From Paramagnetospirillum caucaseum (GTDB lineage: Bacteria > Pseudomonadota > Alphaproteobacteria > Rhodospirillales > Magnetospirillaceae), in contig NZ_AONQ01000033.1 in assembly GCF_000342045.1 (NCBI RefSeq), positions 1 through 49,443 of the forward strand: a stretch of DNA of 49,443 nucleotides, written 5' to 3'. A model generated the notes under the pieces. The model was not told where the DNA came from and made no database searches. It worked only from the letters and a program-made list of their open reading frames with translations. The translations under genes and the position numbers were made by a program. Shown piece by piece: positions 1-49,443 of this stretch (position 1 is the stretch's first letter; each line of letters begins with the position of its first letter).

Positions 1-773
1 GGGGGCGGCGGCAGGGAGGCCGGCGGCGCGTCGGCCTCGGACCGGGGGATGAGCCTGCCTTCGGGATCGACGTTCTGCAGCCACTGGGCGATGGCGGCGG
101 CGCGGCCGTCGCGGCCGCGCTCCAGGAACAGCCGGCCGGCCTTGATGCGGTACTTCACCGCGTCGGCCTTGCGGCCCATCTCCCAGTAGAGCTGGCCCAG
201 CATGTCCGAGGCTTCGGCGGAATCAGGGTGCTGGCGCAGGAACAGCCCCAGGCGCTCGGCCGCCGTGGCCGCCGATTTGACGCGCGCCGTGTAGCGGGCC
301 AGCATCACCGCCACCTCCTCGCTGTCGGCGCGCTGGCGGGCCAGGGTCTCCAACCGGCGGGTGGCCTCGGCCTCGCGGCCCAGGCGCTGGTCGATGCGGG
401 CCAGCACCAGATGGGCGTGGAGTTGATCGGGATCGGTCTTCAGCACGGTCTCGGCGTGGCGCCGCGCCTGGGCCAACTGCCCCAGGGCCATCTTGGCCTC
501 GGCCAGGCCGAGATAGGCCTCGGCCTCGGAATCCAGCGAGGTGGTCAGGGCGTGCTCGAAGAACTCGGCTGCCTTGCCCGCCTTGCCCAGGCCGAGATAG
601 ATGCGGCCCAGTGCCCGGTCGACCTCGGCCGCCTCGGCGTCCGATTGCGGGTCCATGGCGCGCAGGACGGCGATGGCGGTCTGGTACTGCTCGGCATCGA
701 TCAGCGCCATGGCTTGCTCCATGGCCTGATCGGCGCGTATCGGCGCCGCCGGGGACGGGGGCGGCGCGAGCAT
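1..773 (-). CDS. TPR-repeat protein (C-terminus cut by window edge)
   Basis: The minus-strand frame is open from an ATG at 773 to the window edge and encodes at least 257 residues made of degenerate 34-residue tetratricopeptide helices, for example a repeat with GRIYLGLGKAGKAAEFFEHAL and others ending in alternating Ala/Leu/Gly positions. Such proteins are usually protein-protein scaffolds in the periplasm or inner membrane; no enzymatic motif is visible. The N-terminus (MLAPPPSPAAP) is short and proline-rich. The codons just upstream would encode a hydrophobic TAFLIFL stretch but are closed off by an in-frame TGA, so a signal peptide may have been lost, or the true start may be non-standard. 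It is divergent from exaC. A link to alcohol oxidation is only positional. Confidence 0.72.
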   Translation of the reverse strand, partial: MLAPPPSPAAPIRADQAMEQAMALIDAEQYQTAIAVLRAMDPQSDAEAAEVDRALGRIYLGLGKAGKAAEFFEHALTTSLDSEAEAYLGLAEAKMALGQLAQARRHAETVLKTDPDQLHAHLVLARIDQRLGREAEATRRLETLARQRADSEEVAVMLARYTARVKSAATAAERLGLFLRQHPDSAEASDMLGQLYWEMGRKADAVKYRIKAGRLFLERGRDGRAAAIAQWLQNVDPEGRLIPRSEADAPPASLPPP

Positions 774-846
774 TAGGAAAATAAGGAATGCCGTTCAAGT
801 CCCGATCCGACGTCCCCGCATGGCAGCCTCCGCTTATGCCGAGAGG

Positions 847-852
847 ATTATA
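847..852 (-). promoter_or_regulatory. Candidate -10 box for the TPR gene
   Basis: The minus strand reads TATAAT here, about 74 bases before the TPR start codon. No good -35 hexamer is seen 17 bases further upstream, so this is a weak-to-moderate promoter call. The rest of the 313-base gap between the TPR gene and exaC holds only the exaC operator and promoter described separately. Confidence 0.4.
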
Positions 853-1002
853 CTCCAATTCATAATCCGACCATAGAGGGTGGCTATTACCATCGCAGGC
901 GGACGCCTGGCCGGACGGACCCGGTCCGACTTTTCCCCGCTTCCCGGCGAAGGTTGAAAAAGACCCGATAAAAAGCGATATTTCTCAATTGGATAACTGA
1001 AA

Positions 1003-1048
1003 ATTCGACCAAGGTCGCATGGAACGGCGGCGGCCCCCGCGCTATTCC
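1003..1048 (+). promoter_or_regulatory. PQQ-regulon operator and promoter of exaC
   Basis: ATTCGACCAAGGTCGCAT at 1003-1020 contains the perfect dyad CGACC-AA-GGTCG and aligns with the 18-bp motif found before nine other units of the island. Twenty-two bases downstream is TATTCC (1043-1048), a plausible -10. The exaC start lies about 39 bases after that hexamer. The spacing places the dyad at about -52 to -35, typical of an activator that overlaps the -35 region. The binding protein is not shown by the sequence; a NarL/LuxR-type regulator of the island is inferred. Confidence 0.65.
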
Positions 1049-1086
1049 TGGCGTGTTGCCATTGCACGGTCCAGGAAGGAGCCACC

Positions 1087-2607
1087 ATGCTTTACGCCTC
1101 TCCCAACACTCCGGGTGCCAAGATCCAATACAAGGCCCGGTATGACAATTTCATCGGCGGCAAGTGGGTTGCCCCCTTGAAGGGCGAATACTTCGACGTC
1201 ATCACCCCCATCACCGGCAAGCCCTATACCAAGGCCGCCCGCTCGGGGGCCGAGGACATCGAGCTGGCGCTCGACGCCGCCCATGCCGCCGCCGATGCCT
1301 GGGGCAAGGTGCCCGCCGCCGAGCGGGCCAACGTCCTGCTCAGGATCGCCGACCGGCTGGAGGCCAACCTCGAACTCCTGGCCTATGCCGAGACGGTGGA
1401 CAACGGCAAGCCGATCCGCGAGACCCTGGCCGCCGACATTCCCCTGTCCGTCGATCACTTCCGCTATTTCGCCGGCTGCCTGCGGGCCCAGGAAGGCGGC
1501 ATGAGCGACATCGACGAGAATACCGTCGCCTATCACTTCCATGAGCCGCTGGGCGTGGTCGGCCAGATCATTCCCTGGAACTTCCCCATCCTGATGGCGG
1601 CCTGGAAGCTGGCCCCGGCCCTGGGCGCCGGCAATTGCGTGATCCTGAAGCCCGCCGAATCCACCCCGGTCAGCATCCTGATTCTGGCCGAGCTGATCGC
1701 CGACCTGCTGCCGCCCGGCGTGCTGAACATCGTCAACGGCTATGGCCGCGAGGCGGGGATGCCGCTGGCCACCAGCAAGCGCATCGCCAAGATCGCCTTC
1801 ACCGGCTCCACCACCACCGGCCGGGTTATCGCCCAGGCGGCGGCCAACAACCTGATTCCGGCGACCCTGGAACTGGGCGGCAAGTCGCCCAACATCTTCT
1901 TCCCCGACGTGGCCGCCGCCGATGACGGCTTCTTCGACAAGGCCATCGAGGGGCTGGTGCTGTTCGCCTTCAATCAGGGCGAGGTCTGCACCTGCCCGTC
2001 GCGCGCCCTGATCCACGAATCCATCTACGACAAGGTGATGGAACGCGCCCTGCCGCGCATCGCCGCCATCAAGCAGGGCAGCCCGCTGGACACCGACACC
2101 ATGATCGGCGCCCAGGCCTCCAAGGAGCAGGTGACCAAGATCATGTCCTACCTGGACCTGGGCAAGCAGGAAGGCGCCCAGCTGCTGTGCGGCGGCGAGC
2201 GCGCCTATCTGGGCGGCGAGCTGAGCGACGGCTATTACATCCAGCCGACCCTGTTCAAGGGCCACAACAAGATGCGCATCTTCCAGGAAGAGATCTTCGG
2301 CCCCGTCCTGGCGGTGACCACCTTCAAGGACGAGGCGGACGCCCTGGCCATCGCCAACGATACCCTCTACGGCCTGGGCGCTGGCGTGTGGAGCCGCAAC
2401 GGCAACGTCGCCTACCGCATGGGCCGCGCCATCAAGGCCGGCCGGGTGTGGACCAATTGCTACCACGCCTATCCCGCCCACGCGGCGTTCGGCGGCTACA
2501 AGGAATCGGGCATCGGCCGCGAGACCCACAAGGTCATGCTCGATCACTACCAGCAGACCAAGAACCTGCTGGTCAGCTACTCGGAGAGCAAGCTCGGCTT
2601 CTTCTGA
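1087..2607 (+). CDS. exaC: NAD-dependent acetaldehyde dehydrogenase, ExaC type
   Basis: This 506-residue protein is a full-length aldehyde dehydrogenase that oxidises aldehyde (here most likely acetaldehyde from ethanol) to the acid with NAD+ in the cytoplasm. The NAD-binding stretch [19 protein letters not shown] is followed by the LELGGKSPN motif with the general base Glu262 and by the nucleophile Cys301 in [11 protein letters not shown], all at the usual positions. The close match in length and motifs to ExaC/AldB-type enzymes, and its place beside PQQ-ethanol oxidation genes, support the name. AAGGAG lies seven bases before the ATG. A regulon operator and promoter precede it, and a rho-independent terminator follows. 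A DUF779 gene comes next, as is common for this enzyme group. Confidence 0.95.
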
Positions 2608-2642
2608 TCGCCGGGCGTGCTTCCCCCCTTTGACGCCTTGAC

Positions 2643-2670
2643 GCGCCCGGCTTCGGCCGGGCGCTTTTTT
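2643..2670 (+). terminator. Rho-independent terminator after exaC
   Basis: A perfect 9-bp stem (GCGCCCGGC / GCCGGGCGC) closed by a TTCG tetraloop is followed directly by six T. The ribosome binding site of the DUF779 gene starts right after the T run, so that gene either depends on read-through or has a promoter inside exaC. Confidence 0.9.
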
Positions 2671-2683
2671 CTTGGAGGTTCCC

Positions 2684-3070
2684 ATGGTTGACCGCGTCAC
2701 CGCCACCCCTGCCGCCCTGGAACTGATCGAGCGTCTCAAGGCCCGGCACGGGGCGTTGTTCTTTCACCAGTCGGGTGGTTGCTGCGACAACAGCGCCGCC
2801 AATTGCTTCCTGCCCGGCGAACTGACCCTGGGGGCGGGCGACGTTCTGCTGGGCGAGATCGGCGGCTGCCGGTTCTACATGGGCAAGGCCCAGTTCGAGT
2901 ACTGGAGGCACACCCAGCTGATCATCGACGTCATCGACGGCCATGGCGGCACGTTCTCGCTGGAAGGGCCGGAGGGCAAGGCCTTCCATACCCGCTCGCG
3001 GGTGTTCACCGACGACGAGATGGCCGCACTGGACCGCCTGGGGCCGCCGCCGGTGGGGCCGTTCGGTTGA
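2684..3070 (+). CDS. DUF779 family protein next to aldehyde dehydrogenase
   Basis: This is a 128-residue cytoplasmic protein of the DUF779 family, which is repeatedly found beside aldehyde dehydrogenases of the AldB/ExaC type; its biochemical role is not established. Visible features are a cysteine cluster near residues 30-42 (GGCCDNSAANC), a further Cys in GGCRFYMG and a FEYWRHTQ segment, consistent with a metal- or thiol-related role. The start at 2684 is chosen because GGAGG sits seven bases upstream; a TTG at 2672 would lengthen it by four residues. It lies downstream of the exaC terminator and converges on the TonB receptor gene. Confidence 0.85.
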   Translation: MVDRVTATPAALELIERLKARHGALFFHQSGGCCDNSAANCFLPGELTLGAGDVLLGEIGGCRFYMGKAQFEYWRHTQLIIDVIDGHGGTFSLEGPEGKAFHTRSRVFTDDEMAALDRLGPPPVGPFG

Positions 3071-3078
3071 CCGGGGAA

Positions 3079-3105
3079 GGGATGTGGGCGAGACGCCCGC
3101 ATCCC
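3079..3105. terminator. Bidirectional hairpin between convergent genes
   Basis: A 12-bp stem (GGGATGTGGGCG / CGCCCGCATCCC, one G-T pair) with a 3-base loop fills the gap between the DUF779 stop and the TonB receptor stop. No long T run follows. Its core GGGCG-AGA-CGCCC resembles hairpins at 39511 and 49425. Confidence 0.6.
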
Positions 3106-5412
3106 TCAGAACTTGGCCCGCAGGCCCGCCCAGAAGGAACGCGGCGCACCCGGCGTGCGGAACTGGTTGTCGGAGAAGGTGGGGAACACGCTGGCGGCTT
3201 CGCCGTAGAGGCCGAAGCTCTCGTAGCGGCGGTCCAGGAGGTTGTCGACCCTGAGGAAGGCCGAGGCGAACCCGGCCAGCTTGTACTCGGTCTCGGCGTT
3301 GACCACCTCGTAGCCGCCCAGCCGGCGGCCCAGCCCGGAATCGTCGCCCCGCAGGCGGCGCGAGGAATAGAAGGCGGCGTCCATCTCCACCTGCCATTCG
3401 TCGGAGATCTCGTAGCTGCCGCCCAGCTTCAGGCTGTGCATGGGAATGCCGGCCATGGGCGATCCGCTCCGCACCAGGATGTCGCCGTCGGCGTTGGCGC
3501 CGGGATTTTCCGGGCTGTGCAGGGTGACGTCGTTGTCGAAGGTGGCGCGCACCAGCGCGTAATTGACGAACCAGCCCACCGGCCCGATCCGGCCCTGGTC
3601 GGCGGCCTCGAAGCCGACCCGCAGGGTGCGGCCGGCGTTGCGGAAGTATCCCGTGCCGGTGCCCTGGCCCGAGGCGACGAAGATGATGTCGTCCTGGTTC
3701 TGGGTGCCGAAGCCGGCCAGCGACCAGCTGTGCGACCACGATCCGTCCGCCGCCTGGGCGCGTCCGCGCAGGCCCATCTCCACCGAGCGCGACACCACCT
3801 GCTTCAGCGGCGGGTCGGAGAGGAAGGCGTTGGGGAAGCGGCAGGGCTTGGCGGGATTGGCGCAGGACAGTTCGGCGGCGGTGGGCGCCCGGTTGGCCTC
3901 GCCATAGCCGGCGAAGGCGGTCAGTTCCGGCATCACCTGATAGGCCAGGCCCGCCGCCGGGTTGACGCGCTCGAACATGTGGTCGCCGTTGAGTTCGGTG
4001 CCGAAGCGGTCCGCCAGCACCACCTGGGCGGCGTTGTAGCGTCCCGACAGGGTCAGGGTCAGGCGGTCGGTCAGCGACAGGGAATCGCTGAAATAGACGC
4101 CGACCGTACGGTTGAGGCTGCGCAGCTCGGTCCAGTAGGTGGAGGTGCCGAGGATCGCCCCGCCGCCGCCGACGCTGCGGTCGGCGAGCAGGGAGCCTAC
4201 CTCGCTTTCGCTGTGATAGCGGGTACGGCCCTCGTCCTCGGACAGTCCGAGCACCAGGGTGTTGCCCAGACCCCAGACCGGCCGGTCCAGGCTGGCCTGC
4301 AGGCTGGCCCCCAGCGAGGTGGTGGCGGTCTCGGTGCGGTTGAGCATGCCGGTGCCGCCGGCGCTGGCCAGTATGGCGTTGCCGTTGATATCGGTCAGCG
4401 CCGCCTCGTCGCCCTCGCCGGGGTCCGAGCACAGCTGGGTGGCCGGGGCGACGTTCTGGCAGGGGCCGAAACTGCCGGAATCGCCGTTCAGCGTGCGGTG
4501 GCTGACATGGCGGAAATAGGCGGAGCCCTGCAGCGACAGGCTGTCGCTGATCTCCAGGTTGCCACGCCCCGAGACGCTGATCTGGCGGTTGAGGGACTGG
4601 TCGGGCGAGGTGAAGACGGCGCTGCGGCTGTTGTGCAGCAGCTCCACGGGGCTGGGGCCGTTGCCGGTCAGCTTGGAATCGCCGAAGCCGACGCTCAAGC
4701 CGCCGCTGCCGCGCTCGCCCCGGTATTCCAGGTCACCGAACGCCTGGGTGACCAGGGAGGGCGAGCGCTGCCGCCAGCCGTCCTCGCCGCTGTGGCCGAC
4801 GCCGCCGTAGAAGCCCACATTGCCGACCCTGGCGCCGTGCTGGGCCATCGCCTTGCGCCGCCCGAACGAGCCGCCGGCCGCCATGACCTCGGTGCCGGCA
4901 TAGGAAAAGCCGGTCTTCATGTCCATGACCATGGCGCCGCCCAGGGCGTTGAGGCCGAACACCGGATTGGCGCCGGGCAGGATGTCGGCGCGGTTGACGG
5001 CGAAGGAGGGCACCATCTCCCAGTTGACCAGATCGCCGAAGCTTTCGTTGACCCGCATGCCGTTCTGATAGACCGCCAGGCCCTGGGGCTCGCCCATCAG
5101 GTGCGAGGCGTTGAAGCCGCGGAACGACAGGCTGGGCTGGAAGGCGTTGCCGCCGGTGTCGGACAGCGACACCGAGCCCAGGCGGCGCTCCAGCAGGTCG
5201 GAGACGGTGGCGCCCTTGCCGCGGTCGAGAACCTCGCCGCCCAGGCTCTGCACGTTGGCCGGCATCCGGTCGCGGTCGATGCCCAGGCCGGGAACCGGGG
5301 TGATTCCGATGACGTCCACCTGGGGAACCTTGACGGCCTCCTCGCCCCAGGCGGCCCCCTGGGCCAGAACCCAAAGAGCCGTACCGCACACCAGGATCGT
5401 CTTCCTGCTCAT
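3106..5412 (-). CDS. TonB-dependent outer membrane receptor
   Basis: A 768-residue protein with a cleavable signal peptide (MSRKTILVCGTALWVLAQGAAWG), a plug domain of about 130 residues (SLSFRGFNASHLMGEPQGL, then the NPVFGLNALGGAM region), and a 22-strand-type barrel ending in the typical C-terminal Phe (LRAKF). Such receptors take up metal chelates, cofactors or sugars using TonB energy. The start at 5412 has GGAGG seven bases upstream; an ATG at 5424 is the alternative. An operator of the alcohol-oxidation regulon precedes it, which ties it to the quinoprotein system. Because the dehydrogenase looks lanthanide-dependent, a lanthanide chelate is an attractive substrate, but iron or PQQ itself cannot be excluded. 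A TonB gene of the island lies at 30726-31427. Confidence 0.88.
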   Translation of the reverse strand: MSRKTILVCGTALWVLAQGAAWGEEAVKVPQVDVIGITPVPGLGIDRDRMPANVQSLGGEVLDRGKGATVSDLLERRLGSVSLSDTGGNAFQPSLSFRGFNASHLMGEPQGLAVYQNGMRVNESFGDLVNWEMVPSFAVNRADILPGANPVFGLNALGGAMVMDMKTGFSYAGTEVMAAGGSFGRRKAMAQHGARVGNVGFYGGVGHSGEDGWRQRSPSLVTQAFGDLEYRGERGSGGLSVGFGDSKLTGNGPSPVELLHNSRSAVFTSPDQSLNRQISVSGRGNLEISDSLSLQGSAYFRHVSHRTLNGDSGSFGPCQNVAPATQLCSDPGEGDEAALTDINGNAILASAGGTGMLNRTETATTSLGASLQASLDRPVWGLGNTLVLGLSEDEGRTRYHSESEVGSLLADRSVGGGGAILGTSTYWTELRSLNRTVGVYFSDSLSLTDRLTLTLSGRYNAAQVVLADRFGTELNGDHMFERVNPAAGLAYQVMPELTAFAGYGEANRAPTAAELSCANPAKPCRFPNAFLSDPPLKQVVSRSVEMGLRGRAQAADGSWSHSWSLAGFGTQNQDDIIFVASGQGTGTGYFRNAGRTLRVGFEAADQGRIGPVGWFVNYALVRATFDNDVTLHSPENPGANADGDILVRSGSPMAGIPMHSLKLGGSYEISDEWQVEMDAAFYSSRRLRGDDSGLGRRLGGYEVVNAETEYKLAGFASAFLRVDNLLDRRYESFGLYGEAASVFPTFSDNQFRTPGAPRSFWAGLRAKF

Positions 5413-5436
5413 CGCTGCCTCCATTCACATGGAGCG

Positions 5437-5483
5437 ATCTTGGGCAACGGGACCGGGGGCGGGCAATTCGACCTTGGTCCAAG
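5437..5483 (-). promoter_or_regulatory. PQQ-regulon operator before the TonB receptor
   Basis: Reading the minus strand, CTTGGACCAAGGTCGAAT (5483 to 5466) matches the island-wide dyad. A weak -10-like CAAGAT follows 23 bases later (5442 to 5437), about 25 bases before the receptor ATG. It sits between the receptor gene and the 3' end of the convergently placed upstream gene on the same strand. Confidence 0.55.
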
Positions 5484-5494
5484 GGACTGATTTA

Positions 5495-6382
5495 TTAGAA
5501 GGAATCGATGATCTGCCTGCGCTTTGCGGCATATTCCTTCTGGCTGATCAGGCCCTTGGCCTTCAACTGGTCGAGGGTGCGCAGCCGGTCCTCCACCGCC
5601 GGAGGCGGGGCGGCGGGGGGAGCAGCCGGCGCGGCGGCCGGCTTCTGGGGCTGCTGCATCTGCTGCTGCATCTGGCGCATCTGCTGCTGCATCTGTTCCA
5701 TCTGGCCCTGGGCCTGCTTCTGCGCCTCTTCCGAGCCCGGTTCCGGCACCGCCATGGCGGTGGCGGGAATGGCGGCCCAGTCGGAGCGGCGCAGCGTCAC
5801 GGCGGATTTGTCCGCCGCCAGGATCTTCCAGCGGGCCTCGGCCTTGGCGGGGGCGGAGCGGCGACCTTCCTGGAAGGAGACCAGCCGGGGATCGACCTTC
5901 TGGTAGGTGCCGGTGTCGTTGGGCGGCTCGCTCAGCGCCTCGCCGACGATGAGGTTGAGACCGTCGGTTCCCATGAAGGCGCGCAGGGTGGTCAGCCGGG
6001 GTTCGTTGAGGCCCAGGATGGTCTTGCGCATGCCGATGGTGGCGATGCTGACGTCCTGGTCCGGCCCGGCCTTGGCCAGGGCCTTGGATAATTGTTCGGC
6101 CACGAAGGCGCGTTCGTCGGCGGTGAGCATTTCCACCGGCTCGCCGTTGCCGCTGTCGAGGCGCAGTTGGGCCAGGCCGTTGCGGATGTCCGCCTTGGCC
6201 AGATTGACGGGGTGGCCGTTGGCGCCGCCGCCGTCGCGCGGCACCAGGCGGACGTGCTGCCAACGGGCCTCCCAGAGGGTGGTCCCCGCCGTTTCCGCCG
6301 AGGCGGAAGGCGGCGGGGACCCGATGAGCACCGCACATCCCAGAACCAGGGCATAGATTGGGCTACGTAGGTTCCGGGACAT
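5495..6382 (-). CDS. Exported SHOCT-domain protein
   Basis: A 295-residue protein of unknown function. It begins with a signal peptide (about residues 1-28, ending PPPSASAE). The middle 150 residues show no recognised fold. A Gln/Met-rich repeat (QMEQMQQQMRQMQQQMQQ, about residues 215-235) and a Pro/Ala linker follow. The C-terminus is a SHOCT helix pair (LDQLKAKGLISQKEYAAKR), a short module often involved in oligomerisation. AAAGGAGGT lies upstream of the ATG, an excellent ribosome site. It starts 23 bases after the porin stop, so the two are probably one operon. A role in envelope organisation near the porin is an inference. Confidence 0.8.
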   Translation of the reverse strand: MSRNLRSPIYALVLGCAVLIGSPPPSASAETAGTTLWEARWQHVRLVPRDGGGANGHPVNLAKADIRNGLAQLRLDSGNGEPVEMLTADERAFVAEQLSKALAKAGPDQDVSIATIGMRKTILGLNEPRLTTLRAFMGTDGLNLIVGEALSEPPNDTGTYQKVDPRLVSFQEGRRSAPAKAEARWKILAADKSAVTLRRSDWAAIPATAMAVPEPGSEEAQKQAQGQMEQMQQQMRQMQQQMQQPQKPAAAPAAPPAAPPPAVEDRLRTLDQLKAKGLISQKEYAAKRRQIIDSF

Positions 6383-6405
6383 GCTGACCTCCTTTGGGAT
6401 AGGAC

Positions 6406-7746
6406 TTAGTAGGTGACCACGAGGCCGACGGCGCCGATCTGTTCCTTCTGGCTGGCGCCGTCGGACCAGTTGTTGGTCAGGTAGTTGTATTCGCCGACCA
6501 CCCGGATCCACTTGTTGATCTCGTGGCGCAGCTGGACGCCGGCCATGTCCTTGCTGGTCATGGTGTAGGTGACGGTGCTGGCGGTGGCCTGGCTCTCGGC
6601 CTTCTCGTAGGCGGTCTGGTCCACGTAGGAGGAGCCGTAGCGGGCGCTCAGTATGGTGCCCTGGCCGAAAGTGTAGCCGGCCTGGGCATAGAAGCCGTAG
6701 CCGGTCTTGGTCTCGCCCTTGGCGTCGATGCTGTCGAAGGACAGCTGGGCGCCCGACAGGCCCATGCCTTCGCCGTAATAGCCGTGGGCGACCAGGTCGA
6801 CGCTGCCGATGGAGACCTTGCCGCCGACTTCGCCGCCGTAGACATGGACGTTCTTGGCGTTGCCGTTATAGGTCTGGCCGGTGATCAGGGTCGGCGTGCC
6901 GGTCAGGCCGGCCTGCTGCCAAGTGGCGTTGGCATACAGCGCCGAGGGGGCGGTGCCCAGCTTGCCGGCCCAGTTCATGCCGCCTTCGAAGCGCGGCACG
7001 GTGGTCTTGGCCCCCGACACGGCGTTGGAGGCGTCCGAGCCGATGGAGTTGGGCTCGAAGATGCCGGCGGTGGCCTTGAAGCCGCCGGCGAAGGCCGGCG
7101 TGGTGTAGCGCAGGTTGCCGTTCCAGCCGGCATAGGTGTAGCCGTAGCCGATGCCGCCCACCGTGGTGTTCAGCGCGTTGTAGCCCTGGCCCTTGGAATT
7201 GAGGCCGGCGCCGACGCCGAAGATGTACATGTCGTTGAGGATGGCCTGGCCGCCGAAGATACCCAGCGACTTGCCGCCCTGGACCTCGCCCCACTTGCCG
7301 CCGTAGGTGGCGAAGGCCTCGCGGATCAGGCCGATATTGCCGCCCGAGGCGCCGTCGCCGTCCCAGTTATGGCTGGCCGGGTTGTTGACGCTGGTCTGCA
7401 GCGACAGGCGCGCCGTCAGCTTGTTGCCGTCCAGGTCGGGCGACTTGACGTTGAAGCCGAAGGTCTCGGGGACGAAGCCCGAGATGACGTGCATGCCGTT
7501 GCCGGCGTTGGCCGAGCCCGAGCCGATGGAATAGGCGACGTTGCGGTAGGTCCGGTTGGTCTTGGACGGCGCGGACTCGCTGGTGGAATTGGTGACGAAG
7601 ACGTTCAGGAAGCCGTCGACCGAGAACACCCAGCCGGCGGGATCATTGCCCATCAGGACGATTTCGGCCCGTGCCGACGGGGAAAGCGCAGAGACCGCCC
7701 CAATCGAACACAGCGCCGTCGTTAAGAACAAAGAAATTCTGCGCAT
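6406..7746 (-). CDS. Outer membrane porin
   Basis: A 446-residue general porin: signal peptide (MRRISLFLTTALCSIGAVSA, cleaved near SARA-EIVLMG), then alternating amphipathic strands with many Gly and aromatic residues (GGIGYGYTYAGWNGNLRYTTP, VHVYGGEVGGKVSIG) and a terminal strand QIGAVGLVVTY ending in an aromatic residue. It would form a trimeric channel for small hydrophilic solutes, perhaps the alcohols or organic acids handled here; specificity cannot be read from sequence. GGGGG lies upstream of the ATG. It heads a likely operon with the SHOCT protein gene and is preceded by an unusual AT-rich, palindrome-rich region. Confidence 0.88.
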   Translation of the reverse strand: MRRISLFLTTALCSIGAVSALSPSARAEIVLMGNDPAGWVFSVDGFLNVFVTNSTSESAPSKTNRTYRNVAYSIGSGSANAGNGMHVISGFVPETFGFNVKSPDLDGNKLTARLSLQTSVNNPASHNWDGDGASGGNIGLIREAFATYGGKWGEVQGGKSLGIFGGQAILNDMYIFGVGAGLNSKGQGYNALNTTVGGIGYGYTYAGWNGNLRYTTPAFAGGFKATAGIFEPNSIGSDASNAVSGAKTTVPRFEGGMNWAGKLGTAPSALYANATWQQAGLTGTPTLITGQTYNGNAKNVHVYGGEVGGKVSIGSVDLVAHGYYGEGMGLSGAQLSFDSIDAKGETKTGYGFYAQAGYTFGQGTILSARYGSSYVDQTAYEKAESQATASTVTYTMTSKDMAGVQLRHEINKWIRVVGEYNYLTNNWSDGASQKEQIGAVGLVVTY

Positions 7747-7789
7747 GGCAAACCCCCTATATCGCTCACTGGCGAGTGGCAAAATCGGG

Positions 7790-7945
7790 GCGATGCTATG
7801 TCATGTTAAGTTGGTGAATAAGATAGGTAATGGTCGTAATACAAACAGACAATGTATTGTGCTGTGCACAATTTTTATTGTGATGTTATTTTGTATTACG
7901 CTAAAGGTGTATCTATTTAATTTTATCTATGCATTGTGGAATCAA
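7790..7945. promoter_or_regulatory. AT-rich, palindrome-rich region before the porin gene
   Basis: About 155 bases of markedly AT-rich sequence sit in GC-rich surroundings between the porin start and a response-regulator gene. An 11-bp inverted repeat (CGTAATACAAA at 7835-7845, TTTGTATTACG at 7890-7900) encloses ACAATGTATTGT (7849-7860), ACAATTTTTATTGT (7868-7881) and ATTGTGC-TGT-GCACAAT (7856-7872). No open reading frame is evident. It probably carries the porin promoter and regulator sites; a small RNA or a remnant of transferred DNA are other options. Confidence 0.5.
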
Positions 7946-8000
7946 GAATGGCGCCGCGGCAATGGCCGGGCGCCCTGGAGGCTGATAGATGGGGGAGAGG

Positions 8001-8627
8001 TCAGAAGCGGCCGATCTGGCGCGCCACGATGACCGCCTGGGTACGGCTGGTGACCTTCAGCTTGCGCAGGATGGCGGTCATGTGCGCCTTCACCGTGGTG
8101 TTGGTGACGTCCAGCTCGTAGGCGATCTGCTTGTTGGATTTTCCCCGGGCCAGCAATTGCAGCACCATGCGCTGGCGGTGGGTCAGCGAGCCCAGCTTTT
8201 CCTCCAGCAGAGGATCGATGGTGCGGGTCTTGGTGCCCAGGATTTCCTCGGGCCGGAAGATCTCACCGTTCATCACTAGGCCCACCGCCTCGCACATGCG
8301 TTCCTTGGGCGAGGATTTGGGGATGAAGCCGGCGGCGCCGCAGGCCAGGGCCTGCTCGATGACCTCCACGTCCTCGCTGGCCGAAACCACGATGATCGGG
8401 GTGTCGGGCAGGTCTTCGCGCAGGCGGAGCAGGCCGGTGAAGCCGTCCATGCCCGGCATGTTGAGGTCGAGCAGGATCAGGTCTAGCGGCTCGTCGTCGG
8501 CGAGCGCTGCGCCGATCTGGTTGAAGTCGCAGGCTTCCAGGCATTCGGCGGCGTCGAACGACTGGCCGACCACATGGCGAAGCGCGTCGCGGAACAGCGG
8601 ATGGTCGTCGGCGATCAGGACCCGCAC
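8001..8627 (-). CDS. NarL/LuxR-type response regulator (exaA-adjacent)
   Basis: A 208-residue two-domain regulator. The receiver domain (residues 1-120) has the acidic pocket ADD near residue 7, phospho-acceptor Asp54 in LILLDLNMPGMDG, and the conserved Lys in FIPKSS. The C-terminal LuxR helix-turn-helix has LTHRQRMVLQLLARGKSNKQIAYELDVTNTTVKAHM-type features. The GTG at 8627 is chosen because GGAGGG lies seven bases upstream; an ATG at 8741 would add 38 residues of unlikely sequence. It lies 214 bases downstream of exaA on the same strand. AgmR/ExaE/PedR-type regulators of PQQ-alcohol oxidation are of this class, so it is one of two candidates for binding the operator motif. Confidence 0.88.
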   Translation of the reverse strand: MRVLIADDHPLFRDALRHVVGQSFDAAECLEACDFNQIGAALADDEPLDLILLDLNMPGMDGFTGLLRLREDLPDTPIIVVSASEDVEVIEQALACGAAGFIPKSSPKERMCEAVGLVMNGEIFRPEEILGTKTRTIDPLLEEKLGSLTHRQRMVLQLLARGKSNKQIAYELDVTNTTVKAHMTAILRKLKVTSRTQAVIVARQIGRF

Positions 8628-8799
8628 GGAAAGCCCTCCGGAGAAAGCGGGGTCGGGCGCGGGCCCGACCCCAGTCGACGGGAGGATCATAACATTGGCG
8701 CTCCCGCTTCGGAAATTCGCATCGTCATATTTCGATTCCATTTGAACCTCCGGGATGCGGGGGCACCATCAGCGCGGAACATGCCCGATCTCCCCCCGC

Positions 8800-8827
8800 G
8801 GGGCGGTCCGCCGGAACGGGCCGCCCC
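8800..8827 (-). terminator. Hairpin downstream of exaA
   Basis: GGGGCGGTCC (8800-8809) pairs with GGGCCGCCCC (8818-8827) with one G-T pair and an 8-base loop, starting 15 bases after the exaA stop. No T run follows on the minus strand, so it may stabilise the exaA message or only partly stop transcription into the response-regulator gene. Confidence 0.5.
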
Positions 8828-8841
8828 TTGGGGGAGGATCT

Positions 8842-10581
8842 TCAGGACTTGGGCAGCTTGAACACCCAGAGCATGCCGCCCTGGGGGATGTCCTTGATCT
8901 TCTTGGCGACCTCGCCGCCCCACAGCGGCACGGCGCCGCCCCAGCCCGAGGCGACGGCCACATACTGCTCGCCGTCCATCTCCCAGGTGACGGGCACGCC
9001 CACCACGCCCGAGCCGGTCTGGAACTTCCACACTTCCTGGCCGGTCTTGGCGTCGAAGGCCTTGAGGAAACCCTCGGGGGTGCCGGTGAACACCAGGTTG
9101 CCCTTGGTGGTCAGCACGCCGCCCCACAAGGGCGCCGGGTTCTTGTATTCCCAGACGATCTTGCCACTCTTGGGGTCGATGGCGCGCAGCGCGCCGATAT
9201 AGTCGTCGTAGAGCGGCTTGATGGTGAAGCCGGCGCCCAGATAGGCGGCGCCCTTCTTGTAGGTCACCGGCTCGTTCCAGATGTCCATGCCCCATTCGTT
9301 GGCCGGGACGTAGAACAGGTCGGTGTCGGGGTTGTAGGCCATGGGCATCCAGTTCTTGCCGCCCAGGAAGGAGGGGGCCGAGAACACCACCTTGCCCTTG
9401 CCCTCGCCGACCGGGGCGCCGGGGCGGTTTTCCGGGACGAGCTTGGGTTTGCCGGCGGAATCGAAGCCGGTGGCCCAGCTGGTCTTGGTCACGAACGGCG
9501 TGGCGCTGATGAATTTGCCGTTGGTGCGGTCCAGCACGAAGAAATAGCCGTTGCGGTCGGCCTTGGCGCCGGCCTTGATGGTCTTGCCGTCCTTCTTCAG
9601 GTCGAACGATACCAGTTCGTTGACGCCGTCGAAATCCCAGCCGTCATGGGGCGTGGTCTGGTAGTGCCAGACGATCTTGCCGGTATCGGGGTCGATGGCC
9701 AGGGTCGAGGCGCTGTACAGGTTGTCGCCGGGCCGGGTGTGGCTGTTCCACGGCGCCGGGTTGCCGGTGCCGTAGAAGATCAGGTTGGTTTCGGGGTCGT
9801 AGGTGCCGCCCAGCCAGGTGGCGGCGCCGCCCGACTTCCACATGTCGCCCGGCCAACTGGCGTTGGTGGTGCCGGTGATGCCGTTGTCCTTGCCGTTGAG
9901 GGTGCCCATGTGGCCCTCGACGGTGGGCCGCGACCAGATCAGCTCGCCGGTCTTGGCGTCGCGAGCCTCGACCTTGCCGATGACGCCGAACTCGCCGCCC
10001 GACACGCCGGTGATAACCTTGCCCTTGACGATCATCGGCGCGGCCGAGAACGAGTAGCCGGCCTTGTAGTCCTCCAGGTCCTTCTTCCAGACGACCTTGC
10101 CGGTCTCCTTGTTCAGCGCCACCAGCTTGGCGTCCAGGGTGCCGAAGATCACCAGTTCGTCATAGAGGGCGGCGCCGCGATTGATCACGTCGCAGCACGG
10201 CATGATGCCGTCGGGCAGGCGGGCCTCGTAGGTCCACTTCTGCTTGCCGGTCTTGGCGTCCAGGGCGAACAGGCGCGAGTACGAGCCGGTGACGTAGATG
10301 GTGCCGTCCTGAATCAGCGGCTGGCTTTCCTGGCCGCGCATCTTTTCGCCGCCGAAGGAATAGGCCCAGACCGGCACCAGCTTGGACACCGTGTCGGGAT
10401 TAAGCTTGTCCAGCTTGCTGAAGCGCTGGCCCTGGGTGCCGATGCCGTAGCTCAACACCTCGGAGGTGTTGTTGGGATCGTTGGCAAGGTCGGCGTCGGT
10501 CACCGGCCTGGCCTGGGCTCCGGCGGTGGCCAGCAGCGCGACGGCACTGATGGCGCCGGCAAGATGTCGTTTGAAGCTCAT
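8842..10581 (-). CDS. exaA: PQQ-dependent alcohol dehydrogenase with lanthanide-type active site
   Basis: A 579-residue periplasmic quinoprotein (signal peptide to about residue 24, [10 protein letters not shown]) with the eight-blade propeller of methanol/ethanol dehydrogenases. It oxidises primary alcohols with PQQ and passes electrons to cytochrome c. Visible features: vicinal Cys129-Cys130 (MPCCDV) that forms the disulfide over PQQ, metal ligands in the GVSGGE and GTGNPAPWN motifs, and catalytic Asp316 in [10 protein letters not shown]. Asp318, two residues after it, is the extra ligand known from lanthanide enzymes (XoxF, ExaF, PedH); calcium enzymes have Ala, Ser or Thr there. The start at 10581 has GAGGA upstream. 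Its own operator and promoter lie between pqqC and this gene. Ethanol or another short alcohol is the likely substrate, given exaC. Confidence 0.93.
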
Positions 10582-10697
10582 AATGTCGAGTCCTCCCCGG
10601 TCGGCCCAAGTAATGGGCTGGACGAATATTTGTCGAGACCACGAAATCAAGCCGGCGCCTTTATTGTGGGGCCTATGACTTGCCGTATGGTACGTGA

Positions 10698-10742
10698 ATA
10701 CTATTTGACGGCGACAGTGGCGCAATTACCTAAAGGTCCAAT
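10698..10742 (-). promoter_or_regulatory. PQQ-regulon operator and promoter of exaA
   Basis: On the minus strand ATTGGACCTTTAGGTAAT (10742 to 10725) is followed after 21 bases by TAGTAT (10703 to 10698), a good -10 match. It begins just after the pqqC stop codon and would give a leader of about 110 bases before the exaA ATG. Confidence 0.7.
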
Positions 10743-10745
10743 GCC

Positions 10746-11471
10746 TCATTCCGGCACATAGGCGCCGGGGGGAATCATGCCGGGAGTCACATAGGCCTGG
10801 TGCAGGGCGTCCAGTTGGGCCCACAGCATGTCCAGCTTGAAGGACAGGGCGTGGATCACCTGGCGTTGCTGCTCGACGGTGCGGGCGTTCTCCTTGACCC
10901 AGGCTAGGCCGAAGCGCACGTCGCGCGGCGCCTCGTCCAGGCGCTTCCTGAAATAGGCCAGGGTGACGTCGTTGGCGAAGTCGTAGTGCTGCAGGAAGCC
11001 GGCGATGCGTTCCTTGTGGATGTCGGGGGCGAACAGCTCGGTCAGCGACGAGGCGATGGCCGCCAGCACCGGATTGTCGCGCACGTAGTTCACATAGGCG
11101 TCGCAGGCGTAGCGGGTGGCGGGCAGCAGCCCCTCGGTGGACACCACGTAATCGCGGTTGAGGCCCAACTGCTCGCACAAATTCAGCCAGCGGGCGATGC
11201 CGCCCTCGCCCGGGGCTTCGCCGTCGTGGTCAACGATGCGCTGGCGCCAGATGCGGCGGATTTCCGGGTCGGCGATGCGTGACAGGATCACCGCATCCTT
11301 GATGGGGATGATGGCCTGGTAGTAGTAGCGGTTCAGCGCCCAGGCCCGCACCTGACCCGGCGTCGCCGTGCCGCCGTGCAGCATCCGGTGGAAGGGGTGC
11401 AGGTTATGGTAGCGCTCGGCGCCCATGCCGCGCAGGTGGCGCTCCAACTCGTCGGGGCTCATAGGGGTCAT
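10746..11471 (-). CDS. pqqC: Pyrroloquinoline-quinone synthase PqqC
   Basis: A 241-residue protein that carries out the last step of PQQ formation, the cofactor-free ring closure and eight-electron oxidation of AHQQ with oxygen. It has the typical family length and sequence: HNLHPFHRMLHGG, the VRAWALNRYYYQAIIPIKDA helix with the active-site Tyr/Arg residues, and RQRIVDHDGE. The ATG at 11471 overlaps the pqqB stop (ATGA), showing translational coupling. It is the last gene of the operon starting at the cytochrome gene (15364) and precedes the exaA promoter. Confidence 0.97.
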   Translation of the reverse strand: MTPMSPDELERHLRGMGAERYHNLHPFHRMLHGGTATPGQVRAWALNRYYYQAIIPIKDAVILSRIADPEIRRIWRQRIVDHDGEAPGEGGIARWLNLCEQLGLNRDYVVSTEGLLPATRYACDAYVNYVRDNPVLAAIASSLTELFAPDIHKERIAGFLQHYDFANDVTLAYFRKRLDEAPRDVRFGLAWVKENARTVEQQRQVIHALSFKLDMLWAQLDALHQAYVTPGMIPPGAYVPE

Positions 11472-12397
11472 AGGTCGATCTCCATTCCGTCGAAGCCGAT
11501 TTCCCAACCTTCCGCCTCGGCCTGTCGCCGCTCGGGCGTGTCGGCGGCGAGGACCGGGTTGGTGTTGTTGATGTGGACGAATACCCGGCGCTTCACCCCC
11601 AGGGGGGCGAAGGCGGCGATGGTGCCGAGGGCACCGCTCATGGCCATGTGGCCCATGCGCGACGCCGTCTTGTCGGAAAAGCCCGCCGTGATCATCTCGT
11701 CGTCGGTCCAGGTGGTGCCGTCGAACACCACCAGTTCCGCGCCCGACAGGCGCCGGGTCAGTTCGGGGGGCAGCGCGGCGCAGCCGGGGATGTAGAAGAA
11801 GCCCTTGCCCGTTCCGTTGCGCACATGCAGCCCCACGGTGTCCTCGGGCACGCTGCCGAAATCGGGCAGGCGGGGGTCTTCCAGCCACAGGGCGATCTTG
11901 CCCGGCACGGAAAAGGCGGTGACGTAAAGACCGGTGGGGTGGCCATCGCCGTCCTGGATGGCGGTCTCGGTGTCGAGCGCCAGGGGGACGCGCGGCGCCA
12001 GGGCGGGATTGACCACGTTGAAGATGGCGTTGGCCTTCAGCACGCCGACCACGCGCGAGGTGGCGTGGATGGCGAAGCGGTGGCCTTCGCGGAGCGTCAG
12101 CAGTCCGGCCACATGGTCCACGTCGGCATTGGTCAGCACGGCGGCCGCGATGGGCGAGCCGCGCCTGCCCTCGGGCGGATGCAGGGCGGGATTGGCCTTG
12201 ATCTGGGCGGCCAGATCGGGCGAGGCGTTGAGCAGCACCCAGCTTCTTCCGTCATCGGCGCTGACCGCCAGCGACGATTGGGTGCGCGACGGCGTTGCCG
12301 CGTCGCCGCCCAGGGCCCGCCGGCACAGGCGGCAGCCGCAATTCCATTGGGGAAAGCCGCCGCCGGCGCCGGCCCCCAGGACAAGAATGCGCATCAT
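11468..12397 (-). CDS. pqqB: PQQ biosynthesis protein PqqB
   Basis: A 309-residue metallo-beta-lactamase-fold protein of normal PqqB length. It starts MMRILVLGAGAGGGFPQWNC, has the CGCRLCRRA cysteine cluster of this family, and the NADVDHVAGLLTLREG metal-site segment. PqqB is an iron-dependent hydroxylase acting on the glutamyl-tyrosine intermediate before PqqC. The start overlaps the stop of the preceding metallohydrolase gene and the stop overlaps pqqC, so the three are translationally coupled. Confidence 0.97.
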   Translation of the reverse strand: MMRILVLGAGAGGGFPQWNCGCRLCRRALGGDAATPSRTQSSLAVSADDGRSWVLLNASPDLAAQIKANPALHPPEGRRGSPIAAAVLTNADVDHVAGLLTLREGHRFAIHATSRVVGVLKANAIFNVVNPALAPRVPLALDTETAIQDGDGHPTGLYVTAFSVPGKIALWLEDPRLPDFGSVPEDTVGLHVRNGTGKGFFYIPGCAALPPELTRRLSGAELVVFDGTTWTDDEMITAGFSDKTASRMGHMAMSGALGTIAAFAPLGVKRRVFVHINNTNPVLAADTPERRQAEAEGWEIGFDGMEIDL

Positions 12398-13326
12398 GGC
12401 CCGGTTCTCCTCAGGCTGGCCTGTTCCAGGCGGGGGTAGAGGTGGGAGACGGACCGGACGAATTCTTCCCGCGCCAGGGCCATTCCGGCGAAGCGTTCGG
12501 GAATGGGCTGGGCCATGGCCTCGGTCATCTCCAGGCCGTCCTCGGCGACGCGGCGCAACGTCGCGTCCAGCCAGGCCAGCCAGTCGCGGGTCTGGCGGAT
12601 GGCGCGGCGCTCCTTGTCGGGGCGGCCATGGCCGGGGATCAGCACTGTGAAGGGCAGCTTGGCCATTTCGTCCAGCGCCGCCACCCAGGCCGCCGGTTCG
12701 GCGTGGGGCGTGGTGGGGGCGCGGTCGAGGAAGGCCATGTCCGAGGCGAACAGCACGCCCGTCGCATGGTCCAGCACCATCAGGTCGGCGTCGGTGTGGC
12801 CCTGGACGGCGATCATCTCCAGCCGGTGGCCGCCCACCGTCTGGACGGCGCGGGGAAGCTGGCGGGACGGGGGATGGAGTTCGGTGCCCTGCATCCAGGC
12901 GCCGACCATGCGGTACATGTTGTCGGCGAAGGCCTTTCCGTGGGCCTCCTCGCCGCGGATGGTGGCGGGCAGGGCCTCGATGCCCACGTCGGCGAAGGCC
13001 TGGTTGCCGAAGATGTGGTCGGGGTGCAGATGGGTGTTGATGACGCGCACCACCGGCAGCGGCGTCACCTTGGCGATGGCTTGCCTCATCTCGCGGCCGT
13101 AGAGCAGCGAGGGACCGGTGTCGATCACCACCACCCCGGCCTTGGTGACGATGAAGCCGGTATTGACGATGTTGCCGCCGTTGGCGGGGGAGAAGTTCTC
13201 GGTCTTGCCGACGAAGACATAGGTATCGGGCGCCACCTTCTCCGGCTCCAGGCCGTAGCGCCGGGGCTCGGCGGCCTGGGCGGCGGCGGTCAGCAGCAGC
13301 AGGACGGCGAGGACGAGGCGCTTCAT
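12394..13326 (-). CDS. Quinoprotein relay system zinc metallohydrolase
   Basis: A 310-residue exported metallo-beta-lactamase-fold protein. A signal peptide (MKRLVLAVLLLLTAAAQA) is followed by the metal motif His99-x-His101-x-Asp103-His104 (THLHPDH) and later His/Asp ligands in VQGHTDADLM and LIPGHG. It belongs to the group encoded beside quinoprotein dehydrogenases and SoxYZ-like carriers. Its substrate is unknown; it may act on a group carried by the SoxYZ-like protein encoded just upstream, with which it overlaps by four bases. Confidence 0.88.
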   Translation of the reverse strand: MKRLVLAVLLLLTAAAQAAEPRRYGLEPEKVAPDTYVFVGKTENFSPANGGNIVNTGFIVTKAGVVVIDTGPSLLYGREMRQAIAKVTPLPVVRVINTHLHPDHIFGNQAFADVGIEALPATIRGEEAHGKAFADNMYRMVGAWMQGTELHPPSRQLPRAVQTVGGHRLEMIAVQGHTDADLMVLDHATGVLFASDMAFLDRAPTTPHAEPAAWVAALDEMAKLPFTVLIPGHGRPDKERRAIRQTRDWLAWLDATLRRVAEDGLEMTEAMAQPIPERFAGMALAREEFVRSVSHLYPRLEQASLRRTGP

Positions 13327-14090
13327 CCCGGCCCGCCCTCCTGGATACGGCTCTGGAAAAGGTTGCCGTTGTTGTCGCGGCCCTCGAAGCGGAAGCCCCC
13401 GGGTCCGGCCCGGCCCCTTACCTCCAGGGTGAGGATGGGGTTCTCGGATACCGGCTCGAAGGTCTCCAGTTCGGCCAGCACCTTGCCGTCGGCGGCGCTG
13501 ATCCGCGACTTTTCCAGGTAGAAGGCGGGAATGCCCGCCGCCAGCCCGGTATCCATGGGATGGATCATGTGCAGCCGCACCCGGCTACCCTTGCCCTTGG
13601 CCCAGGCGCGGGAGGCCGTCTCGCCCAGGCGGCTCTGCCAGGCGGCATCGGCCGAGGCCGCCGAGGCCACGGTGCAGCCGCCGCCGGCGGCGTCCACCCA
13701 CACTCCGCCCACATGCCAGAGACCGTCTTCGGCCAGGGCGGCGGCGCGCACCGGGCTGGCCATGTTGATCTTGAAGCGGGTGGCGACATAAGGCTCGGCG
13801 TCCAGGGGCCGCAACGCCAGGATTCTGGGGATCGGGTTGTAATCGGCGAACAGCACGATCTGGCGCACCGATAGTCCATGGACCCGCACCGCCACCGGCA
13901 GTTGGGCGGAATTCTCGGCCGAGGCCGGGGCGGTAACCTCGACGCGGGCGTCGAAGACGTAAGCGTCCTTGCCCAGCACCTGGGCGCGGATATCGGGCCA
14001 CAGGGGCGAGCCCAGCGGGTCGGCCATGTCCTCGGCCCGGCCGGCGGCGGCCGGCAGCAGGATCAGCAGGGCGAGGACGAGGCGCCGCAT
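13323..14090 (-). CDS. Quinoprotein dehydrogenase-associated SoxYZ-like carrier
   Basis: A 255-residue exported protein (signal peptide MRRLVLALLILLPAAAGRA). The N-terminal part resembles the SoxY fold and contains a Gly-Gly-Gly-Cys motif (AAGGGCTVASA, near residue 140), the likely swinging-arm thiol. The C-terminal part resembles SoxZ (IRLHMIHPMDTG-type strand, then the PILTLEV region). In sulfur oxidation SoxYZ carries sulfur intermediates on Cys; in quinoprotein clusters the cargo is not known. It lies two bases after the XoxJ-like gene and overlaps the metallohydrolase gene. Confidence 0.85.
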   Translation of the reverse strand: MRRLVLALLILLPAAAGRAEDMADPLGSPLWPDIRAQVLGKDAYVFDARVEVTAPASAENSAQLPVAVRVHGLSVRQIVLFADYNPIPRILALRPLDAEPYVATRFKINMASPVRAAALAEDGLWHVGGVWVDAAGGGCTVASAASADAAWQSRLGETASRAWAKGKGSRVRLHMIHPMDTGLAAGIPAFYLEKSRISAADGKVLAELETFEPVSENPILTLEVRGRAGPGGFRFEGRDNNGNLFQSRIQEGGPG

Positions 14091-14091
14091 G

Positions 14092-14937
14092 TCATTCCTC
14101 CGGGGGGCGGTGGGCCACGCCGTGGCGCTTGAAGATGGCCGCGATGGTGCCGTCCTTGAGCAGGGCGGCCATGGCGTCGTCCAGCACGTGCGACAGCGGG
14201 CGGTTGCCGTCCTTGACCGCCAGGCCCAGTTCCCACCACGTCTTGGTCAGGCCGGCGGCGGGCATGGGGGCGGTGGGGAAGCGCTTCAGGTCGGAGCCCA
14301 GCGCCGCCAGGATCTCGGATTCGGTGCCCATCACCGCCGCCACCCCGCCCGTCCTCAGGGCCTCGACCGCCAGGGCGACGGTGGAATAGTGCACCACGTT
14401 GGCCACATGGGCCGGTCCCAGCTGGGCGGTGAGATAGGCGTCGGCCAGGGTGGCCAGTTCGACGCCGACCTTTTCCCGCTCGAAGATGGTGATGTCGTCG
14501 TTCCTCACCACCCGTTCGGGGTGGCGGGCCACCACCACCCTTTCCCGGAAATAGGGGGCGAAGATCACCGCGTTGGGGTTGCGCAGCATGAACATGCGGT
14601 CGGTGGGCACATGCAGCATCACGTCGGCCACCCGGCGTTCCAGGTAATGGCCCTTCCACACCCCGTTGCGCAGGTCGTCATCCACCGTCTCGCCCGCCGT
14701 CAGCTCCATGATCGAGGGCTTGAGGCCGAGGCGCCCGGCCAGGGCCTTGGCGATGTCCACGTCGATTCCGACGACCTCGCCGTCTTTTTTCGACGAGAAG
14801 GGCGGAAAGTCGCGGTAGAGAGCCACCACCAGGTTGCCCCGGGCCCTGATGTCGTCCAGGCCGTCGGCCCGGGCGGCGCCGTTCCAGGGGAGCGACGCCG
14901 CGAGGATGGCCAGCAGGAGGGCGAGGACCGTCTTCAC
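14092..14937 (-). CDS. Quinoprotein-associated periplasmic binding protein, XoxJ/MoxJ-like
   Basis: A 281-residue periplasmic protein of the family-3 solute-binding fold (signal peptide to ARA-DGLDDI, then LVVALYRDFPPFSSKKDGEVVGIDVDIAKALAGRLG). It falls in the group of binding proteins encoded with PQQ dehydrogenases, whose members XoxJ and MoxJ are thought to bind and activate the dehydrogenase and not to serve transport. No transporter genes flank it on this strand. It lies between the cytochrome gene (four bases away) and the SoxYZ-like gene. Confidence 0.85.
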   Translation of the reverse strand: MKTVLALLLAILAASLPWNGAARADGLDDIRARGNLVVALYRDFPPFSSKKDGEVVGIDVDIAKALAGRLGLKPSIMELTAGETVDDDLRNGVWKGHYLERRVADVMLHVPTDRMFMLRNPNAVIFAPYFRERVVVARHPERVVRNDDITIFEREKVGVELATLADAYLTAQLGPAHVANVVHYSTVALAVEALRTGGVAAVMGTESEILAALGSDLKRFPTAPMPAAGLTKTWWELGLAVKDGNRPLSHVLDDAMAALLKDGTIAAIFKRHGVAHRPPEE

Positions 14938-14941
14938 CGGC

Positions 14942-15364
14942 CTATTTCTCCCGCACGGTTTCCAGCCAGGCGCGGATGGCCCACATGGCCTCCTGGCTCA
15001 TGACGCCCTCGAACTTGGGCATGTAGACGCGGCCGTCGCGCACCGCGCCGTTGCGGATGCGCTCCAGGAACCATTCGTCGCCCTCCAGCCCCTCGGGCAG
15101 GTAGCGCAGGTCCGGCGCGATGCCGCCCGAGATGGCGCCCAGGCCGTGGCAGCGGGCGCAGTTCTGGTTGTAGGCGGAATCGCCGATCTCGATGGCGCGC
15201 TTGTTGCCGCGATAGGGATTCTCCGGCAACCACTTGTCGCCCAGCTTCTTCAGGCCGTCGGTCTTGACCGCCTGGGGGGTGACGTCGCCATGGGCCTGGG
15301 CGGCCCCGACGCCGCTCACCACCAGCAGGGCCGCCAGCCCGATTCGTCCGATCAAACTACGCAT
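14942..15364 (-). CDS. Cytochrome c-550, PedF/ExaB-type electron acceptor
   Basis: A 140-residue exported class I cytochrome c with one haem site, Cys69-x-x-Cys72-His73 (CARCH), and a distal Met ligand in RVYMPKFEGVMSQE. The signal peptide ends AAQA-HGDVTP. By family and context it takes electrons from the quinoprotein dehydrogenase and passes them to an oxidase. The start at 15364 has a GGAGCG ribosome site. It is the first gene of the operon that continues through pqqB and pqqC and has its own operator. The frame can be extended to 15493, but that region holds the promoter. Confidence 0.9.
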   Translation of the reverse strand: MRSLIGRIGLAALLVVSGVGAAQAHGDVTPQAVKTDGLKKLGDKWLPENPYRGNKRAIEIGDSAYNQNCARCHGLGAISGGIAPDLRYLPEGLEGDEWFLERIRNGAVRDGRVYMPKFEGVMSQEAMWAIRAWLETVREK

Positions 15365-15401
15365 CGCTCCGTCCTTCGCAGCAAAACTACGCTGGGCGGC
15401 G

Positions 15402-15447
15402 ATGGTAGCGGCGAGGGGAGCGGGGCTGTATTGGACCTTGGCACAAT
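15402..15447 (-). promoter_or_regulatory. PQQ-regulon operator of the cytochrome-pqqBC operon
   Basis: The dyad at 15430-15447 reads ATTGGACCTTGGCACAAT on the plus strand. Leftward, 22 bases away on the minus strand, is TACCAT (15407 to 15402), a good -10, followed by the cytochrome ATG at 15364. Confidence 0.65.
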
Positions 15448-15484
15448 TTCGGGGGGATTCCGGGCGTTTGACCGGGGCGGAGGC

Positions 15485-15530
15485 ATTGGACAAAGGTCCA
15501 ATTTTGCCGGTCGCCCCCCCCTTCTAGACT
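15485..15530 (+). promoter_or_regulatory. PQQ-regulon operator of the Ped-type ABC operon
   Basis: ATTGGACAAAGGTCCAAT (15485-15502) is a perfect 7-bp-arm palindrome with a 4-base centre. TAGACT (15525-15530) lies 22 bases downstream, 29 bases before the ATG of the binding-protein gene. Together with the site at 15430 it gives each of the two divergent operons its own operator. Confidence 0.72.
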
Positions 15531-15559
15531 TGGCGTTCCGGCCCACGGCATGGCGAGGA

Positions 15560-16714
15560 ATGCCCTTGTCCAGACTGAGTTTCCTGATGGCGCTTGTCCT
15601 GCTGCTCCCGCCGTCCGCCGTCCGGGCCGGGGAGATCCGCATCGCCTGGCTGTCCATGCCCGCGGCTGTCGGGCGCGCTCCCAGCGTGCTGGACGGGCCG
15701 CCGCCCCGCGATCTGGGGCTGGCCGGGCTGCGCCTCGCCCTGGCCGACAACAATGCCGGCGGGCGCTTCGTCGGGCAGTCATTCCGGCTGGCCGAGATGG
15801 AGCCCGGCGCCGGCGTGGCGGAGCGGCTGGCCAAGGAGGGAATCCGCTTCGCTGTGGCCGACCTGCCGGCGGCGGAACTGCTGCGCCTCGCCGATGCCGC
15901 CAGGGATTCGGGGCTGGTGCTGATCAACGCCGGGGCCGAGGATGACATCCTGCGCGAGGCGGAGTGTCGCGCCAACCTGCTGCACACCGTGCCCAGCCGC
16001 GCCATGCAGGCCGATGCCCTGGCCCAGGTGCTGGTGCGGCGCAACTGGAAGAAATGGGCCATGCTGGTCGGTCCGGCGCCCGAGGATCAGGCCCGTGCCG
16101 CCGCCATCCGCCGCGCCGCCCGCAAGTTCGGGGCGCGGATCGTCGCCGAGAGGCCCTGGACCTATACTCGCGACGCCCAACGCGGGGCCGAGGGCGAGGT
16201 GGCGGCCGTCACCCGCGACTGGTCCTACGATGTGCTGATGGTTGCCGACGAGACCAACGAGTTCGGCGACACCGCGCCGTTCAACACCTTTGACCCGCGT
16301 CCGGTGGCCGGCACCCAGGGGCTGGCCGCCACGGCCTGGCATCCGGCCCATGACCAGTGGGGGGCCGCCCAGGCGCAGAGCCGCTTCCGCGCCCAGGCCG
16401 GCCGCGCCATGGCCGAGAAGGATTTCGCCGCCTGGGTGGCGGGCCGCGCGGTGGGCGAGGCGGCCATGCGGGCCAGATCGGTCGAGCCCTCGCGCATCGC
16501 CGCCATGCTGCGCAGCCCGGATTTCGCCCTGCCGGTCTACAAGGGCCGCACCGCCGGGTTCCGCTCCTGGGACGGCCAACTGCGCCAGCCCATGCTGGTG
16601 GGCTGGGCCCGCAACGTGGTGACGACGGCGCCGCAGGAGGGATTCCTCCATCCGGTCACCGATCTGGACACCCTGGGCACCGACAAGGGAGAGAACGCAT
16701 GCGTGTCGCGCTGA
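15560..16714 (+). CDS. ABC transporter substrate-binding protein, PQQ-alcohol system (PedA1-like)
   Basis: A 384-residue periplasmic binding protein (signal peptide MPLSRLSFLMALVLLLPPSAVRA) of the branched-chain-amino-acid-like type I fold, belonging to the family restricted to PQQ-alcohol clusters. It is followed by beta-propeller, ATPase and permease genes in the order pedA1-pedA2-pedB-pedC. In Pseudomonas putida the PedA1A2BC transporter is reported to be needed for growth at low lanthanide levels, so rare-earth import or an associated export role is possible here. The gene overlaps the next by 16 bases. The start at 15560 has AGGA very close upstream. Confidence 0.85.
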   Translation: MPLSRLSFLMALVLLLPPSAVRAGEIRIAWLSMPAAVGRAPSVLDGPPPRDLGLAGLRLALADNNAGGRFVGQSFRLAEMEPGAGVAERLAKEGIRFAVADLPAAELLRLADAARDSGLVLINAGAEDDILREAECRANLLHTVPSRAMQADALAQVLVRRNWKKWAMLVGPAPEDQARAAAIRRAARKFGARIVAERPWTYTRDAQRGAEGEVAAVTRDWSYDVLMVADETNEFGDTAPFNTFDPRPVAGTQGLAATAWHPAHDQWGAAQAQSRFRAQAGRAMAEKDFAAWVAGRAVGEAAMRARSVEPSRIAAMLRSPDFALPVYKGRTAGFRSWDGQLRQPMLVGWARNVVTTAPQEGFLHPVTDLDTLGTDKGENACVSR

Positions 16715-17658
16715 CTGTCGCCGCCGCGATTTTTTGGGGCGGCACCGCCGCCGCCCAGACCGCCTTCGTCTCCAACGAGAAGGACGATTCCATCTCGGTG
16801 ATCGACGTGAAGGCCATGACGGTGGCCAACACGGTCAAGGTGGGGCGGCGGCCGCGCGGCATCACGCTGTCGCCCGATTTCAAGCATCTCTACATCTGCG
16901 CCTCGGACAGCGACGCCATCCAGGTGATGGACACCGCGACGCTGAAAGTGCTGCACGACCTGCCCTCGGGCGAGGACCCCGAGCAGTTCGTCCTGCATCC
17001 CGACGGGGTGCGGCTCTACGTCGCCAACGAGGACGGCAACGTGGTGACGGTGATCGACACCAGGACGCGGCGGGTGATCGGCCAGGCCGACGTGGGCATC
17101 GAGCCGGAAGGCATGGCGGCCAGCCCGGACGGACGCGTGGTGGTCAACACCTCGGAAACCACCAACATGGCCCATTGGCTGGATGCCGACAGCCTGGCGC
17201 TGATCGACAACACGCCGGTGGGGGCGCGGCCGCGCCACGCCGCTTTCGAAGCGTCGGGCAGGCGCCTGTGGGTCACCGCCGAGATCGGCGGAACGGTTCA
17301 CGTCATCGATGCGGCGAGCCGGGCCGAGCGTCATGTTCTCTCCTTCGCCATCCCCGGCGTGCCCAAGGACAAGATCCAGCCGGTGGGGCTGAAATTCTCG
17401 GCGGACGGGCGGCTGGCCTTCGTGGCGCTGGGGCCGGCCAACCATGTGGCGGTGATCGATGTCCAGAGCCTCAAGGTGGTGAAATACATCCTGGTGGGGC
17501 GCCGGGTCTGGCACCTGGAACTGACCCCGGACGGGGCGAGGCTGCTGGCCACCAACGGGATTTCCGGCGATGTCTCGGTGATCGACGCCAGGACGCTGGC
17601 GGTGGTCAAGACCATCGCGGTGGGCCGCTATCCCTGGGGGGTGGCCGTCAAACCATGA
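16699..17658 (+). CDS. YVTN beta-propeller protein of PQQ-alcohol system (PedA2-like)
   Basis: A 319-residue exported protein (signal peptide MRVALTVAAAIFWGGTAAAQ) made of about seven 40-residue YVTN-type repeats, seen as PRGITLSPDFKHLYICASDS, PEQFVLHPDGVRLYVANED and similar blades with I-D-V/T steps. Members of this family occur with the Ped-type ABC transporter and PQQ dehydrogenases; they are not themselves PQQ enzymes, since the quinoprotein metal and disulfide motifs are absent. It may act as a periplasmic partner of the transporter. GGGAGAG lies before the ATG, and its stop overlaps the next start (ATGA). Confidence 0.88.
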   Translation: MRVALTVAAAIFWGGTAAAQTAFVSNEKDDSISVIDVKAMTVANTVKVGRRPRGITLSPDFKHLYICASDSDAIQVMDTATLKVLHDLPSGEDPEQFVLHPDGVRLYVANEDGNVVTVIDTRTRRVIGQADVGIEPEGMAASPDGRVVVNTSETTNMAHWLDADSLALIDNTPVGARPRHAAFEASGRRLWVTAEIGGTVHVIDAASRAERHVLSFAIPGVPKDKIQPVGLKFSADGRLAFVALGPANHVAVIDVQSLKVVKYILVGRRVWHLELTPDGARLLATNGISGDVSVIDARTLAVVKTIAVGRYPWGVAVKP

Positions 17659-18390
17659 GCAGCGCGCTGACGGTCACCGGCCTGGGCTACCGCTACCGTT
17701 CCGGCTTCGCCCTGGATGGCGTGGACTTCACCACCGAAGCCGGGGCCTTCACCGTTCTGCTCGGCCCCAACGGGGCGGGCAAGAGCACCCTGGTCAATCT
17801 GGTGACCCGTCTTTACTCCCCCGAAACCGGCGGCGTGTTCATCGGCGGCCACGACCTGGCGGCCGCGCCGGGCAAGGCCCTGGCCCGCCTGGGGGTGGTG
17901 TTCCAGCAATCCACCCTGGACCTCGACCTGTCGGTGGAGCGCAACCTGCGCTACGGCGCCGCCCTGCACGGGCTGTGGGGGGGGAGGGGCTGACCGGTCG
18001 ATCGAGGATGGCCTTGCCCGCTTCGGGCTGGAGGGGGCGCGCCGGCAGCCGGCCCGCGCCCTGTCGGGCGGCAACCGCCGCAAGCTGGAATTGGCCCGCG
18101 CCCTGGCCCACAAGCCCGCCGTCCTGGTCTGCGACGAGGCGACGGTTGGCCTCGACACGCCGTCGCGCCGGGCGCTGCTCGCCCATCTCCGCCTCCTGTG
18201 CCGGGAGGAGGGGCTGGCGGTGCTGTGGGCCACCCACCTGATGGACGAGGTGGAGGAGGCCGACCCGGTGGTGCTGCTCGAGGCCGGACGGGTGCGGGCT
18301 GCGGGATTGGCCGGGGAGCTGGTGCGGCGCACCGGCGCGCCGGGGCTGGAAGGCGCCTTCCAGGCCCTGCTGGCGGAGGCGGGGCCATGA
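17655..18390 (+). pseudogene. ABC transporter ATP-binding protein (PedB-like), frameshifted at a G8 tract
   Basis: The frame starting at 17655 encodes a normal ABC ATPase N-terminus with Walker A (LLGPNGAGKSTLVN) and the Q-loop (GVVFQQS) but hits a stop at 17991-17993. The rest (signature LSGGNRRKLELARAL, Walker B AVLVCDEATVGLD, switch ATHLMDE) continues in the +1 frame to 18390. Removing one G from the run of eight at 17967-17974 restores a single protein of about 244 residues joined as GLWGGGADRSIEDGLARFG. The neighbouring genes are intact and overlap by ATGA at both ends. The break may be a sequencing error, a genuine mutation or slippage at the G run; the sequence alone cannot decide. Confidence 0.8.
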
Positions 18391-19184
18391 GAACCGCCCT
18401 GGTCGCCCTGTGGGCCATTCTGCTGCGCGAGGGACTGCGCTTCCTGGGGCAGCGCGAGCGTATGATCTCGGCCCTGCTGCGCCCCATGCTGTGGCTGGTG
18501 ATCTTCGCCGCCGGCTTCCGGGCGGCGCTGGGCGTCGCCATCACGCCCCCCTACGAATCCTACATCACCTACGAGGTCTACATCCTGCCCGGCCTGATGG
18601 GCATGGTGCAGTTGTTCAACGGCATGCAGACCTCGCTGTCCATGGTCTACGACCGCGAGACCGGCTCCATGCGGGTGCTGCTGACCGCGCCGCTGCCGCG
18701 CTGGTGGCTGCTGGCCTGCAAGCTGCTGGCCGGCGCCCTGGTGTCGCTGGTCCAGGTCTACGCCTTCCTGGCCGCCGCCCTGGCTTTCGGGGTGGAGGTG
18801 CCGCCGTGGGGCCTGCTGGCGGCGTTGCCGGTGCTGCTGCTCACCGGGCTGATGCTCGGCGCGGCCGGGCTGTTCCTGTCCTCGGCCATCCGCCAGTTGG
18901 AGAACTTCGCCGGGGTGATGAACTTCGTGATCTTCCCGGCCTTTTTCCTGTCTTCGGCGCTGTACCCCCTGTGGAAGGTGGCCGAGACCAGCCCGCTGCT
19001 GGCCCGCCTCGCCCAGTTCAACCCCTTCACCCACGCGGTGGAGGCCATCCGCTTCGCCCTGTACCTGGATGTGGCGCCCCTGTCCCTGGCCTGGGTGCTG
19101 GGTGGTCTGGCGGTGTTCTTCGGTCTGGCGGTGTGGGGCTACGATCCGTCGCGCGGCTTCCTGGCGCGCCGGGTCATGGAATAG
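18387..19184 (+). CDS. ABC-2 type permease of PQQ-alcohol system (PedC-like)
   Basis: A 265-residue inner membrane protein with six predicted transmembrane helices (for example LLRPMLWLVIFAAGF, LLACKLLAGALVSLVQVYAF, LAWVLGGLAVFFGLAVWG), matching the ABC-2 permease family found in PQQ-alcohol gene sets. It pairs with the ATPase at 17655, with which it overlaps by four bases. ABC-2 permeases usually export, but the reported lanthanide phenotype of PedA1A2BC suggests uptake or handling of metal. It overlaps the convergent ATPase gene by 11 bases at its 3' end. Confidence 0.88.
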   Translation: MRTALVALWAILLREGLRFLGQRERMISALLRPMLWLVIFAAGFRAALGVAITPPYESYITYEVYILPGLMGMVQLFNGMQTSLSMVYDRETGSMRVLLTAPLPRWWLLACKLLAGALVSLVQVYAFLAAALAFGVEVPPWGLLAALPVLLLTGLMLGAAGLFLSSAIRQLENFAGVMNFVIFPAFFLSSALYPLWKVAETSPLLARLAQFNPFTHAVEAIRFALYLDVAPLSLAWVLGGLAVFFGLAVWGYDPSRGFLARRVME

Positions 19185-19743
19185 GGACCACCCTCTGGAC
19201 CAGTCCGTCCAGATCGGCGGGGTTGTGGCTGACCATCACCAGGGCCGGGCGGTGTTCGGCGCAATAGGCCATGACCGCCGCGCGGGTCGCCCGGGCGCTG
19301 TCCTCGTCCAGCGACACGAAGGGCTCGTCCAGCAGCAGGGCGGCGGGGCGGACCGCCAGGGCGCGGGCCACCGCCACCCGGCGCGCCATGCCGAGCGACA
19401 GGCGGCCGGGCAGCTTGTGGCCTTCCCCCGCCAGCCCCACCGCCGCCAGGGCGGCCTCGATCCCGGCGGGCGACAGGAAAGGGGCGACCAGGGCGATGTT
19501 GGCGGAAGCACTCATCCAGGGCAGCAGGCGCGGCTCCTGGAACACCATGCCCAGGCGCTCCGGTCGCTCGGCCCAGCCGGTGAAGGCATGATCGAGACCG
19601 GCCAGGATGCGCAGCAGGGTGGACTTGCCGCATCCCGAGGGACCGGTCACCGCCACCGCCTCGCCCGGCGCCACGTCGAGGCGGAAACCGGCCAGCACCA
19701 CCCGCTGGCCGAAGCGCTTTTCCGCCACATGGGCCCTAATCAC
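19174..19743 (-). CDS. ABC importer ATP-binding protein (second transporter)
   Basis: A 189-residue ATPase of the nitrate/taurine (SsuB/TauB-like) type, somewhat shorter than the family's usual 240 residues. It has Walker A (GPSGCGKSTLLRIL), the Q-loop (MVFQEPRLLPW), a signature reduced to LSLGMARRVAVARAL, and Walker B (ALLLDEPFVSLDED). GTG at 19743 overlaps the permease stop by eight bases. It is the third gene of a three-gene importer operon read from 21417. Its 3' end overlaps the convergent PedC-like gene by 11 bases. Confidence 0.88.
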   Translation of the reverse strand: MIRAHVAEKRFGQRVVLAGFRLDVAPGEAVAVTGPSGCGKSTLLRILAGLDHAFTGWAERPERLGMVFQEPRLLPWMSASANIALVAPFLSPAGIEAALAAVGLAGEGHKLPGRLSLGMARRVAVARALAVRPAALLLDEPFVSLDEDSARATRAAVMAYCAEHRPALVMVSHNPADLDGLVQRVVPIP

Positions 19744-20482
19744 GCCAGTGCGCCGCCCGGCGCTCGATGGGGGCGAGGAGAGCCAGCTCGATGGCCTGGA
19801 TCACCAGGATGAAGGCCAGGGAATAGGCCAGGATGCCGGCCACGTCGAAGCCCTGGAAGAACAGATGTAGCTTGAAGCCGATGCCGTCGCTGCGGCCGAG
19901 CAATTCCACCACCAGGACGATCTTCCAGATCAGCGCCAGGCCCGAGCGCGCCGCCACCATCAGGTAAGGCATCAGTTGCGGCAGCGCCACATGGCGCAGC
20001 GCCGCCCAGCGTCCCAGGCGGTAGACCCGCGCCAGATCGCCATACAAGGGGTCGAGGGTGCGGGCGCCTTCGCGCAAGGTGACCACCACGCCGGGAATCT
20101 TGTTGAGCGCCACGGCGGCCAGGGCGGCGCCCTCGGTCAGGCCGAACCACACGAAGCACAGGATGGCGGTGACCAGGGCGGGCAGGTTGAGGAAGAACAC
20201 CACCCAGCCGTCGAACAGCCGGTCGAGCGCCGCCACCCGCCCCAGCGCGACGCCGAGGACCGACCCCACGGTCAGGGCCAGGGCGAAGGAGGCCGCGACG
20301 CGGGCCAGGGTCACGCCCAGATGGTGGAGCAGGTCGCCCTGGCCCGCCGCCTTGACCAGGGCCGCCAGCACCAGTCCGGGCGGCGGCAGGGTGGCGGCGG
20401 GGGCGATCAGGGAGCCCGCCTGCCACGCCGCCAGCAGCAGGATCAGGGACAGGGCCTGCCAGGCGATGCGCTGTCCCGTCAC
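19736..20482 (-). CDS. ABC importer permease (second transporter)
   Basis: A 248-residue inner membrane permease of the binding-protein-dependent family, with about six helices and the EAA-type cytoplasmic loop (LYGDLARVYRLGRWAALRHVALPQLMPYLM). It resembles SsuC/TauC-type permeases. It starts with GTG at 20482, overlapping the TGA of the binding-protein gene (GTGA), and ends inside the start of the ATPase gene. The imported compound is unknown. Confidence 0.88.
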   Translation of the reverse strand: MTGQRIAWQALSLILLLAAWQAGSLIAPAATLPPPGLVLAALVKAAGQGDLLHHLGVTLARVAASFALALTVGSVLGVALGRVAALDRLFDGWVVFFLNLPALVTAILCFVWFGLTEGAALAAVALNKIPGVVVTLREGARTLDPLYGDLARVYRLGRWAALRHVALPQLMPYLMVAARSGLALIWKIVLVVELLGRSDGIGFKLHLFFQGFDVAGILAYSLAFILVIQAIELALLAPIERRAAHWRD

Positions 20483-21417
20483 CAGAAGGTGCCCGGCTGG
20501 AGAACGGGCGACGGTCCGACCAGTTCCTCGCCGCCCAGTTCGGCCAACAGGGCGTAGAGCCGCCGGGCGGAATCCAGGTCGGCCATGCCGGGCATGCCGG
20601 CGCAGAACCCGGCGCGGTAGCCTTCGCGGGTGCGGGCATCGTTGGCCCGCGTCAGGCGGTCGAGACCCGTCCAGTCGAAGCCGGGGGCGCACATCAGGGT
20701 GCGGGTCTCGGCCTCGGCCCGGCGGAAGGCTTCGATCTCGGCGCGGTGGGATGCCGCCCATCCGCTGTGGAAGATCCAGCCGATCAGCGGCGGTGGCGTC
20801 TCCAGTCCCAGTTCGGCGGGAATGGCCGCCACGTCCAACAGGCGGCGGAAGCCCTTGGCCTCCAGCGGCACCGCCGAGGGCCAGAAGGTCAGCAGGGCGT
20901 CCAGGCGCCCGGCCTCCAACTGCTGGGCCAGCAGCGGCGGAGCACCGTAACTCTTGTTCACGGCGCGGTCGAGGTCCATGCCGTGACGCCTGGCGGCCAG
21001 GGCGCGCAACAGCAGCCAGCTCTTGTCCAGCGGCCCGCCGGCCACGCCCAGCTTGCGCCCGGCCAGATCGGCCAGGGTCCTGACGGGCGAGGCCTCGGGG
21101 ACCAGCAGGGCGCCGGTCATGCCCACCCAGGGAACAAAGGTCAGGTCGTGGCCCATGGCCCGCTGGCGCGACACCCACAGCCAGTCGCCGACCACCGCGT
21201 CCACCGTGCCGCCCAGCAGCGCCACCGCCGCCGAATCCTTGCCGGCCAGTTCCTGGGGCCGCACCTGGATGCCGTGGACATCATCCAGCCGGTGCGAGCG
21301 CATGGTCTCGATCTCCCATTGGGCGGTGCCGAAGGCCAGCAGGCCGAGCCGGATGGGCTCGGCGGCGGCGGCCGGCAGGGCCGACAGCAACACGATCAGC
21401 AACGGCGCAAGGCGCAT
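20479..21417 (-). CDS. ABC importer substrate-binding protein (NMT1/SsuA-like)
   Basis: A 312-residue periplasmic protein: signal peptide (MRLAPLLIVLLSALPAAAA) and a type II binding-protein fold of the NMT1/SsuA group (LAGKDSAAVALLGGTVDAVVGDW, then TLADLAGRKLGVAGGPLDKSW). The ligand is unknown; because the operon is under a regulon operator, a molecule tied to alcohol oxidation, a metal chelate or an organic acid is possible. GGAGGG lies before the ATG at 21417. It leads the operon with permease and ATPase genes. Confidence 0.85.
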   Translation of the reverse strand: MRLAPLLIVLLSALPAAAAEPIRLGLLAFGTAQWEIETMRSHRLDDVHGIQVRPQELAGKDSAAVALLGGTVDAVVGDWLWVSRQRAMGHDLTFVPWVGMTGALLVPEASPVRTLADLAGRKLGVAGGPLDKSWLLLRALAARRHGMDLDRAVNKSYGAPPLLAQQLEAGRLDALLTFWPSAVPLEAKGFRRLLDVAAIPAELGLETPPPLIGWIFHSGWAASHRAEIEAFRRAEAETRTLMCAPGFDWTGLDRLTRANDARTREGYRAGFCAGMPGMADLDSARRLYALLAELGGEELVGPSPVLQPGTFW

Positions 21418-21440
21418 GGGCGGCTCCCTCCATTGCGGCC

Positions 21441-21486
21441 AGTCTAGGAAGGCGCGGGGGGCTGGGGTATTGGACCTATTGCCAAT
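21441..21486. promoter_or_regulatory. PQQ-regulon operator between second ABC operon and CxxxCW gene
   Basis: ATTGGACCTATTGCCAAT (21469-21486) is closest to the consensus, with ATTGG/CCAAT arms. On the minus strand TAGACT (21446 to 21441) lies 22 bases away before the ABC operon; on the plus strand GATGAT lies 22 bases away before the CxxxCW gene. It may drive both directions. Confidence 0.7.
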
Positions 21487-21520
21487 GGGCCGGGTGAAGC
21501 GGCAGCCGGATGATGGCGGC

Positions 21521-22030
21521 ATGAAGCGCCTTGTCCTCGCCCTGCTGTTGCTTGCTCTCCCGGCCTGGGCCGACGACGGATACCGCACGGGCGATTATCG
21601 CGCCCCGGTGCCGCTGGAACTGGAGGGCGCCGTCACCCTCGACACCGACGAGGCCCGCGACCTGCTGGCCGGGGGTGGGGTGGTGGTCATCGACGTGCTG
21701 CCCGCGCCGCGCCGCGCCGCCGACGGTGCCTGGCTGGTTCCCAAGCCGCGCCTCAGCCTGCCCGGCGCGGTATGGCTGGCCAATGCCGGCTACGGCGATC
21801 TGCCGCCCGCCATGGAGGCGTGGTTCGCCGGGCAGTTGAATCGGCTGAGCGGCGGCGACACGGCCCGTCCGCTGCTGTTCTTCTGCATCATCGATTGCTG
21901 GATGAGCTGGAACGCCGCCCGGCGGGCGTTGTCGCTGGGCCATCGCCGCGTCTACTGGTACCCGGACGGCTCGGACGGCTGGGCCTTCGCCGGCTTGCCG
22001 CTGGAGCGGGTGGACCCGCGCGGCCCGTGA
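21521..22030 (+). CDS. PQQ-dependent catabolism-associated CxxCW-motif protein
   Basis: A 169-residue exported protein (signal peptide MKRLVLALLLLALPAWA) with a rhodanese-like fold: a VVVIDVLPAPRR segment and the family hallmark FFCIIDCWMSWNAARRA (Cys-x3-Cys-Trp as seen here). This family is found almost only with PQQ-alcohol systems; its activity is not known, but the Cys pair suggests redox or sulfur chemistry, perhaps linked to the SoxYZ-like carrier. It starts 34 bases after the operator dyad and converges with the cytochrome-Cache gene. Confidence 0.88.
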   Translation: MKRLVLALLLLALPAWADDGYRTGDYRAPVPLELEGAVTLDTDEARDLLAGGGVVVIDVLPAPRRAADGAWLVPKPRLSLPGAVWLANAGYGDLPPAMEAWFAGQLNRLSGGDTARPLLFFCIIDCWMSWNAARRALSLGHRRVYWYPDGSDGWAFAGLPLERVDPRGP

Positions 22031-22059
22031 AGGAGCCGCGCGGCCCCTTGGGCCTATCC

Positions 22060-22090
22060 GACCTGCGATGAGTTTCACTCAACGCAGGTC
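22060..22090. terminator. Bidirectional hairpin between convergent genes
   Basis: GACCTGCG (22060-22067) pairs with CGCAGGTC (22083-22090), with an inner TGAG/CTCA stem and a 5-base loop. It lies between the CxxxCW stop and the cytochrome-Cache stop. No T run follows. Confidence 0.55.
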
Positions 22091-22094
22091 AGTA

Positions 22095-22856
22095 TCAGTG
22101 AAAGTAATACCCGACGCCGACGATGTGATCACCGACCCGCTGGATCATGGAGCGCTTCTTTTCCACCCGGTTGTCGACCCGGTTCAGCCACATGTAGTCC
22201 ACCTCGCCCTTGCCGGCGGCATTGGCGATGTTGATCATCTCGCGGACGATGGCCTTGCCCTCGGCGTCGTGCAGGTTGGCGGCGTCGCTGCCGGTCAGCC
22301 TGGGATTGCCGCCCGACGCCATGTACCTGCCGTTCATGTCGAAGACGAAGACGTAGAGGTCGCGGGCGATGAAGCCGCCCTTGGGGTCGTTGAAGGCGGG
22401 GAAGGCCTTGTCCGGCCCGTCGCTCCTGAGCTTGCCCACGGCGCGCTCCAGCAGCACGCGGGCCTGTTCCGGTCCCATGCTGTCGCCGAAGGTCTTGAGA
22501 TAGGCGATCAGGTAGTCCTGCTCGGCGCGGTCGGTGACCGCCACATGGCGCATGCGGGTGCCGGGCACCACCTTGTCGTTGCCGGCGATCCAGGCGCGCA
22601 GGTTGTCCTCGGTCCACACGATGTTGGCGGCCTTCAGCGCTTCGGAATACATGAAGGTGGGCAGCGAGGCCGCCGGGCGCCCCACCACGCCGTGCAGGTT
22701 GGGGCCGAAGCCCTGCTTGCCGCTCTCGGCGGAATGGCAGGCCTTGCAGCGCTCGAAGACGTGGCTGCCGGCGATCTCCTCGACGGTGGCGGCGCCGGCG
22801 GGCAGGGCGGCGGTCAGCAGGGCGGTGCCCAGCAGGGCGGCAGGCAGGCGTTTCAT
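22095..22856 (-). CDS. Cytochrome c fused to a Cache sensor-type domain
   Basis: A 253-residue exported protein. After a signal peptide (MKRLPAALLGTALLTAALPAGA) comes a class I cytochrome c domain with Cys37-x-x-Cys40-His41 (CKACH) and a likely Met ligand in GTRMRHVAV. The last 110 residues form a Cache-like domain (VFVFDMNGRYMASGGNPRLTG, then YMWLNRVDNRVEKKRSMIQRV), normally an extracytoplasmic ligand sensor. The fusion suggests electron transfer controlled by a small ligand, or a haem-linked sensor; this is inference. The start at 22856 is chosen for its signal peptide. A regulon operator precedes it. Confidence 0.85.
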   Translation of the reverse strand: MKRLPAALLGTALLTAALPAGAATVEEIAGSHVFERCKACHSAESGKQGFGPNLHGVVGRPAASLPTFMYSEALKAANIVWTEDNLRAWIAGNDKVVPGTRMRHVAVTDRAEQDYLIAYLKTFGDSMGPEQARVLLERAVGKLRSDGPDKAFPAFNDPKGGFIARDLYVFVFDMNGRYMASGGNPRLTGSDAANLHDAEGKAIVREMINIANAAGKGEVDYMWLNRVDNRVEKKRSMIQRVGDHIVGVGYYFH

Positions 22857-22893
22857 GGGTCCAGGTCTCCCCCGACGGTCTCGATGGGCGGGG

Positions 22894-22939
22894 AGGCTAG
22901 CACCCACCCCCGGCCCCGGCCATTAGACCTAGGGACAAG
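22894..22939 (-). promoter_or_regulatory. PQQ-regulon operator of the cytochrome-Cache gene
   Basis: The plus strand reads ATTAGACCTAGGGACAAG at 22922-22939; on the minus strand, 22 bases further, is TAGCCT (22899 to 22894), about 38 bases before the ATG. The operator overlaps the last codons of the M48 peptidase gene. Confidence 0.6.
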
Positions 22940-23957
22940 CCTCGCCCCGCAGCCGCGCCAGCCGCTGGCGGGGCGGCGGGTGGGGATGGTGGAAGGCGGC
23001 CCACAGTTTTTCCGGCTCGGGGGCCTGGGCATTGGTGCCGTACAGGCGCTCCAGGGCGCGGGCGAAGGGCTCGGCTCCGGCCCGGGCGGCGGCATGACGG
23101 TCGGCCTGCTCCTCCCAGCGGCGGATCAGGCGGGATTCCAGCGGCCGTACCGGCAGGGCCAGGACCGGCGCGGCCAGCACCAGCAGGGCCAGGGTGGAGG
23201 TCATGTCCTCCCCCGCCCCCCACGCCAGGGCCAGCAGCAGGGCGGCCAGCAGCAGGCGCCAGGCCAGGAACCATTCCCGGTGGCGGTGGGCCAGGTGCCC
23301 GGCCTCGTGGGCCAGCACCGCCGCCGCCTCGCCGGGGGACAGGGCCTGGACCAGGGTGTCGTTGAGGACGATGCGCCGCCAGGGGCCGATGCCTTCGGCG
23401 CGGGCGTTGAGTTGGCCGCTGCGGCTGCCCTCGTCCGAGACCCAGACCGGCACCGGGGCGTGAAGGCCGGCGGGGGCCGGGGCGAGGTGCCGGCCCGATG
23501 GCGGGGCGATCTCCCGCCACAGCAGCAAGGTGGCCAGGGCCACCCAGGCGGCAGCCCAGCCATGCCCCGCCACCACGGCCAGGGGAAGCGCGGGGGGCAA
23601 CTCCCGGCCCAGGCGCCGCGCCTGTTCGGCCAGGACGTTCCGGGCATTCCACGCGCCGCCCAGGCGGCGGCCCCAGGCGGCGAAGGGCTGGTCGAACAGG
23701 GCGCGGATCAGCAGGGCGGCGGGCAGGGCGCCCCACGGACCGCACAGCTTCACCAGGAATGCGCCGCCGCCCAGCGCGGCCAGGACCGCCAGCCCGGACT
23801 GGCCCAGGCCGCGCGCCGCCAGCAGGCGGACCCGCGCGGCCTCCTGGATCAGGGTCCGGCCTTCGGCGTGAGCGCGCAGCCAGGCCAGGGCGCGTCCCGC
23901 CAGCCACGCCTCGATCACGGCATGGGCCAGGGCGGCCAACAGCACTGCCTGGAACAT
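22929..23957 (-). CDS. M48-family membrane metallopeptidase
   Basis: A 342-residue membrane protein with several hydrophobic segments and a zinc-peptidase motif His217-Glu218-Ala-Gly-His221 (LAHEAGHLAHRHREW) plus a downstream Glu in EEQADRHAA, as in HtpX/Ste24-type M48 enzymes. The catalytic part faces the membrane surface. It sits between regulon genes and directly upstream, on the other strand, of pqqDE. No pqqF/pqqG (M16) peptidase is in the window, so it is a candidate to trim the PqqA peptide, though envelope quality control is equally possible. The start at 23957 avoids overlapping the pqqDE operator; the frame opens to 24005. Confidence 0.78.
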   Translation of the reverse strand: MFQAVLLAALAHAVIEAWLAGRALAWLRAHAEGRTLIQEAARVRLLAARGLGQSGLAVLAALGGGAFLVKLCGPWGALPAALLIRALFDQPFAAWGRRLGGAWNARNVLAEQARRLGRELPPALPLAVVAGHGWAAAWVALATLLLWREIAPPSGRHLAPAPAGLHAPVPVWVSDEGSRSGQLNARAEGIGPWRRIVLNDTLVQALSPGEAAAVLAHEAGHLAHRHREWFLAWRLLLAALLLALAWGAGEDMTSTLALLVLAAPVLALPVRPLESRLIRRWEEQADRHAAARAGAEPFARALERLYGTNAQAPEPEKLWAAFHHPHPPPRQRLARLRGEACP

Positions 23958-23961
23958 TGGG

Positions 23962-24008
23962 ATTAGACCTATTGCCAATTGCCGCGCCGAGCCCCCGGTC
24001 AACACAAT
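23962..24008 (+). promoter_or_regulatory. PQQ-regulon operator of pqqDE
   Basis: ATTAGACCTATTGCCAAT (23962-23979) is followed after 23 bases by CACAAT (24003-24008), a moderate -10. A leader of roughly 77 AT-rich bases leads to the pqqD start. Confidence 0.65.
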
Positions 24009-24091
24009 GTGGCCGGATGCAACGGCGAATGATATGGTCTCAGAGCCTGTTCATCAATAAATATAAAGTACAATGCCAATGCGAGGGCGGT

Positions 24092-24385
24092 ATGTCTGGT
24101 GTTGATGAAGTCAATGATGCGGATTTTATTGAGATTCATCCCATGTACATGCTGCGCTGGGAGGAGTCTGAGCAGGCGCATATCCTTCTGTACCCGGAAG
24201 GAATTGTGAAGCTCAACTCATCTGCAGGGGAAATACTCAAGCGTTTTGTCGGCGGGCGTCTGGTGGCCGAGGTGGTCGCCGAATTGTCGGCGCTGTGCCC
24301 GGACGAGGACATCGCCGCCGACATCCTGGCCTTCCTGGAGATAGCCAATGACAAAGGATGGACCCGCAAGGCCGCTCAGGCTTGA
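24092..24385 (+). CDS. pqqD: PQQ peptide chaperone PqqD
   Basis: A 97-residue protein of the PqqD family, the chaperone that holds PqqA and presents it to PqqE. Visible family features are MLRWEESEQAHILLYPEGIVKLNSSAGEILKRF and the small winged-helix tail. The start at 24092 has GAGGGCGG upstream; the frame stays open further upstream but without likely coding. Its first half is clearly more AT-rich than the surrounding genes. The last 38 bases overlap pqqE, so the two are coupled. Confidence 0.93.
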   Translation: MSGVDEVNDADFIEIHPMYMLRWEESEQAHILLYPEGIVKLNSSAGEILKRFVGGRLVAEVVAELSALCPDEDIAADILAFLEIANDKGWTRKAAQA

Positions 24386-25475
24386 CGGACAGGGCAAGCC
24401 GCTCTGGCTGGTCTGCGAACTGACCTACAAGTGCCCGCTGAAATGCCCGTGGTGCAACAACCCGCTGGAATTCGGCTCCATCCGCGATGAACTGTCCACC
24501 GAGGAGTGGAAGCGGGTGCTGCGCGAGTCCCGCGCGCTCGGCAGCCTGCAACTGGGCTTCACCGGCGGCGAGCCGCTGGTGCGCAAGGACCTGGAGGAAC
24601 TGGTGGCCGAGGCCGACCGGCTGGGCTTCTACACCAACCTGATCACCTCGACGGTGGGCATGGATGCCGAGCGGCTGGGCCGTCTCAAGGCGGCGGGCCT
24701 GAAGCAGATCCAGGTCAGCCTGCAATCCCACGACGCCGACACCACCAACACCCTGGTGGGGGCGCCGGTGCACCAGCACAAGATCGACATGATCCGCGAG
24801 ATCAAGGCCCAGGGCTTTCCGGTGGTGCTGAACATCCCGGTGGTGCGCCAGAACATCGCCCATACCACGGCCTATCTGGAATTGGCCCTGGAACTGGGGG
24901 TCGATTACGTCGAGTTCGCCAACGTCCAGTACTACAACTGGGCCCTGGTCAACCGCGACGAACTGATGCCGACCCTGGAGGAGTTGCGGGAGTCCGAGGC
25001 GGCCATCAACGCCTTCCGCGCCCGGATCGGCAAGCGGATGACCATCTACTTCGTCATCCCCGACTATTTCAACGGTCGCCCCAAGGCCTGCATGAACGGC
25101 TGGGGCTCGATCATCATGACCATCGCCCCCGACGGCCTGGCGCTGCCCTGCCAGGAGGCGCGCCTCCTCGAGGGCCTCGACTTCCCCTCGGTGCGCGACC
25201 ATTCGGTGGAATGGATCTGGAAGGATTCCCCCGCCTTCAAGACCTATCGCGGCGACGACTGGATGAAGGAGCCCTGCCGCTCCTGCGACGAGAAGGAAAA
25301 GGATTTCGGCGGCTGCCGCTGCCAGGCCTATCTGCTGACCGGCGACGCCGCCAACCCCGATCCCGCCTGCTCGAAATCGCCCTTCCATCACAAGATCGGC
25401 CAGGCGATCGTCGAGGCGCACCGGCCGCTGCGCAACTCCCGGCCCCTGGTGATGCGCCAGGCCGGGGCATCTTAG
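24348..25475 (+). CDS. pqqE: PqqA peptide cyclase PqqE (radical SAM)
   Basis: A 375-residue radical SAM enzyme that links Glu and Tyr of PqqA by a carbon-carbon bond, the first step of PQQ synthesis. The Cys29-x3-Cys33-x2-Cys36 cluster (CPLKCPWC) binds the SAM [4Fe-4S] cluster. GFTGGEPLVRKDL is the SAM-contact region, and the C-terminal Cys residues (CMNGWG, ALPCQEAR, CRSCDEKEKDFGGCRC, PACSKS) form the SPASM auxiliary clusters. Length and motifs are standard. It starts inside pqqD and is followed by a separate operator for pqqA. Confidence 0.97.
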   Translation: MTKDGPARPLRLDGQGKPLWLVCELTYKCPLKCPWCNNPLEFGSIRDELSTEEWKRVLRESRALGSLQLGFTGGEPLVRKDLEELVAEADRLGFYTNLITSTVGMDAERLGRLKAAGLKQIQVSLQSHDADTTNTLVGAPVHQHKIDMIREIKAQGFPVVLNIPVVRQNIAHTTAYLELALELGVDYVEFANVQYYNWALVNRDELMPTLEELRESEAAINAFRARIGKRMTIYFVIPDYFNGRPKACMNGWGSIIMTIAPDGLALPCQEARLLEGLDFPSVRDHSVEWIWKDSPAFKTYRGDDWMKEPCRSCDEKEKDFGGCRCQAYLLTGDAANPDPACSKSPFHHKIGQAIVEAHRPLRNSRPLVMRQAGAS

Positions 25476-25517
25476 ACCTATTGGCAATTTCGACGCTGGC
25501 GGCCTGGGGCGTAGGCT
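25471..25517 (+). promoter_or_regulatory. PQQ-regulon operator and promoter of pqqA
   Basis: CTTAGACCTATTGGCAAT (25471-25488) overlaps the pqqE stop codon; 23 bases later comes TAGGCT (25512-25517), about 40 bases before pqqA. A separate promoter fits the need for much more PqqA substrate than enzymes. Confidence 0.7.
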
Positions 25518-25557
25518 GCTTGCGTGTATCTCTCTCTCTAACAGCGAGGAACCTGTC

Positions 25558-25632
25558 ATGAAGTGGGAAAAGCCGGCCTATTGCGACCTGCGTATGGGCT
25601 TCGAAGTCACCGCGTACGTCTTCGTGCGCTGA
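25558..25632 (+). CDS. pqqA: PQQ precursor peptide PqqA
   Basis: A 24-residue peptide starting MKWEKPAYCDLRMGFEVTAY with the diagnostic Glu16-x3-Tyr20 that supply the atoms of PQQ. The ending VFVR is also typical. AGCGAGGA lies about eight bases before the ATG. It is placed after pqqDE instead of at the head of the pqq operon, with its own operator, and is followed at once by a strong hairpin that probably limits read-through or protects the short message. Confidence 0.97.
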   Translation: MKWEKPAYCDLRMGFEVTAYVFVR

Positions 25633-25638
25633 CCATCG

Positions 25639-25672
25639 GCGGGAAGGGGGCCGCTGGCGGCCCCCTTCCCGC
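25639..25672 (+). terminator. Perfect 16-bp hairpin after pqqA
   Basis: GCGGGAAGGGGGCCGC pairs fully with GCGGCCCCCTTCCCGC around a TG centre (effective 4-base loop). It begins seven bases after the pqqA stop. With no T run behind it, it is more likely an attenuator or 3' stabiliser than a full terminator, leaving the next two genes at lower level. Confidence 0.75.
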
Positions 25673-25694
25673 ACCCTTCCCGAGAGAGCTTTCC

Positions 25695-25820
25695 ATGGCG
25701 CTTCCGCCCGGATACCGGCGCACTCCTTTCGACTCGGTCGGCGGCACCTTCGCCTGCGGCCTTGTCCTGACCCTGGCCGTCGCCCTGCTGGCCCGCCTGC
25801 TGGCGCTGGGGCATCCCTGA
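25695..25820 (+). CDS. Small single-helix membrane protein downstream of pqqA
   Basis: A 41-residue protein with a polar N-terminus (MALPPGYRRTPFDSVGG) and one strong membrane helix (FACGLVLTLAVALLARLLAL). GAGAGAG lies upstream of the ATG at 25695. The stop and the start of the next gene share a base (TGATG), so the two are coupled and may form one membrane complex. Family not recognised; reality is supported by coupling, start site and helix. Confidence 0.65.
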   Translation: MALPPGYRRTPFDSVGGTFACGLVLTLAVALLARLLALGHP

Positions 25821-26326
25821 TGACCGACGGCCTGATCGACGGCCTGCTGCGCTGGGCCCATGTGGGCGGCGCCCTGGTGTGGATCGGTCACAACTACGCC
25901 AATTTCATCTCGCGCCCGCATTTCGTCCCCTTCGCCGGCGAGGCGGCGCCGGCCGATCCCTCCGGCAACGATTTCCAGGCCCGCCTGTCGCGCGAGCACG
26001 GCACCTTCCGCTGGGCCTCCGTCCTGGTGTGGCTCACCGGGCTGGCCATGCTGGCCCGCGCCGGGCTGGTGGCCGACGCCCTGGCCCTCAAGGGGGCGGC
26101 GGCGCCCATCGGCCTGGGCTTCTGGATCGGTACGGTGATGGTGCTGAATCTGTGGCTGGTGCTGTGGCCCCATCAGAAGAAGGTCCTGGGCTTCGTCCCG
26201 GCGCCCATGGCGGAGCGGGCAAGGTGCTCGCGCGTCACCTTCCTGTCGGCGCGGGTCAACACCATGCTGTCCATTCCGCTGCTGTTCCTGATGGTGGCGG
26301 GCGCCCATGGCCTGCTGATCGACTGA
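25820..26326 (+). CDS. Membrane protein similar to urate hydroxylase PuuD N-terminal domain
   Basis: A 168-residue inner membrane protein with four predicted helices. LLRWAHVGGALVWIGHNYANF, the His-rich REHGTFRWASVLVWLTGLAML and the VMVLNLWLVLWPHQKK segment resemble the urate-oxidase-N/PuuD membrane domain, in which conserved His residues may bind haem. There is no fused cytochrome domain, unlike full PuuD. Together with the 41-residue partner it may pass electrons at the membrane for the alcohol-oxidation system; this is inference from position after pqqA. Confidence 0.7.
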   Translation: MTDGLIDGLLRWAHVGGALVWIGHNYANFISRPHFVPFAGEAAPADPSGNDFQARLSREHGTFRWASVLVWLTGLAMLARAGLVADALALKGAAAPIGLGFWIGTVMVLNLWLVLWPHQKKVLGFVPAPMAERARCSRVTFLSARVNTMLSIPLLFLMVAGAHGLLID

Positions 26327-26393
26327 GCCGGCCATGCCCATGGATGCCCGTCCCCCGCGCAACCGGGGAAATACCATTCTGCGTCAGGGCAAG

Positions 26394-26399
26394 GTATAC
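26394..26399 (+). promoter_or_regulatory. Candidate -10 box before the FIST gene
   Basis: TATACT lies about 40 bases before the GTG proposed as the FIST start, with GCGTCA-like sequence upstream. No copy of the island operator is near, so the sensory operon is probably expressed independently. Transcription from here would exclude the more upstream ATG at 26334. Confidence 0.4.
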
Positions 26400-26438
26400 T
26401 TGCCGCAACCACCGCATTCGAACAGGTGGATAGAGGGA

Positions 26439-27599
26439 GTGCGCGCGGAGGTGACTTCCGCCGGCGATGGAATCAAGCGCGGGTTCAGCCAGGCTGCCGA
26501 CGCCAGGGCCGCCGTGGCCGAATTGCGCGACCAGATCCACCAGTCCGACATGGCGGTCGTGCTGTTCTTCTGCTCGCCCGCCTTCGATCTGGAGGAACTG
26601 GGCCGCGCCATGCGCGACGCCTTCCCCGACACCCTGACGCTGGGCTGCTCGACGGCGGGGGAGATCACCCCCATGGGCTATTGCACCGGCTCGCTGACCG
26701 GCCTGTCCATGAGCGGCGACATCTGCCACGCCGACGCGGTCTATATCGACCAGCTGTCGGAATTCGCCTTCAGCCACGGGCTCGATTCGGTGCGCCAGGG
26801 ACTGGCCCGCATGGCCGAGACCGAGGGGCCGGACTTCACCCAGGGCACCTTCGCCATGCTGATGATCGACGGTATGTCCAGCGCCGAGGATTCGGTGCTG
26901 TCGGCCCTGCATGCCGGGTTGGGAGAAATCCCGCTGTTCGGCGGCTCGGCCGGCGACGACCTCAATTTCCGCCGCACCTGGGTCTACCGCGACGGGCGTT
27001 TCCATTCCGACATGGCGGCGCTGGTGCTGGTGCACACGCCGTTTCCCTTCCGGGTGTTCAAGACCCAGCATTTCGTCGGCTCGGACACCAAGATGGTGAT
27101 CACCGGCGCCGATCCCCTGCGCCGCATCGTCACCGAGATCAACGCCGAGCCGGCCGGGCGGGAATTCGCCCGCATGCTGGGCATGGAGGTGGCCGAACTC
27201 ACCCCGATGATCTTCGCCACCCACCCGGTGGTGGTGCGGGTGGGCGGGGCCGATTACGTGCGGTCCATCCAGAAGGTCAATCCCGACGGCTCGCTGTCGT
27301 TCTTCTGCGCCATCGACGAGGGGCTGGTGCTGTCGGTGGCCAGCACGGTGGACCCCTACGCCAATCTCGCCCAGGTGTTCGAGGATATCCGCGCCGAGAT
27401 CGGCCCGCCGCAGTTGATCATCGGCTGTGAATGCGTGTTGCGCTCGCTGGAGATGGAGCGCACCCAGATGAAGCAGCGCATGAGCGATCTGCTGATCGCC
27501 AACAACGTGGTGGGCTTCAACACCTATGGCGAACAGTTCAACGCCATGCACGTCAACCAGACCTTCACCGGCGTCGCCCTGGGGGCGCGGCGGCAATGA
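26439..27599 (+). CDS. FIST-domain sensory protein
   Basis: A 386-residue cytoplasmic protein with FIST N and C domains (AVVLFFCSPAFDLEELGRAM, LGCSTAGEITPMGY, LFGGSAGDDLNF, IGCECVLRSLE), thought to bind small ligands such as amino acids and to feed signal-transduction proteins. GTG at 26439 (then RAEVTSAGDGIKRGF) is preferred because residues before it look non-coding and a -10-like box lies between; the frame opens at an ATG at 26334, which would give 421 residues. Its stop overlaps the kinase start (ATGA), so both are made together. A FIST gene sits in the same place beside the ErcS' kinase in the Pseudomonas exa locus. Confidence 0.85.
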   Translation: MRAEVTSAGDGIKRGFSQAADARAAVAELRDQIHQSDMAVVLFFCSPAFDLEELGRAMRDAFPDTLTLGCSTAGEITPMGYCTGSLTGLSMSGDICHADAVYIDQLSEFAFSHGLDSVRQGLARMAETEGPDFTQGTFAMLMIDGMSSAEDSVLSALHAGLGEIPLFGGSAGDDLNFRRTWVYRDGRFHSDMAALVLVHTPFPFRVFKTQHFVGSDTKMVITGADPLRRIVTEINAEPAGREFARMLGMEVAELTPMIFATHPVVVRVGGADYVRSIQKVNPDGSLSFFCAIDEGLVLSVASTVDPYANLAQVFEDIRAEIGPPQLIIGCECVLRSLEMERTQMKQRMSDLLIANNVVGFNTYGEQFNAMHVNQTFTGVALGARRQ

Positions 27600-29878
27600 C
27601 GGAGACCGGCGCCGGGTCCGATGAACTGGGACGGTTGAAGGCCGAGAACGAAAAGCTGCGCAAGATCAACAAGGTCCTGATGGACCGGGTGGAACGCGCC
27701 ACCGACTGGCAGGGCAACGCCTTCTCGCTGTTCCAGGCCTCCATCGTGCTGGAAGGGCGGGTGGAGGAGCGCACCATCCAGCTGGAAGCGGCGCTGCGCC
27801 AGCTGGAATCGGTCAACAGCGACCTGTCGCGGGCCAAGGAAGCGGCGGAACAGGCCCAGCGCCGCCTGCATGACGCCATCGAGACCATTTCCGAGGGCTT
27901 CGCCCTGTTCGACGCCGACGACCGGCTGGTGCTGTGGAACAGCAATTACGTCAGCCTGATCAAGGTTCTCGGCCAGAGCGTCCGGGTCGGTACCCCCTTC
28001 GTCGAGGTGATCCGCAACGCCGTGGCCAACGGCGCCATCCGCGACGCCCAGGGGCGCGAGGAGGAGTGGACCGCCGAGCGCATCGCCTATCACCATCACC
28101 CCGGCCGCTCCTTCGTCTATCGCCTCAGCGACGGCCGCTGGGTTCAGGTCAACGAGCGCCGCACCGACGATGGCGGCACCGTCTCGCTCTACACCGATAT
28201 CACCGACATCAAGGACATGGAGGAAAAGCGGCGCGAGCGGGAACTGGCGGAAAAGTCGGAACTGCTGCAGGCCACCCTGGAAAGCCTGTCCCAGGGGGTG
28301 GCGGTGTTCAACAGCCACCTGCGGCTGGTGGCGTGGAACCAGCGCTATGTGGATCTCCACCATTTTCCGTCGGGACTGATCCGCGAGGGCACCCATTATT
28401 CCGAGGTGCTGCGCCTCAACGCCGAGCGCGGCGAGTACGGGCCGGGCAATCCCGACCGGCATGTGGCCGAGCGGGTCTCCACCGCGCTCGCCCGCCTGCC
28501 ACGCGCCTTCGAGCGCCGCCTGTCGGCCGGCACCATCGTCGACGTGGCCAGCAATCGCATGCCCGACGGCGGCTTCGTCAGCACCTACAGCGACATCACC
28601 GAGCGCAAGCTGGCTGATACCCGCCTGCGCGATTCGGAAAGCCGCCTGAAGGCCGCCGCCCGCGACCTGCAACTGGCCAACGAATCCCTGGAACGCCGGG
28701 TGGACCAGCGCACCGCCGAACTCTCCGCCGCCAACCAGGCGCTGCATCTGGCCAAGATCGCCGCCGAGCTCGCCAACGCCTCCAAGACCAAGTTCCTGGC
28801 CGCCGCCAGCCACGACCTGCACCAGCCGCTCAACGCCGCCCGCCTGTTCGTCGCCGCCCTGGCCGAGCAGGACGCCATGGACAAGAGCAACCGCGATTTG
28901 GTGGTCAGCATCGACAACGCGCTGGAAGCCATCGACGGCCTGCTGCGCGCCCTGTTCGACATCTCCAAGCTGGATGCCGGGGTGATGACCGCCGAACTGG
29001 CCGGCTTCGAGGTTGGGCCGCTGCTCGACCAGCTGCGCAAGGAATACCTGCCCCAGGCGCGCGAGGCGGGCATCGACCTCAGGGTTATGCCCTGCCGGGC
29101 GGTGATCCAGAGCGATCCCCGCCTGCTGGGCCGGGTGCTGCGCAATTTCCTGTCCAACGCGCTGCGCTATACCGAGCGGGGCCGCATCCTGCTGGGCTGC
29201 CGGCGGCGGGGCAACAGACTGCTGATCGGGGTGTGGGACAGCGGCATCGGCATTCCCGAGGAGAAGATGGGCGACATCTTCCAGGAGTTCCAGCAGATCG
29301 CCCTGCCCGGTCGGCGGCGCGAGAAGGGCATGGGCCTGGGGCTGGCCATCGTCGAACGCATCGCCCGCCTGCTCGACCATCCGCTGGAGGTGCGCTCGCG
29401 CCTGGGGGCGGGGTCCAGCTTCGCCATCGCCGTGCCCCTGGCCGAGCGGGTCACCGCCGGGGCGGTGCCGGGGCCGGGGGCGGCACCGGCCGCCGACCGC
29501 GATGCCATGAACGGCCTGCCGGTGCTGGCCATCGACGACGATCCCAGCGGGCTGGAGGCCATCACCGCCCTGCTGACTGCCTGGAAGTGCCGGGTGACGC
29601 CGATCCGCTCCCGCGCCGAACTGCGGGACTGGCTGGAGGCCAAGCCCGATGCGCCGCGCATCGTGGTGGCCGACTATCACCTGGGCGACGGCAGCAACGG
29701 CGTCATGCTGATCGAGGAATTGCGCGCCCATTTCGGCGCCGATCTGGCCGCCTTCGTGGTGACCAGCGACCGTACCCCCGGCCTCAGGGCCGGATTGAAG
29801 GAAAAGGGCCTGGCCATGCTGCCCAAGCCGGTTCAGCCGGCCCGCCTGCGCGCCTTGATCTCCCATCTGGCGCGGTGA
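27596..29878 (+). CDS. Hybrid histidine kinase with PAS domains (ErcS'/NahK-like)
   Basis: A 760-residue soluble kinase without membrane helices. Order: N-terminal coiled coil (residues 10-105), two PAS-7 domains (about 105-220 and 235-345), second coiled coil, HisKA with phospho-acceptor His406 (AAASHDLHQPLNAARLF), ATPase domain (RNFLSNALRY, DSGIGIP, GMGLGLAIVERI), and a C-terminal receiver with Asp693 (IVVADYHLGDGS). This architecture matches ErcS'/NahK-type kinases that control PQQ-ethanol oxidation in Pseudomonas. It is coupled to the FIST gene, which may be its input, and faces a response-regulator gene 24 bases away, its likely partner. Confidence 0.92.
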   Translation: MTETGAGSDELGRLKAENEKLRKINKVLMDRVERATDWQGNAFSLFQASIVLEGRVEERTIQLEAALRQLESVNSDLSRAKEAAEQAQRRLHDAIETISEGFALFDADDRLVLWNSNYVSLIKVLGQSVRVGTPFVEVIRNAVANGAIRDAQGREEEWTAERIAYHHHPGRSFVYRLSDGRWVQVNERRTDDGGTVSLYTDITDIKDMEEKRRERELAEKSELLQATLESLSQGVAVFNSHLRLVAWNQRYVDLHHFPSGLIREGTHYSEVLRLNAERGEYGPGNPDRHVAERVSTALARLPRAFERRLSAGTIVDVASNRMPDGGFVSTYSDITERKLADTRLRDSESRLKAAARDLQLANESLERRVDQRTAELSAANQALHLAKIAAELANASKTKFLAAASHDLHQPLNAARLFVAALAEQDAMDKSNRDLVVSIDNALEAIDGLLRALFDISKLDAGVMTAELAGFEVGPLLDQLRKEYLPQAREAGIDLRVMPCRAVIQSDPRLLGRVLRNFLSNALRYTERGRILLGCRRRGNRLLIGVWDSGIGIPEEKMGDIFQEFQQIALPGRRREKGMGLGLAIVERIARLLDHPLEVRSRLGAGSSFAIAVPLAERVTAGAVPGPGAAPAADRDAMNGLPVLAIDDDPSGLEAITALLTAWKCRVTPIRSRAELRDWLEAKPDAPRIVVADYHLGDGSNGVMLIEELRAHFGADLAAFVVTSDRTPGLRAGLKEKGLAMLPKPVQPARLRALISHLAR

Positions 29879-29883
29879 TTGAC

Positions 29884-29900
29884 GCGGGCGTTCCGTCCGC
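29884..29900. terminator. Short hairpin between convergent kinase and regulator genes
   Basis: GCGGGCG-TTC-CGTCCGC forms a 7-bp stem with one G-T pair in the 24-base gap. It belongs to the same small GGGCG/CGCCC hairpin style seen at 3086, 39511 and 49425. No T run. Confidence 0.45.
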
Positions 29901-29902
29901 AT

Positions 29903-30547
29903 TCACCCCATGGCCGTGTGGGCGGCGCCCTCTTCCTCCTCGGTGCGCTTGGTCTTGATTACCGCCTGGGTGCGCGAATGGACTCGCAGCTTGCGCAGCA
30001 CCGAGGAGACATGGACCTTCACCGTGGTGTCCGACACCTGCAGTTCGTAGGCGATCTGCTTGTTGGAGCAGCCGCGCACCAGGGCTTCCAGCACCATGCG
30101 CTCGCGCACCGTCAGCGCATCGACCCGCTCGACGGATTCGGGGCGGCGGCGACCCCTGGCGTCCACCAGGGGCGGATAGATGCCGCCGTCCAGGACGACG
30201 GCGATGGCGGCCAGCATGGCGTCGCGGGTCAGGGATTTGGGAATGAAGCCCGCCGCGCCGCACACCTGGGCGTGGAAGGCCACCACCCGGGAGTCCGCCC
30301 CGGAAAACAGGATGATCGGCACGTCGGGGGCGGCGATGGACAGCCGCACCAGACCGGTCAGCCCGTCGGAATCGGCCAGGGACTGGTCGATCAGCATCAG
30401 CCGCACCCCGTTGCCCGCCGCCAGCAGGTCGACGACGTCGGCGATGGCGGCGGCCTCCAGGCAGCGGGCGGTGGGCAGGGCCTCCTCGATCAGGGCCCGC
30501 AGCACCTCGCGGAACAGGGGGTGGCGGTCGGCGACCAGAACCAGCAT
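29903..30547 (-). CDS. NarL/LuxR-type response regulator (operator-controlled)
   Basis: A 214-residue regulator with a receiver domain (ADRHPLFREVLRAL, phospho-acceptor Asp54 in LMLIDQSLADSDG, Lys in FIPKSL) and a LuxR helix-turn-helix (LTVRERMVLEALVRGCSNKQIAYELQVSD region). It resembles the regulator at 8001 and AgmR/ExaE-type activators. Its own promoter carries the island operator with a CATAAT -10, so it is likely autoregulated, and it is the best candidate for the protein that binds all ten sites. The tail is rich in Glu (KRTEEEEGAAH). Convergent with the hybrid kinase. Confidence 0.92.
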   Translation of the reverse strand: MLVLVADRHPLFREVLRALIEEALPTARCLEAAAIADVVDLLAAGNGVRLMLIDQSLADSDGLTGLVRLSIAAPDVPIILFSGADSRVVAFHAQVCGAAGFIPKSLTRDAMLAAIAVVLDGGIYPPLVDARGRRRPESVERVDALTVRERMVLEALVRGCSNKQIAYELQVSDTTVKVHVSSVLRKLRVHSRTQAVIKTKRTEEEEGAAHTAMG

Positions 30548-30588
30548 GACCTTCCTTGCGTCCTCCGCCGGGAATCGGCAGTGGGGCG

Positions 30589-30634
30589 ATTATGGAAAGC
30601 GGCCCCCGGAGCGCCTATTGGCAATAGGTCCACT
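30589..30634 (-). promoter_or_regulatory. PQQ-regulon operator of the response-regulator gene
   Basis: Minus strand AGTGGACCTATTGCCAAT (30634 to 30617) is followed after 22 bases by CATAAT (30594 to 30589), the best -10 of the set, 42 bases before the ATG. The divergent tonB gene could also use the site, with ACCTAA 22 bases away on the plus strand, a poor -10. Confidence 0.7.
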
Positions 30635-30725
30635 GTGGCGTCTCCTCCCATTCGCGACCTAAGTCGAATTCCGCCGCCCTTGGGCGCCGTGCCATCCTCG
30701 GCGGGTATCACGGGAGGTTCCTGCC

Positions 30726-31427
30726 TTGCTCATGGCTCAGGCGGATGGCGGCGGCATACTCCCCCGGGACCGGTCGGGTTGCGGGGCCGCCCTGTTGTCC
30801 GTCCTGCTGCATGGGGTGGCGGTGGTCCTGCTGATCGCCGTCCAGGCGGTTCCCCGGCCCGACGAGATGCCGGAGACCCTGCCCGTCGAGATCATCCTGG
30901 AGGTGCCGTCGCCGTCCGTGCCGGCCGATGTCCCGCCGGCTCCGGCGGTATCGCCACCGGCTCCGGCCAAGCCGGCGGCGCGCGAGGCATTGCCGTCCAA
31001 GCCCCGATCCGTCCAGGTCGCCATGCCTGCCATGCCGTCCGTGGTTTCCGCCGTCGCGCCCCCCGAGCCCGGGGCGACGGCGGCTCCGGCGGCACCGCCG
31101 GTTCAAGCCGCTTCGCCCGTGGCGGCGGCCGTCCCGGTGGATTACGGAGCCTATGTGGGAATTTTGCACGAGCGTATCGCCCGGCACCGGGTCTATCCGC
31201 CCCAGGCCATGCGCCGGCGCGAGGAGGGCGACGTGCGGCTGCGCATCCTGCTGGCCGGCGACGGCAGCCTGGTGGATATCCTCAGCCTGGCCGAGGCCTC
31301 GGCCCAGTTGACCCAGGCGGCCCGGCGGGCCATCGAAAGCGCCGCGCCGTTCGACCCGCCGCCCCGGGGGGGCGGCGGTGAATTGCGGCTGGCCTTCGAT
31401 GTGACGGTGGCGTTCCGGCTGCGCTGA
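30726..31427 (+). CDS. tonB: Energy transducer TonB
   Basis: A 233-residue protein that links the inner membrane proton force to outer membrane receptors. One N-terminal helix (LLSVLLHGVAVVLLIAVQAV) is followed by a long Pro/Ala spacer (residues 45-135) and a TonB C-terminal domain (YPPQAMRRREEGDVRLRILLAGDGSLVDILSLAEA-type strand-turn pattern). TTG at 30726 has GGAGG eight bases upstream; the ATG at 30732 is 14 bases away and is the alternative. It probably serves the receptor at 3106 since both belong to the island, but no ExbB/ExbD genes are present here. Confidence 0.85.
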   Translation: MLMAQADGGGILPRDRSGCGAALLSVLLHGVAVVLLIAVQAVPRPDEMPETLPVEIILEVPSPSVPADVPPAPAVSPPAPAKPAAREALPSKPRSVQVAMPAMPSVVSAVAPPEPGATAAPAAPPVQAASPVAAAVPVDYGAYVGILHERIARHRVYPPQAMRRREEGDVRLRILLAGDGSLVDILSLAEASAQLTQAARRAIESAAPFDPPPRGGGGELRLAFDVTVAFRLR

Positions 31428-31431
31428 GCGT

Positions 31432-33411
31432 TCAGGCGGCCAGCTTGGTCAGGGTTCCCTCCAGACGGCTCTGGGTGGCGGCATCCAGGGCGAACTGGAG
31501 GCGGGTGACGTTGTTTTCCGCACCGATGATGCGGGCCCGCACCGGGATGGCGTCGATGGTGATTTCCACCTGGGTTCCCACCGGCTGCGGCAGCGTGGCC
31601 TCGATGCGGCAGCCGTCGCTGGACACGTCCACCATGGTGACGGTGGCGCGTGGCGCGGCGCCGGCCTGGACCAGGACGGGCGTCCGGCACTGGCGGCGCT
31701 GGCTGTGGCGGCGGTCGCCGGCCGTCTTGATGGCGGAGAGGAAGTCCGACACCTCGGTGGCCAGCTGGTCCGATTGCCGCGACAGTTCGTCGGCGGTGCC
31801 CAGCAGCTGATGGGCGGCGCCGCCGGTGGTGGCGGCACCCTCGTTGACCAGGGTGATGGAGGCGGTGACCTCGCGGGTGCCGCTGGACGCCTCCTGGACG
31901 TTGCGGGCGATCTCGCCGGTGGCGGCGGTCTGCTCTTCCACAGCGGCGGCGATGGCCGAGGCGCTTTCGGTGATGCTGGAGATGGTGTGGCCGATACCGC
32001 CGATGGCGCTGACCGCGTCGCGGGTCACCGCCTGCACCGAGTTGATCTGGGTGACGATGTCCTCGGTGGCCCGCGCCGTCTGGGTAGCCAGGTTCTTGAC
32101 CTCGTTGGCGACCACGGCGAAGCCTTTTCCGGCGTCGCCGGCCCGTGCCGCCTCGATGGTGGCGTTGAGCGCCAGCAGATTGGTCTGCGACGCGATGTCG
32201 TTGATCAGCGTCACCACCGCGCCGATGCGGCTGGTGGCTTCCGACAGGGACAGTACGATGCCGTTGACCCGCCCGGCCTCCTCGGCGGCGCGGCGTGAAA
32301 TCTCGCTGGAGGTGGCGACCTGGCGGGCGATCTCCTGCTCGGAGGCGGCCAGCTGCTCGGCGGCGGCGGCCACCGTCTCGACGTTGACCGAGGCCTGCTC
32401 GGCGGCGGCGGCCACCACGGTGGACTGGCGCGAGGTGTCCTCGGCCACCGAGGTCATGGACTGGGCCGAATCGCGCAACTGGTGCGCCGAGGCGGTGACG
32501 CCCTGCAGCACGGCGAACACGCTGGTGTTGAAATCGGCGGTCAGGCGCTCGACGGCTTCCTGCCGGCGGTTGCGGGCGGTCTGTTCGGCGGCCTGGGCCG
32601 CCTCGAGGCGCTTGCGGGCCTGCCCGTTCTCCTTGAACACCTCCAGGGCGCGGATCATCTCGCCGATCTCGTCCTGGCGGGTGGTCTGGCGGATCTCCAC
32701 GTCGAGATTGCCGTCGGCCAGTTCCCGCATGGCGGAAATGCTGCGCTTGAGCGGCAGGGCGAGGCTGCGTCTGGCGATGGTCCAGCTGAGCAGGATGCTC
32801 AGCAGGCCGACCAGCACCGTGGCTCCCACCATCATCCGCAGGGTGCTGTTGGCGGCGGTCAGGAACTCCGCCTTCTTGATGCCCACGTACAGCACGCCGA
32901 TGACGTTGCCGCCCGCGTCCAGAATCGGGTCGTAGGCGGTCATGTAGGGCTCGCCCAGGATTTCCACCTCGCCGCGGAACGGCGCCTTCTTGTTGAACAC
33001 CGCATCGTAGGCGGCGGTCCTGGCCAGCTGGGTCCCCACCGCCCGGCCGCCGTCGGCCTTGATGACGTTGGTGGTGATGCGGGTGTCGCCCATGAACACG
33101 GTGGCGGTGCCGCCCACCAGTACCTTGACCTTGTCCACCACCTCGAAATTGCCGTTGAGCACGTGGTCGCCGGCCATCATCTTGCCGTCGGCGACGGCGA
33201 AGGCGGTTCCCTTGGCCTTCAGGGCGTCCCAGGCCACCTTCATGTTGGTGTCCACCCGCTCGCGCGCCGCGTCGGCGGCGCTGGCGTGCAGCAGCGACCG
33301 GCTGAGCAGGGTGACGCTCAGCCCCAGCAGCAGAACGCCGGACACGGCCAGGGCCATGATCCGGGGAACGATGCCCATGGTGGCGATACGGCGGCGGAAG
33401 GATACAATCAT
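31432..33411 (-). CDS. Methyl-accepting chemotaxis protein with C-terminal PilZ domain
   Basis: A 659-residue chemoreceptor. A membrane helix near residues 15-35, a periplasmic single-Cache domain (about 40-190, with [20 protein letters not shown] and [16 protein letters not shown]), a second helix, a HAMP linker, and the signalling domain with the hairpin [22 protein letters not shown]. The last 90 residues form a PilZ domain with Arg572-x3-Arg576 and Asp595-x-Ser597-x2-Gly600 (DVSSDG), which binds cyclic di-GMP in known proteins. Such a layout resembles the Azospirillum energy-taxis receptor Tlp1. It should adjust swimming to a ligand or energy state. It ends four bases from the tonB stop, convergent. 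Confidence 0.92.
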
Positions 33412-33525
33412 GTGGGATACACCTAATGTTCATACGCACCAATACCTACGCATAGCATGATGCTGCGGTGCGGCACCATCCCGCGAAATGTCAGGGTGCA
33501 TCGCAAAATGTAGCGTTGACAAAGA

Positions 33526-33554
33526 AAGGAGCCCGCGTCATGCGCGGGCTCCTT
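33526..33554 (-). terminator. Rho-independent terminator after the glucan synthase gene
   Basis: AAGGAGCCCGCG pairs with CGCGGGCTCCTT (12 bp, loop TCATG). On the minus strand it is followed by TTCTTTGT. It lies 26 bases beyond the glycosyltransferase stop. The remaining bases up to the chemoreceptor start at 33411 hold no clear feature. Confidence 0.8.
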
Positions 33555-33579
33555 GACCGTTGGCCGGACGGTGGAAGCG

Positions 33580-36234
33580 CTATTGCGCCGCTTCCGGCTT
33601 GGCGTTGCTGTGGCTGTGGACCGGCTGGGGCGGTCCACCGGACGGCATGACGCTGATCAGCGAGGCCACCAGTGCCGCCAGGAACGGCATGGCCTGCACC
33701 ACCAGGGTCAGCGACCAGATGCGGACGTCCGGGTCGGTGAAGTTGTTGCGCGGGATCAGCACGGCGATGGCGGCGACGTAGTGCAGCAGGGCCAGGGTGG
33801 CCTCTTCCGACGCCATCAGGAAGCCCTGGGTGAAGGCCGCCTTGTTGGCCATCTTGGGCGTGCGCATGAAAGGCGTGGATTTGGTGAAGATGCCCTGCCA
33901 CATGGCCCAGGCGATGGAATAGGTCAGCCCCATGCCGGCGATGGCCGCCAGGGAACGGCGTTTCAGGCCGCAATCGACCCGCGTGGTGTAGAGGAAGAAG
34001 TGGTGGAAGATCTTCGCCACGAACACGCCGACGGTGGGCAGGGTGAAGAAGGGCAGCGGCGTGCTGAAGTAGCGCGGCGCCACGATCATGCCCAGCGACC
34101 AAGCCAGCGAGGCCACGGCGAACAGCAGGTAGAAGGCGTCGGCGAACCACGGCAGCCAGCCGGCGACGAAGTGGTATTTCTGTCCGGTGGTCAGGCCGGT
34201 CTGCTTGAACGGAATCAGCGAGCGCCAGTGGGCCTTGAGAATCTGCACCGCGCCATAGGCCCAGCGGAAGCGCTGCTTCTTGTAGGCCATGAAGGAATCG
34301 GGCACCAGCCCGTGGCCCAGGCGGTCCTGGACGTAGACCGACTGGTAGCCGGCCTTCATCATGCGCAGGCCCAGCTCGGCGTCCTCGACGATGCACCACT
34401 CGCCCCAGCGGCCGGCATCCTCCAGCGTCTTCTTGCGCACCATGGTCATGGTGCCGTGCTGGATGATGGCGTCGGCCTCGTTGCGGAACACCATGCCGAT
34501 GTCGAAGAACCCGGCGTATTCCCAGTTGATCATTTCCTTGAACAGGTCGTGTTCCCATTCGCGGTGGTCCTGGGGAGCCTGGACGTGGCCGACCTTTGGG
34601 TCCTCGAAATAGGGCACCAGGCCCCGCAGCCAGTTCTTGTCGACGATGTAGTCGGAATCCACCACGCCGATGATCTCGGCGTCGGGGTGGGTGACGGTCA
34701 GCCCGAAGTTCAGGGCGCCCGCCTTGGCGCCCGGCCAGGGGGCGAGGTGATAGAACTTCACCTTTTCCCCCAAGGACTCGCAATATTCCTTCACCGGCTC
34801 CCAGACCTTGGGGTCCTTGGTGTTGTTGTCGAGGACGATGATCTCGAAATCGGGGTAGTCCAGCGCCATCAGGCTGTCGATGGTCAGCTTCACCATGGCC
34901 GGCGGCTCGTTGTAGCACGGCAGGTGGATGGAGACCTTGGGGAAGCGCTTGATGTGGTCGGGCGGCAGCGCCGTGAAGCGGCGCTTGAACTTGCTGGCCC
35001 AGGTCAGCTCGGTCACCTCGATGCCGGCGATCAGCACGACGATCAGCAGCAAGAGCTGGGCGGGCAGCATCAGTCCTAGCATCAGACCCGTTCCGGGCGA
35101 CACGTCGCGGATGACGGGCGTCGACATGGTCCAGATCAGCAGGGTCGACGCGAACTGGACCAGCAGCGCAAAGAAGATCTTGCCCGGCAGGCGCAGCGTC
35201 TTCCACTTGCCCAGGAACCACACCACGGGCAGCAGGGCGATCAGGGTGGCGGTGATGGCCTGGACCGGCCATTCCTCGAATTCCAGCACCGGATTGATCC
35301 AGCTGAACTTGGGCTTGCGGTCGACGGTGTAGATGCCCCAGTGCTTTTCACTCGCCGTATTGTCCAGGTTGACCTTCCACGGCTGGTCGAAGGCTTCGAC
35401 GATGTTGTAGTCGAGGTTCTCCTCGTGGGCCCAGTTGACGAAGTTTCTGAGGAACAGCGCCTGATTGACCAGCGACGGCTCCGACAGGCCGTAATTGCGC
35501 CCGGCCGACGGCCAGCCGACCTCGCCGATGAAGATGGGCTTGTCGGGGTACTGGGCCTTGACGTCCCTCACCATGCGCTTGGAGAAGTCCAGGGCGTTAT
35601 CGATGGGAACGCCGCCGGGCTCCCAGAAGGGCAGGGTGTGGATGGTGAGGAAGTCCACTTCGCGGGCCAGCTCGGGATAGTCGAGCCAGATGGCCCAGGC
35701 CTCGGCGGTGCTGATCTTGACCCGCTCGGGCAGCAGGGCGCGCACCTTGCGCAGGTAGCGGATCATCTGCTCCGGGCTCAGGCGGTGCAGCGTCAGGTTC
35801 TCGTTGCCGATGATCACCCGGTCGATGTTGGGATTGTCCCGCACCATACGGACGATATTGGCGATTTCCACCTCGTTGCGGCCCAGGCGCTCGTCCAGCC
35901 AGGCGCCGGGCAGGGCCTTCAGGCCATACTTGGCGGCCAGTTCGGGGACCTGATCAAGGCCTTCCAGGGTGGAGTAGGTGCGGACTTGATGAACCTTGCC
36001 GGCCAGCAGGGCCAGGTCCTCGTCCATTTCGGCCCGTGTCGGCAGCAGCCACTCGTCCATGTAGGGCAGCTTGCGCACGATGGTCGGGTCGTCGTCGGCG
36101 CGTCCGGGGCTGAACGAGACGCTGTTGAGGGTGCCGGACCAGGGCAGGCCGCTCTGGGGACGATTCATCATCGCCCAGAAGCCGAGATTGCCCAGAACGA
36201 TCAGGAGCAGAACCACGAAGCCGGAAAGACGCAT
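33580..36234 (-). CDS. GH17-GT2 membrane beta-glucan synthase
   Basis: An 884-residue inner membrane protein joining two enzymes. After a first helix (residues 5-20), residues 45-310 form a GH17 glycosidase/transglycosidase domain with the acid IGNE and nucleophile GEVGWPS motifs. After further helices comes a family 2 glycosyltransferase (about 430-690) with DNNTKDP, DSDY, and QxxRW (KKQRFRWAYG). Five or more helices follow. Related fusions such as Bradyrhizobium NdvB make cyclic beta-(1,3),(1,6)-glucans from UDP-glucose, the GH17 part adding branches or closing rings. The product may be a periplasmic glucan. It is a single-gene unit with its own terminator. Confidence 0.88.
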   Translation of the reverse strand: MRLSGFVVLLLIVLGNLGFWAMMNRPQSGLPWSGTLNSVSFSPGRADDDPTIVRKLPYMDEWLLPTRAEMDEDLALLAGKVHQVRTYSTLEGLDQVPELAAKYGLKALPGAWLDERLGRNEVEIANIVRMVRDNPNIDRVIIGNENLTLHRLSPEQMIRYLRKVRALLPERVKISTAEAWAIWLDYPELAREVDFLTIHTLPFWEPGGVPIDNALDFSKRMVRDVKAQYPDKPIFIGEVGWPSAGRNYGLSEPSLVNQALFLRNFVNWAHEENLDYNIVEAFDQPWKVNLDNTASEKHWGIYTVDRKPKFSWINPVLEFEEWPVQAITATLIALLPVVWFLGKWKTLRLPGKIFFALLVQFASTLLIWTMSTPVIRDVSPGTGLMLGLMLPAQLLLLIVVLIAGIEVTELTWASKFKRRFTALPPDHIKRFPKVSIHLPCYNEPPAMVKLTIDSLMALDYPDFEIIVLDNNTKDPKVWEPVKEYCESLGEKVKFYHLAPWPGAKAGALNFGLTVTHPDAEIIGVVDSDYIVDKNWLRGLVPYFEDPKVGHVQAPQDHREWEHDLFKEMINWEYAGFFDIGMVFRNEADAIIQHGTMTMVRKKTLEDAGRWGEWCIVEDAELGLRMMKAGYQSVYVQDRLGHGLVPDSFMAYKKQRFRWAYGAVQILKAHWRSLIPFKQTGLTTGQKYHFVAGWLPWFADAFYLLFAVASLAWSLGMIVAPRYFSTPLPFFTLPTVGVFVAKIFHHFFLYTTRVDCGLKRRSLAAIAGMGLTYSIAWAMWQGIFTKSTPFMRTPKMANKAAFTQGFLMASEEATLALLHYVAAIAVLIPRNNFTDPDVRIWSLTLVVQAMPFLAALVASLISVMPSGGPPQPVHSHSNAKPEAAQ

Positions 36235-36467
36235 GATGCGCAGGGTACCCGTATCGAGTTGCAGGGGCGGCTGTCCGTGGGGGCCTGCCGTTCCTCACGG
36301 CGCGCCCCATCGCCCACGCGGGAGCGTCGGTAGGGAGCGGGCGAGGTGGAGCGGTGGCGGCGGGTGCCGTTTGAATCCCTTGAATACTATCTGGATTATT
36401 AGCCCAGAGGCCGCACTCTGTCCATGGGGGTGACGGAGGCGAAAAGCTCAGGCTTGCATTGCGCTGC

Positions 36468-36503
36468 GGCCATGCCGTTCCCGGGGTCGGGGACGGCATG
36501 GCC
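36468..36503 (-). terminator. Hairpin downstream of purB
   Basis: GGCCATGCCGTTCCC pairs with GGGGACGGCATGGCC (15 bp, one G-T pair) around GGGGTC, ten bases after the purB stop; no T run follows. The rest of the 278-base gap between purB and the glucan synthase gene (36235-36467) shows no gene. Confidence 0.65.
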
Positions 36504-36512
36504 GGGCCGGCG

Positions 36513-37826
36513 TCAGGCGCGGCCGAACACGCGCTTGAAAATGGTGTCCACATGCTTGGTGTGGTAGCCCAGGTCGAACAGCTCTTCCAGGGTCTTGGCC
36601 GGAATCCTGGCGGCCACCTCGGCATCGGCCTTGAGCAGGTCGAGGAAGTTGGCGGATTCCAGCCAGACCTTCATGGCGTTGCGCTGCACCGCCTTGTAAG
36701 AGTCCTCGCGGCTCATGCCGGCCTGGGTCAGCGCCAGCAGGACGCGCTGCGAGAACACCAGCCCGCCCAGCTGGTTGAGGTTCTTCTCGACGGCGTCGGG
36801 ATAGACCACCAGCTTCTCGACCACGCCGGCCAGGCGGTTGAGGGCGAAGTCCAGGGTTACGGTGGCGTCGGGGCCGATCATCCGCTCCACCGAGGAATGG
36901 GAGATGTCGCGCTCGTGCCACAGGGCGACGTTCTCCATGGCGGGGATCACCATGCCGCGCACGATGCGGGCCAGTCCGGTGAGGTTCTCGGTCAGCACCG
37001 GATTGCGCTTGTGCGGCATGGCCGAGCTGCCCTTCTGGCCGGGCGAGAAGTATTCCTCGGCTTCCCGCACTTCGGTGCGCTGCAGGTGGCGGATCTCGAT
37101 GGCCAGATGCTCCACCGAGCTGGCGACGACGCCGAGCGTGGCGAAGAACTGGGCGTGGCGGTCGCGCGGGATCACCTGGGTGGAGACCGGCTCGGGCTTC
37201 AGGCCCAGCTTGGCCGCCACATGCTCCTCGACCCGGGGGTCGATGTTGGCGAAGGTGCCCACCGCGCCCGAGATGGCGCAGGTGGCGATGTCTTCCCGCG
37301 CCGATTTCAGGCGGCGGCGGTTGCGCTGGAACTCGGCATGGAAGGTGGCGAATTTCAGGCCCATGGTCACCGGCTCGGCGTGGATGCCGTGGGAGCGGCC
37401 CATGCACACCACGTCCTTCAGCTCGAAGGCCCGCTTCTCCAGCGCCGCCAGCACCCGGTCCAGATCGGCGATCAGGATGTCGGCGGCCTGGGTCAGCTGC
37501 ACGTTGAGGCAGGTGTCCAGCACGTCCGACGAGGTCATGCCCTGGTGCACGAAACGGGATTCGGGGCCGATATGCTCGGCCAGCTCGGTGAGGAAGGCGA
37601 TGACGTCGTGCTTGGTCTCCGCCTCGATCTCGTCGATGCGCGCCGACCGCGCCGGGGTATAGGGCTTGTCGCCCTTCTCCCAGATGGTGCGGGCCGATTC
37701 CTTGGGGATCACCCCGATCTCGGCCAGGGCGTCGCAGGCATGGGCCTCGATCTCGAACCAGATGCGGAAGCGGTTTTCCGGCTCCCAGATCTTGGTCATT
37801 TCGGCGCGGGAATAGCGGGGGATCAT
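36513..37826 (-). CDS. purB: Adenylosuccinate lyase
   Basis: A 437-residue cytoplasmic enzyme that releases fumarate from SAICAR and from adenylosuccinate in purine synthesis. Family marks are the first conserved region (CMGRSHGIHAEP with a catalytic His), TSSDVLDT, and the signature GSSAMPHKRNP with the flexible catalytic loop. Length is normal for the short bacterial form. GAGGAGG lies nine bases before the ATG at 37826; an in-frame start at 37844 lacks such a site. The gene stands alone, with a MarR-type regulator gene 57 bases upstream on the same strand. Confidence 0.97.
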   Translation of the reverse strand: MIPRYSRAEMTKIWEPENRFRIWFEIEAHACDALAEIGVIPKESARTIWEKGDKPYTPARSARIDEIEAETKHDVIAFLTELAEHIGPESRFVHQGMTSSDVLDTCLNVQLTQAADILIADLDRVLAALEKRAFELKDVVCMGRSHGIHAEPVTMGLKFATFHAEFQRNRRRLKSAREDIATCAISGAVGTFANIDPRVEEHVAAKLGLKPEPVSTQVIPRDRHAQFFATLGVVASSVEHLAIEIRHLQRTEVREAEEYFSPGQKGSSAMPHKRNPVLTENLTGLARIVRGMVIPAMENVALWHERDISHSSVERMIGPDATVTLDFALNRLAGVVEKLVVYPDAVEKNLNQLGGLVFSQRVLLALTQAGMSREDSYKAVQRNAMKVWLESANFLDLLKADAEVAARIPAKTLEELFDLGYHTKHVDTIFKRVFGRA

Positions 37827-37883
37827 GGCGCGAGGCCTCCTCAAGCAATCGAGGAGGGGGAGATACCACGAAGAGGGCCGGGA

Positions 37884-38369
37884 TTAAAGGCCGCGGATGC
37901 GTCCGTAATGGACGAAGTCTGTCCAGGTGCGTTCCAGGCGCTGCATGGTCTCCAGGGTGGTGTCCAGCTGGGCCGCCGTCTTATCGTCACCGCCCAGCAC
38001 TCCGGACAGGTCGTCCTGCAGCTTGCGGATGGAATTGCACAGGGACAGGCCCTTGTCGGTCAGCTTGAGGCGAACCGAACGGCGGTCATGGGTGGAACGT
38101 TCCTGCATCAAGTAGCCGCACTCGGTCAGCGCCTTGATGTTGTAGGAAACATTGGAGCCCTGATAGTAACCGCGATCCTTGAGGTCGCGGATCACCACTT
38201 CGTTCTCACCGATGTTGTAGAGCAGCAAGGCCTGGACGGCATTGATGTCTTCGATGCTCAATCGACGCAACTCCGTACGCAAGACATCCAGGAAATGTCT
38301 GTGCAGGCGCTCGATCAAGCGAATTATGTCGAAGTATGGCTGGCTCACGGGGGCGGAGTATAGGGGCAT
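37884..38369 (-). CDS. MarR-family transcriptional regulator
   Basis: A 161-residue winged-helix protein: helices LLLYNIGENEVVIRDLKDRGYYQGSN, recognition helix SNVSYNIKALTECGYL, and the wing with the Asp-Arg-Arg-Ser motif (STHDRRSVRLKLTDKG). It should bind as a dimer to palindromic DNA and respond to a small ligand. It is divergent from the ParA-like gene (96 bases) and could control it or purB; no regulatory target can be read directly from the sequence. Confidence 0.88.
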   Translation of the reverse strand: MPLYSAPVSQPYFDIIRLIERLHRHFLDVLRTELRRLSIEDINAVQALLLYNIGENEVVIRDLKDRGYYQGSNVSYNIKALTECGYLMQERSTHDRRSVRLKLTDKGLSLCNSIRKLQDDLSGVLGGDDKTAAQLDTTLETMQRLERTWTDFVHYGRIRGL

Positions 38370-38465
38370 TCCCTTGCCGCGACAACAGGCTATTCCCGAG
38401 CTATGGTTGCGGCCCGCCCCGGGAGGCGGCTATTGTCCCTTGCGGATTTTGCGGGAGGAGTGACG

Positions 38466-39500
38466 GTGAGCGCCAAGCCCAGGATCGTGGTGGTGTTCAA
38501 CCAGAAGGGCGGCATCGGCAAGACCACCACCAGCGTCAATCTGGCGGTCTGCCTGGCCGAACTGGGGCGCAAGGTCGTCCTGGTCGACCTGGACGCCCAG
38601 AGCAATGCCTCGACCAGCGTCGGGTTGACCGCGCCGGCGGCCACCGGCGCCTACCAGCTGCTGCGCGGCGAGGTGGACGTGGCCCACGCCTCGCGCGCCA
38701 CGCCCTATCCCAATCTGCGCCTGGTCGCCGGCTCCGACGATCTGTCGTGGGCCGATGTGGAGATCGCCGTCAAGCCCGAGCCGCAATACGTGCTGGAACG
38801 CGCCCTGGAAAGCACGCCGGCCGACGTGGACGTGGTGGTGGTCGATTGCCCGCCGGCCTTCGGCATCCTGTCGGTCAACGCGGCGGTGGCCGCCGACGTG
38901 GTGATCCTGCCGGTGGTGCCGGCCCCGCTGGCCCTGGACGGCCTGCACAAGGCGTGGTGGAACATCCAGCGGGTGCGCACCCATTTCAACCGCAACCTCG
39001 AGACCATGGGCATCCTGTTCACCATGACCGAGGACAGCGACGTCATGCACCGCATCAGCGACGCCGTCACCGCCTCGTTCGGCGGGCGGGTGCTGCCGGT
39101 GCGGGTGCCCCGCGACCTCAAGGTGGTGGAAGCGGCGGCCCGCGACCTGCCGCTGGTCATCCTCGACCCGGACAGCCCGGCGGCCAAGGCCTATGTCCAT
39201 CTGGCCGATTTCGTCGATGCCCACATGCTGGAGCCGCGCGGCGCCCCGCCGGCCAAGGCGCCGGCGGCCGGCGGGCCGTCGGAGGGAGAAGACGAGGAAC
39301 TGCCCCCCGTCCGCCAGTCTCCGCCCCTGGAGCCGGGGCCGGCCCCCGGTCCCAACTGGGACGATCAGCTGGCCGAGACGGTGGACGTCATGCCCGAAGT
39401 CTCCGACCTGCGCTGGAAGATCGGCGTCGCCATCATGCTGATCCTGCTGGGCGGCTGCGTCGGCTACGCCTTCGGCCGCTGGATGTACATGCCGCTCTGA
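38466..39500 (+). CDS. ParA/Soj-family ATPase with C-terminal membrane anchor
   Basis: A 344-residue ParA-type ATPase with deviant Walker A (NQKGGIGKTTTSVNLA), Walker A' (VVLVDLDAQSNAS) and Walker B (VVVVDCPPAFGILS). ParA proteins position DNA or protein cargo by ATP-driven dimers on the nucleoid. Unusually, after a Pro/Glu-rich linker (residues 260-300) the protein ends in a transmembrane helix (WKIGVAIMLILLGGCVGYAF). There is no parB next to it, so it is probably an orphan organising something at the membrane. GTG at 38466 is chosen since GGGAGG lies seven bases upstream; GTG at 38460 is too close. Confidence 0.85.
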   Translation: MSAKPRIVVVFNQKGGIGKTTTSVNLAVCLAELGRKVVLVDLDAQSNASTSVGLTAPAATGAYQLLRGEVDVAHASRATPYPNLRLVAGSDDLSWADVEIAVKPEPQYVLERALESTPADVDVVVVDCPPAFGILSVNAAVAADVVILPVVPAPLALDGLHKAWWNIQRVRTHFNRNLETMGILFTMTEDSDVMHRISDAVTASFGGRVLPVRVPRDLKVVEAAARDLPLVILDPDSPAAKAYVHLADFVDAHMLEPRGAPPAKAPAAGGPSEGEDEELPPVRQSPPLEPGPAPGPNWDDQLAETVDVMPEVSDLRWKIGVAIMLILLGGCVGYAFGRWMYMPL

Positions 39501-39510
39501 CCGGTGGGGG

Positions 39511-39523
39511 GGGCGTCTCGCCC
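39511..39523. repeat. Short GGGCG/CGCCC hairpin
   Basis: GGGCG-TCT-CGCCC, ten bases after the ParA-like stop, followed by a GCATTCCC ... GGGATGC pair. It resembles the hairpins at 3086 and 49425 and separates convergent genes. Confidence 0.45.
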
Positions 39524-39545
39524 GCATTCCCAACGGCCGGGATGC

Positions 39546-39683
39546 TTATCCTTCCAGCAGCGTGATGCCGGCGGCCAGGGCCAGGGTGAAGCTCACCCCC
39601 ACCGCCAGCAGGTAGGCGGCCTGGGCCGCGCCGCGCCACAGGCGGACGGAGAAAACCTTAGTGGAATTGTCGGAATTGCGCAT
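39546..39683 (-). CDS. Small membrane protein, 45 residues
   Basis: The minus strand encodes 45 residues beginning MRNSDNSTKVFSVRLWRGAA and ending in one strong hydrophobic helix (AYLLAVGVSFTLALAAGITLL). AGAGGAG is spaced eight bases before the ATG, and codon use matches the neighbours. It lies 70 bases upstream of the PAS histidine kinase stop on the same strand. No family is recognised; a single-helix membrane regulator or subunit is possible. Confidence 0.55.
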   Translation of the reverse strand: MRNSDNSTKVFSVRLWRGAAQAAYLLAVGVSFTLALAAGITLLEG

Positions 39684-39753
39684 GTGCGTCTCCTCTGAAC
39701 GGCTGTTGCTCAGGGAGAATAACCAAGCCGCAGAGTTTGGTATTTGACTTTGG

Positions 39754-41148
39754 TTAGGCGACGATGCAGCTGCCGGGCAGCAGCACCGCGACGCGGGTTC
39801 CCTGGCCCGGAATGCTGTCGAGGGAGACGGTTCCGCCGTGGGCCTCGACGAAATGCCGCACGATGGCCAGCCCGAGGCCGGAGCCCTGATGGCGGCGCGA
39901 CAGGGAGGAATCCGCCTGATAGAAGGCCTGCCAGACCTTGGCGTGGTGCTCCGGGGCGATGCCGATGCCGGTATCGGTCACCGCCATCTCGACGCCCTCG
40001 GGCCGCAGGTGGGCGGAAATGGTCACCCGGCCCAGGGCGGGGGTGAATTTCAGGGCGTTGCCCGCCAGATTGAGCAGGATCTGTCGCATGCGCCGGGCGT
40101 CGAGGCGCATGCGCGGCAGGGCGGGATCGATCTCCACCGGCAGTTCGATGGCGTTGACGGCGGCCTTGTGCTCCAGCAACCGGATGACGGTGCGGATCAG
40201 GTCGGCCAGATCGACCTCCTCCTCGTCCAGTTCGGTGCGCCCCGCCTCGATGCGCGACACGTCGAGGATGTCCTCGATCAGGGCGCGCAGGTGTAGGCCG
40301 GCGGAATGGATGAGGTCCAGGTATTCCAGGTAGCGGTCGAGATCCATGACGCCGACCGCCCCGGACAGGGCCGCCTCGGAAAAGCCGATCACCGCGTTGA
40401 GCGGGGTGCGCAGTTCATGGCTCACCGTGGCGAGGAACTGCGACTTGGCGCGGTTGGCGGCCTCGGCCTCCTGCTTGGCGGAGACCAGGGCGGCCTCGGA
40501 CCGCTTGCGCTGGGTGATGTCGCGCCCTTCCGGCACCAGGAACAGGATGTTGCCGTCGTGGTCGGGGACCGGCTTCAGGGAGAAATCCACATAGGCGATG
40601 CCGCCGCTGGAATCCACATGGGTGGTTTCGAACCGCACGAACTCGCCCGCCGCCGCCCGCCCGATGGCGTCGCGCAGCATGGCGCGTTCGTCGGGGGAAT
40701 GCTCCCACCAGGGGGTTTCGGCGAAGTGGGCGCCGAGGACCGGGGCGATGGAGTCCAGGCCGATGAAGGCCAGCGCGGTGCGGTTGGCGTCCAGAAGCCG
40801 TCCGTCGGGCGACAGCAGGCCGATGAACTCGAAGGTGTTCTCGATGATGGCCCGCATCTCGACATTGACGCGCAGGCTGTCGCGCAGCCGGGCTTCCGCC
40901 TCGGGGGCCAGTTCCACCAGGACCTGTCCGCCGGGCAGGGGGGTCTGGGTGCAATCGGGACCGTCCACCCAGCCGGGGCGGGTGCCGGCCAGCCGGGCCT
41001 CCGCCATGCCCAGCGCCCGGCACAGCGTATCACCCACATGGGCCAGATTGCCGTCCGGTCCCAGGACCGCCAGGGCGCGTGGCGAATTGGCGAAGGTGTA
41101 ATGCGCGGCGTGCGTCAAAATCGGCGATCCCCATAGCGCGATCACCAA
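39754..41148 (-). CDS. PAS-domain sensor histidine kinase
   Basis: A 464-residue soluble kinase. A divergent N-terminal PAS-like segment (residues 15-90), a second PAS domain (about 95-215, MRAIIENTFEFIGLLSPDGRLLDANRTALAFIG), HisKA with His244 (TVSHELRTPLNAVIGFSEAA), and an ATPase domain (LLNLAGNALKFTPALG, DTGIGIAPEHHAKVW, GSGLGLAIVRHFVEAHGG). No membrane helix or receiver domain is present and no response regulator is adjacent. The TTG at 41148 is uncertain; GTG at 41145 is possible. Two palindromes lie at its start and may be its operator. The signal it senses is not evident. Confidence 0.88.
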   Translation of the reverse strand: MVIALWGSPILTHAAHYTFANSPRALAVLGPDGNLAHVGDTLCRALGMAEARLAGTRPGWVDGPDCTQTPLPGGQVLVELAPEAEARLRDSLRVNVEMRAIIENTFEFIGLLSPDGRLLDANRTALAFIGLDSIAPVLGAHFAETPWWEHSPDERAMLRDAIGRAAAGEFVRFETTHVDSSGGIAYVDFSLKPVPDHDGNILFLVPEGRDITQRKRSEAALVSAKQEAEAANRAKSQFLATVSHELRTPLNAVIGFSEAALSGAVGVMDLDRYLEYLDLIHSAGLHLRALIEDILDVSRIEAGRTELDEEEVDLADLIRTVIRLLEHKAAVNAIELPVEIDPALPRMRLDARRMRQILLNLAGNALKFTPALGRVTISAHLRPEGVEMAVTDTGIGIAPEHHAKVWQAFYQADSSLSRRHQGSGLGLAIVRHFVEAHGGTVSLDSIPGQGTRVAVLLPGSCIVA

Positions 41149-41183
41149 TTATCGCATGGCGCGATAAATTCACGAACGTGAAT
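41147..41183. promoter_or_regulatory. Two adjacent palindromes before the PAS kinase
   Basis: TTATCGC (41149-41155) and GCGATAA (41161-41167) form a 7-bp dyad; ATTCACG-AA-CGTGAAT (41168-41183) is a perfect 7-bp dyad. A TATAAT at 41189-41194 on the plus strand follows. The first dyad overlaps the proposed kinase start, which suggests repression or a start further downstream. Confidence 0.45.
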
Positions 41184-41208
41184 AAGGTATAATTTAGCCC
41201 CGCCGGAC

Positions 41209-42555
41209 TCAGCGGCGCGGGCGGGGCGGCGGCAGGCGCTCGACCACGTCGCCCCACAGGTCGTAATCCTCGGCCGCCTCCACCTCGACGATCACCAGAT
41301 CGCCGGGTTCCAGGTCGGTTTCGCCGTTCATGAACACCGCGCCGTCCACCTCGGGGCTGTCGGCCTTGGAGCGGCCGATGGCGCCTTCCTCGTCCACTTC
41401 GTCGACGATCACCTCGATGCGGGTGCCTTCCTTGCGCGCGCCGCGCTCGTCGGCGATCTGGCGGGCCGCCTCCATGAAGCGCTGGTGGCGCTCCTCCTTG
41501 ACGTCCTCGTCGACCTGGTCGTCCAGGGCGTTGGCGGGTGCGCCCTTGATATCCTCGTACTTGAAGCAGCCCACCCGATCCAGCTGGGCCTCTTCCAGCC
41601 AGCCCAGCAGGGAATCGAAATCCTCCTCCGTCTCGCCGGGGAAGCCGACGATGAAGGTGGAGCGCAATGTCAGCTCGGGGCAGGTCTCGCGCCACGAGCG
41701 GATGCGGCCCAGCACCTTCTCCTGGTTGGCGGGGCGGCGCATGGCTTTCAGCACGTTGGGGCTGGCGTGCTGGAAGGGGATGTCCAGGTAGGGAAGGATC
41801 TTGCCCTCGGCCATCAGCGGAATGATCTCGTCCACATGGGGGTAGGGATAGACGTAGTGCAGGCGGATCCAGATGCCCAGTTCGCCCAGGGCACCGGCCA
41901 GGTCGGTGAGGTGGGCGCGCACCGGCCGGCCGCGCCAGGAGCTTTCGGCGTGGCGCAGGTCCAGGCCGTAGGCGCTGGTGTCCTGGGAGATGACCAGCAA
42001 TTCCCGCACCCCGGCCTCGGCCAGACGCTCGGCTTCGCCCAGCACGTCGGCGGCCGGGCGGCTCATCAGCGGGCCGCGGATGTCGGGGATGATGCAGAAC
42101 GAGCAGCTGTTGTTGCAGCCCTCGGAAATCTTCAGGTAGGCGTAGTGGTGCGGCGTCAGGTGCAGGCCTTCGGGCGGCACCAGCGACAGCTTGGGATCGT
42201 GCAGCGGCGGCACGGCGGCGTGCACCGCCTCGACCACCGCCTGGTACTGGTGCGGTCCGCTGACCGCCAGCACCGACGGATGGGCGGCCCGGATGGCCTT
42301 CTCGTCGCCGCCCATGCAGCCGGTGACGATGACCTTGCCGTTCTCGGCCAGGGCCTCGCCGATGGCCTCCAGGGATTCGGCGCGGGCGGAATCCAGGAAG
42401 CCGCAGGTGTTGACGATCACCACGTCGGCGCCGTCATAGCTGCCCGAGATGTCGTAGCCCTCGGCCCTGAGCTTGGTCAGGATGCGCTCGGAATCCACCA
42501 GGGCCTTGGAGCAGCCGAGGCTGACGATGCCGACCTTGGGATTCGCCTGAGACAT
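41209..42555 (-). CDS. rimO: Ribosomal protein S12 methylthiotransferase RimO
   Basis: A 448-residue methylthiotransferase that adds a methylthio group to the conserved Asp of ribosomal protein S12. It has the N-terminal UPF0004 domain with three cluster Cys ([27 protein letters not shown]), the radical SAM motif Cys147-x3-Cys151-x2-Cys154 (CNNSCSFC), and a C-terminal TRAM domain (residues 375-440). Start at 42555 is the family-consistent Met ([17 protein letters not shown]) though no clear ribosome site is seen. It is divergent from the tungstate transport operon. Confidence 0.96.
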
Positions 42556-42712
42556 GGAAGGAGCCGCGCTTGTCTGTGAAATTCGCCGTGACTTAGCGGG
42601 AATCGGCACCGAAAAGCAAGCCTTGCGCCGCGATTTCCCTAATTCCTGCAATGACATTCGTTTCTTAACAAGATTGCGGAAAGAATGCACAATGGGACAG
42701 GAAAGGCGCGAA

Positions 42713-43417
42713 ATGTCCGATCTGTCCCAGGCCCTGTCTCTGGCCCTCGAGCTTGTCGTCACCCTTGATCCGCAGATGCTGGGCATCGTGCGGCTGTCGG
42801 TGCTGGTGTCGGGATCGGCGGTGCTGCTGGCCGCACTGATCGGCCTGCCGCTGGGGGCGGTGCTGGCGCTGTCGGCCTTTCCCGGGCGCGGCGCGCTGGT
42901 GGTGATGCTCAACGCCTTCATGGGCCTGCCGCCGGTGGTGGTGGGCCTTGGCGTCTATCTGCTGCTGTCCCGCGCCGGGCCGCTGGGCGAGGCCGGGCTG
43001 CTGTTCACTCCCGCCGCCATGGTTGTGGCTCAGACCCTGCTGGTCCTGCCCATCGTCGCCGCCCTGTCCCGCCAGGTGGTGGCCGATCTGTGGGAGGAAT
43101 ACGGTGAACAGCTGCGCTCGCTGGGCGTGTCGGGATTGGGGCGGATGGCCACCTTGCTGTGGGACGGGCGTTTCAGCCTGCTGACCGCCGTGCTGGCCGG
43201 GTTCGGCCGTGCCGCCGCCGAGGTGGGGGCGGTGATGATCGTCGGCGGCAACATCAAGGGGGTGACGCGGACCATGACCACCACCATCGCCCTGGAAACC
43301 AGCAAGGGCGATCTGGCCCTGGCCCTGGGGCTGGGGCTGATCCTCATCGCCCTGGTGACGGGGGTGAACGCGGCGGTCTTCCTGGTCGGGCAATGGGCGC
43401 GGCGGAGGATGGGATGA
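42713..43417 (+). CDS. tupB: Tungstate-type ABC transporter permease TupB
   Basis: A 234-residue inner membrane permease with about five helices and the permease loop ([43 protein letters not shown]). It resembles TupB/ModB-type proteins that import tungstate or molybdate. GGAAAGG precedes the ATG at 42713; an ATG at 42692 is in frame. It leads a four-gene operon with ATPase and two binding proteins; its stop overlaps the next start (ATGA). I saw no convincing molybdenum/tungsten cofactor riboswitch or ModE box in the 157-base leader. Confidence 0.88.
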
Positions 43418-44142
43418 GGGCGCCCGACACCATCCTGCCGCTGGAACTGGAGCGGGTCGGCTTCGCCGTCGGCGGGCGCCCCCTGCTGGACGACATCACC
43501 TTGCGCCTCGAGGCGGGGGTGCGGACCATCATTCTCGGCCCCAACGGGGCGGGCAAAAGCCTGCTGCTGCGCCTGTGCCACGGCCTGCTGGCGCCCAGCG
43601 ACGGCAGCGTCCGCTGGCATGGCGCCATGGCGGGCGAGCCGGTGCGCCGCCGTCAGGCCATGGTGTTCCAGCGTCCGGTACTGCTGCGCCGCTCGGCCGT
43701 CGCCAATGTCCGCTATGTCCTGGCCCTGGGCGGCGTGCCGTGGCGCCGCCGCGGCGCACTGGCCATGGAGGCGCTGGAGCGTTTCGGCCTCGCCGCCCTG
43801 GCCCAGCGCCCGGCCCGCGTGCTGTCGGGCGGCGAGCAGCAACGCCTCGCCCTGGCCCGGGCCTGGGCCGCCGGGCCGGACGTGCTGTTCCTGGACGAGC
43901 CGACCTCGGCGCTCGACCCCGCCGCCGCCCTGTCGGTGGAGATGGCGGTGCAGGAGTTCCACGCCTCGGGCACCAAGATCGTCATGACCACCCATGATCT
44001 GGGGCAGGCCCGCCGTCTGGCCGACGAGGTGGTGTTCCTGTCCCGCGGCCGCCTGGTGGAGCTTGCCCCGGCGGTGGAATTCTTCAAGGGGCCGGCATCG
44101 CCCCAAGCCCGCGCCTTTCTGGCCGGCGAACTGGTTTGCTGA
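43414..44142 (+). CDS. tupC: Tungstate-type ABC transporter ATP-binding protein TupC
   Basis: A 242-residue ATPase with Walker A (LGPNGAGKSLLLRL), Q-loop (AMVFQRPVLLRR), signature (LSGGEQQRLALARAW), Walker B (DVLFLDEPTSALD) and switch His (TTHDLGQ). It energises the TupB permease. There is no C-terminal ModC-type TOBE domain, consistent with TupC. ATGA overlap upstream, and 15 bases to the binding-protein gene. Confidence 0.88.
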   Translation: MRAPDTILPLELERVGFAVGGRPLLDDITLRLEAGVRTIILGPNGAGKSLLLRLCHGLLAPSDGSVRWHGAMAGEPVRRRQAMVFQRPVLLRRSAVANVRYVLALGGVPWRRRGALAMEALERFGLAALAQRPARVLSGGEQQRLALARAWAAGPDVLFLDEPTSALDPAAALSVEMAVQEFHASGTKIVMTTHDLGQARRLADEVVFLSRGRLVELAPAVEFFKGPASPQARAFLAGELVC

Positions 44143-44156
44143 GGAGGAACCATCCC

Positions 44157-44966
44157 ATGAAACGTCTGCTGCTTGCCGTCCTGGCGGTATTTTCGCTGGC
44201 CGCCGCCCCCGCCGGGGCCGAGGACCGCTTCATCACCCTGGCGTCGACCACCTCGACCGAGCAGTCGGGGCTGTTCGGCCATCTGCTGCCGCTGTTCAAG
44301 GCGGAGACCGGCATCGAGGTCCGCGTGGTGGCGGTGGGCACCGGCCAAGCGCTGAAGCTGGGCGAGCGCGGCGACGCCGACGCCCTGCTGGTCCACGACC
44401 GGGCCGGCGAGGACAAGTTCGTGGCCGAGGGCTTTGGACTGGACCGCCGCGACGTGATGTACAACGACTTCGTGGTGGTGGGGCCGTCGGCCGATCCGGC
44501 CGGCGTCAAGGGCGGCAAGGACGCCGCCGAGGCGTTCAAGAAGATCGCCGCCGCCAAGGCGCCCTTCGCGTCCCGCGGCGACGATTCCGGCACCCACCGC
44601 AGTGAACTGCGCCTGTGGAAGAAGGCCGGGGTGGACGTCAAGGCCGGCGGCGAGTGGTATCGCGAACTGGGCTCGGGCATGGGGCCGACGCTCAATACGG
44701 CGGCCGGCATGAACGCCTACGCCCTGGCCGATCGCGGCACCTGGGCCAGCTTCAAGAACCGCCAGTCCCTGGCCATCGTGGTGGAGGGCGACCGCGCCCT
44801 GTTCAATCCCTACGGCTCGATCCTGGTCAATCCCGAGAAGCACAAGGCGGTGAAGGCCGCCGATTCCAAGGCCTGGCACCTATGGCTGAGCGGCCCCAAG
44901 GGCCAGGCGGCCATCGCCGCCTTCAAGATCGGCGGCGAGCAGTTGTTTTTCGGCGATGCCAGATAG
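44157..44966 (+). CDS. tupA: Tungstate-binding periplasmic protein TupA
   Basis: A 269-residue periplasmic protein: signal peptide (MKRLLLAVLAVFSLAAAPAGA) and the TupA family start ITLASTTSTEQSGLFGHLLPLF, whose Thr-Thr-Ser-Thr motif contacts the oxyanion. Further family features are GTGQALKLGERGDADALLVHD, DRRDVMYNDFVVVGP and SRGDDSGTH. TupA binds tungstate very tightly and selectively. GAGGAGG lies upstream of the ATG. Its next neighbour is a diverged paralogue. Confidence 0.88.
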   Translation: MKRLLLAVLAVFSLAAAPAGAEDRFITLASTTSTEQSGLFGHLLPLFKAETGIEVRVVAVGTGQALKLGERGDADALLVHDRAGEDKFVAEGFGLDRRDVMYNDFVVVGPSADPAGVKGGKDAAEAFKKIAAAKAPFASRGDDSGTHRSELRLWKKAGVDVKAGGEWYRELGSGMGPTLNTAAGMNAYALADRGTWASFKNRQSLAIVVEGDRALFNPYGSILVNPEKHKAVKAADSKAWHLWLSGPKGQAAIAAFKIGGEQLFFGDAR

Positions 44967-44979
44967 GGAGGGCCGGACC

Positions 44980-45831
44980 ATGAATCGCAGAGCTTTTCTC
45001 GGCGGCGCGCTCGGCAGCGCGGGTGTCGCGGCGATGGCGGCGGCGGCGGAGCCGTCCGAGGTGGTGCTGCTGGCCAGCACCATCGGTCCCATCGACGCCG
45101 GCATCGTGCCCGCTTTGGCCCAGGCCTTCCACGCCCGCACCGGCATGGTGGTGCGCTTCGTCGGCGCGGGGACCGGCGCCACCCTGGAAATGTCCAAGCG
45201 GGGCGAATTTGATCTGGTGATGGTCCACGCCTTGTCCCTGGAAAAGAAGTTCATGGCCGACGGCTTCGGCGTCGACCGCCGCGACGTCATGTACAATGAC
45301 TTCGTCCTGCTGGGGCCGGCCTCCGATCCCGCCGGCATCAAGGGCATGGCCGACCCCAAGGCGGCGCTGCGGCGCATTGCCGAGGCCGGGGCCCGCTTCG
45401 TGACGCGGGGCGACAATTCCGGCACCCACGTGGCGGAAAAGGCCCTGTGGGACAAGGCCGGCCTCCAGCCCCAGGGGGCCTGGTACGAGGTGTTCGAGAA
45501 GGGGGCCGGCGGTAACGGCCCGACCCTGAAGCACGCCGACGAGCGCGGCGCCTACGTGCTGATGGACCGCGCCACCTGGCTGGTGCTCAAGGCCAGGCTG
45601 TCCCTGGCCCTGCTGGTGGAGGGCCATCCCGATCTGTTCAACTTCATCGCCGTGATCCGCACCAATCCCGAACGTTTCCCCAAGGCCAACGCCGCCGGGG
45701 CCCAGCGCTTCGCCGACTGGCTGGTGGGCGACGAGGCGCAGGCCCTGATCGCCCGGTTCGGACGGGCGGAATACGGGGCGCCGCTGTTCTTCGCCAACGC
45801 CGGAGCCAAGGTGCGGCCGCCGGGATTGTGA
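44980..45831 (+). CDS. Second TupA-like binding protein, Tat-type signal, changed ligand motif
   Basis: A 283-residue paralogue of TupA sharing DRRDVMYNDFVLLGPASDPAGIKG and TRGDNSGTH, but the oxyanion motif reads STIGPIDAGI where TupA has TTSTEQSGL. The N-terminus MNRRAFLGGALGSAGVAAMAAAA is a twin-arginine (Tat) signal, whereas tupA has a Sec signal. It lies 13 bases after tupA, with AGGGAGG before the ATG. It probably binds a different oxyanion or serves the same permease under other conditions. A strong terminator follows. Confidence 0.85.
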   Translation: MNRRAFLGGALGSAGVAAMAAAAEPSEVVLLASTIGPIDAGIVPALAQAFHARTGMVVRFVGAGTGATLEMSKRGEFDLVMVHALSLEKKFMADGFGVDRRDVMYNDFVLLGPASDPAGIKGMADPKAALRRIAEAGARFVTRGDNSGTHVAEKALWDKAGLQPQGAWYEVFEKGAGGNGPTLKHADERGAYVLMDRATWLVLKARLSLALLVEGHPDLFNFIAVIRTNPERFPKANAAGAQRFADWLVGDEAQALIARFGRAEYGAPLFFANAGAKVRPPGL

Positions 45832-45845
45832 GCCCCCTCGAACGA

Positions 45846-45887
45846 AAAGGGCGGCATCCCCGCGGCTGGCCGGGGATGCCGCCCTTT
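45846..45887. terminator. Strong bidirectional terminator after the tup operon
   Basis: AAAGGGCGGCATCCCCG pairs perfectly over 17 bp with CGGGGATGCCGCCCTTT around an 8-base loop, with T-rich ends on both strands. It lies between the second binding-protein stop and the stop of a small convergent gene. Confidence 0.9.
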
Positions 45888-45900
45888 GGATTCCCGTGTC

Positions 45901-46095
45901 TTACTGGATCCGCTGCAGCAGGACGCGGATGTTGGGGTGGTGGTCGAACGGGTCGCGGTACCAGGCGACATCTTGGATTCGATACCATTTGCCGCTTCGG
46001 GTCCTGAGAGCCTTGCCGATGGTCGGGCAGATGTCCGCCTCGAAGCAACGGTTGATTTCACTCTTGTCGAATGATTCGTTGATGACGTAGCGCAT
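45901..46095 (-). CDS. Small hypothetical protein, 64 residues
   Basis: A 64-residue minus-strand frame (MRYVINESFDKSEINRCFEA at the start, then SGKWYRIQDVAWYRDPFDHHPNIRVLLQRIQ) that looks like a real small cytoplasmic protein: balanced composition and less G+C-rich codons than neighbours. It ends just before a bidirectional terminator and starts beside AT-rich DNA able to hold its promoter. Only a weak ribosome site is visible. No family recognised. Confidence 0.6.
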   Translation of the reverse strand: MRYVINESFDKSEINRCFEADICPTIGKALRTRSGKWYRIQDVAWYRDPFDHHPNIRVLLQRIQ

Positions 46096-46386
46096 GATGA
46101 CCAGCCGTATGTAAAGTGAACAACTGGCTTTATCCTATTATAATATTATTCATATTTCAGTGATGGGCTTCACATATAAAATTTTATGTAAATTTACACT
46201 GTGTCGAATCAATTTTCGGTGACAATAACCCTATCCGTTTGCCGGGAATCCTCTGTAACGGAAAGTGATTTCGGCACGGCAACGGTTGAAGTCGGGCGGC
46301 GGAAGTGTCACCTTAGGGGGTATGGGCCGAGTTCGCGGGTCGCTGTTTCCGCGGCGACGAACGGGCGACGGTATGGAGAAAAGCGC
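46096..46386. promoter_or_regulatory. AT-rich intergenic region with palindrome
   Basis: This gap between two divergent genes is strongly AT-rich from about 46110 to 46220, with TATAAT-like sequence near 46138-46144 and a perfect palindrome ATAAAATTTTAT (46176-46187). It probably holds promoters for the small gene on the left and the RcdA-like gene on the right. Nothing coding is evident; the frame open from 46201 is unlikely to be translated before 46387. Confidence 0.5.
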
Positions 46387-46788
46387 ATGCCCCAGCCCGC
46401 TTTTTTTCGCAGGACCTATGACGAGACCATGACCTTGATGGTCGAGGCCCGCAACTACCTGACATTCGCCGAGCGCCGCGAGCGCGAGCGGGTCGGCGGC
46501 ATGGTCGGCCTGCGCATGAGCTGCGAGGCCATGCGGGTCACCTCCCGCCTGACCCAGGTGATGGCCTGGCTGATGCTCCAGCGCGCCGTCCAGGAGGGCG
46601 AGGTGGAGGCCGAGGAGGCGCTGCGCGACGAATGCCGCCTGTCGGGGGCCGACGTCTGCCTGGACGAGAGCTTCAGCGGCGACGAGACCCTGCCCAATCA
46701 CCTGCGCAGCCTGATGGACCGTTCGTACCGCCTGTACGTCCGGGTGGCGCGGCTGGAGGAGATGCTGATACAGCGGGTGCTGCATTAG
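46387..46788 (+). CDS. DUF1465 / RcdA-like protein
   Basis: A 133-residue, all-helical protein of the DUF1465 family, which includes RcdA, an adaptor that helps ClpXP degrade the cell-cycle regulator CtrA in Caulobacter. Visible helices: YDETMTLMVEARNYLTFAERRE, LRMSCEAMRVTSRLTQVMAWLML, and NHLRSLMDRSYRLYVRVARLEE. ATG at 46387 is chosen because homology-like sequence (MPQPAFFRRTYDETM) begins there and GGAGAA lies upstream. The family is alphaproteobacterial, supporting the organism call. Convergent with the cyclase gene, six bases apart. Confidence 0.85.
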   Translation: MPQPAFFRRTYDETMTLMVEARNYLTFAERRERERVGGMVGLRMSCEAMRVTSRLTQVMAWLMLQRAVQEGEVEAEEALRDECRLSGADVCLDESFSGDETLPNHLRSLMDRSYRLYVRVARLEEMLIQRVLH

Positions 46789-46794
46789 GCAGCT

Positions 46795-48549
46795 TCAGCG
46801 CCAGACCACTTCCCACAGCTGGAACTTGTCGCGGAACCCCTTCAGGGCGTGCATGCCGCCGTCCTGGAACGCGCCCTTGCCGGCGGCGAGGTCCTTGACC
46901 ACCTGGGTGCACAGGGTCTGATCCGAATCCGTGGCGGCGCAGACACGGGCCGCCAGCTGGACGGTGGAGCCGAACAGGTCGTCCTCTTCCTGGATGGGCT
47001 CGCCGGCATTCAGCCCGATGCGCAGATGCAGCGGCAGGTTGGGCTGTTTCTCGTTGTGGGTGGTGACCTGGCGCTGGATCTGGACGGTGGCCTCCACCGC
47101 GTTGGCGGCCGAGGCGAACGAGGCCATGATGCCGTCGCCGGTGTGCTTGACCTCGCGCCCGGCGAACTGGGTCAGCGCGGTGCGGACGATGGCGTTGTGC
47201 TTGCGCACGATCTCCTGGGCCGCCTGGTCGCCGCGCGCCTGGGTCAGGTCGGTGGAGCCCACCATGTCGGTGAACATCACCGTCATGAGGGCCGATTGCT
47301 TCTTTTCGGTGGCCGGCTTGTTCCAGTCCTTGAGCGAGGTCTGGAGCTTGATCATCGGCGTGCCTTCATCACCCTCCGCCCAGGATTCCATGGAGGACTT
47401 GCCGGCTTCGAACATGCGGGCATAGCGCTGCTCGCCCATGTATTCCGGCACCTTGTCGTAGAAGACGGCGGCCAGGTCGCCGGGAGTGCCCAGCTTCTCG
47501 ATGATGGATTTCAGCAGCTTGCGCTGGCCGGCCGAATCCAGCTTCTGGGCACGGGCGATGGACTGGACGGCGCCGGCCATGAACAGGTTGAGGCCGAAGG
47601 TGGTGTATTTGTCGGTGCTGGGCGCCGTCTGGCGGACGATCTCCATGGACTTGTCTACGAAGCGGTCGGTGACCTTCCTGGTGGCTTCCAGTACCGGGGT
47701 GGAGGGGATGGCGTCCACGGCGGCAGCGGTGGCCGAAGGCTCCCCGGCCGGGCCGGCCAGGGGCGGCGGCTCGGCCTCGGGCGGCGGGGTGGCCTCGGCG
47801 GGTTCCGGTTCGGGGTCGTCGCCCCAGGTCTCGGGGATCATCTCGGCCTCGGCCTTCTTGGCCAGCTTGTTCAGCGACTTCTTCACCGCCTCGGACGGCT
47901 GGGGGCGGGGCGGCGGCGGCGGGGCGGCGGCGGCCCCGCGGTTGAACTGGAAATTGGCGTTGCGTGGCATGAAGCGCAGGCCCAGCGGCACGGCGGTGCC
48001 CAGGAACACCAGGCCGAACACGGCGACCAGCATCTGGCCATAGGCGTCGGGGGTGATGCGGTAGCCGTAATCGTAGAGGAAGACGATACCCGAGGGCACC
48101 AGACGAAGGGCTCCCAGCCCCATTCCCGACGCCACCAGCAGAATGACGGTCAGGCGCAGGATGGTGGCGCCGGCGCCGATGCTGGGGCCGCCGGAGCGTG
48201 CCCGGGCGGCCTTGGCCGCCTTCTTGGCGGCGGCCACCCTGGCGGAGCCGCCCTTGCCGGCGTCCCCGTCCTTGCCGCCGCCTTTGCCGCCGCCACCCCC
48301 GCCGCCGCCGGCTCCGGCGGGGCTCTTCTTGGTCTGGACGTTGCGGCCGGACAGGTAGACCTCGGCCTCGTCGAACACGTTGGTGTCGGTGTTGTAGGTC
48401 TCGCGCAGCACCTTGGTGCGCACGCCAAGGGTGCTTTCCAGCTCCTTGGCCTCGCGGACAGCCTCGTCACGCTCCAGCCGCGGGAAGCGTGCGTGCAGCA
48501 TCCACCCCCGGCCTTCCATGACGTAAACTTCAAAATGAACGATGATCAT
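46795..48549 (-). CDS. Class III adenylate/guanylate cyclase, membrane-bound
   Basis: A 584-residue protein. The N-terminal 75 residues form a small domain of unknown function (HFEVYVMEGRGWMLHARFPRLE), followed by a Gly/Lys-rich low-complexity linker, two membrane helices (about residues 125-145 and 165-185), a Pro-rich linker, a helical region, and a C-terminal cyclase domain with metal-binding Asp428 (FTDMVGSTDLTQ) and Asp472 (VKHTGDGIMASF) and LRIGLNAGEPI. It makes cAMP or cGMP at the inner membrane. The start at 48549 (MIIVHFEV) is preferred to an ATG at 48576 for its conserved-looking beginning. Confidence 0.9.
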   Translation of the reverse strand: MIIVHFEVYVMEGRGWMLHARFPRLERDEAVREAKELESTLGVRTKVLRETYNTDTNVFDEAEVYLSGRNVQTKKSPAGAGGGGGGGGKGGGKDGDAGKGGSARVAAAKKAAKAARARSGGPSIGAGATILRLTVILLVASGMGLGALRLVPSGIVFLYDYGYRITPDAYGQMLVAVFGLVFLGTAVPLGLRFMPRNANFQFNRGAAAAPPPPPRPQPSEAVKKSLNKLAKKAEAEMIPETWGDDPEPEPAEATPPPEAEPPPLAGPAGEPSATAAAVDAIPSTPVLEATRKVTDRFVDKSMEIVRQTAPSTDKYTTFGLNLFMAGAVQSIARAQKLDSAGQRKLLKSIIEKLGTPGDLAAVFYDKVPEYMGEQRYARMFEAGKSSMESWAEGDEGTPMIKLQTSLKDWNKPATEKKQSALMTVMFTDMVGSTDLTQARGDQAAQEIVRKHNAIVRTALTQFAGREVKHTGDGIMASFASAANAVEATVQIQRQVTTHNEKQPNLPLHLRIGLNAGEPIQEEDDLFGSTVQLAARVCAATDSDQTLCTQVVKDLAAGKGAFQDGGMHALKGFRDKFQLWEVVWR

Positions 48550-48662
48550 GTCCGCCCAATCACCGTCTGGCTTCAATTACAAATCGGCCAGGGAGTATGA
48601 CAGCTCCCTTGTTAAAAATTTGCTCTACCCGCTGGACGTCAAGAAGTCCACAGCAAACACTT

Positions 48663-48686
48663 TCGGCCGGCGTTAAAGCCGGCCGA
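48663..48686 (-). terminator. Hairpin downstream of rpmE
   Basis: TCGGCCGGC pairs with GCCGGCCGA (9 bp) around GTTAAA, 72 bases after the rpmE stop on the minus strand. The following minus-strand bases are moderately T-rich. The rest of the 208-base gap before the cyclase gene shows no gene. Confidence 0.55.
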
Positions 48687-48757
48687 TCGTGCAGTCCGAT
48701 AATTTGGCGCAGGCGGATGCCGGACGGCCGAGGCCAATCCGGCATCGCCAATCCCTC

Positions 48758-48991
48758 TTAGGAATTGGTCGACTTGATGCCGAAGCCGTCGAAGCGCTTC
48801 TTGAACTTGGCCAACTGGCCGGCCGTATCGACCATACGGTGCACGCCGGTCCAGGCCGGGTGCGACTTGGGGTCGATATCCAGGCGCAGAGTGTCGCCAG
48901 CCTTACCCATGGTGGACCGGGTCTTGTACTCGGTGCCGTCCGTCATCACCACGTTGATCTCGTGGTAGTCGGGATGAATGTTGTCCTTCAT
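48758..48991 (-). CDS. rpmE: 50S ribosomal protein L31
   Basis: A 77-residue L31 ([20 protein letters not shown], then [30 protein letters not shown]). It has no cysteine, so it is the zinc-free form common in alphaproteobacteria. GGAGC precedes the ATG. It is a single-gene unit divergent from cyaY. Confidence 0.97.
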
Positions 48992-49113
48992 AGCCTGAAG
49001 CTCCGCAAATCGAAGGCGCGTATATAGCCAATACCGGGGCGGTGCGCAAGCGGTCCTTCACCCCGGAGAGGAATTCGGGTTAGCATCGCCGCCCCAACCC
49101 CTGGAGATGCCCG

Positions 49114-49419
49114 ATGAGTCTCGATGAAAGCCGTTTCGCCAGCCTTGCCGACCCGTTGCTGGAGCGCATCGCCGATGCGGTCGAGGATGCCATCGACGAT
49201 TCCGAGGCCGACCTGCACGCGGGCATCCTGACGCTCACCCTGCCGGGCATCGGCCAGTACGTGATCAACAAGCATTCCCCCAACCGCGAAATCTGGCTGT
49301 CGTCGCCGAAAAGCGGCGCCCATCATTTCGGCTGGAGCGGCGAGCGGTGGGTGTCGACCCGCAATGCCGAGATCGAACTGCTCGGTCTGCTGCTGGCCGA
49401 GATCGGCGTGGTGGCGTGA
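49114..49419 (+). CDS. cyaY: Frataxin-family iron donor protein CyaY
   Basis: A 101-residue frataxin: an acidic first helix (ESRFASLADPLLERIADAVEDAIDD), strands LHAGILTLTLPGIGQYVINKH and EIWLSSPKSGAHHFGW, and a final helix (AEIELLGLLLAEIG). It binds iron on the acidic ridge and tunes iron-sulfur cluster assembly. GGAGATG precedes the ATG. Single gene, with a short hairpin after its stop. Confidence 0.9.
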   Translation: MSLDESRFASLADPLLERIADAVEDAIDDSEADLHAGILTLTLPGIGQYVINKHSPNREIWLSSPKSGAHHFGWSGERWVSTRNAEIELLGLLLAEIGVVA

Positions 49420-49424
49420 GTTAC

Positions 49425-49437
49425 GGGCGGGACGCCC
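49425..49437. repeat. Short GGGCG/CGCCC hairpin
   Basis: GGGCG-GGA-CGCCC begins six bases after the cyaY stop and runs to near the window edge. It is similar to the hairpins at 3086-3098 and 39511-39523. Confidence 0.45.
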
Positions 49438-49443
49438 GCGCTC

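Follow-up and report, generated by a model that had tools for sequence, protein, structure and literature searches.

The analysed window (the whole stretch of 49,443 nucleotides) carries genes of a ped-type system for PQQ-dependent alcohol oxidation, including the following:

8001-8741, reverse strand: NarL-type response regulator (RR_B) with a complete receiver, downstream of the dehydrogenase gene
8842-10578, reverse strand: PQQ-dependent dehydrogenase of the methanol/ethanol family (TIGR03075, 795 bits, cut-off 480)
14942-15370, reverse strand: cytochrome c-550 PedF (TIGR04494, 214 bits, cut-off 122)
16357-19184, forward strand: PQQ-associated beta-propeller protein, ABC ATPase and PedC permease (TIGR03866 and TIGR03861 above cut-off)
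27431-29878, forward strand: hybrid histidine kinase of the NahK/ErcS family (NF041832, 461 bits, cut-off 400)
29903-30547, reverse strand: NarL-type regulator (RR_A), a paralogue of RR_B with an altered receiver

The location within a ped cluster is borne out by TIGR04494, TIGR03861, TIGR03866, TIGR03863, TIGR03865, TIGR04557 and NF041832, all matched above cut-off, and PedF, PedC, the propeller, a CXXCW protein, a SoxYZ-like carrier and NosP/NahK-like genes are present. TIGR03864 was matched below its own cut-off on the open reading frame as given in the 16357-19184 region. A gene for a FIST-domain (NosP-like) protein (26334-27599; FIST above the Pfam cut-off) adjoins that of the NahK/ErcS-family kinase. 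RR_B contains the Pfam domains PF00072 (Response_reg) and PF00196 (GerE) above cut-off, and its closest solved chain is NarL (1a04). The best NCBIfam model for RR_B is ErdR (NF041830), but RR_B (184.7 bits) and RR_A (124.3 bits) both fall below the cut-off of 390, whereas a Pseudomonas ErdR passes it (441.9 bits). RR_A keeps the phospho-acceptor Asp and the Lys; the acidic pair (Asp-Asp) is incomplete in all four RR_A sequences, the second Asp being replaced by Arg (three) or Cys (one).

Ten copies of an 18-bp element, each found at the coordinates reported in a preliminary description of this DNA, precede genes of the cluster, and the hexamers listed there as start signals lie downstream at a gap of 21-23 bp in 10 of 10 cases:

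1003-1020, forward strand: predicted operator before an aldehyde dehydrogenase gene (1087-2607, forward); TATTCC, gap 22, the weakest -10
5466-5483, reverse strand: predicted operator before a TonB-dependent receptor gene (3106-5424, reverse); CAAGAT, gap 23
10725-10742, reverse strand: predicted operator before the genes for the PQQ alcohol dehydrogenase and RR_B (reverse); TAGTAT, gap 21
15430-15447, reverse strand: predicted operator before the cytochrome c-550 PedF gene and those down to pqqB and pqqC (reverse; putative operon); TACCAT, gap 22
15485-15502, forward strand: predicted operator before the operon of the ABC transporter associated with PQQ alcohol dehydrogenase (forward); TAGACT, gap 22
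21469-21486, reverse strand: predicted operator, with TAGACT at gap 22 towards an NMT1/SsuA-like transporter operon (reverse)
22922-22939, reverse strand: predicted operator before the gene for a cytochrome c and Cache-domain protein (22095-22907, reverse); TAGCCT, gap 22
23962-23979, forward strand: predicted operator before pqqD and a radical SAM gene taken as pqqE (forward); CACAAT, gap 23
25471-25488, forward strand: predicted operator before pqqA (25558-25632, forward; presumably pqqA, from its E-x-x-x-Y pattern); TAGGCT, gap 23
30617-30634, reverse strand: predicted operator before the RR_A gene (29903-30547, reverse); CATAAT, gap 22
30652-30669, forward strand: possible weak eleventh operator towards a TonB gene (30726-31427, forward); CATCCT, gap 23; 6.1 bits

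The gene classes named in the preliminary description stand, with the addition of aldehyde dehydrogenase, which it had left out and which is served by the site at 1003. The site at 21469 lies inside the divergent gap before a CXXCW rhodanese gene (21521-22030, forward) and has GATGAT at gap 22 on that side, 12 bp before the ATG; a bidirectional function was rejected, since two of the ten sites have such a hexamer on their unused side and GATGAT is thus within chance.

The element is better described as the palindrome ATTGGACCTAGGTCCAAT. The consensus first proposed, ATTRGACCTATTGCCAAT, captures a real element but is drawn too narrowly, as with up to three mismatches it recovers five of the ten sites (chance expectation 0.05). 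With a palindromic matrix, the ten sites are the top ten positions of the window (20.7-29.0 bits; next 13.7), and in leave-one-out tests each omitted site scores 16.8-28.0 bits and is outranked by no unlisted window position. One hundred order-2 Markov shuffles of the window yielded nine positions in total above 16.5 bits, with a maximum of 22.0. The reported count of ten thus holds for strong copies, next to the weak candidate at 30652, and the reported absence from 31428-49443 holds for copies as strong as these, no position in that part scoring above 13.7 bits (48757). The sites had been picked by eye and the printed consensus fits half of them, as might be expected if they were a chance collection, or copies of a dispersed repeat, devoid of regulatory function; against this, the leave-one-out ranking, the independent spacing to the -10 hexamers and the conservation before the same genes speak so strongly that such a reading is hardly credible.

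The preliminary designation of the hexamers as TAnnnT-like is tenable as NAnnnT, which fits nine of the ten sites and fails for TATTCC at 1003. At 21-23 bp, NAnnnT has a local expectation of ~9 % per site (P ~2e-9, or ~2e-7 corrected for 98 windows); spacing windows not overlapping 21-23 bp never gave more than four of the ten sites with NAnnnT, and the opposite side of the same sites gave one or two. Taking the hexamers as -10 boxes (-12 to -7) would place the 18-mer at -52 to -35. A good TTGACA at the -35 place was found at no site (best 4/6 matches, in three of ten sites, with three spacers tried). A site abutting -35 and a weak -35, both visible in the sequence, are hallmarks of class II promoters. 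The activator position suggested earlier is supported in silico by the fixed spacing together with the lack of a good TTGACA, and furthermore by the experimentally studied CrbR ACTU motif, placed at -52 to -36 in the available text of PMC5715377.

Conversely, occupancy of -52 to -35 by a regulator might block the polymerase until a signal releases the regulator. Such a repressor operator would likewise abut the -35 region, and one study found that erdR deletion raised the expression of most tested ErdR targets (available text of PMC9927353). However, promoters without a good -35 should need an activator, and the ACTU motif at the same position is activating as judged by mutation and an Escherichia coli reporter (PMC5715377, in its available part), so that repression appears very improbable.

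A genome-wide search with a degenerate pattern, allowing up to one mismatch, gave 27 places, 9 of them listed sites (the tenth, 15430, needs two mismatches) and 18 in the other 4.8 Mb, the reversed control giving 10. The supposed enrichment in the cluster is thereby supported in silico, with 9 of 27 places inside the window, and the matrix scan of 240 kb from other parts of the genome found nothing above 16 bits. Although strong (26.7 bits), a palindrome at C53:14049, which stands ~240 bp before an open reading frame that looks OmpA-like by eye, was rejected as a regulon member and is treated as chance or another regulator's site, since a -10 is absent on both sides.

In the related genome G005, all ten sites recur with the same genes downstream, and many recur in G008 and G023 despite other gene orders. 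The site before the aldehyde dehydrogenase gene is found in all three, with an NAnnnT hexamer in G008 only; in G023 the hexamer is absent at this site and at both dehydrogenase sites, and in G005 at the aldehyde dehydrogenase site. The receptor site in G005 scores 16.3 bits and has CAAGAT. The 10725 site is kept in G005 and G008, and its half-site form stands before alcohol dehydrogenase genes across Alphaproteobacteria. Counterparts of the weak site at 30652 reach 11.5 bits in G005 and 23.9 bits in G008.

Of 16 further genomes from the genus, G005 (91 %) and G008 (86 %) alone have close RR_B orthologues, the remainder reaching at most 49 %; likewise, several pattern matches share a contig in no others than these two (7/8 places on C23; 3/7 on C3). 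In 80 named loci, many of them closely related and with RR_B classes assigned by hand, a half-site plus -10 precedes the dehydrogenase gene in 40 of 43 loci with adjacent RR_B, in 4 of 5 gammaproteobacterial loci with RR_B ~6 kb away, and in 1 of 32 loci without RR_B in the locus, at a half-site threshold of 9 bits picked after inspection of earlier data (41/43, 4/5 and 9/32 at 7 bits). The class without RR_B in the locus has a similar regulator elsewhere in 6 of 6 alphaproteobacterial genomes checked (L048, L050, L052, L055, L057, L079) and in 2 of 2 Pseudomonas-group genomes checked. That relatives have the site together with the 8001-type regulator supports the preliminary link to NarL-type regulators, and RR_B is proposed as the main reader of the operator.

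Since further paralogues of RR_B and RR_A are encoded in the genome, the reader could be another regulator, e.g., a CrbR/ErdR-like acetate regulator, with RR_B and RR_A acting otherwise; recognition helices are nearly identical across the whole group, and the CrbR/ErdR ACTU motif shares the predicted position and has a similar half-site (PMC5715377, available text). This is considered unlikely, because genomes of the genus with other paralogues (best 46-49 %) and without a close RR_B orthologue have no site cluster, RR_B adjoins the dehydrogenase in 43 of the 80 loci, and RR_B and RR_A score far under the ErdR cut-off.

The closest known element is this ACTU motif, an imperfect inverted repeat of the acs and actP promoters of Gammaproteobacteria needed for activation by a LuxR-type response regulator (PMC5715377, as far as its text is available). 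It spans -52 to -36 (e.g., TACTACCATCGTCGAAT), and mutating four bases abolished activity; in Pseudomonas fluorescens acs its 17 bp directly precede an RpoD promoter. The 18-mer resembles it in predicted position, outer half-site (GTCnAAT) and inner ACC, but sits in a PQQ alcohol cluster instead of before acetate genes and has ATTGGACC where the listed ACTU examples have TAnTACC-like distal halves. Other elements are more distant: the 15-bp motif proposed for EmaR, a two-component regulator of ethanol metabolism in Acinetobacter, is unlike the 18-mer in sequence (CTTATxxxxATxAT; PMC9603970, available part), and the short conserved promoter element of the LuxR-type response regulator RpuR (pyruvate uptake, Sinorhizobium) is a direct repeat, whereas the 18-mer is inverted (PMC9100948, available part).

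AgmR (PedR1/ErbR) is likewise of the LuxR type, and its gene belongs to a ped cluster that also has NosP/NahK-like genes; it activates ped and pqq genes in Pseudomonas, where the pqq operon is separate, whereas pqq genes lie inside the cluster here (PMC12997753, in its available part). In the tree, RR_B, RR_A and Pseudomonas AgmR fall into separate clades with deep forks open or weakly supported, and RR_B is not grouped with AgmR to the exclusion of others; the Pseudomonas sequence was identified as AgmR on the grounds that it gives the best match and fails the ErdR model (180.2 bits). The available text of the 2026 review PMC12997753, which names AgmR as activator, contains no AgmR operator. 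No published AgmR operator was found in a literature search that covered mainly openly available papers. The response regulators of P. aeruginosa have reportedly been surveyed by DAP-seq. A search of PMC13390443 for motif terms gave no match.

Looser forms of the 18-mer were detected in Pseudomonas species other than P. putida: 8 of 8 pedF promoters have CCAAAGCAGCAT, followed at gap 22 by a TAnnnT hexamer, and 3 of 3 pqqA promoters have CCAAAGTACCAT with CTTAAT at gap 22-23. With the strict matrix, no site was detected upstream of pqqA in 12 other genomes, the same criteria giving 8 matches in 240 kb of background. To conclude that pqq operons outside the lineage are without the operator would be too strong, as pqqA promoters showed a diverged half-site. 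A broader pattern occurs before pqqA in 7 of 12 and before pedF in 40 of 69 cases, figures that describe more than test, since it was composed after viewing those pqqA and some of the pedF promoters; the control of 37 in 4000 random pieces gives the chance rate of this pattern only and may include true sites. As a separate observation, Pseudomonas dehydrogenase promoters have another common element (ATCGG...GTGCAAT, AAGAAT).

Because of its constant distance to the start signals and its relatives before the same genes in distant bacteria, the repeated 18-mer is very probably the landing site of a switch protein that turns the alcohol-oxidation pathway on. Specifically, there is good reason to regard it as the class II activator operator of RR_B, a NarL/LuxR-type regulator of the AgmR/ErdR group, and probably also of its paralogue RR_A, driving a ped/exa-type PQQ alcohol-oxidation regulon. 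The proposed mechanism builds on the sites, their spacing, palindromic form, gene associations, conservation and co-occurrence with RR_B, all read from the sequence. An alcohol-derived signal may be relayed by the NahK/ErcS-like kinase. A regulator dimer would then bind the palindrome (9+9 bp, centre near -43.5), which abuts -35, and recruit sigma-70 RNA polymerase to promoters with a recognisable -10 and no good -35. Within the presumed operon extents, the targets switched on in concert would be the aldehyde dehydrogenase, the PQQ alcohol dehydrogenase with its cytochrome c-550, PQQ synthesis (pqqA, pqqDE, pqqBC), the TonB receptor and associated transporters, and possibly TonB as well. RR_A probably also reads the operator, and with the site at 30617 before its gene, RR_A itself would be activated as feedback.

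On balance, we lean towards a broader view, in which the element represents an unrecognised operator of the whole AgmR/RR_B branch: one layout (CC[A/T]A[A/G]GTnnnAT, 21-23 bp, TAnnnT) may link PQQ synthesis to alcohol dehydrogenase and cytochrome c-550 in both Alpha- and Gammaproteobacteria, the Pseudomonas promoters of pedF and pqqA among them. The Magnetospirillum line would have added aldehyde dehydrogenase, the TonB receptor and a second transporter, as well as RR_A, an RR_B duplicate with altered receiver that would provide feedback by reading these sites too. Interest in the ped/exa system comes from lanthanide biology and alcohol bioprocessing; once its operator and promoter layout are defined, the regulon becomes a searchable list, individual bases can be chosen for mutation in laboratory strains (P. 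putida KT2440, for example), and ped control is more easily told from that by the closely related acetate regulator ErdR.

All ten 18-mers of the preliminary description (at 1003, 5466, 10725, 15430, 15485, 21469, 22922, 23962, 25471 and 30617) were found in the window; the consensus proposed for them matches five and misses the other five. Counting both strands of the ten sites yields the palindrome ATTGGACCTAGGTCCAAT, and with the corresponding matrix these sites are the window's ten top scorers, also in leave-one-out (lowest left-out site 16.8 bits versus 13.7 bits for the best unlisted position). The -10-like hexamer claimed 21–23 bp downstream was recovered independently of the palindrome matrix: NAnnnT occurs at that gap in 9/10 sites, versus at most 4/10 in any non-overlapping 3-bp gap window and 1–2/10 on the opposite side. 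No good -35 was found at the ten sites (best of three spacers: 4/6 matches at three sites, fewer elsewhere). Taking the hexamers as -10 boxes at -12 to -7 would place the palindrome at about the claimed -52 to -35, with its centre near -43.5.

The genes from 1 to 31.5 kb represent a ped/exa-type cluster comprising the following (PqqB, PqqE and PqqA are named only from a Pfam domain, from gene position or from a sequence pattern):

Aldehyde dehydrogenase
3106–5424, TonB-dependent receptor
8001–8741 (-), NarL-type response regulator RR_B
PQQ alcohol dehydrogenase
PqqC
Metallo-beta-lactamase-fold protein (taken as PqqB)
SoxYZ-like carrier
Periplasmic binding protein
Cytochrome c-550 PedF
PQQ-associated ABC transporter with beta-propeller
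Second transporter
CXXCW rhodanese
Cytochrome with Cache domain
PqqD
Radical SAM protein (taken as PqqE)
PqqA
FIST protein
NahK/ErcS-type hybrid kinase
29903–30547 (-), NarL-type response regulator RR_A
TonB

The dehydrogenase shares 90 % identity with that of an uncultured Magnetospirillum MAG (locus L047), the nearest named relative among the matches listed; the L047 contig and contig C3 of G008, a genome from the window's own genus, carry identical sites. The TonB-dependent receptor, located under a predicted operator, matches PqqU/siderophore receptor models weakly and far below their cut-offs; its substrate is possibly PQQ or a metal carrier.

The window (contig C33, G+C 68 %) belongs to a genome of 4.86 Mb in 236 contigs, which was scanned with a degenerate palindrome (≤1 mismatch), matrix scoring being applied to selected stretches. 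The scan yielded 27 places, i.e., nine of the listed sites (15430 needs two mismatches and hence falls outside this count) and 18 across the remaining 4.8 Mb, versus 10 places for a reversed control pattern. Within this coverage, the refutation test set by the preliminary description (a motif equally frequent elsewhere) speaks for its reading. Twelve other 20-kb stretches (240 kb) contained no position above 16 bits and three above 14 bits. The strongest scored place outside the window is 14049 on contig C53 (26.7 bits), where no -10 was found at the expected distance; position 4623 on contig C70 reaches 21.2 bits. The C53 place (14049–14066) has the sequence ATTCGACCTATGTCGAAT, an almost perfect palindrome, and an OmpA-like ORF lies downstream of it.

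Among 39 relatives from the window's genus and family, pattern matches (both strands) are most numerous in G005 (11), G008 (10), G019 (8) and G023 (5), with 0–3 in each of the others, and the best RR_B matches fall in the same four genomes (91, 86, 59 and 70 % identity, respectively). One contig holds 7 of 8 pattern places in G005 and 3 of 7 in G008; in the fragmented G019 assembly, seven places are spread over seven contigs. In G005, each of the ten sites has a counterpart in front of the corresponding gene, with gene order kept, and there is one extra site. G008 and G023 have other gene arrangements, and sites there stand in front of genes for the dehydrogenase, the cytochrome, the transporter, the aldehyde dehydrogenase and the regulator. 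No hexamer is present at the aldehyde dehydrogenase site of G005 and G023 and at both G023 dehydrogenase sites. A second site facing tonB in the RR_A-tonB gap scores 6.1 bits in the window, 11.5 in G005 and 23.9 in G008.

Across 80 named loci retrieved with the dehydrogenase, 26 matrix hits exceed 20 bits, versus none in one shuffled set. A proximal half-site (≥9 bits, a cut-off chosen after a first look at the data) with a -10 at 21–23 bp was found upstream of the dehydrogenase in 40/43 loci with an adjoining RR_B orthologue, in 4/5 gammaproteobacterial loci whose RR_B lies some 6 kb off and in 1/32 loci with no RR_B inside the locus; at 7 bits the respective counts are 41/43, 4/5 and 9/32. 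Since RR_B-like genes were found elsewhere in all six checked alphaproteobacterial genomes of the latter class, and likewise in both checked Pseudomonas-group genomes, the loci differ in degree and in linkage to RR_B rather than in whether the genome has such a gene. Four Azospirillum loci among these share a diverged version, CTGCTACTATCCGACAAT, with TACACT at 21 bp. In three Novosphingobium loci (L070 8450, L087 8310, L094 8332), the propeller and pedF genes are separated by a single operator with a TAnnnT box on each side at 21–22 bp, an arrangement suggestive of one bound dimer acting on two divergent promoters. Pseudomonas dehydrogenase promoters (upstream regions of L109, L111, L113–L116, L120, L123 and L124) share GGTATTGCTACCAAGGA and ATCGG...CAATTGTTG...AAGAAT, perhaps the site of the other ped regulator.

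By strict criteria, 0/12 pqqA promoters match in genomes outside the lineage (two Methylobacterium regions have short upstream sequences of 226 and 81 bp); diverged half-sites were subsequently recognised by reading the promoters. These are CCAAAGTCGCAT in 5/5 Azospirillum and Caenispirillum and CCAAAGTAGGAT in 2/2 Alteromonas pqqA regions, each with TAnnnT at gap 22–23. Pseudomonas pedF is preceded by CCAAAGCAGCAT in 8/8 loci (TAAGAT or TACTAT at gap 22) and Pseudomonas-group pqqA by CCAAAGTACCAT in 3/3 genomes, there with CTTAAT at gap 22–23, which does not conform to NAnnnT. A broader pattern occurs in 7/12 pqqA, 40/69 pedF and 24/80 dehydrogenase promoters, versus 37/4000 random 250-bp pieces, and once in the 240 kb examined of the window's own genome; its five places within the window are three listed sites, the tonB site and one more. 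PqqC was not found at E ≤ 1e-40 in any of nine sphingomonad genomes possessing the PQQ dehydrogenase and its regulator (L061, L067, L068, L069, L070, L077, L081, L087, L092), which may depend on external PQQ.

The receiver of RR_B is complete. RR_A and three orthologues (L128, L129, L132) retain the phospho-acceptor Asp and the Lys; of the two Asp residues forming the acidic pair, the second is replaced by Arg or Cys in all four. In a 49-row tree both regulators fall within one supported group (95/96) of the window's family and form no exclusive clade with the Pseudomonas AgmR-type rows; the long RR_A branch is placed as a lineage duplication would place it, with the order inside the group unsettled. 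RR_A appears as an altered-receiver duplicate whose own promoter bears a predicted operator. TTVKAHVSAILRKL, the stretch of the recognition helix, occurs with close variants in RR_B and in sphingomonad, Azospirillum, Alteromonas and Pseudomonas AgmR-type proteins; ErdR has part of it. Such a common helix is compatible with one operator family but does not distinguish between its readers.

Among described elements, the ACTU motif of the acetate regulator CrbR/ErdR comes closest. In P. fluorescens acs this inverted repeat, which is imperfect, lies at -52 to -36, and it is present in 91/112 promoters analysed; a one-base mutant shows weaker induction and a four-base mutant has no activity, also in an E. 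coli reporter (PMC5715377). The examples given there, TACTACCATCGTCGAAT and CTAGACTTACGTCCAAT, have the outer GTCnAAT half and the position in common with the window palindrome. RR_B and RR_A score below the ErdR model cut-off. According to the ped review (PMC12997753), AgmR activates the ped and pqq genes; the available part of that review gives no AgmR operator. Taken together, this points to an element of the ACTU kind with a different regulator and regulon. The original reading as a regulon operator is right in outline and the finding real, while binding, activation and signal are what we infer. The palindrome is better described as a predicted operator for NarL-type regulators of the AgmR/ErdR group; its set includes a weak eleventh site, and its phylogenetic reach is wider than one genome shows.
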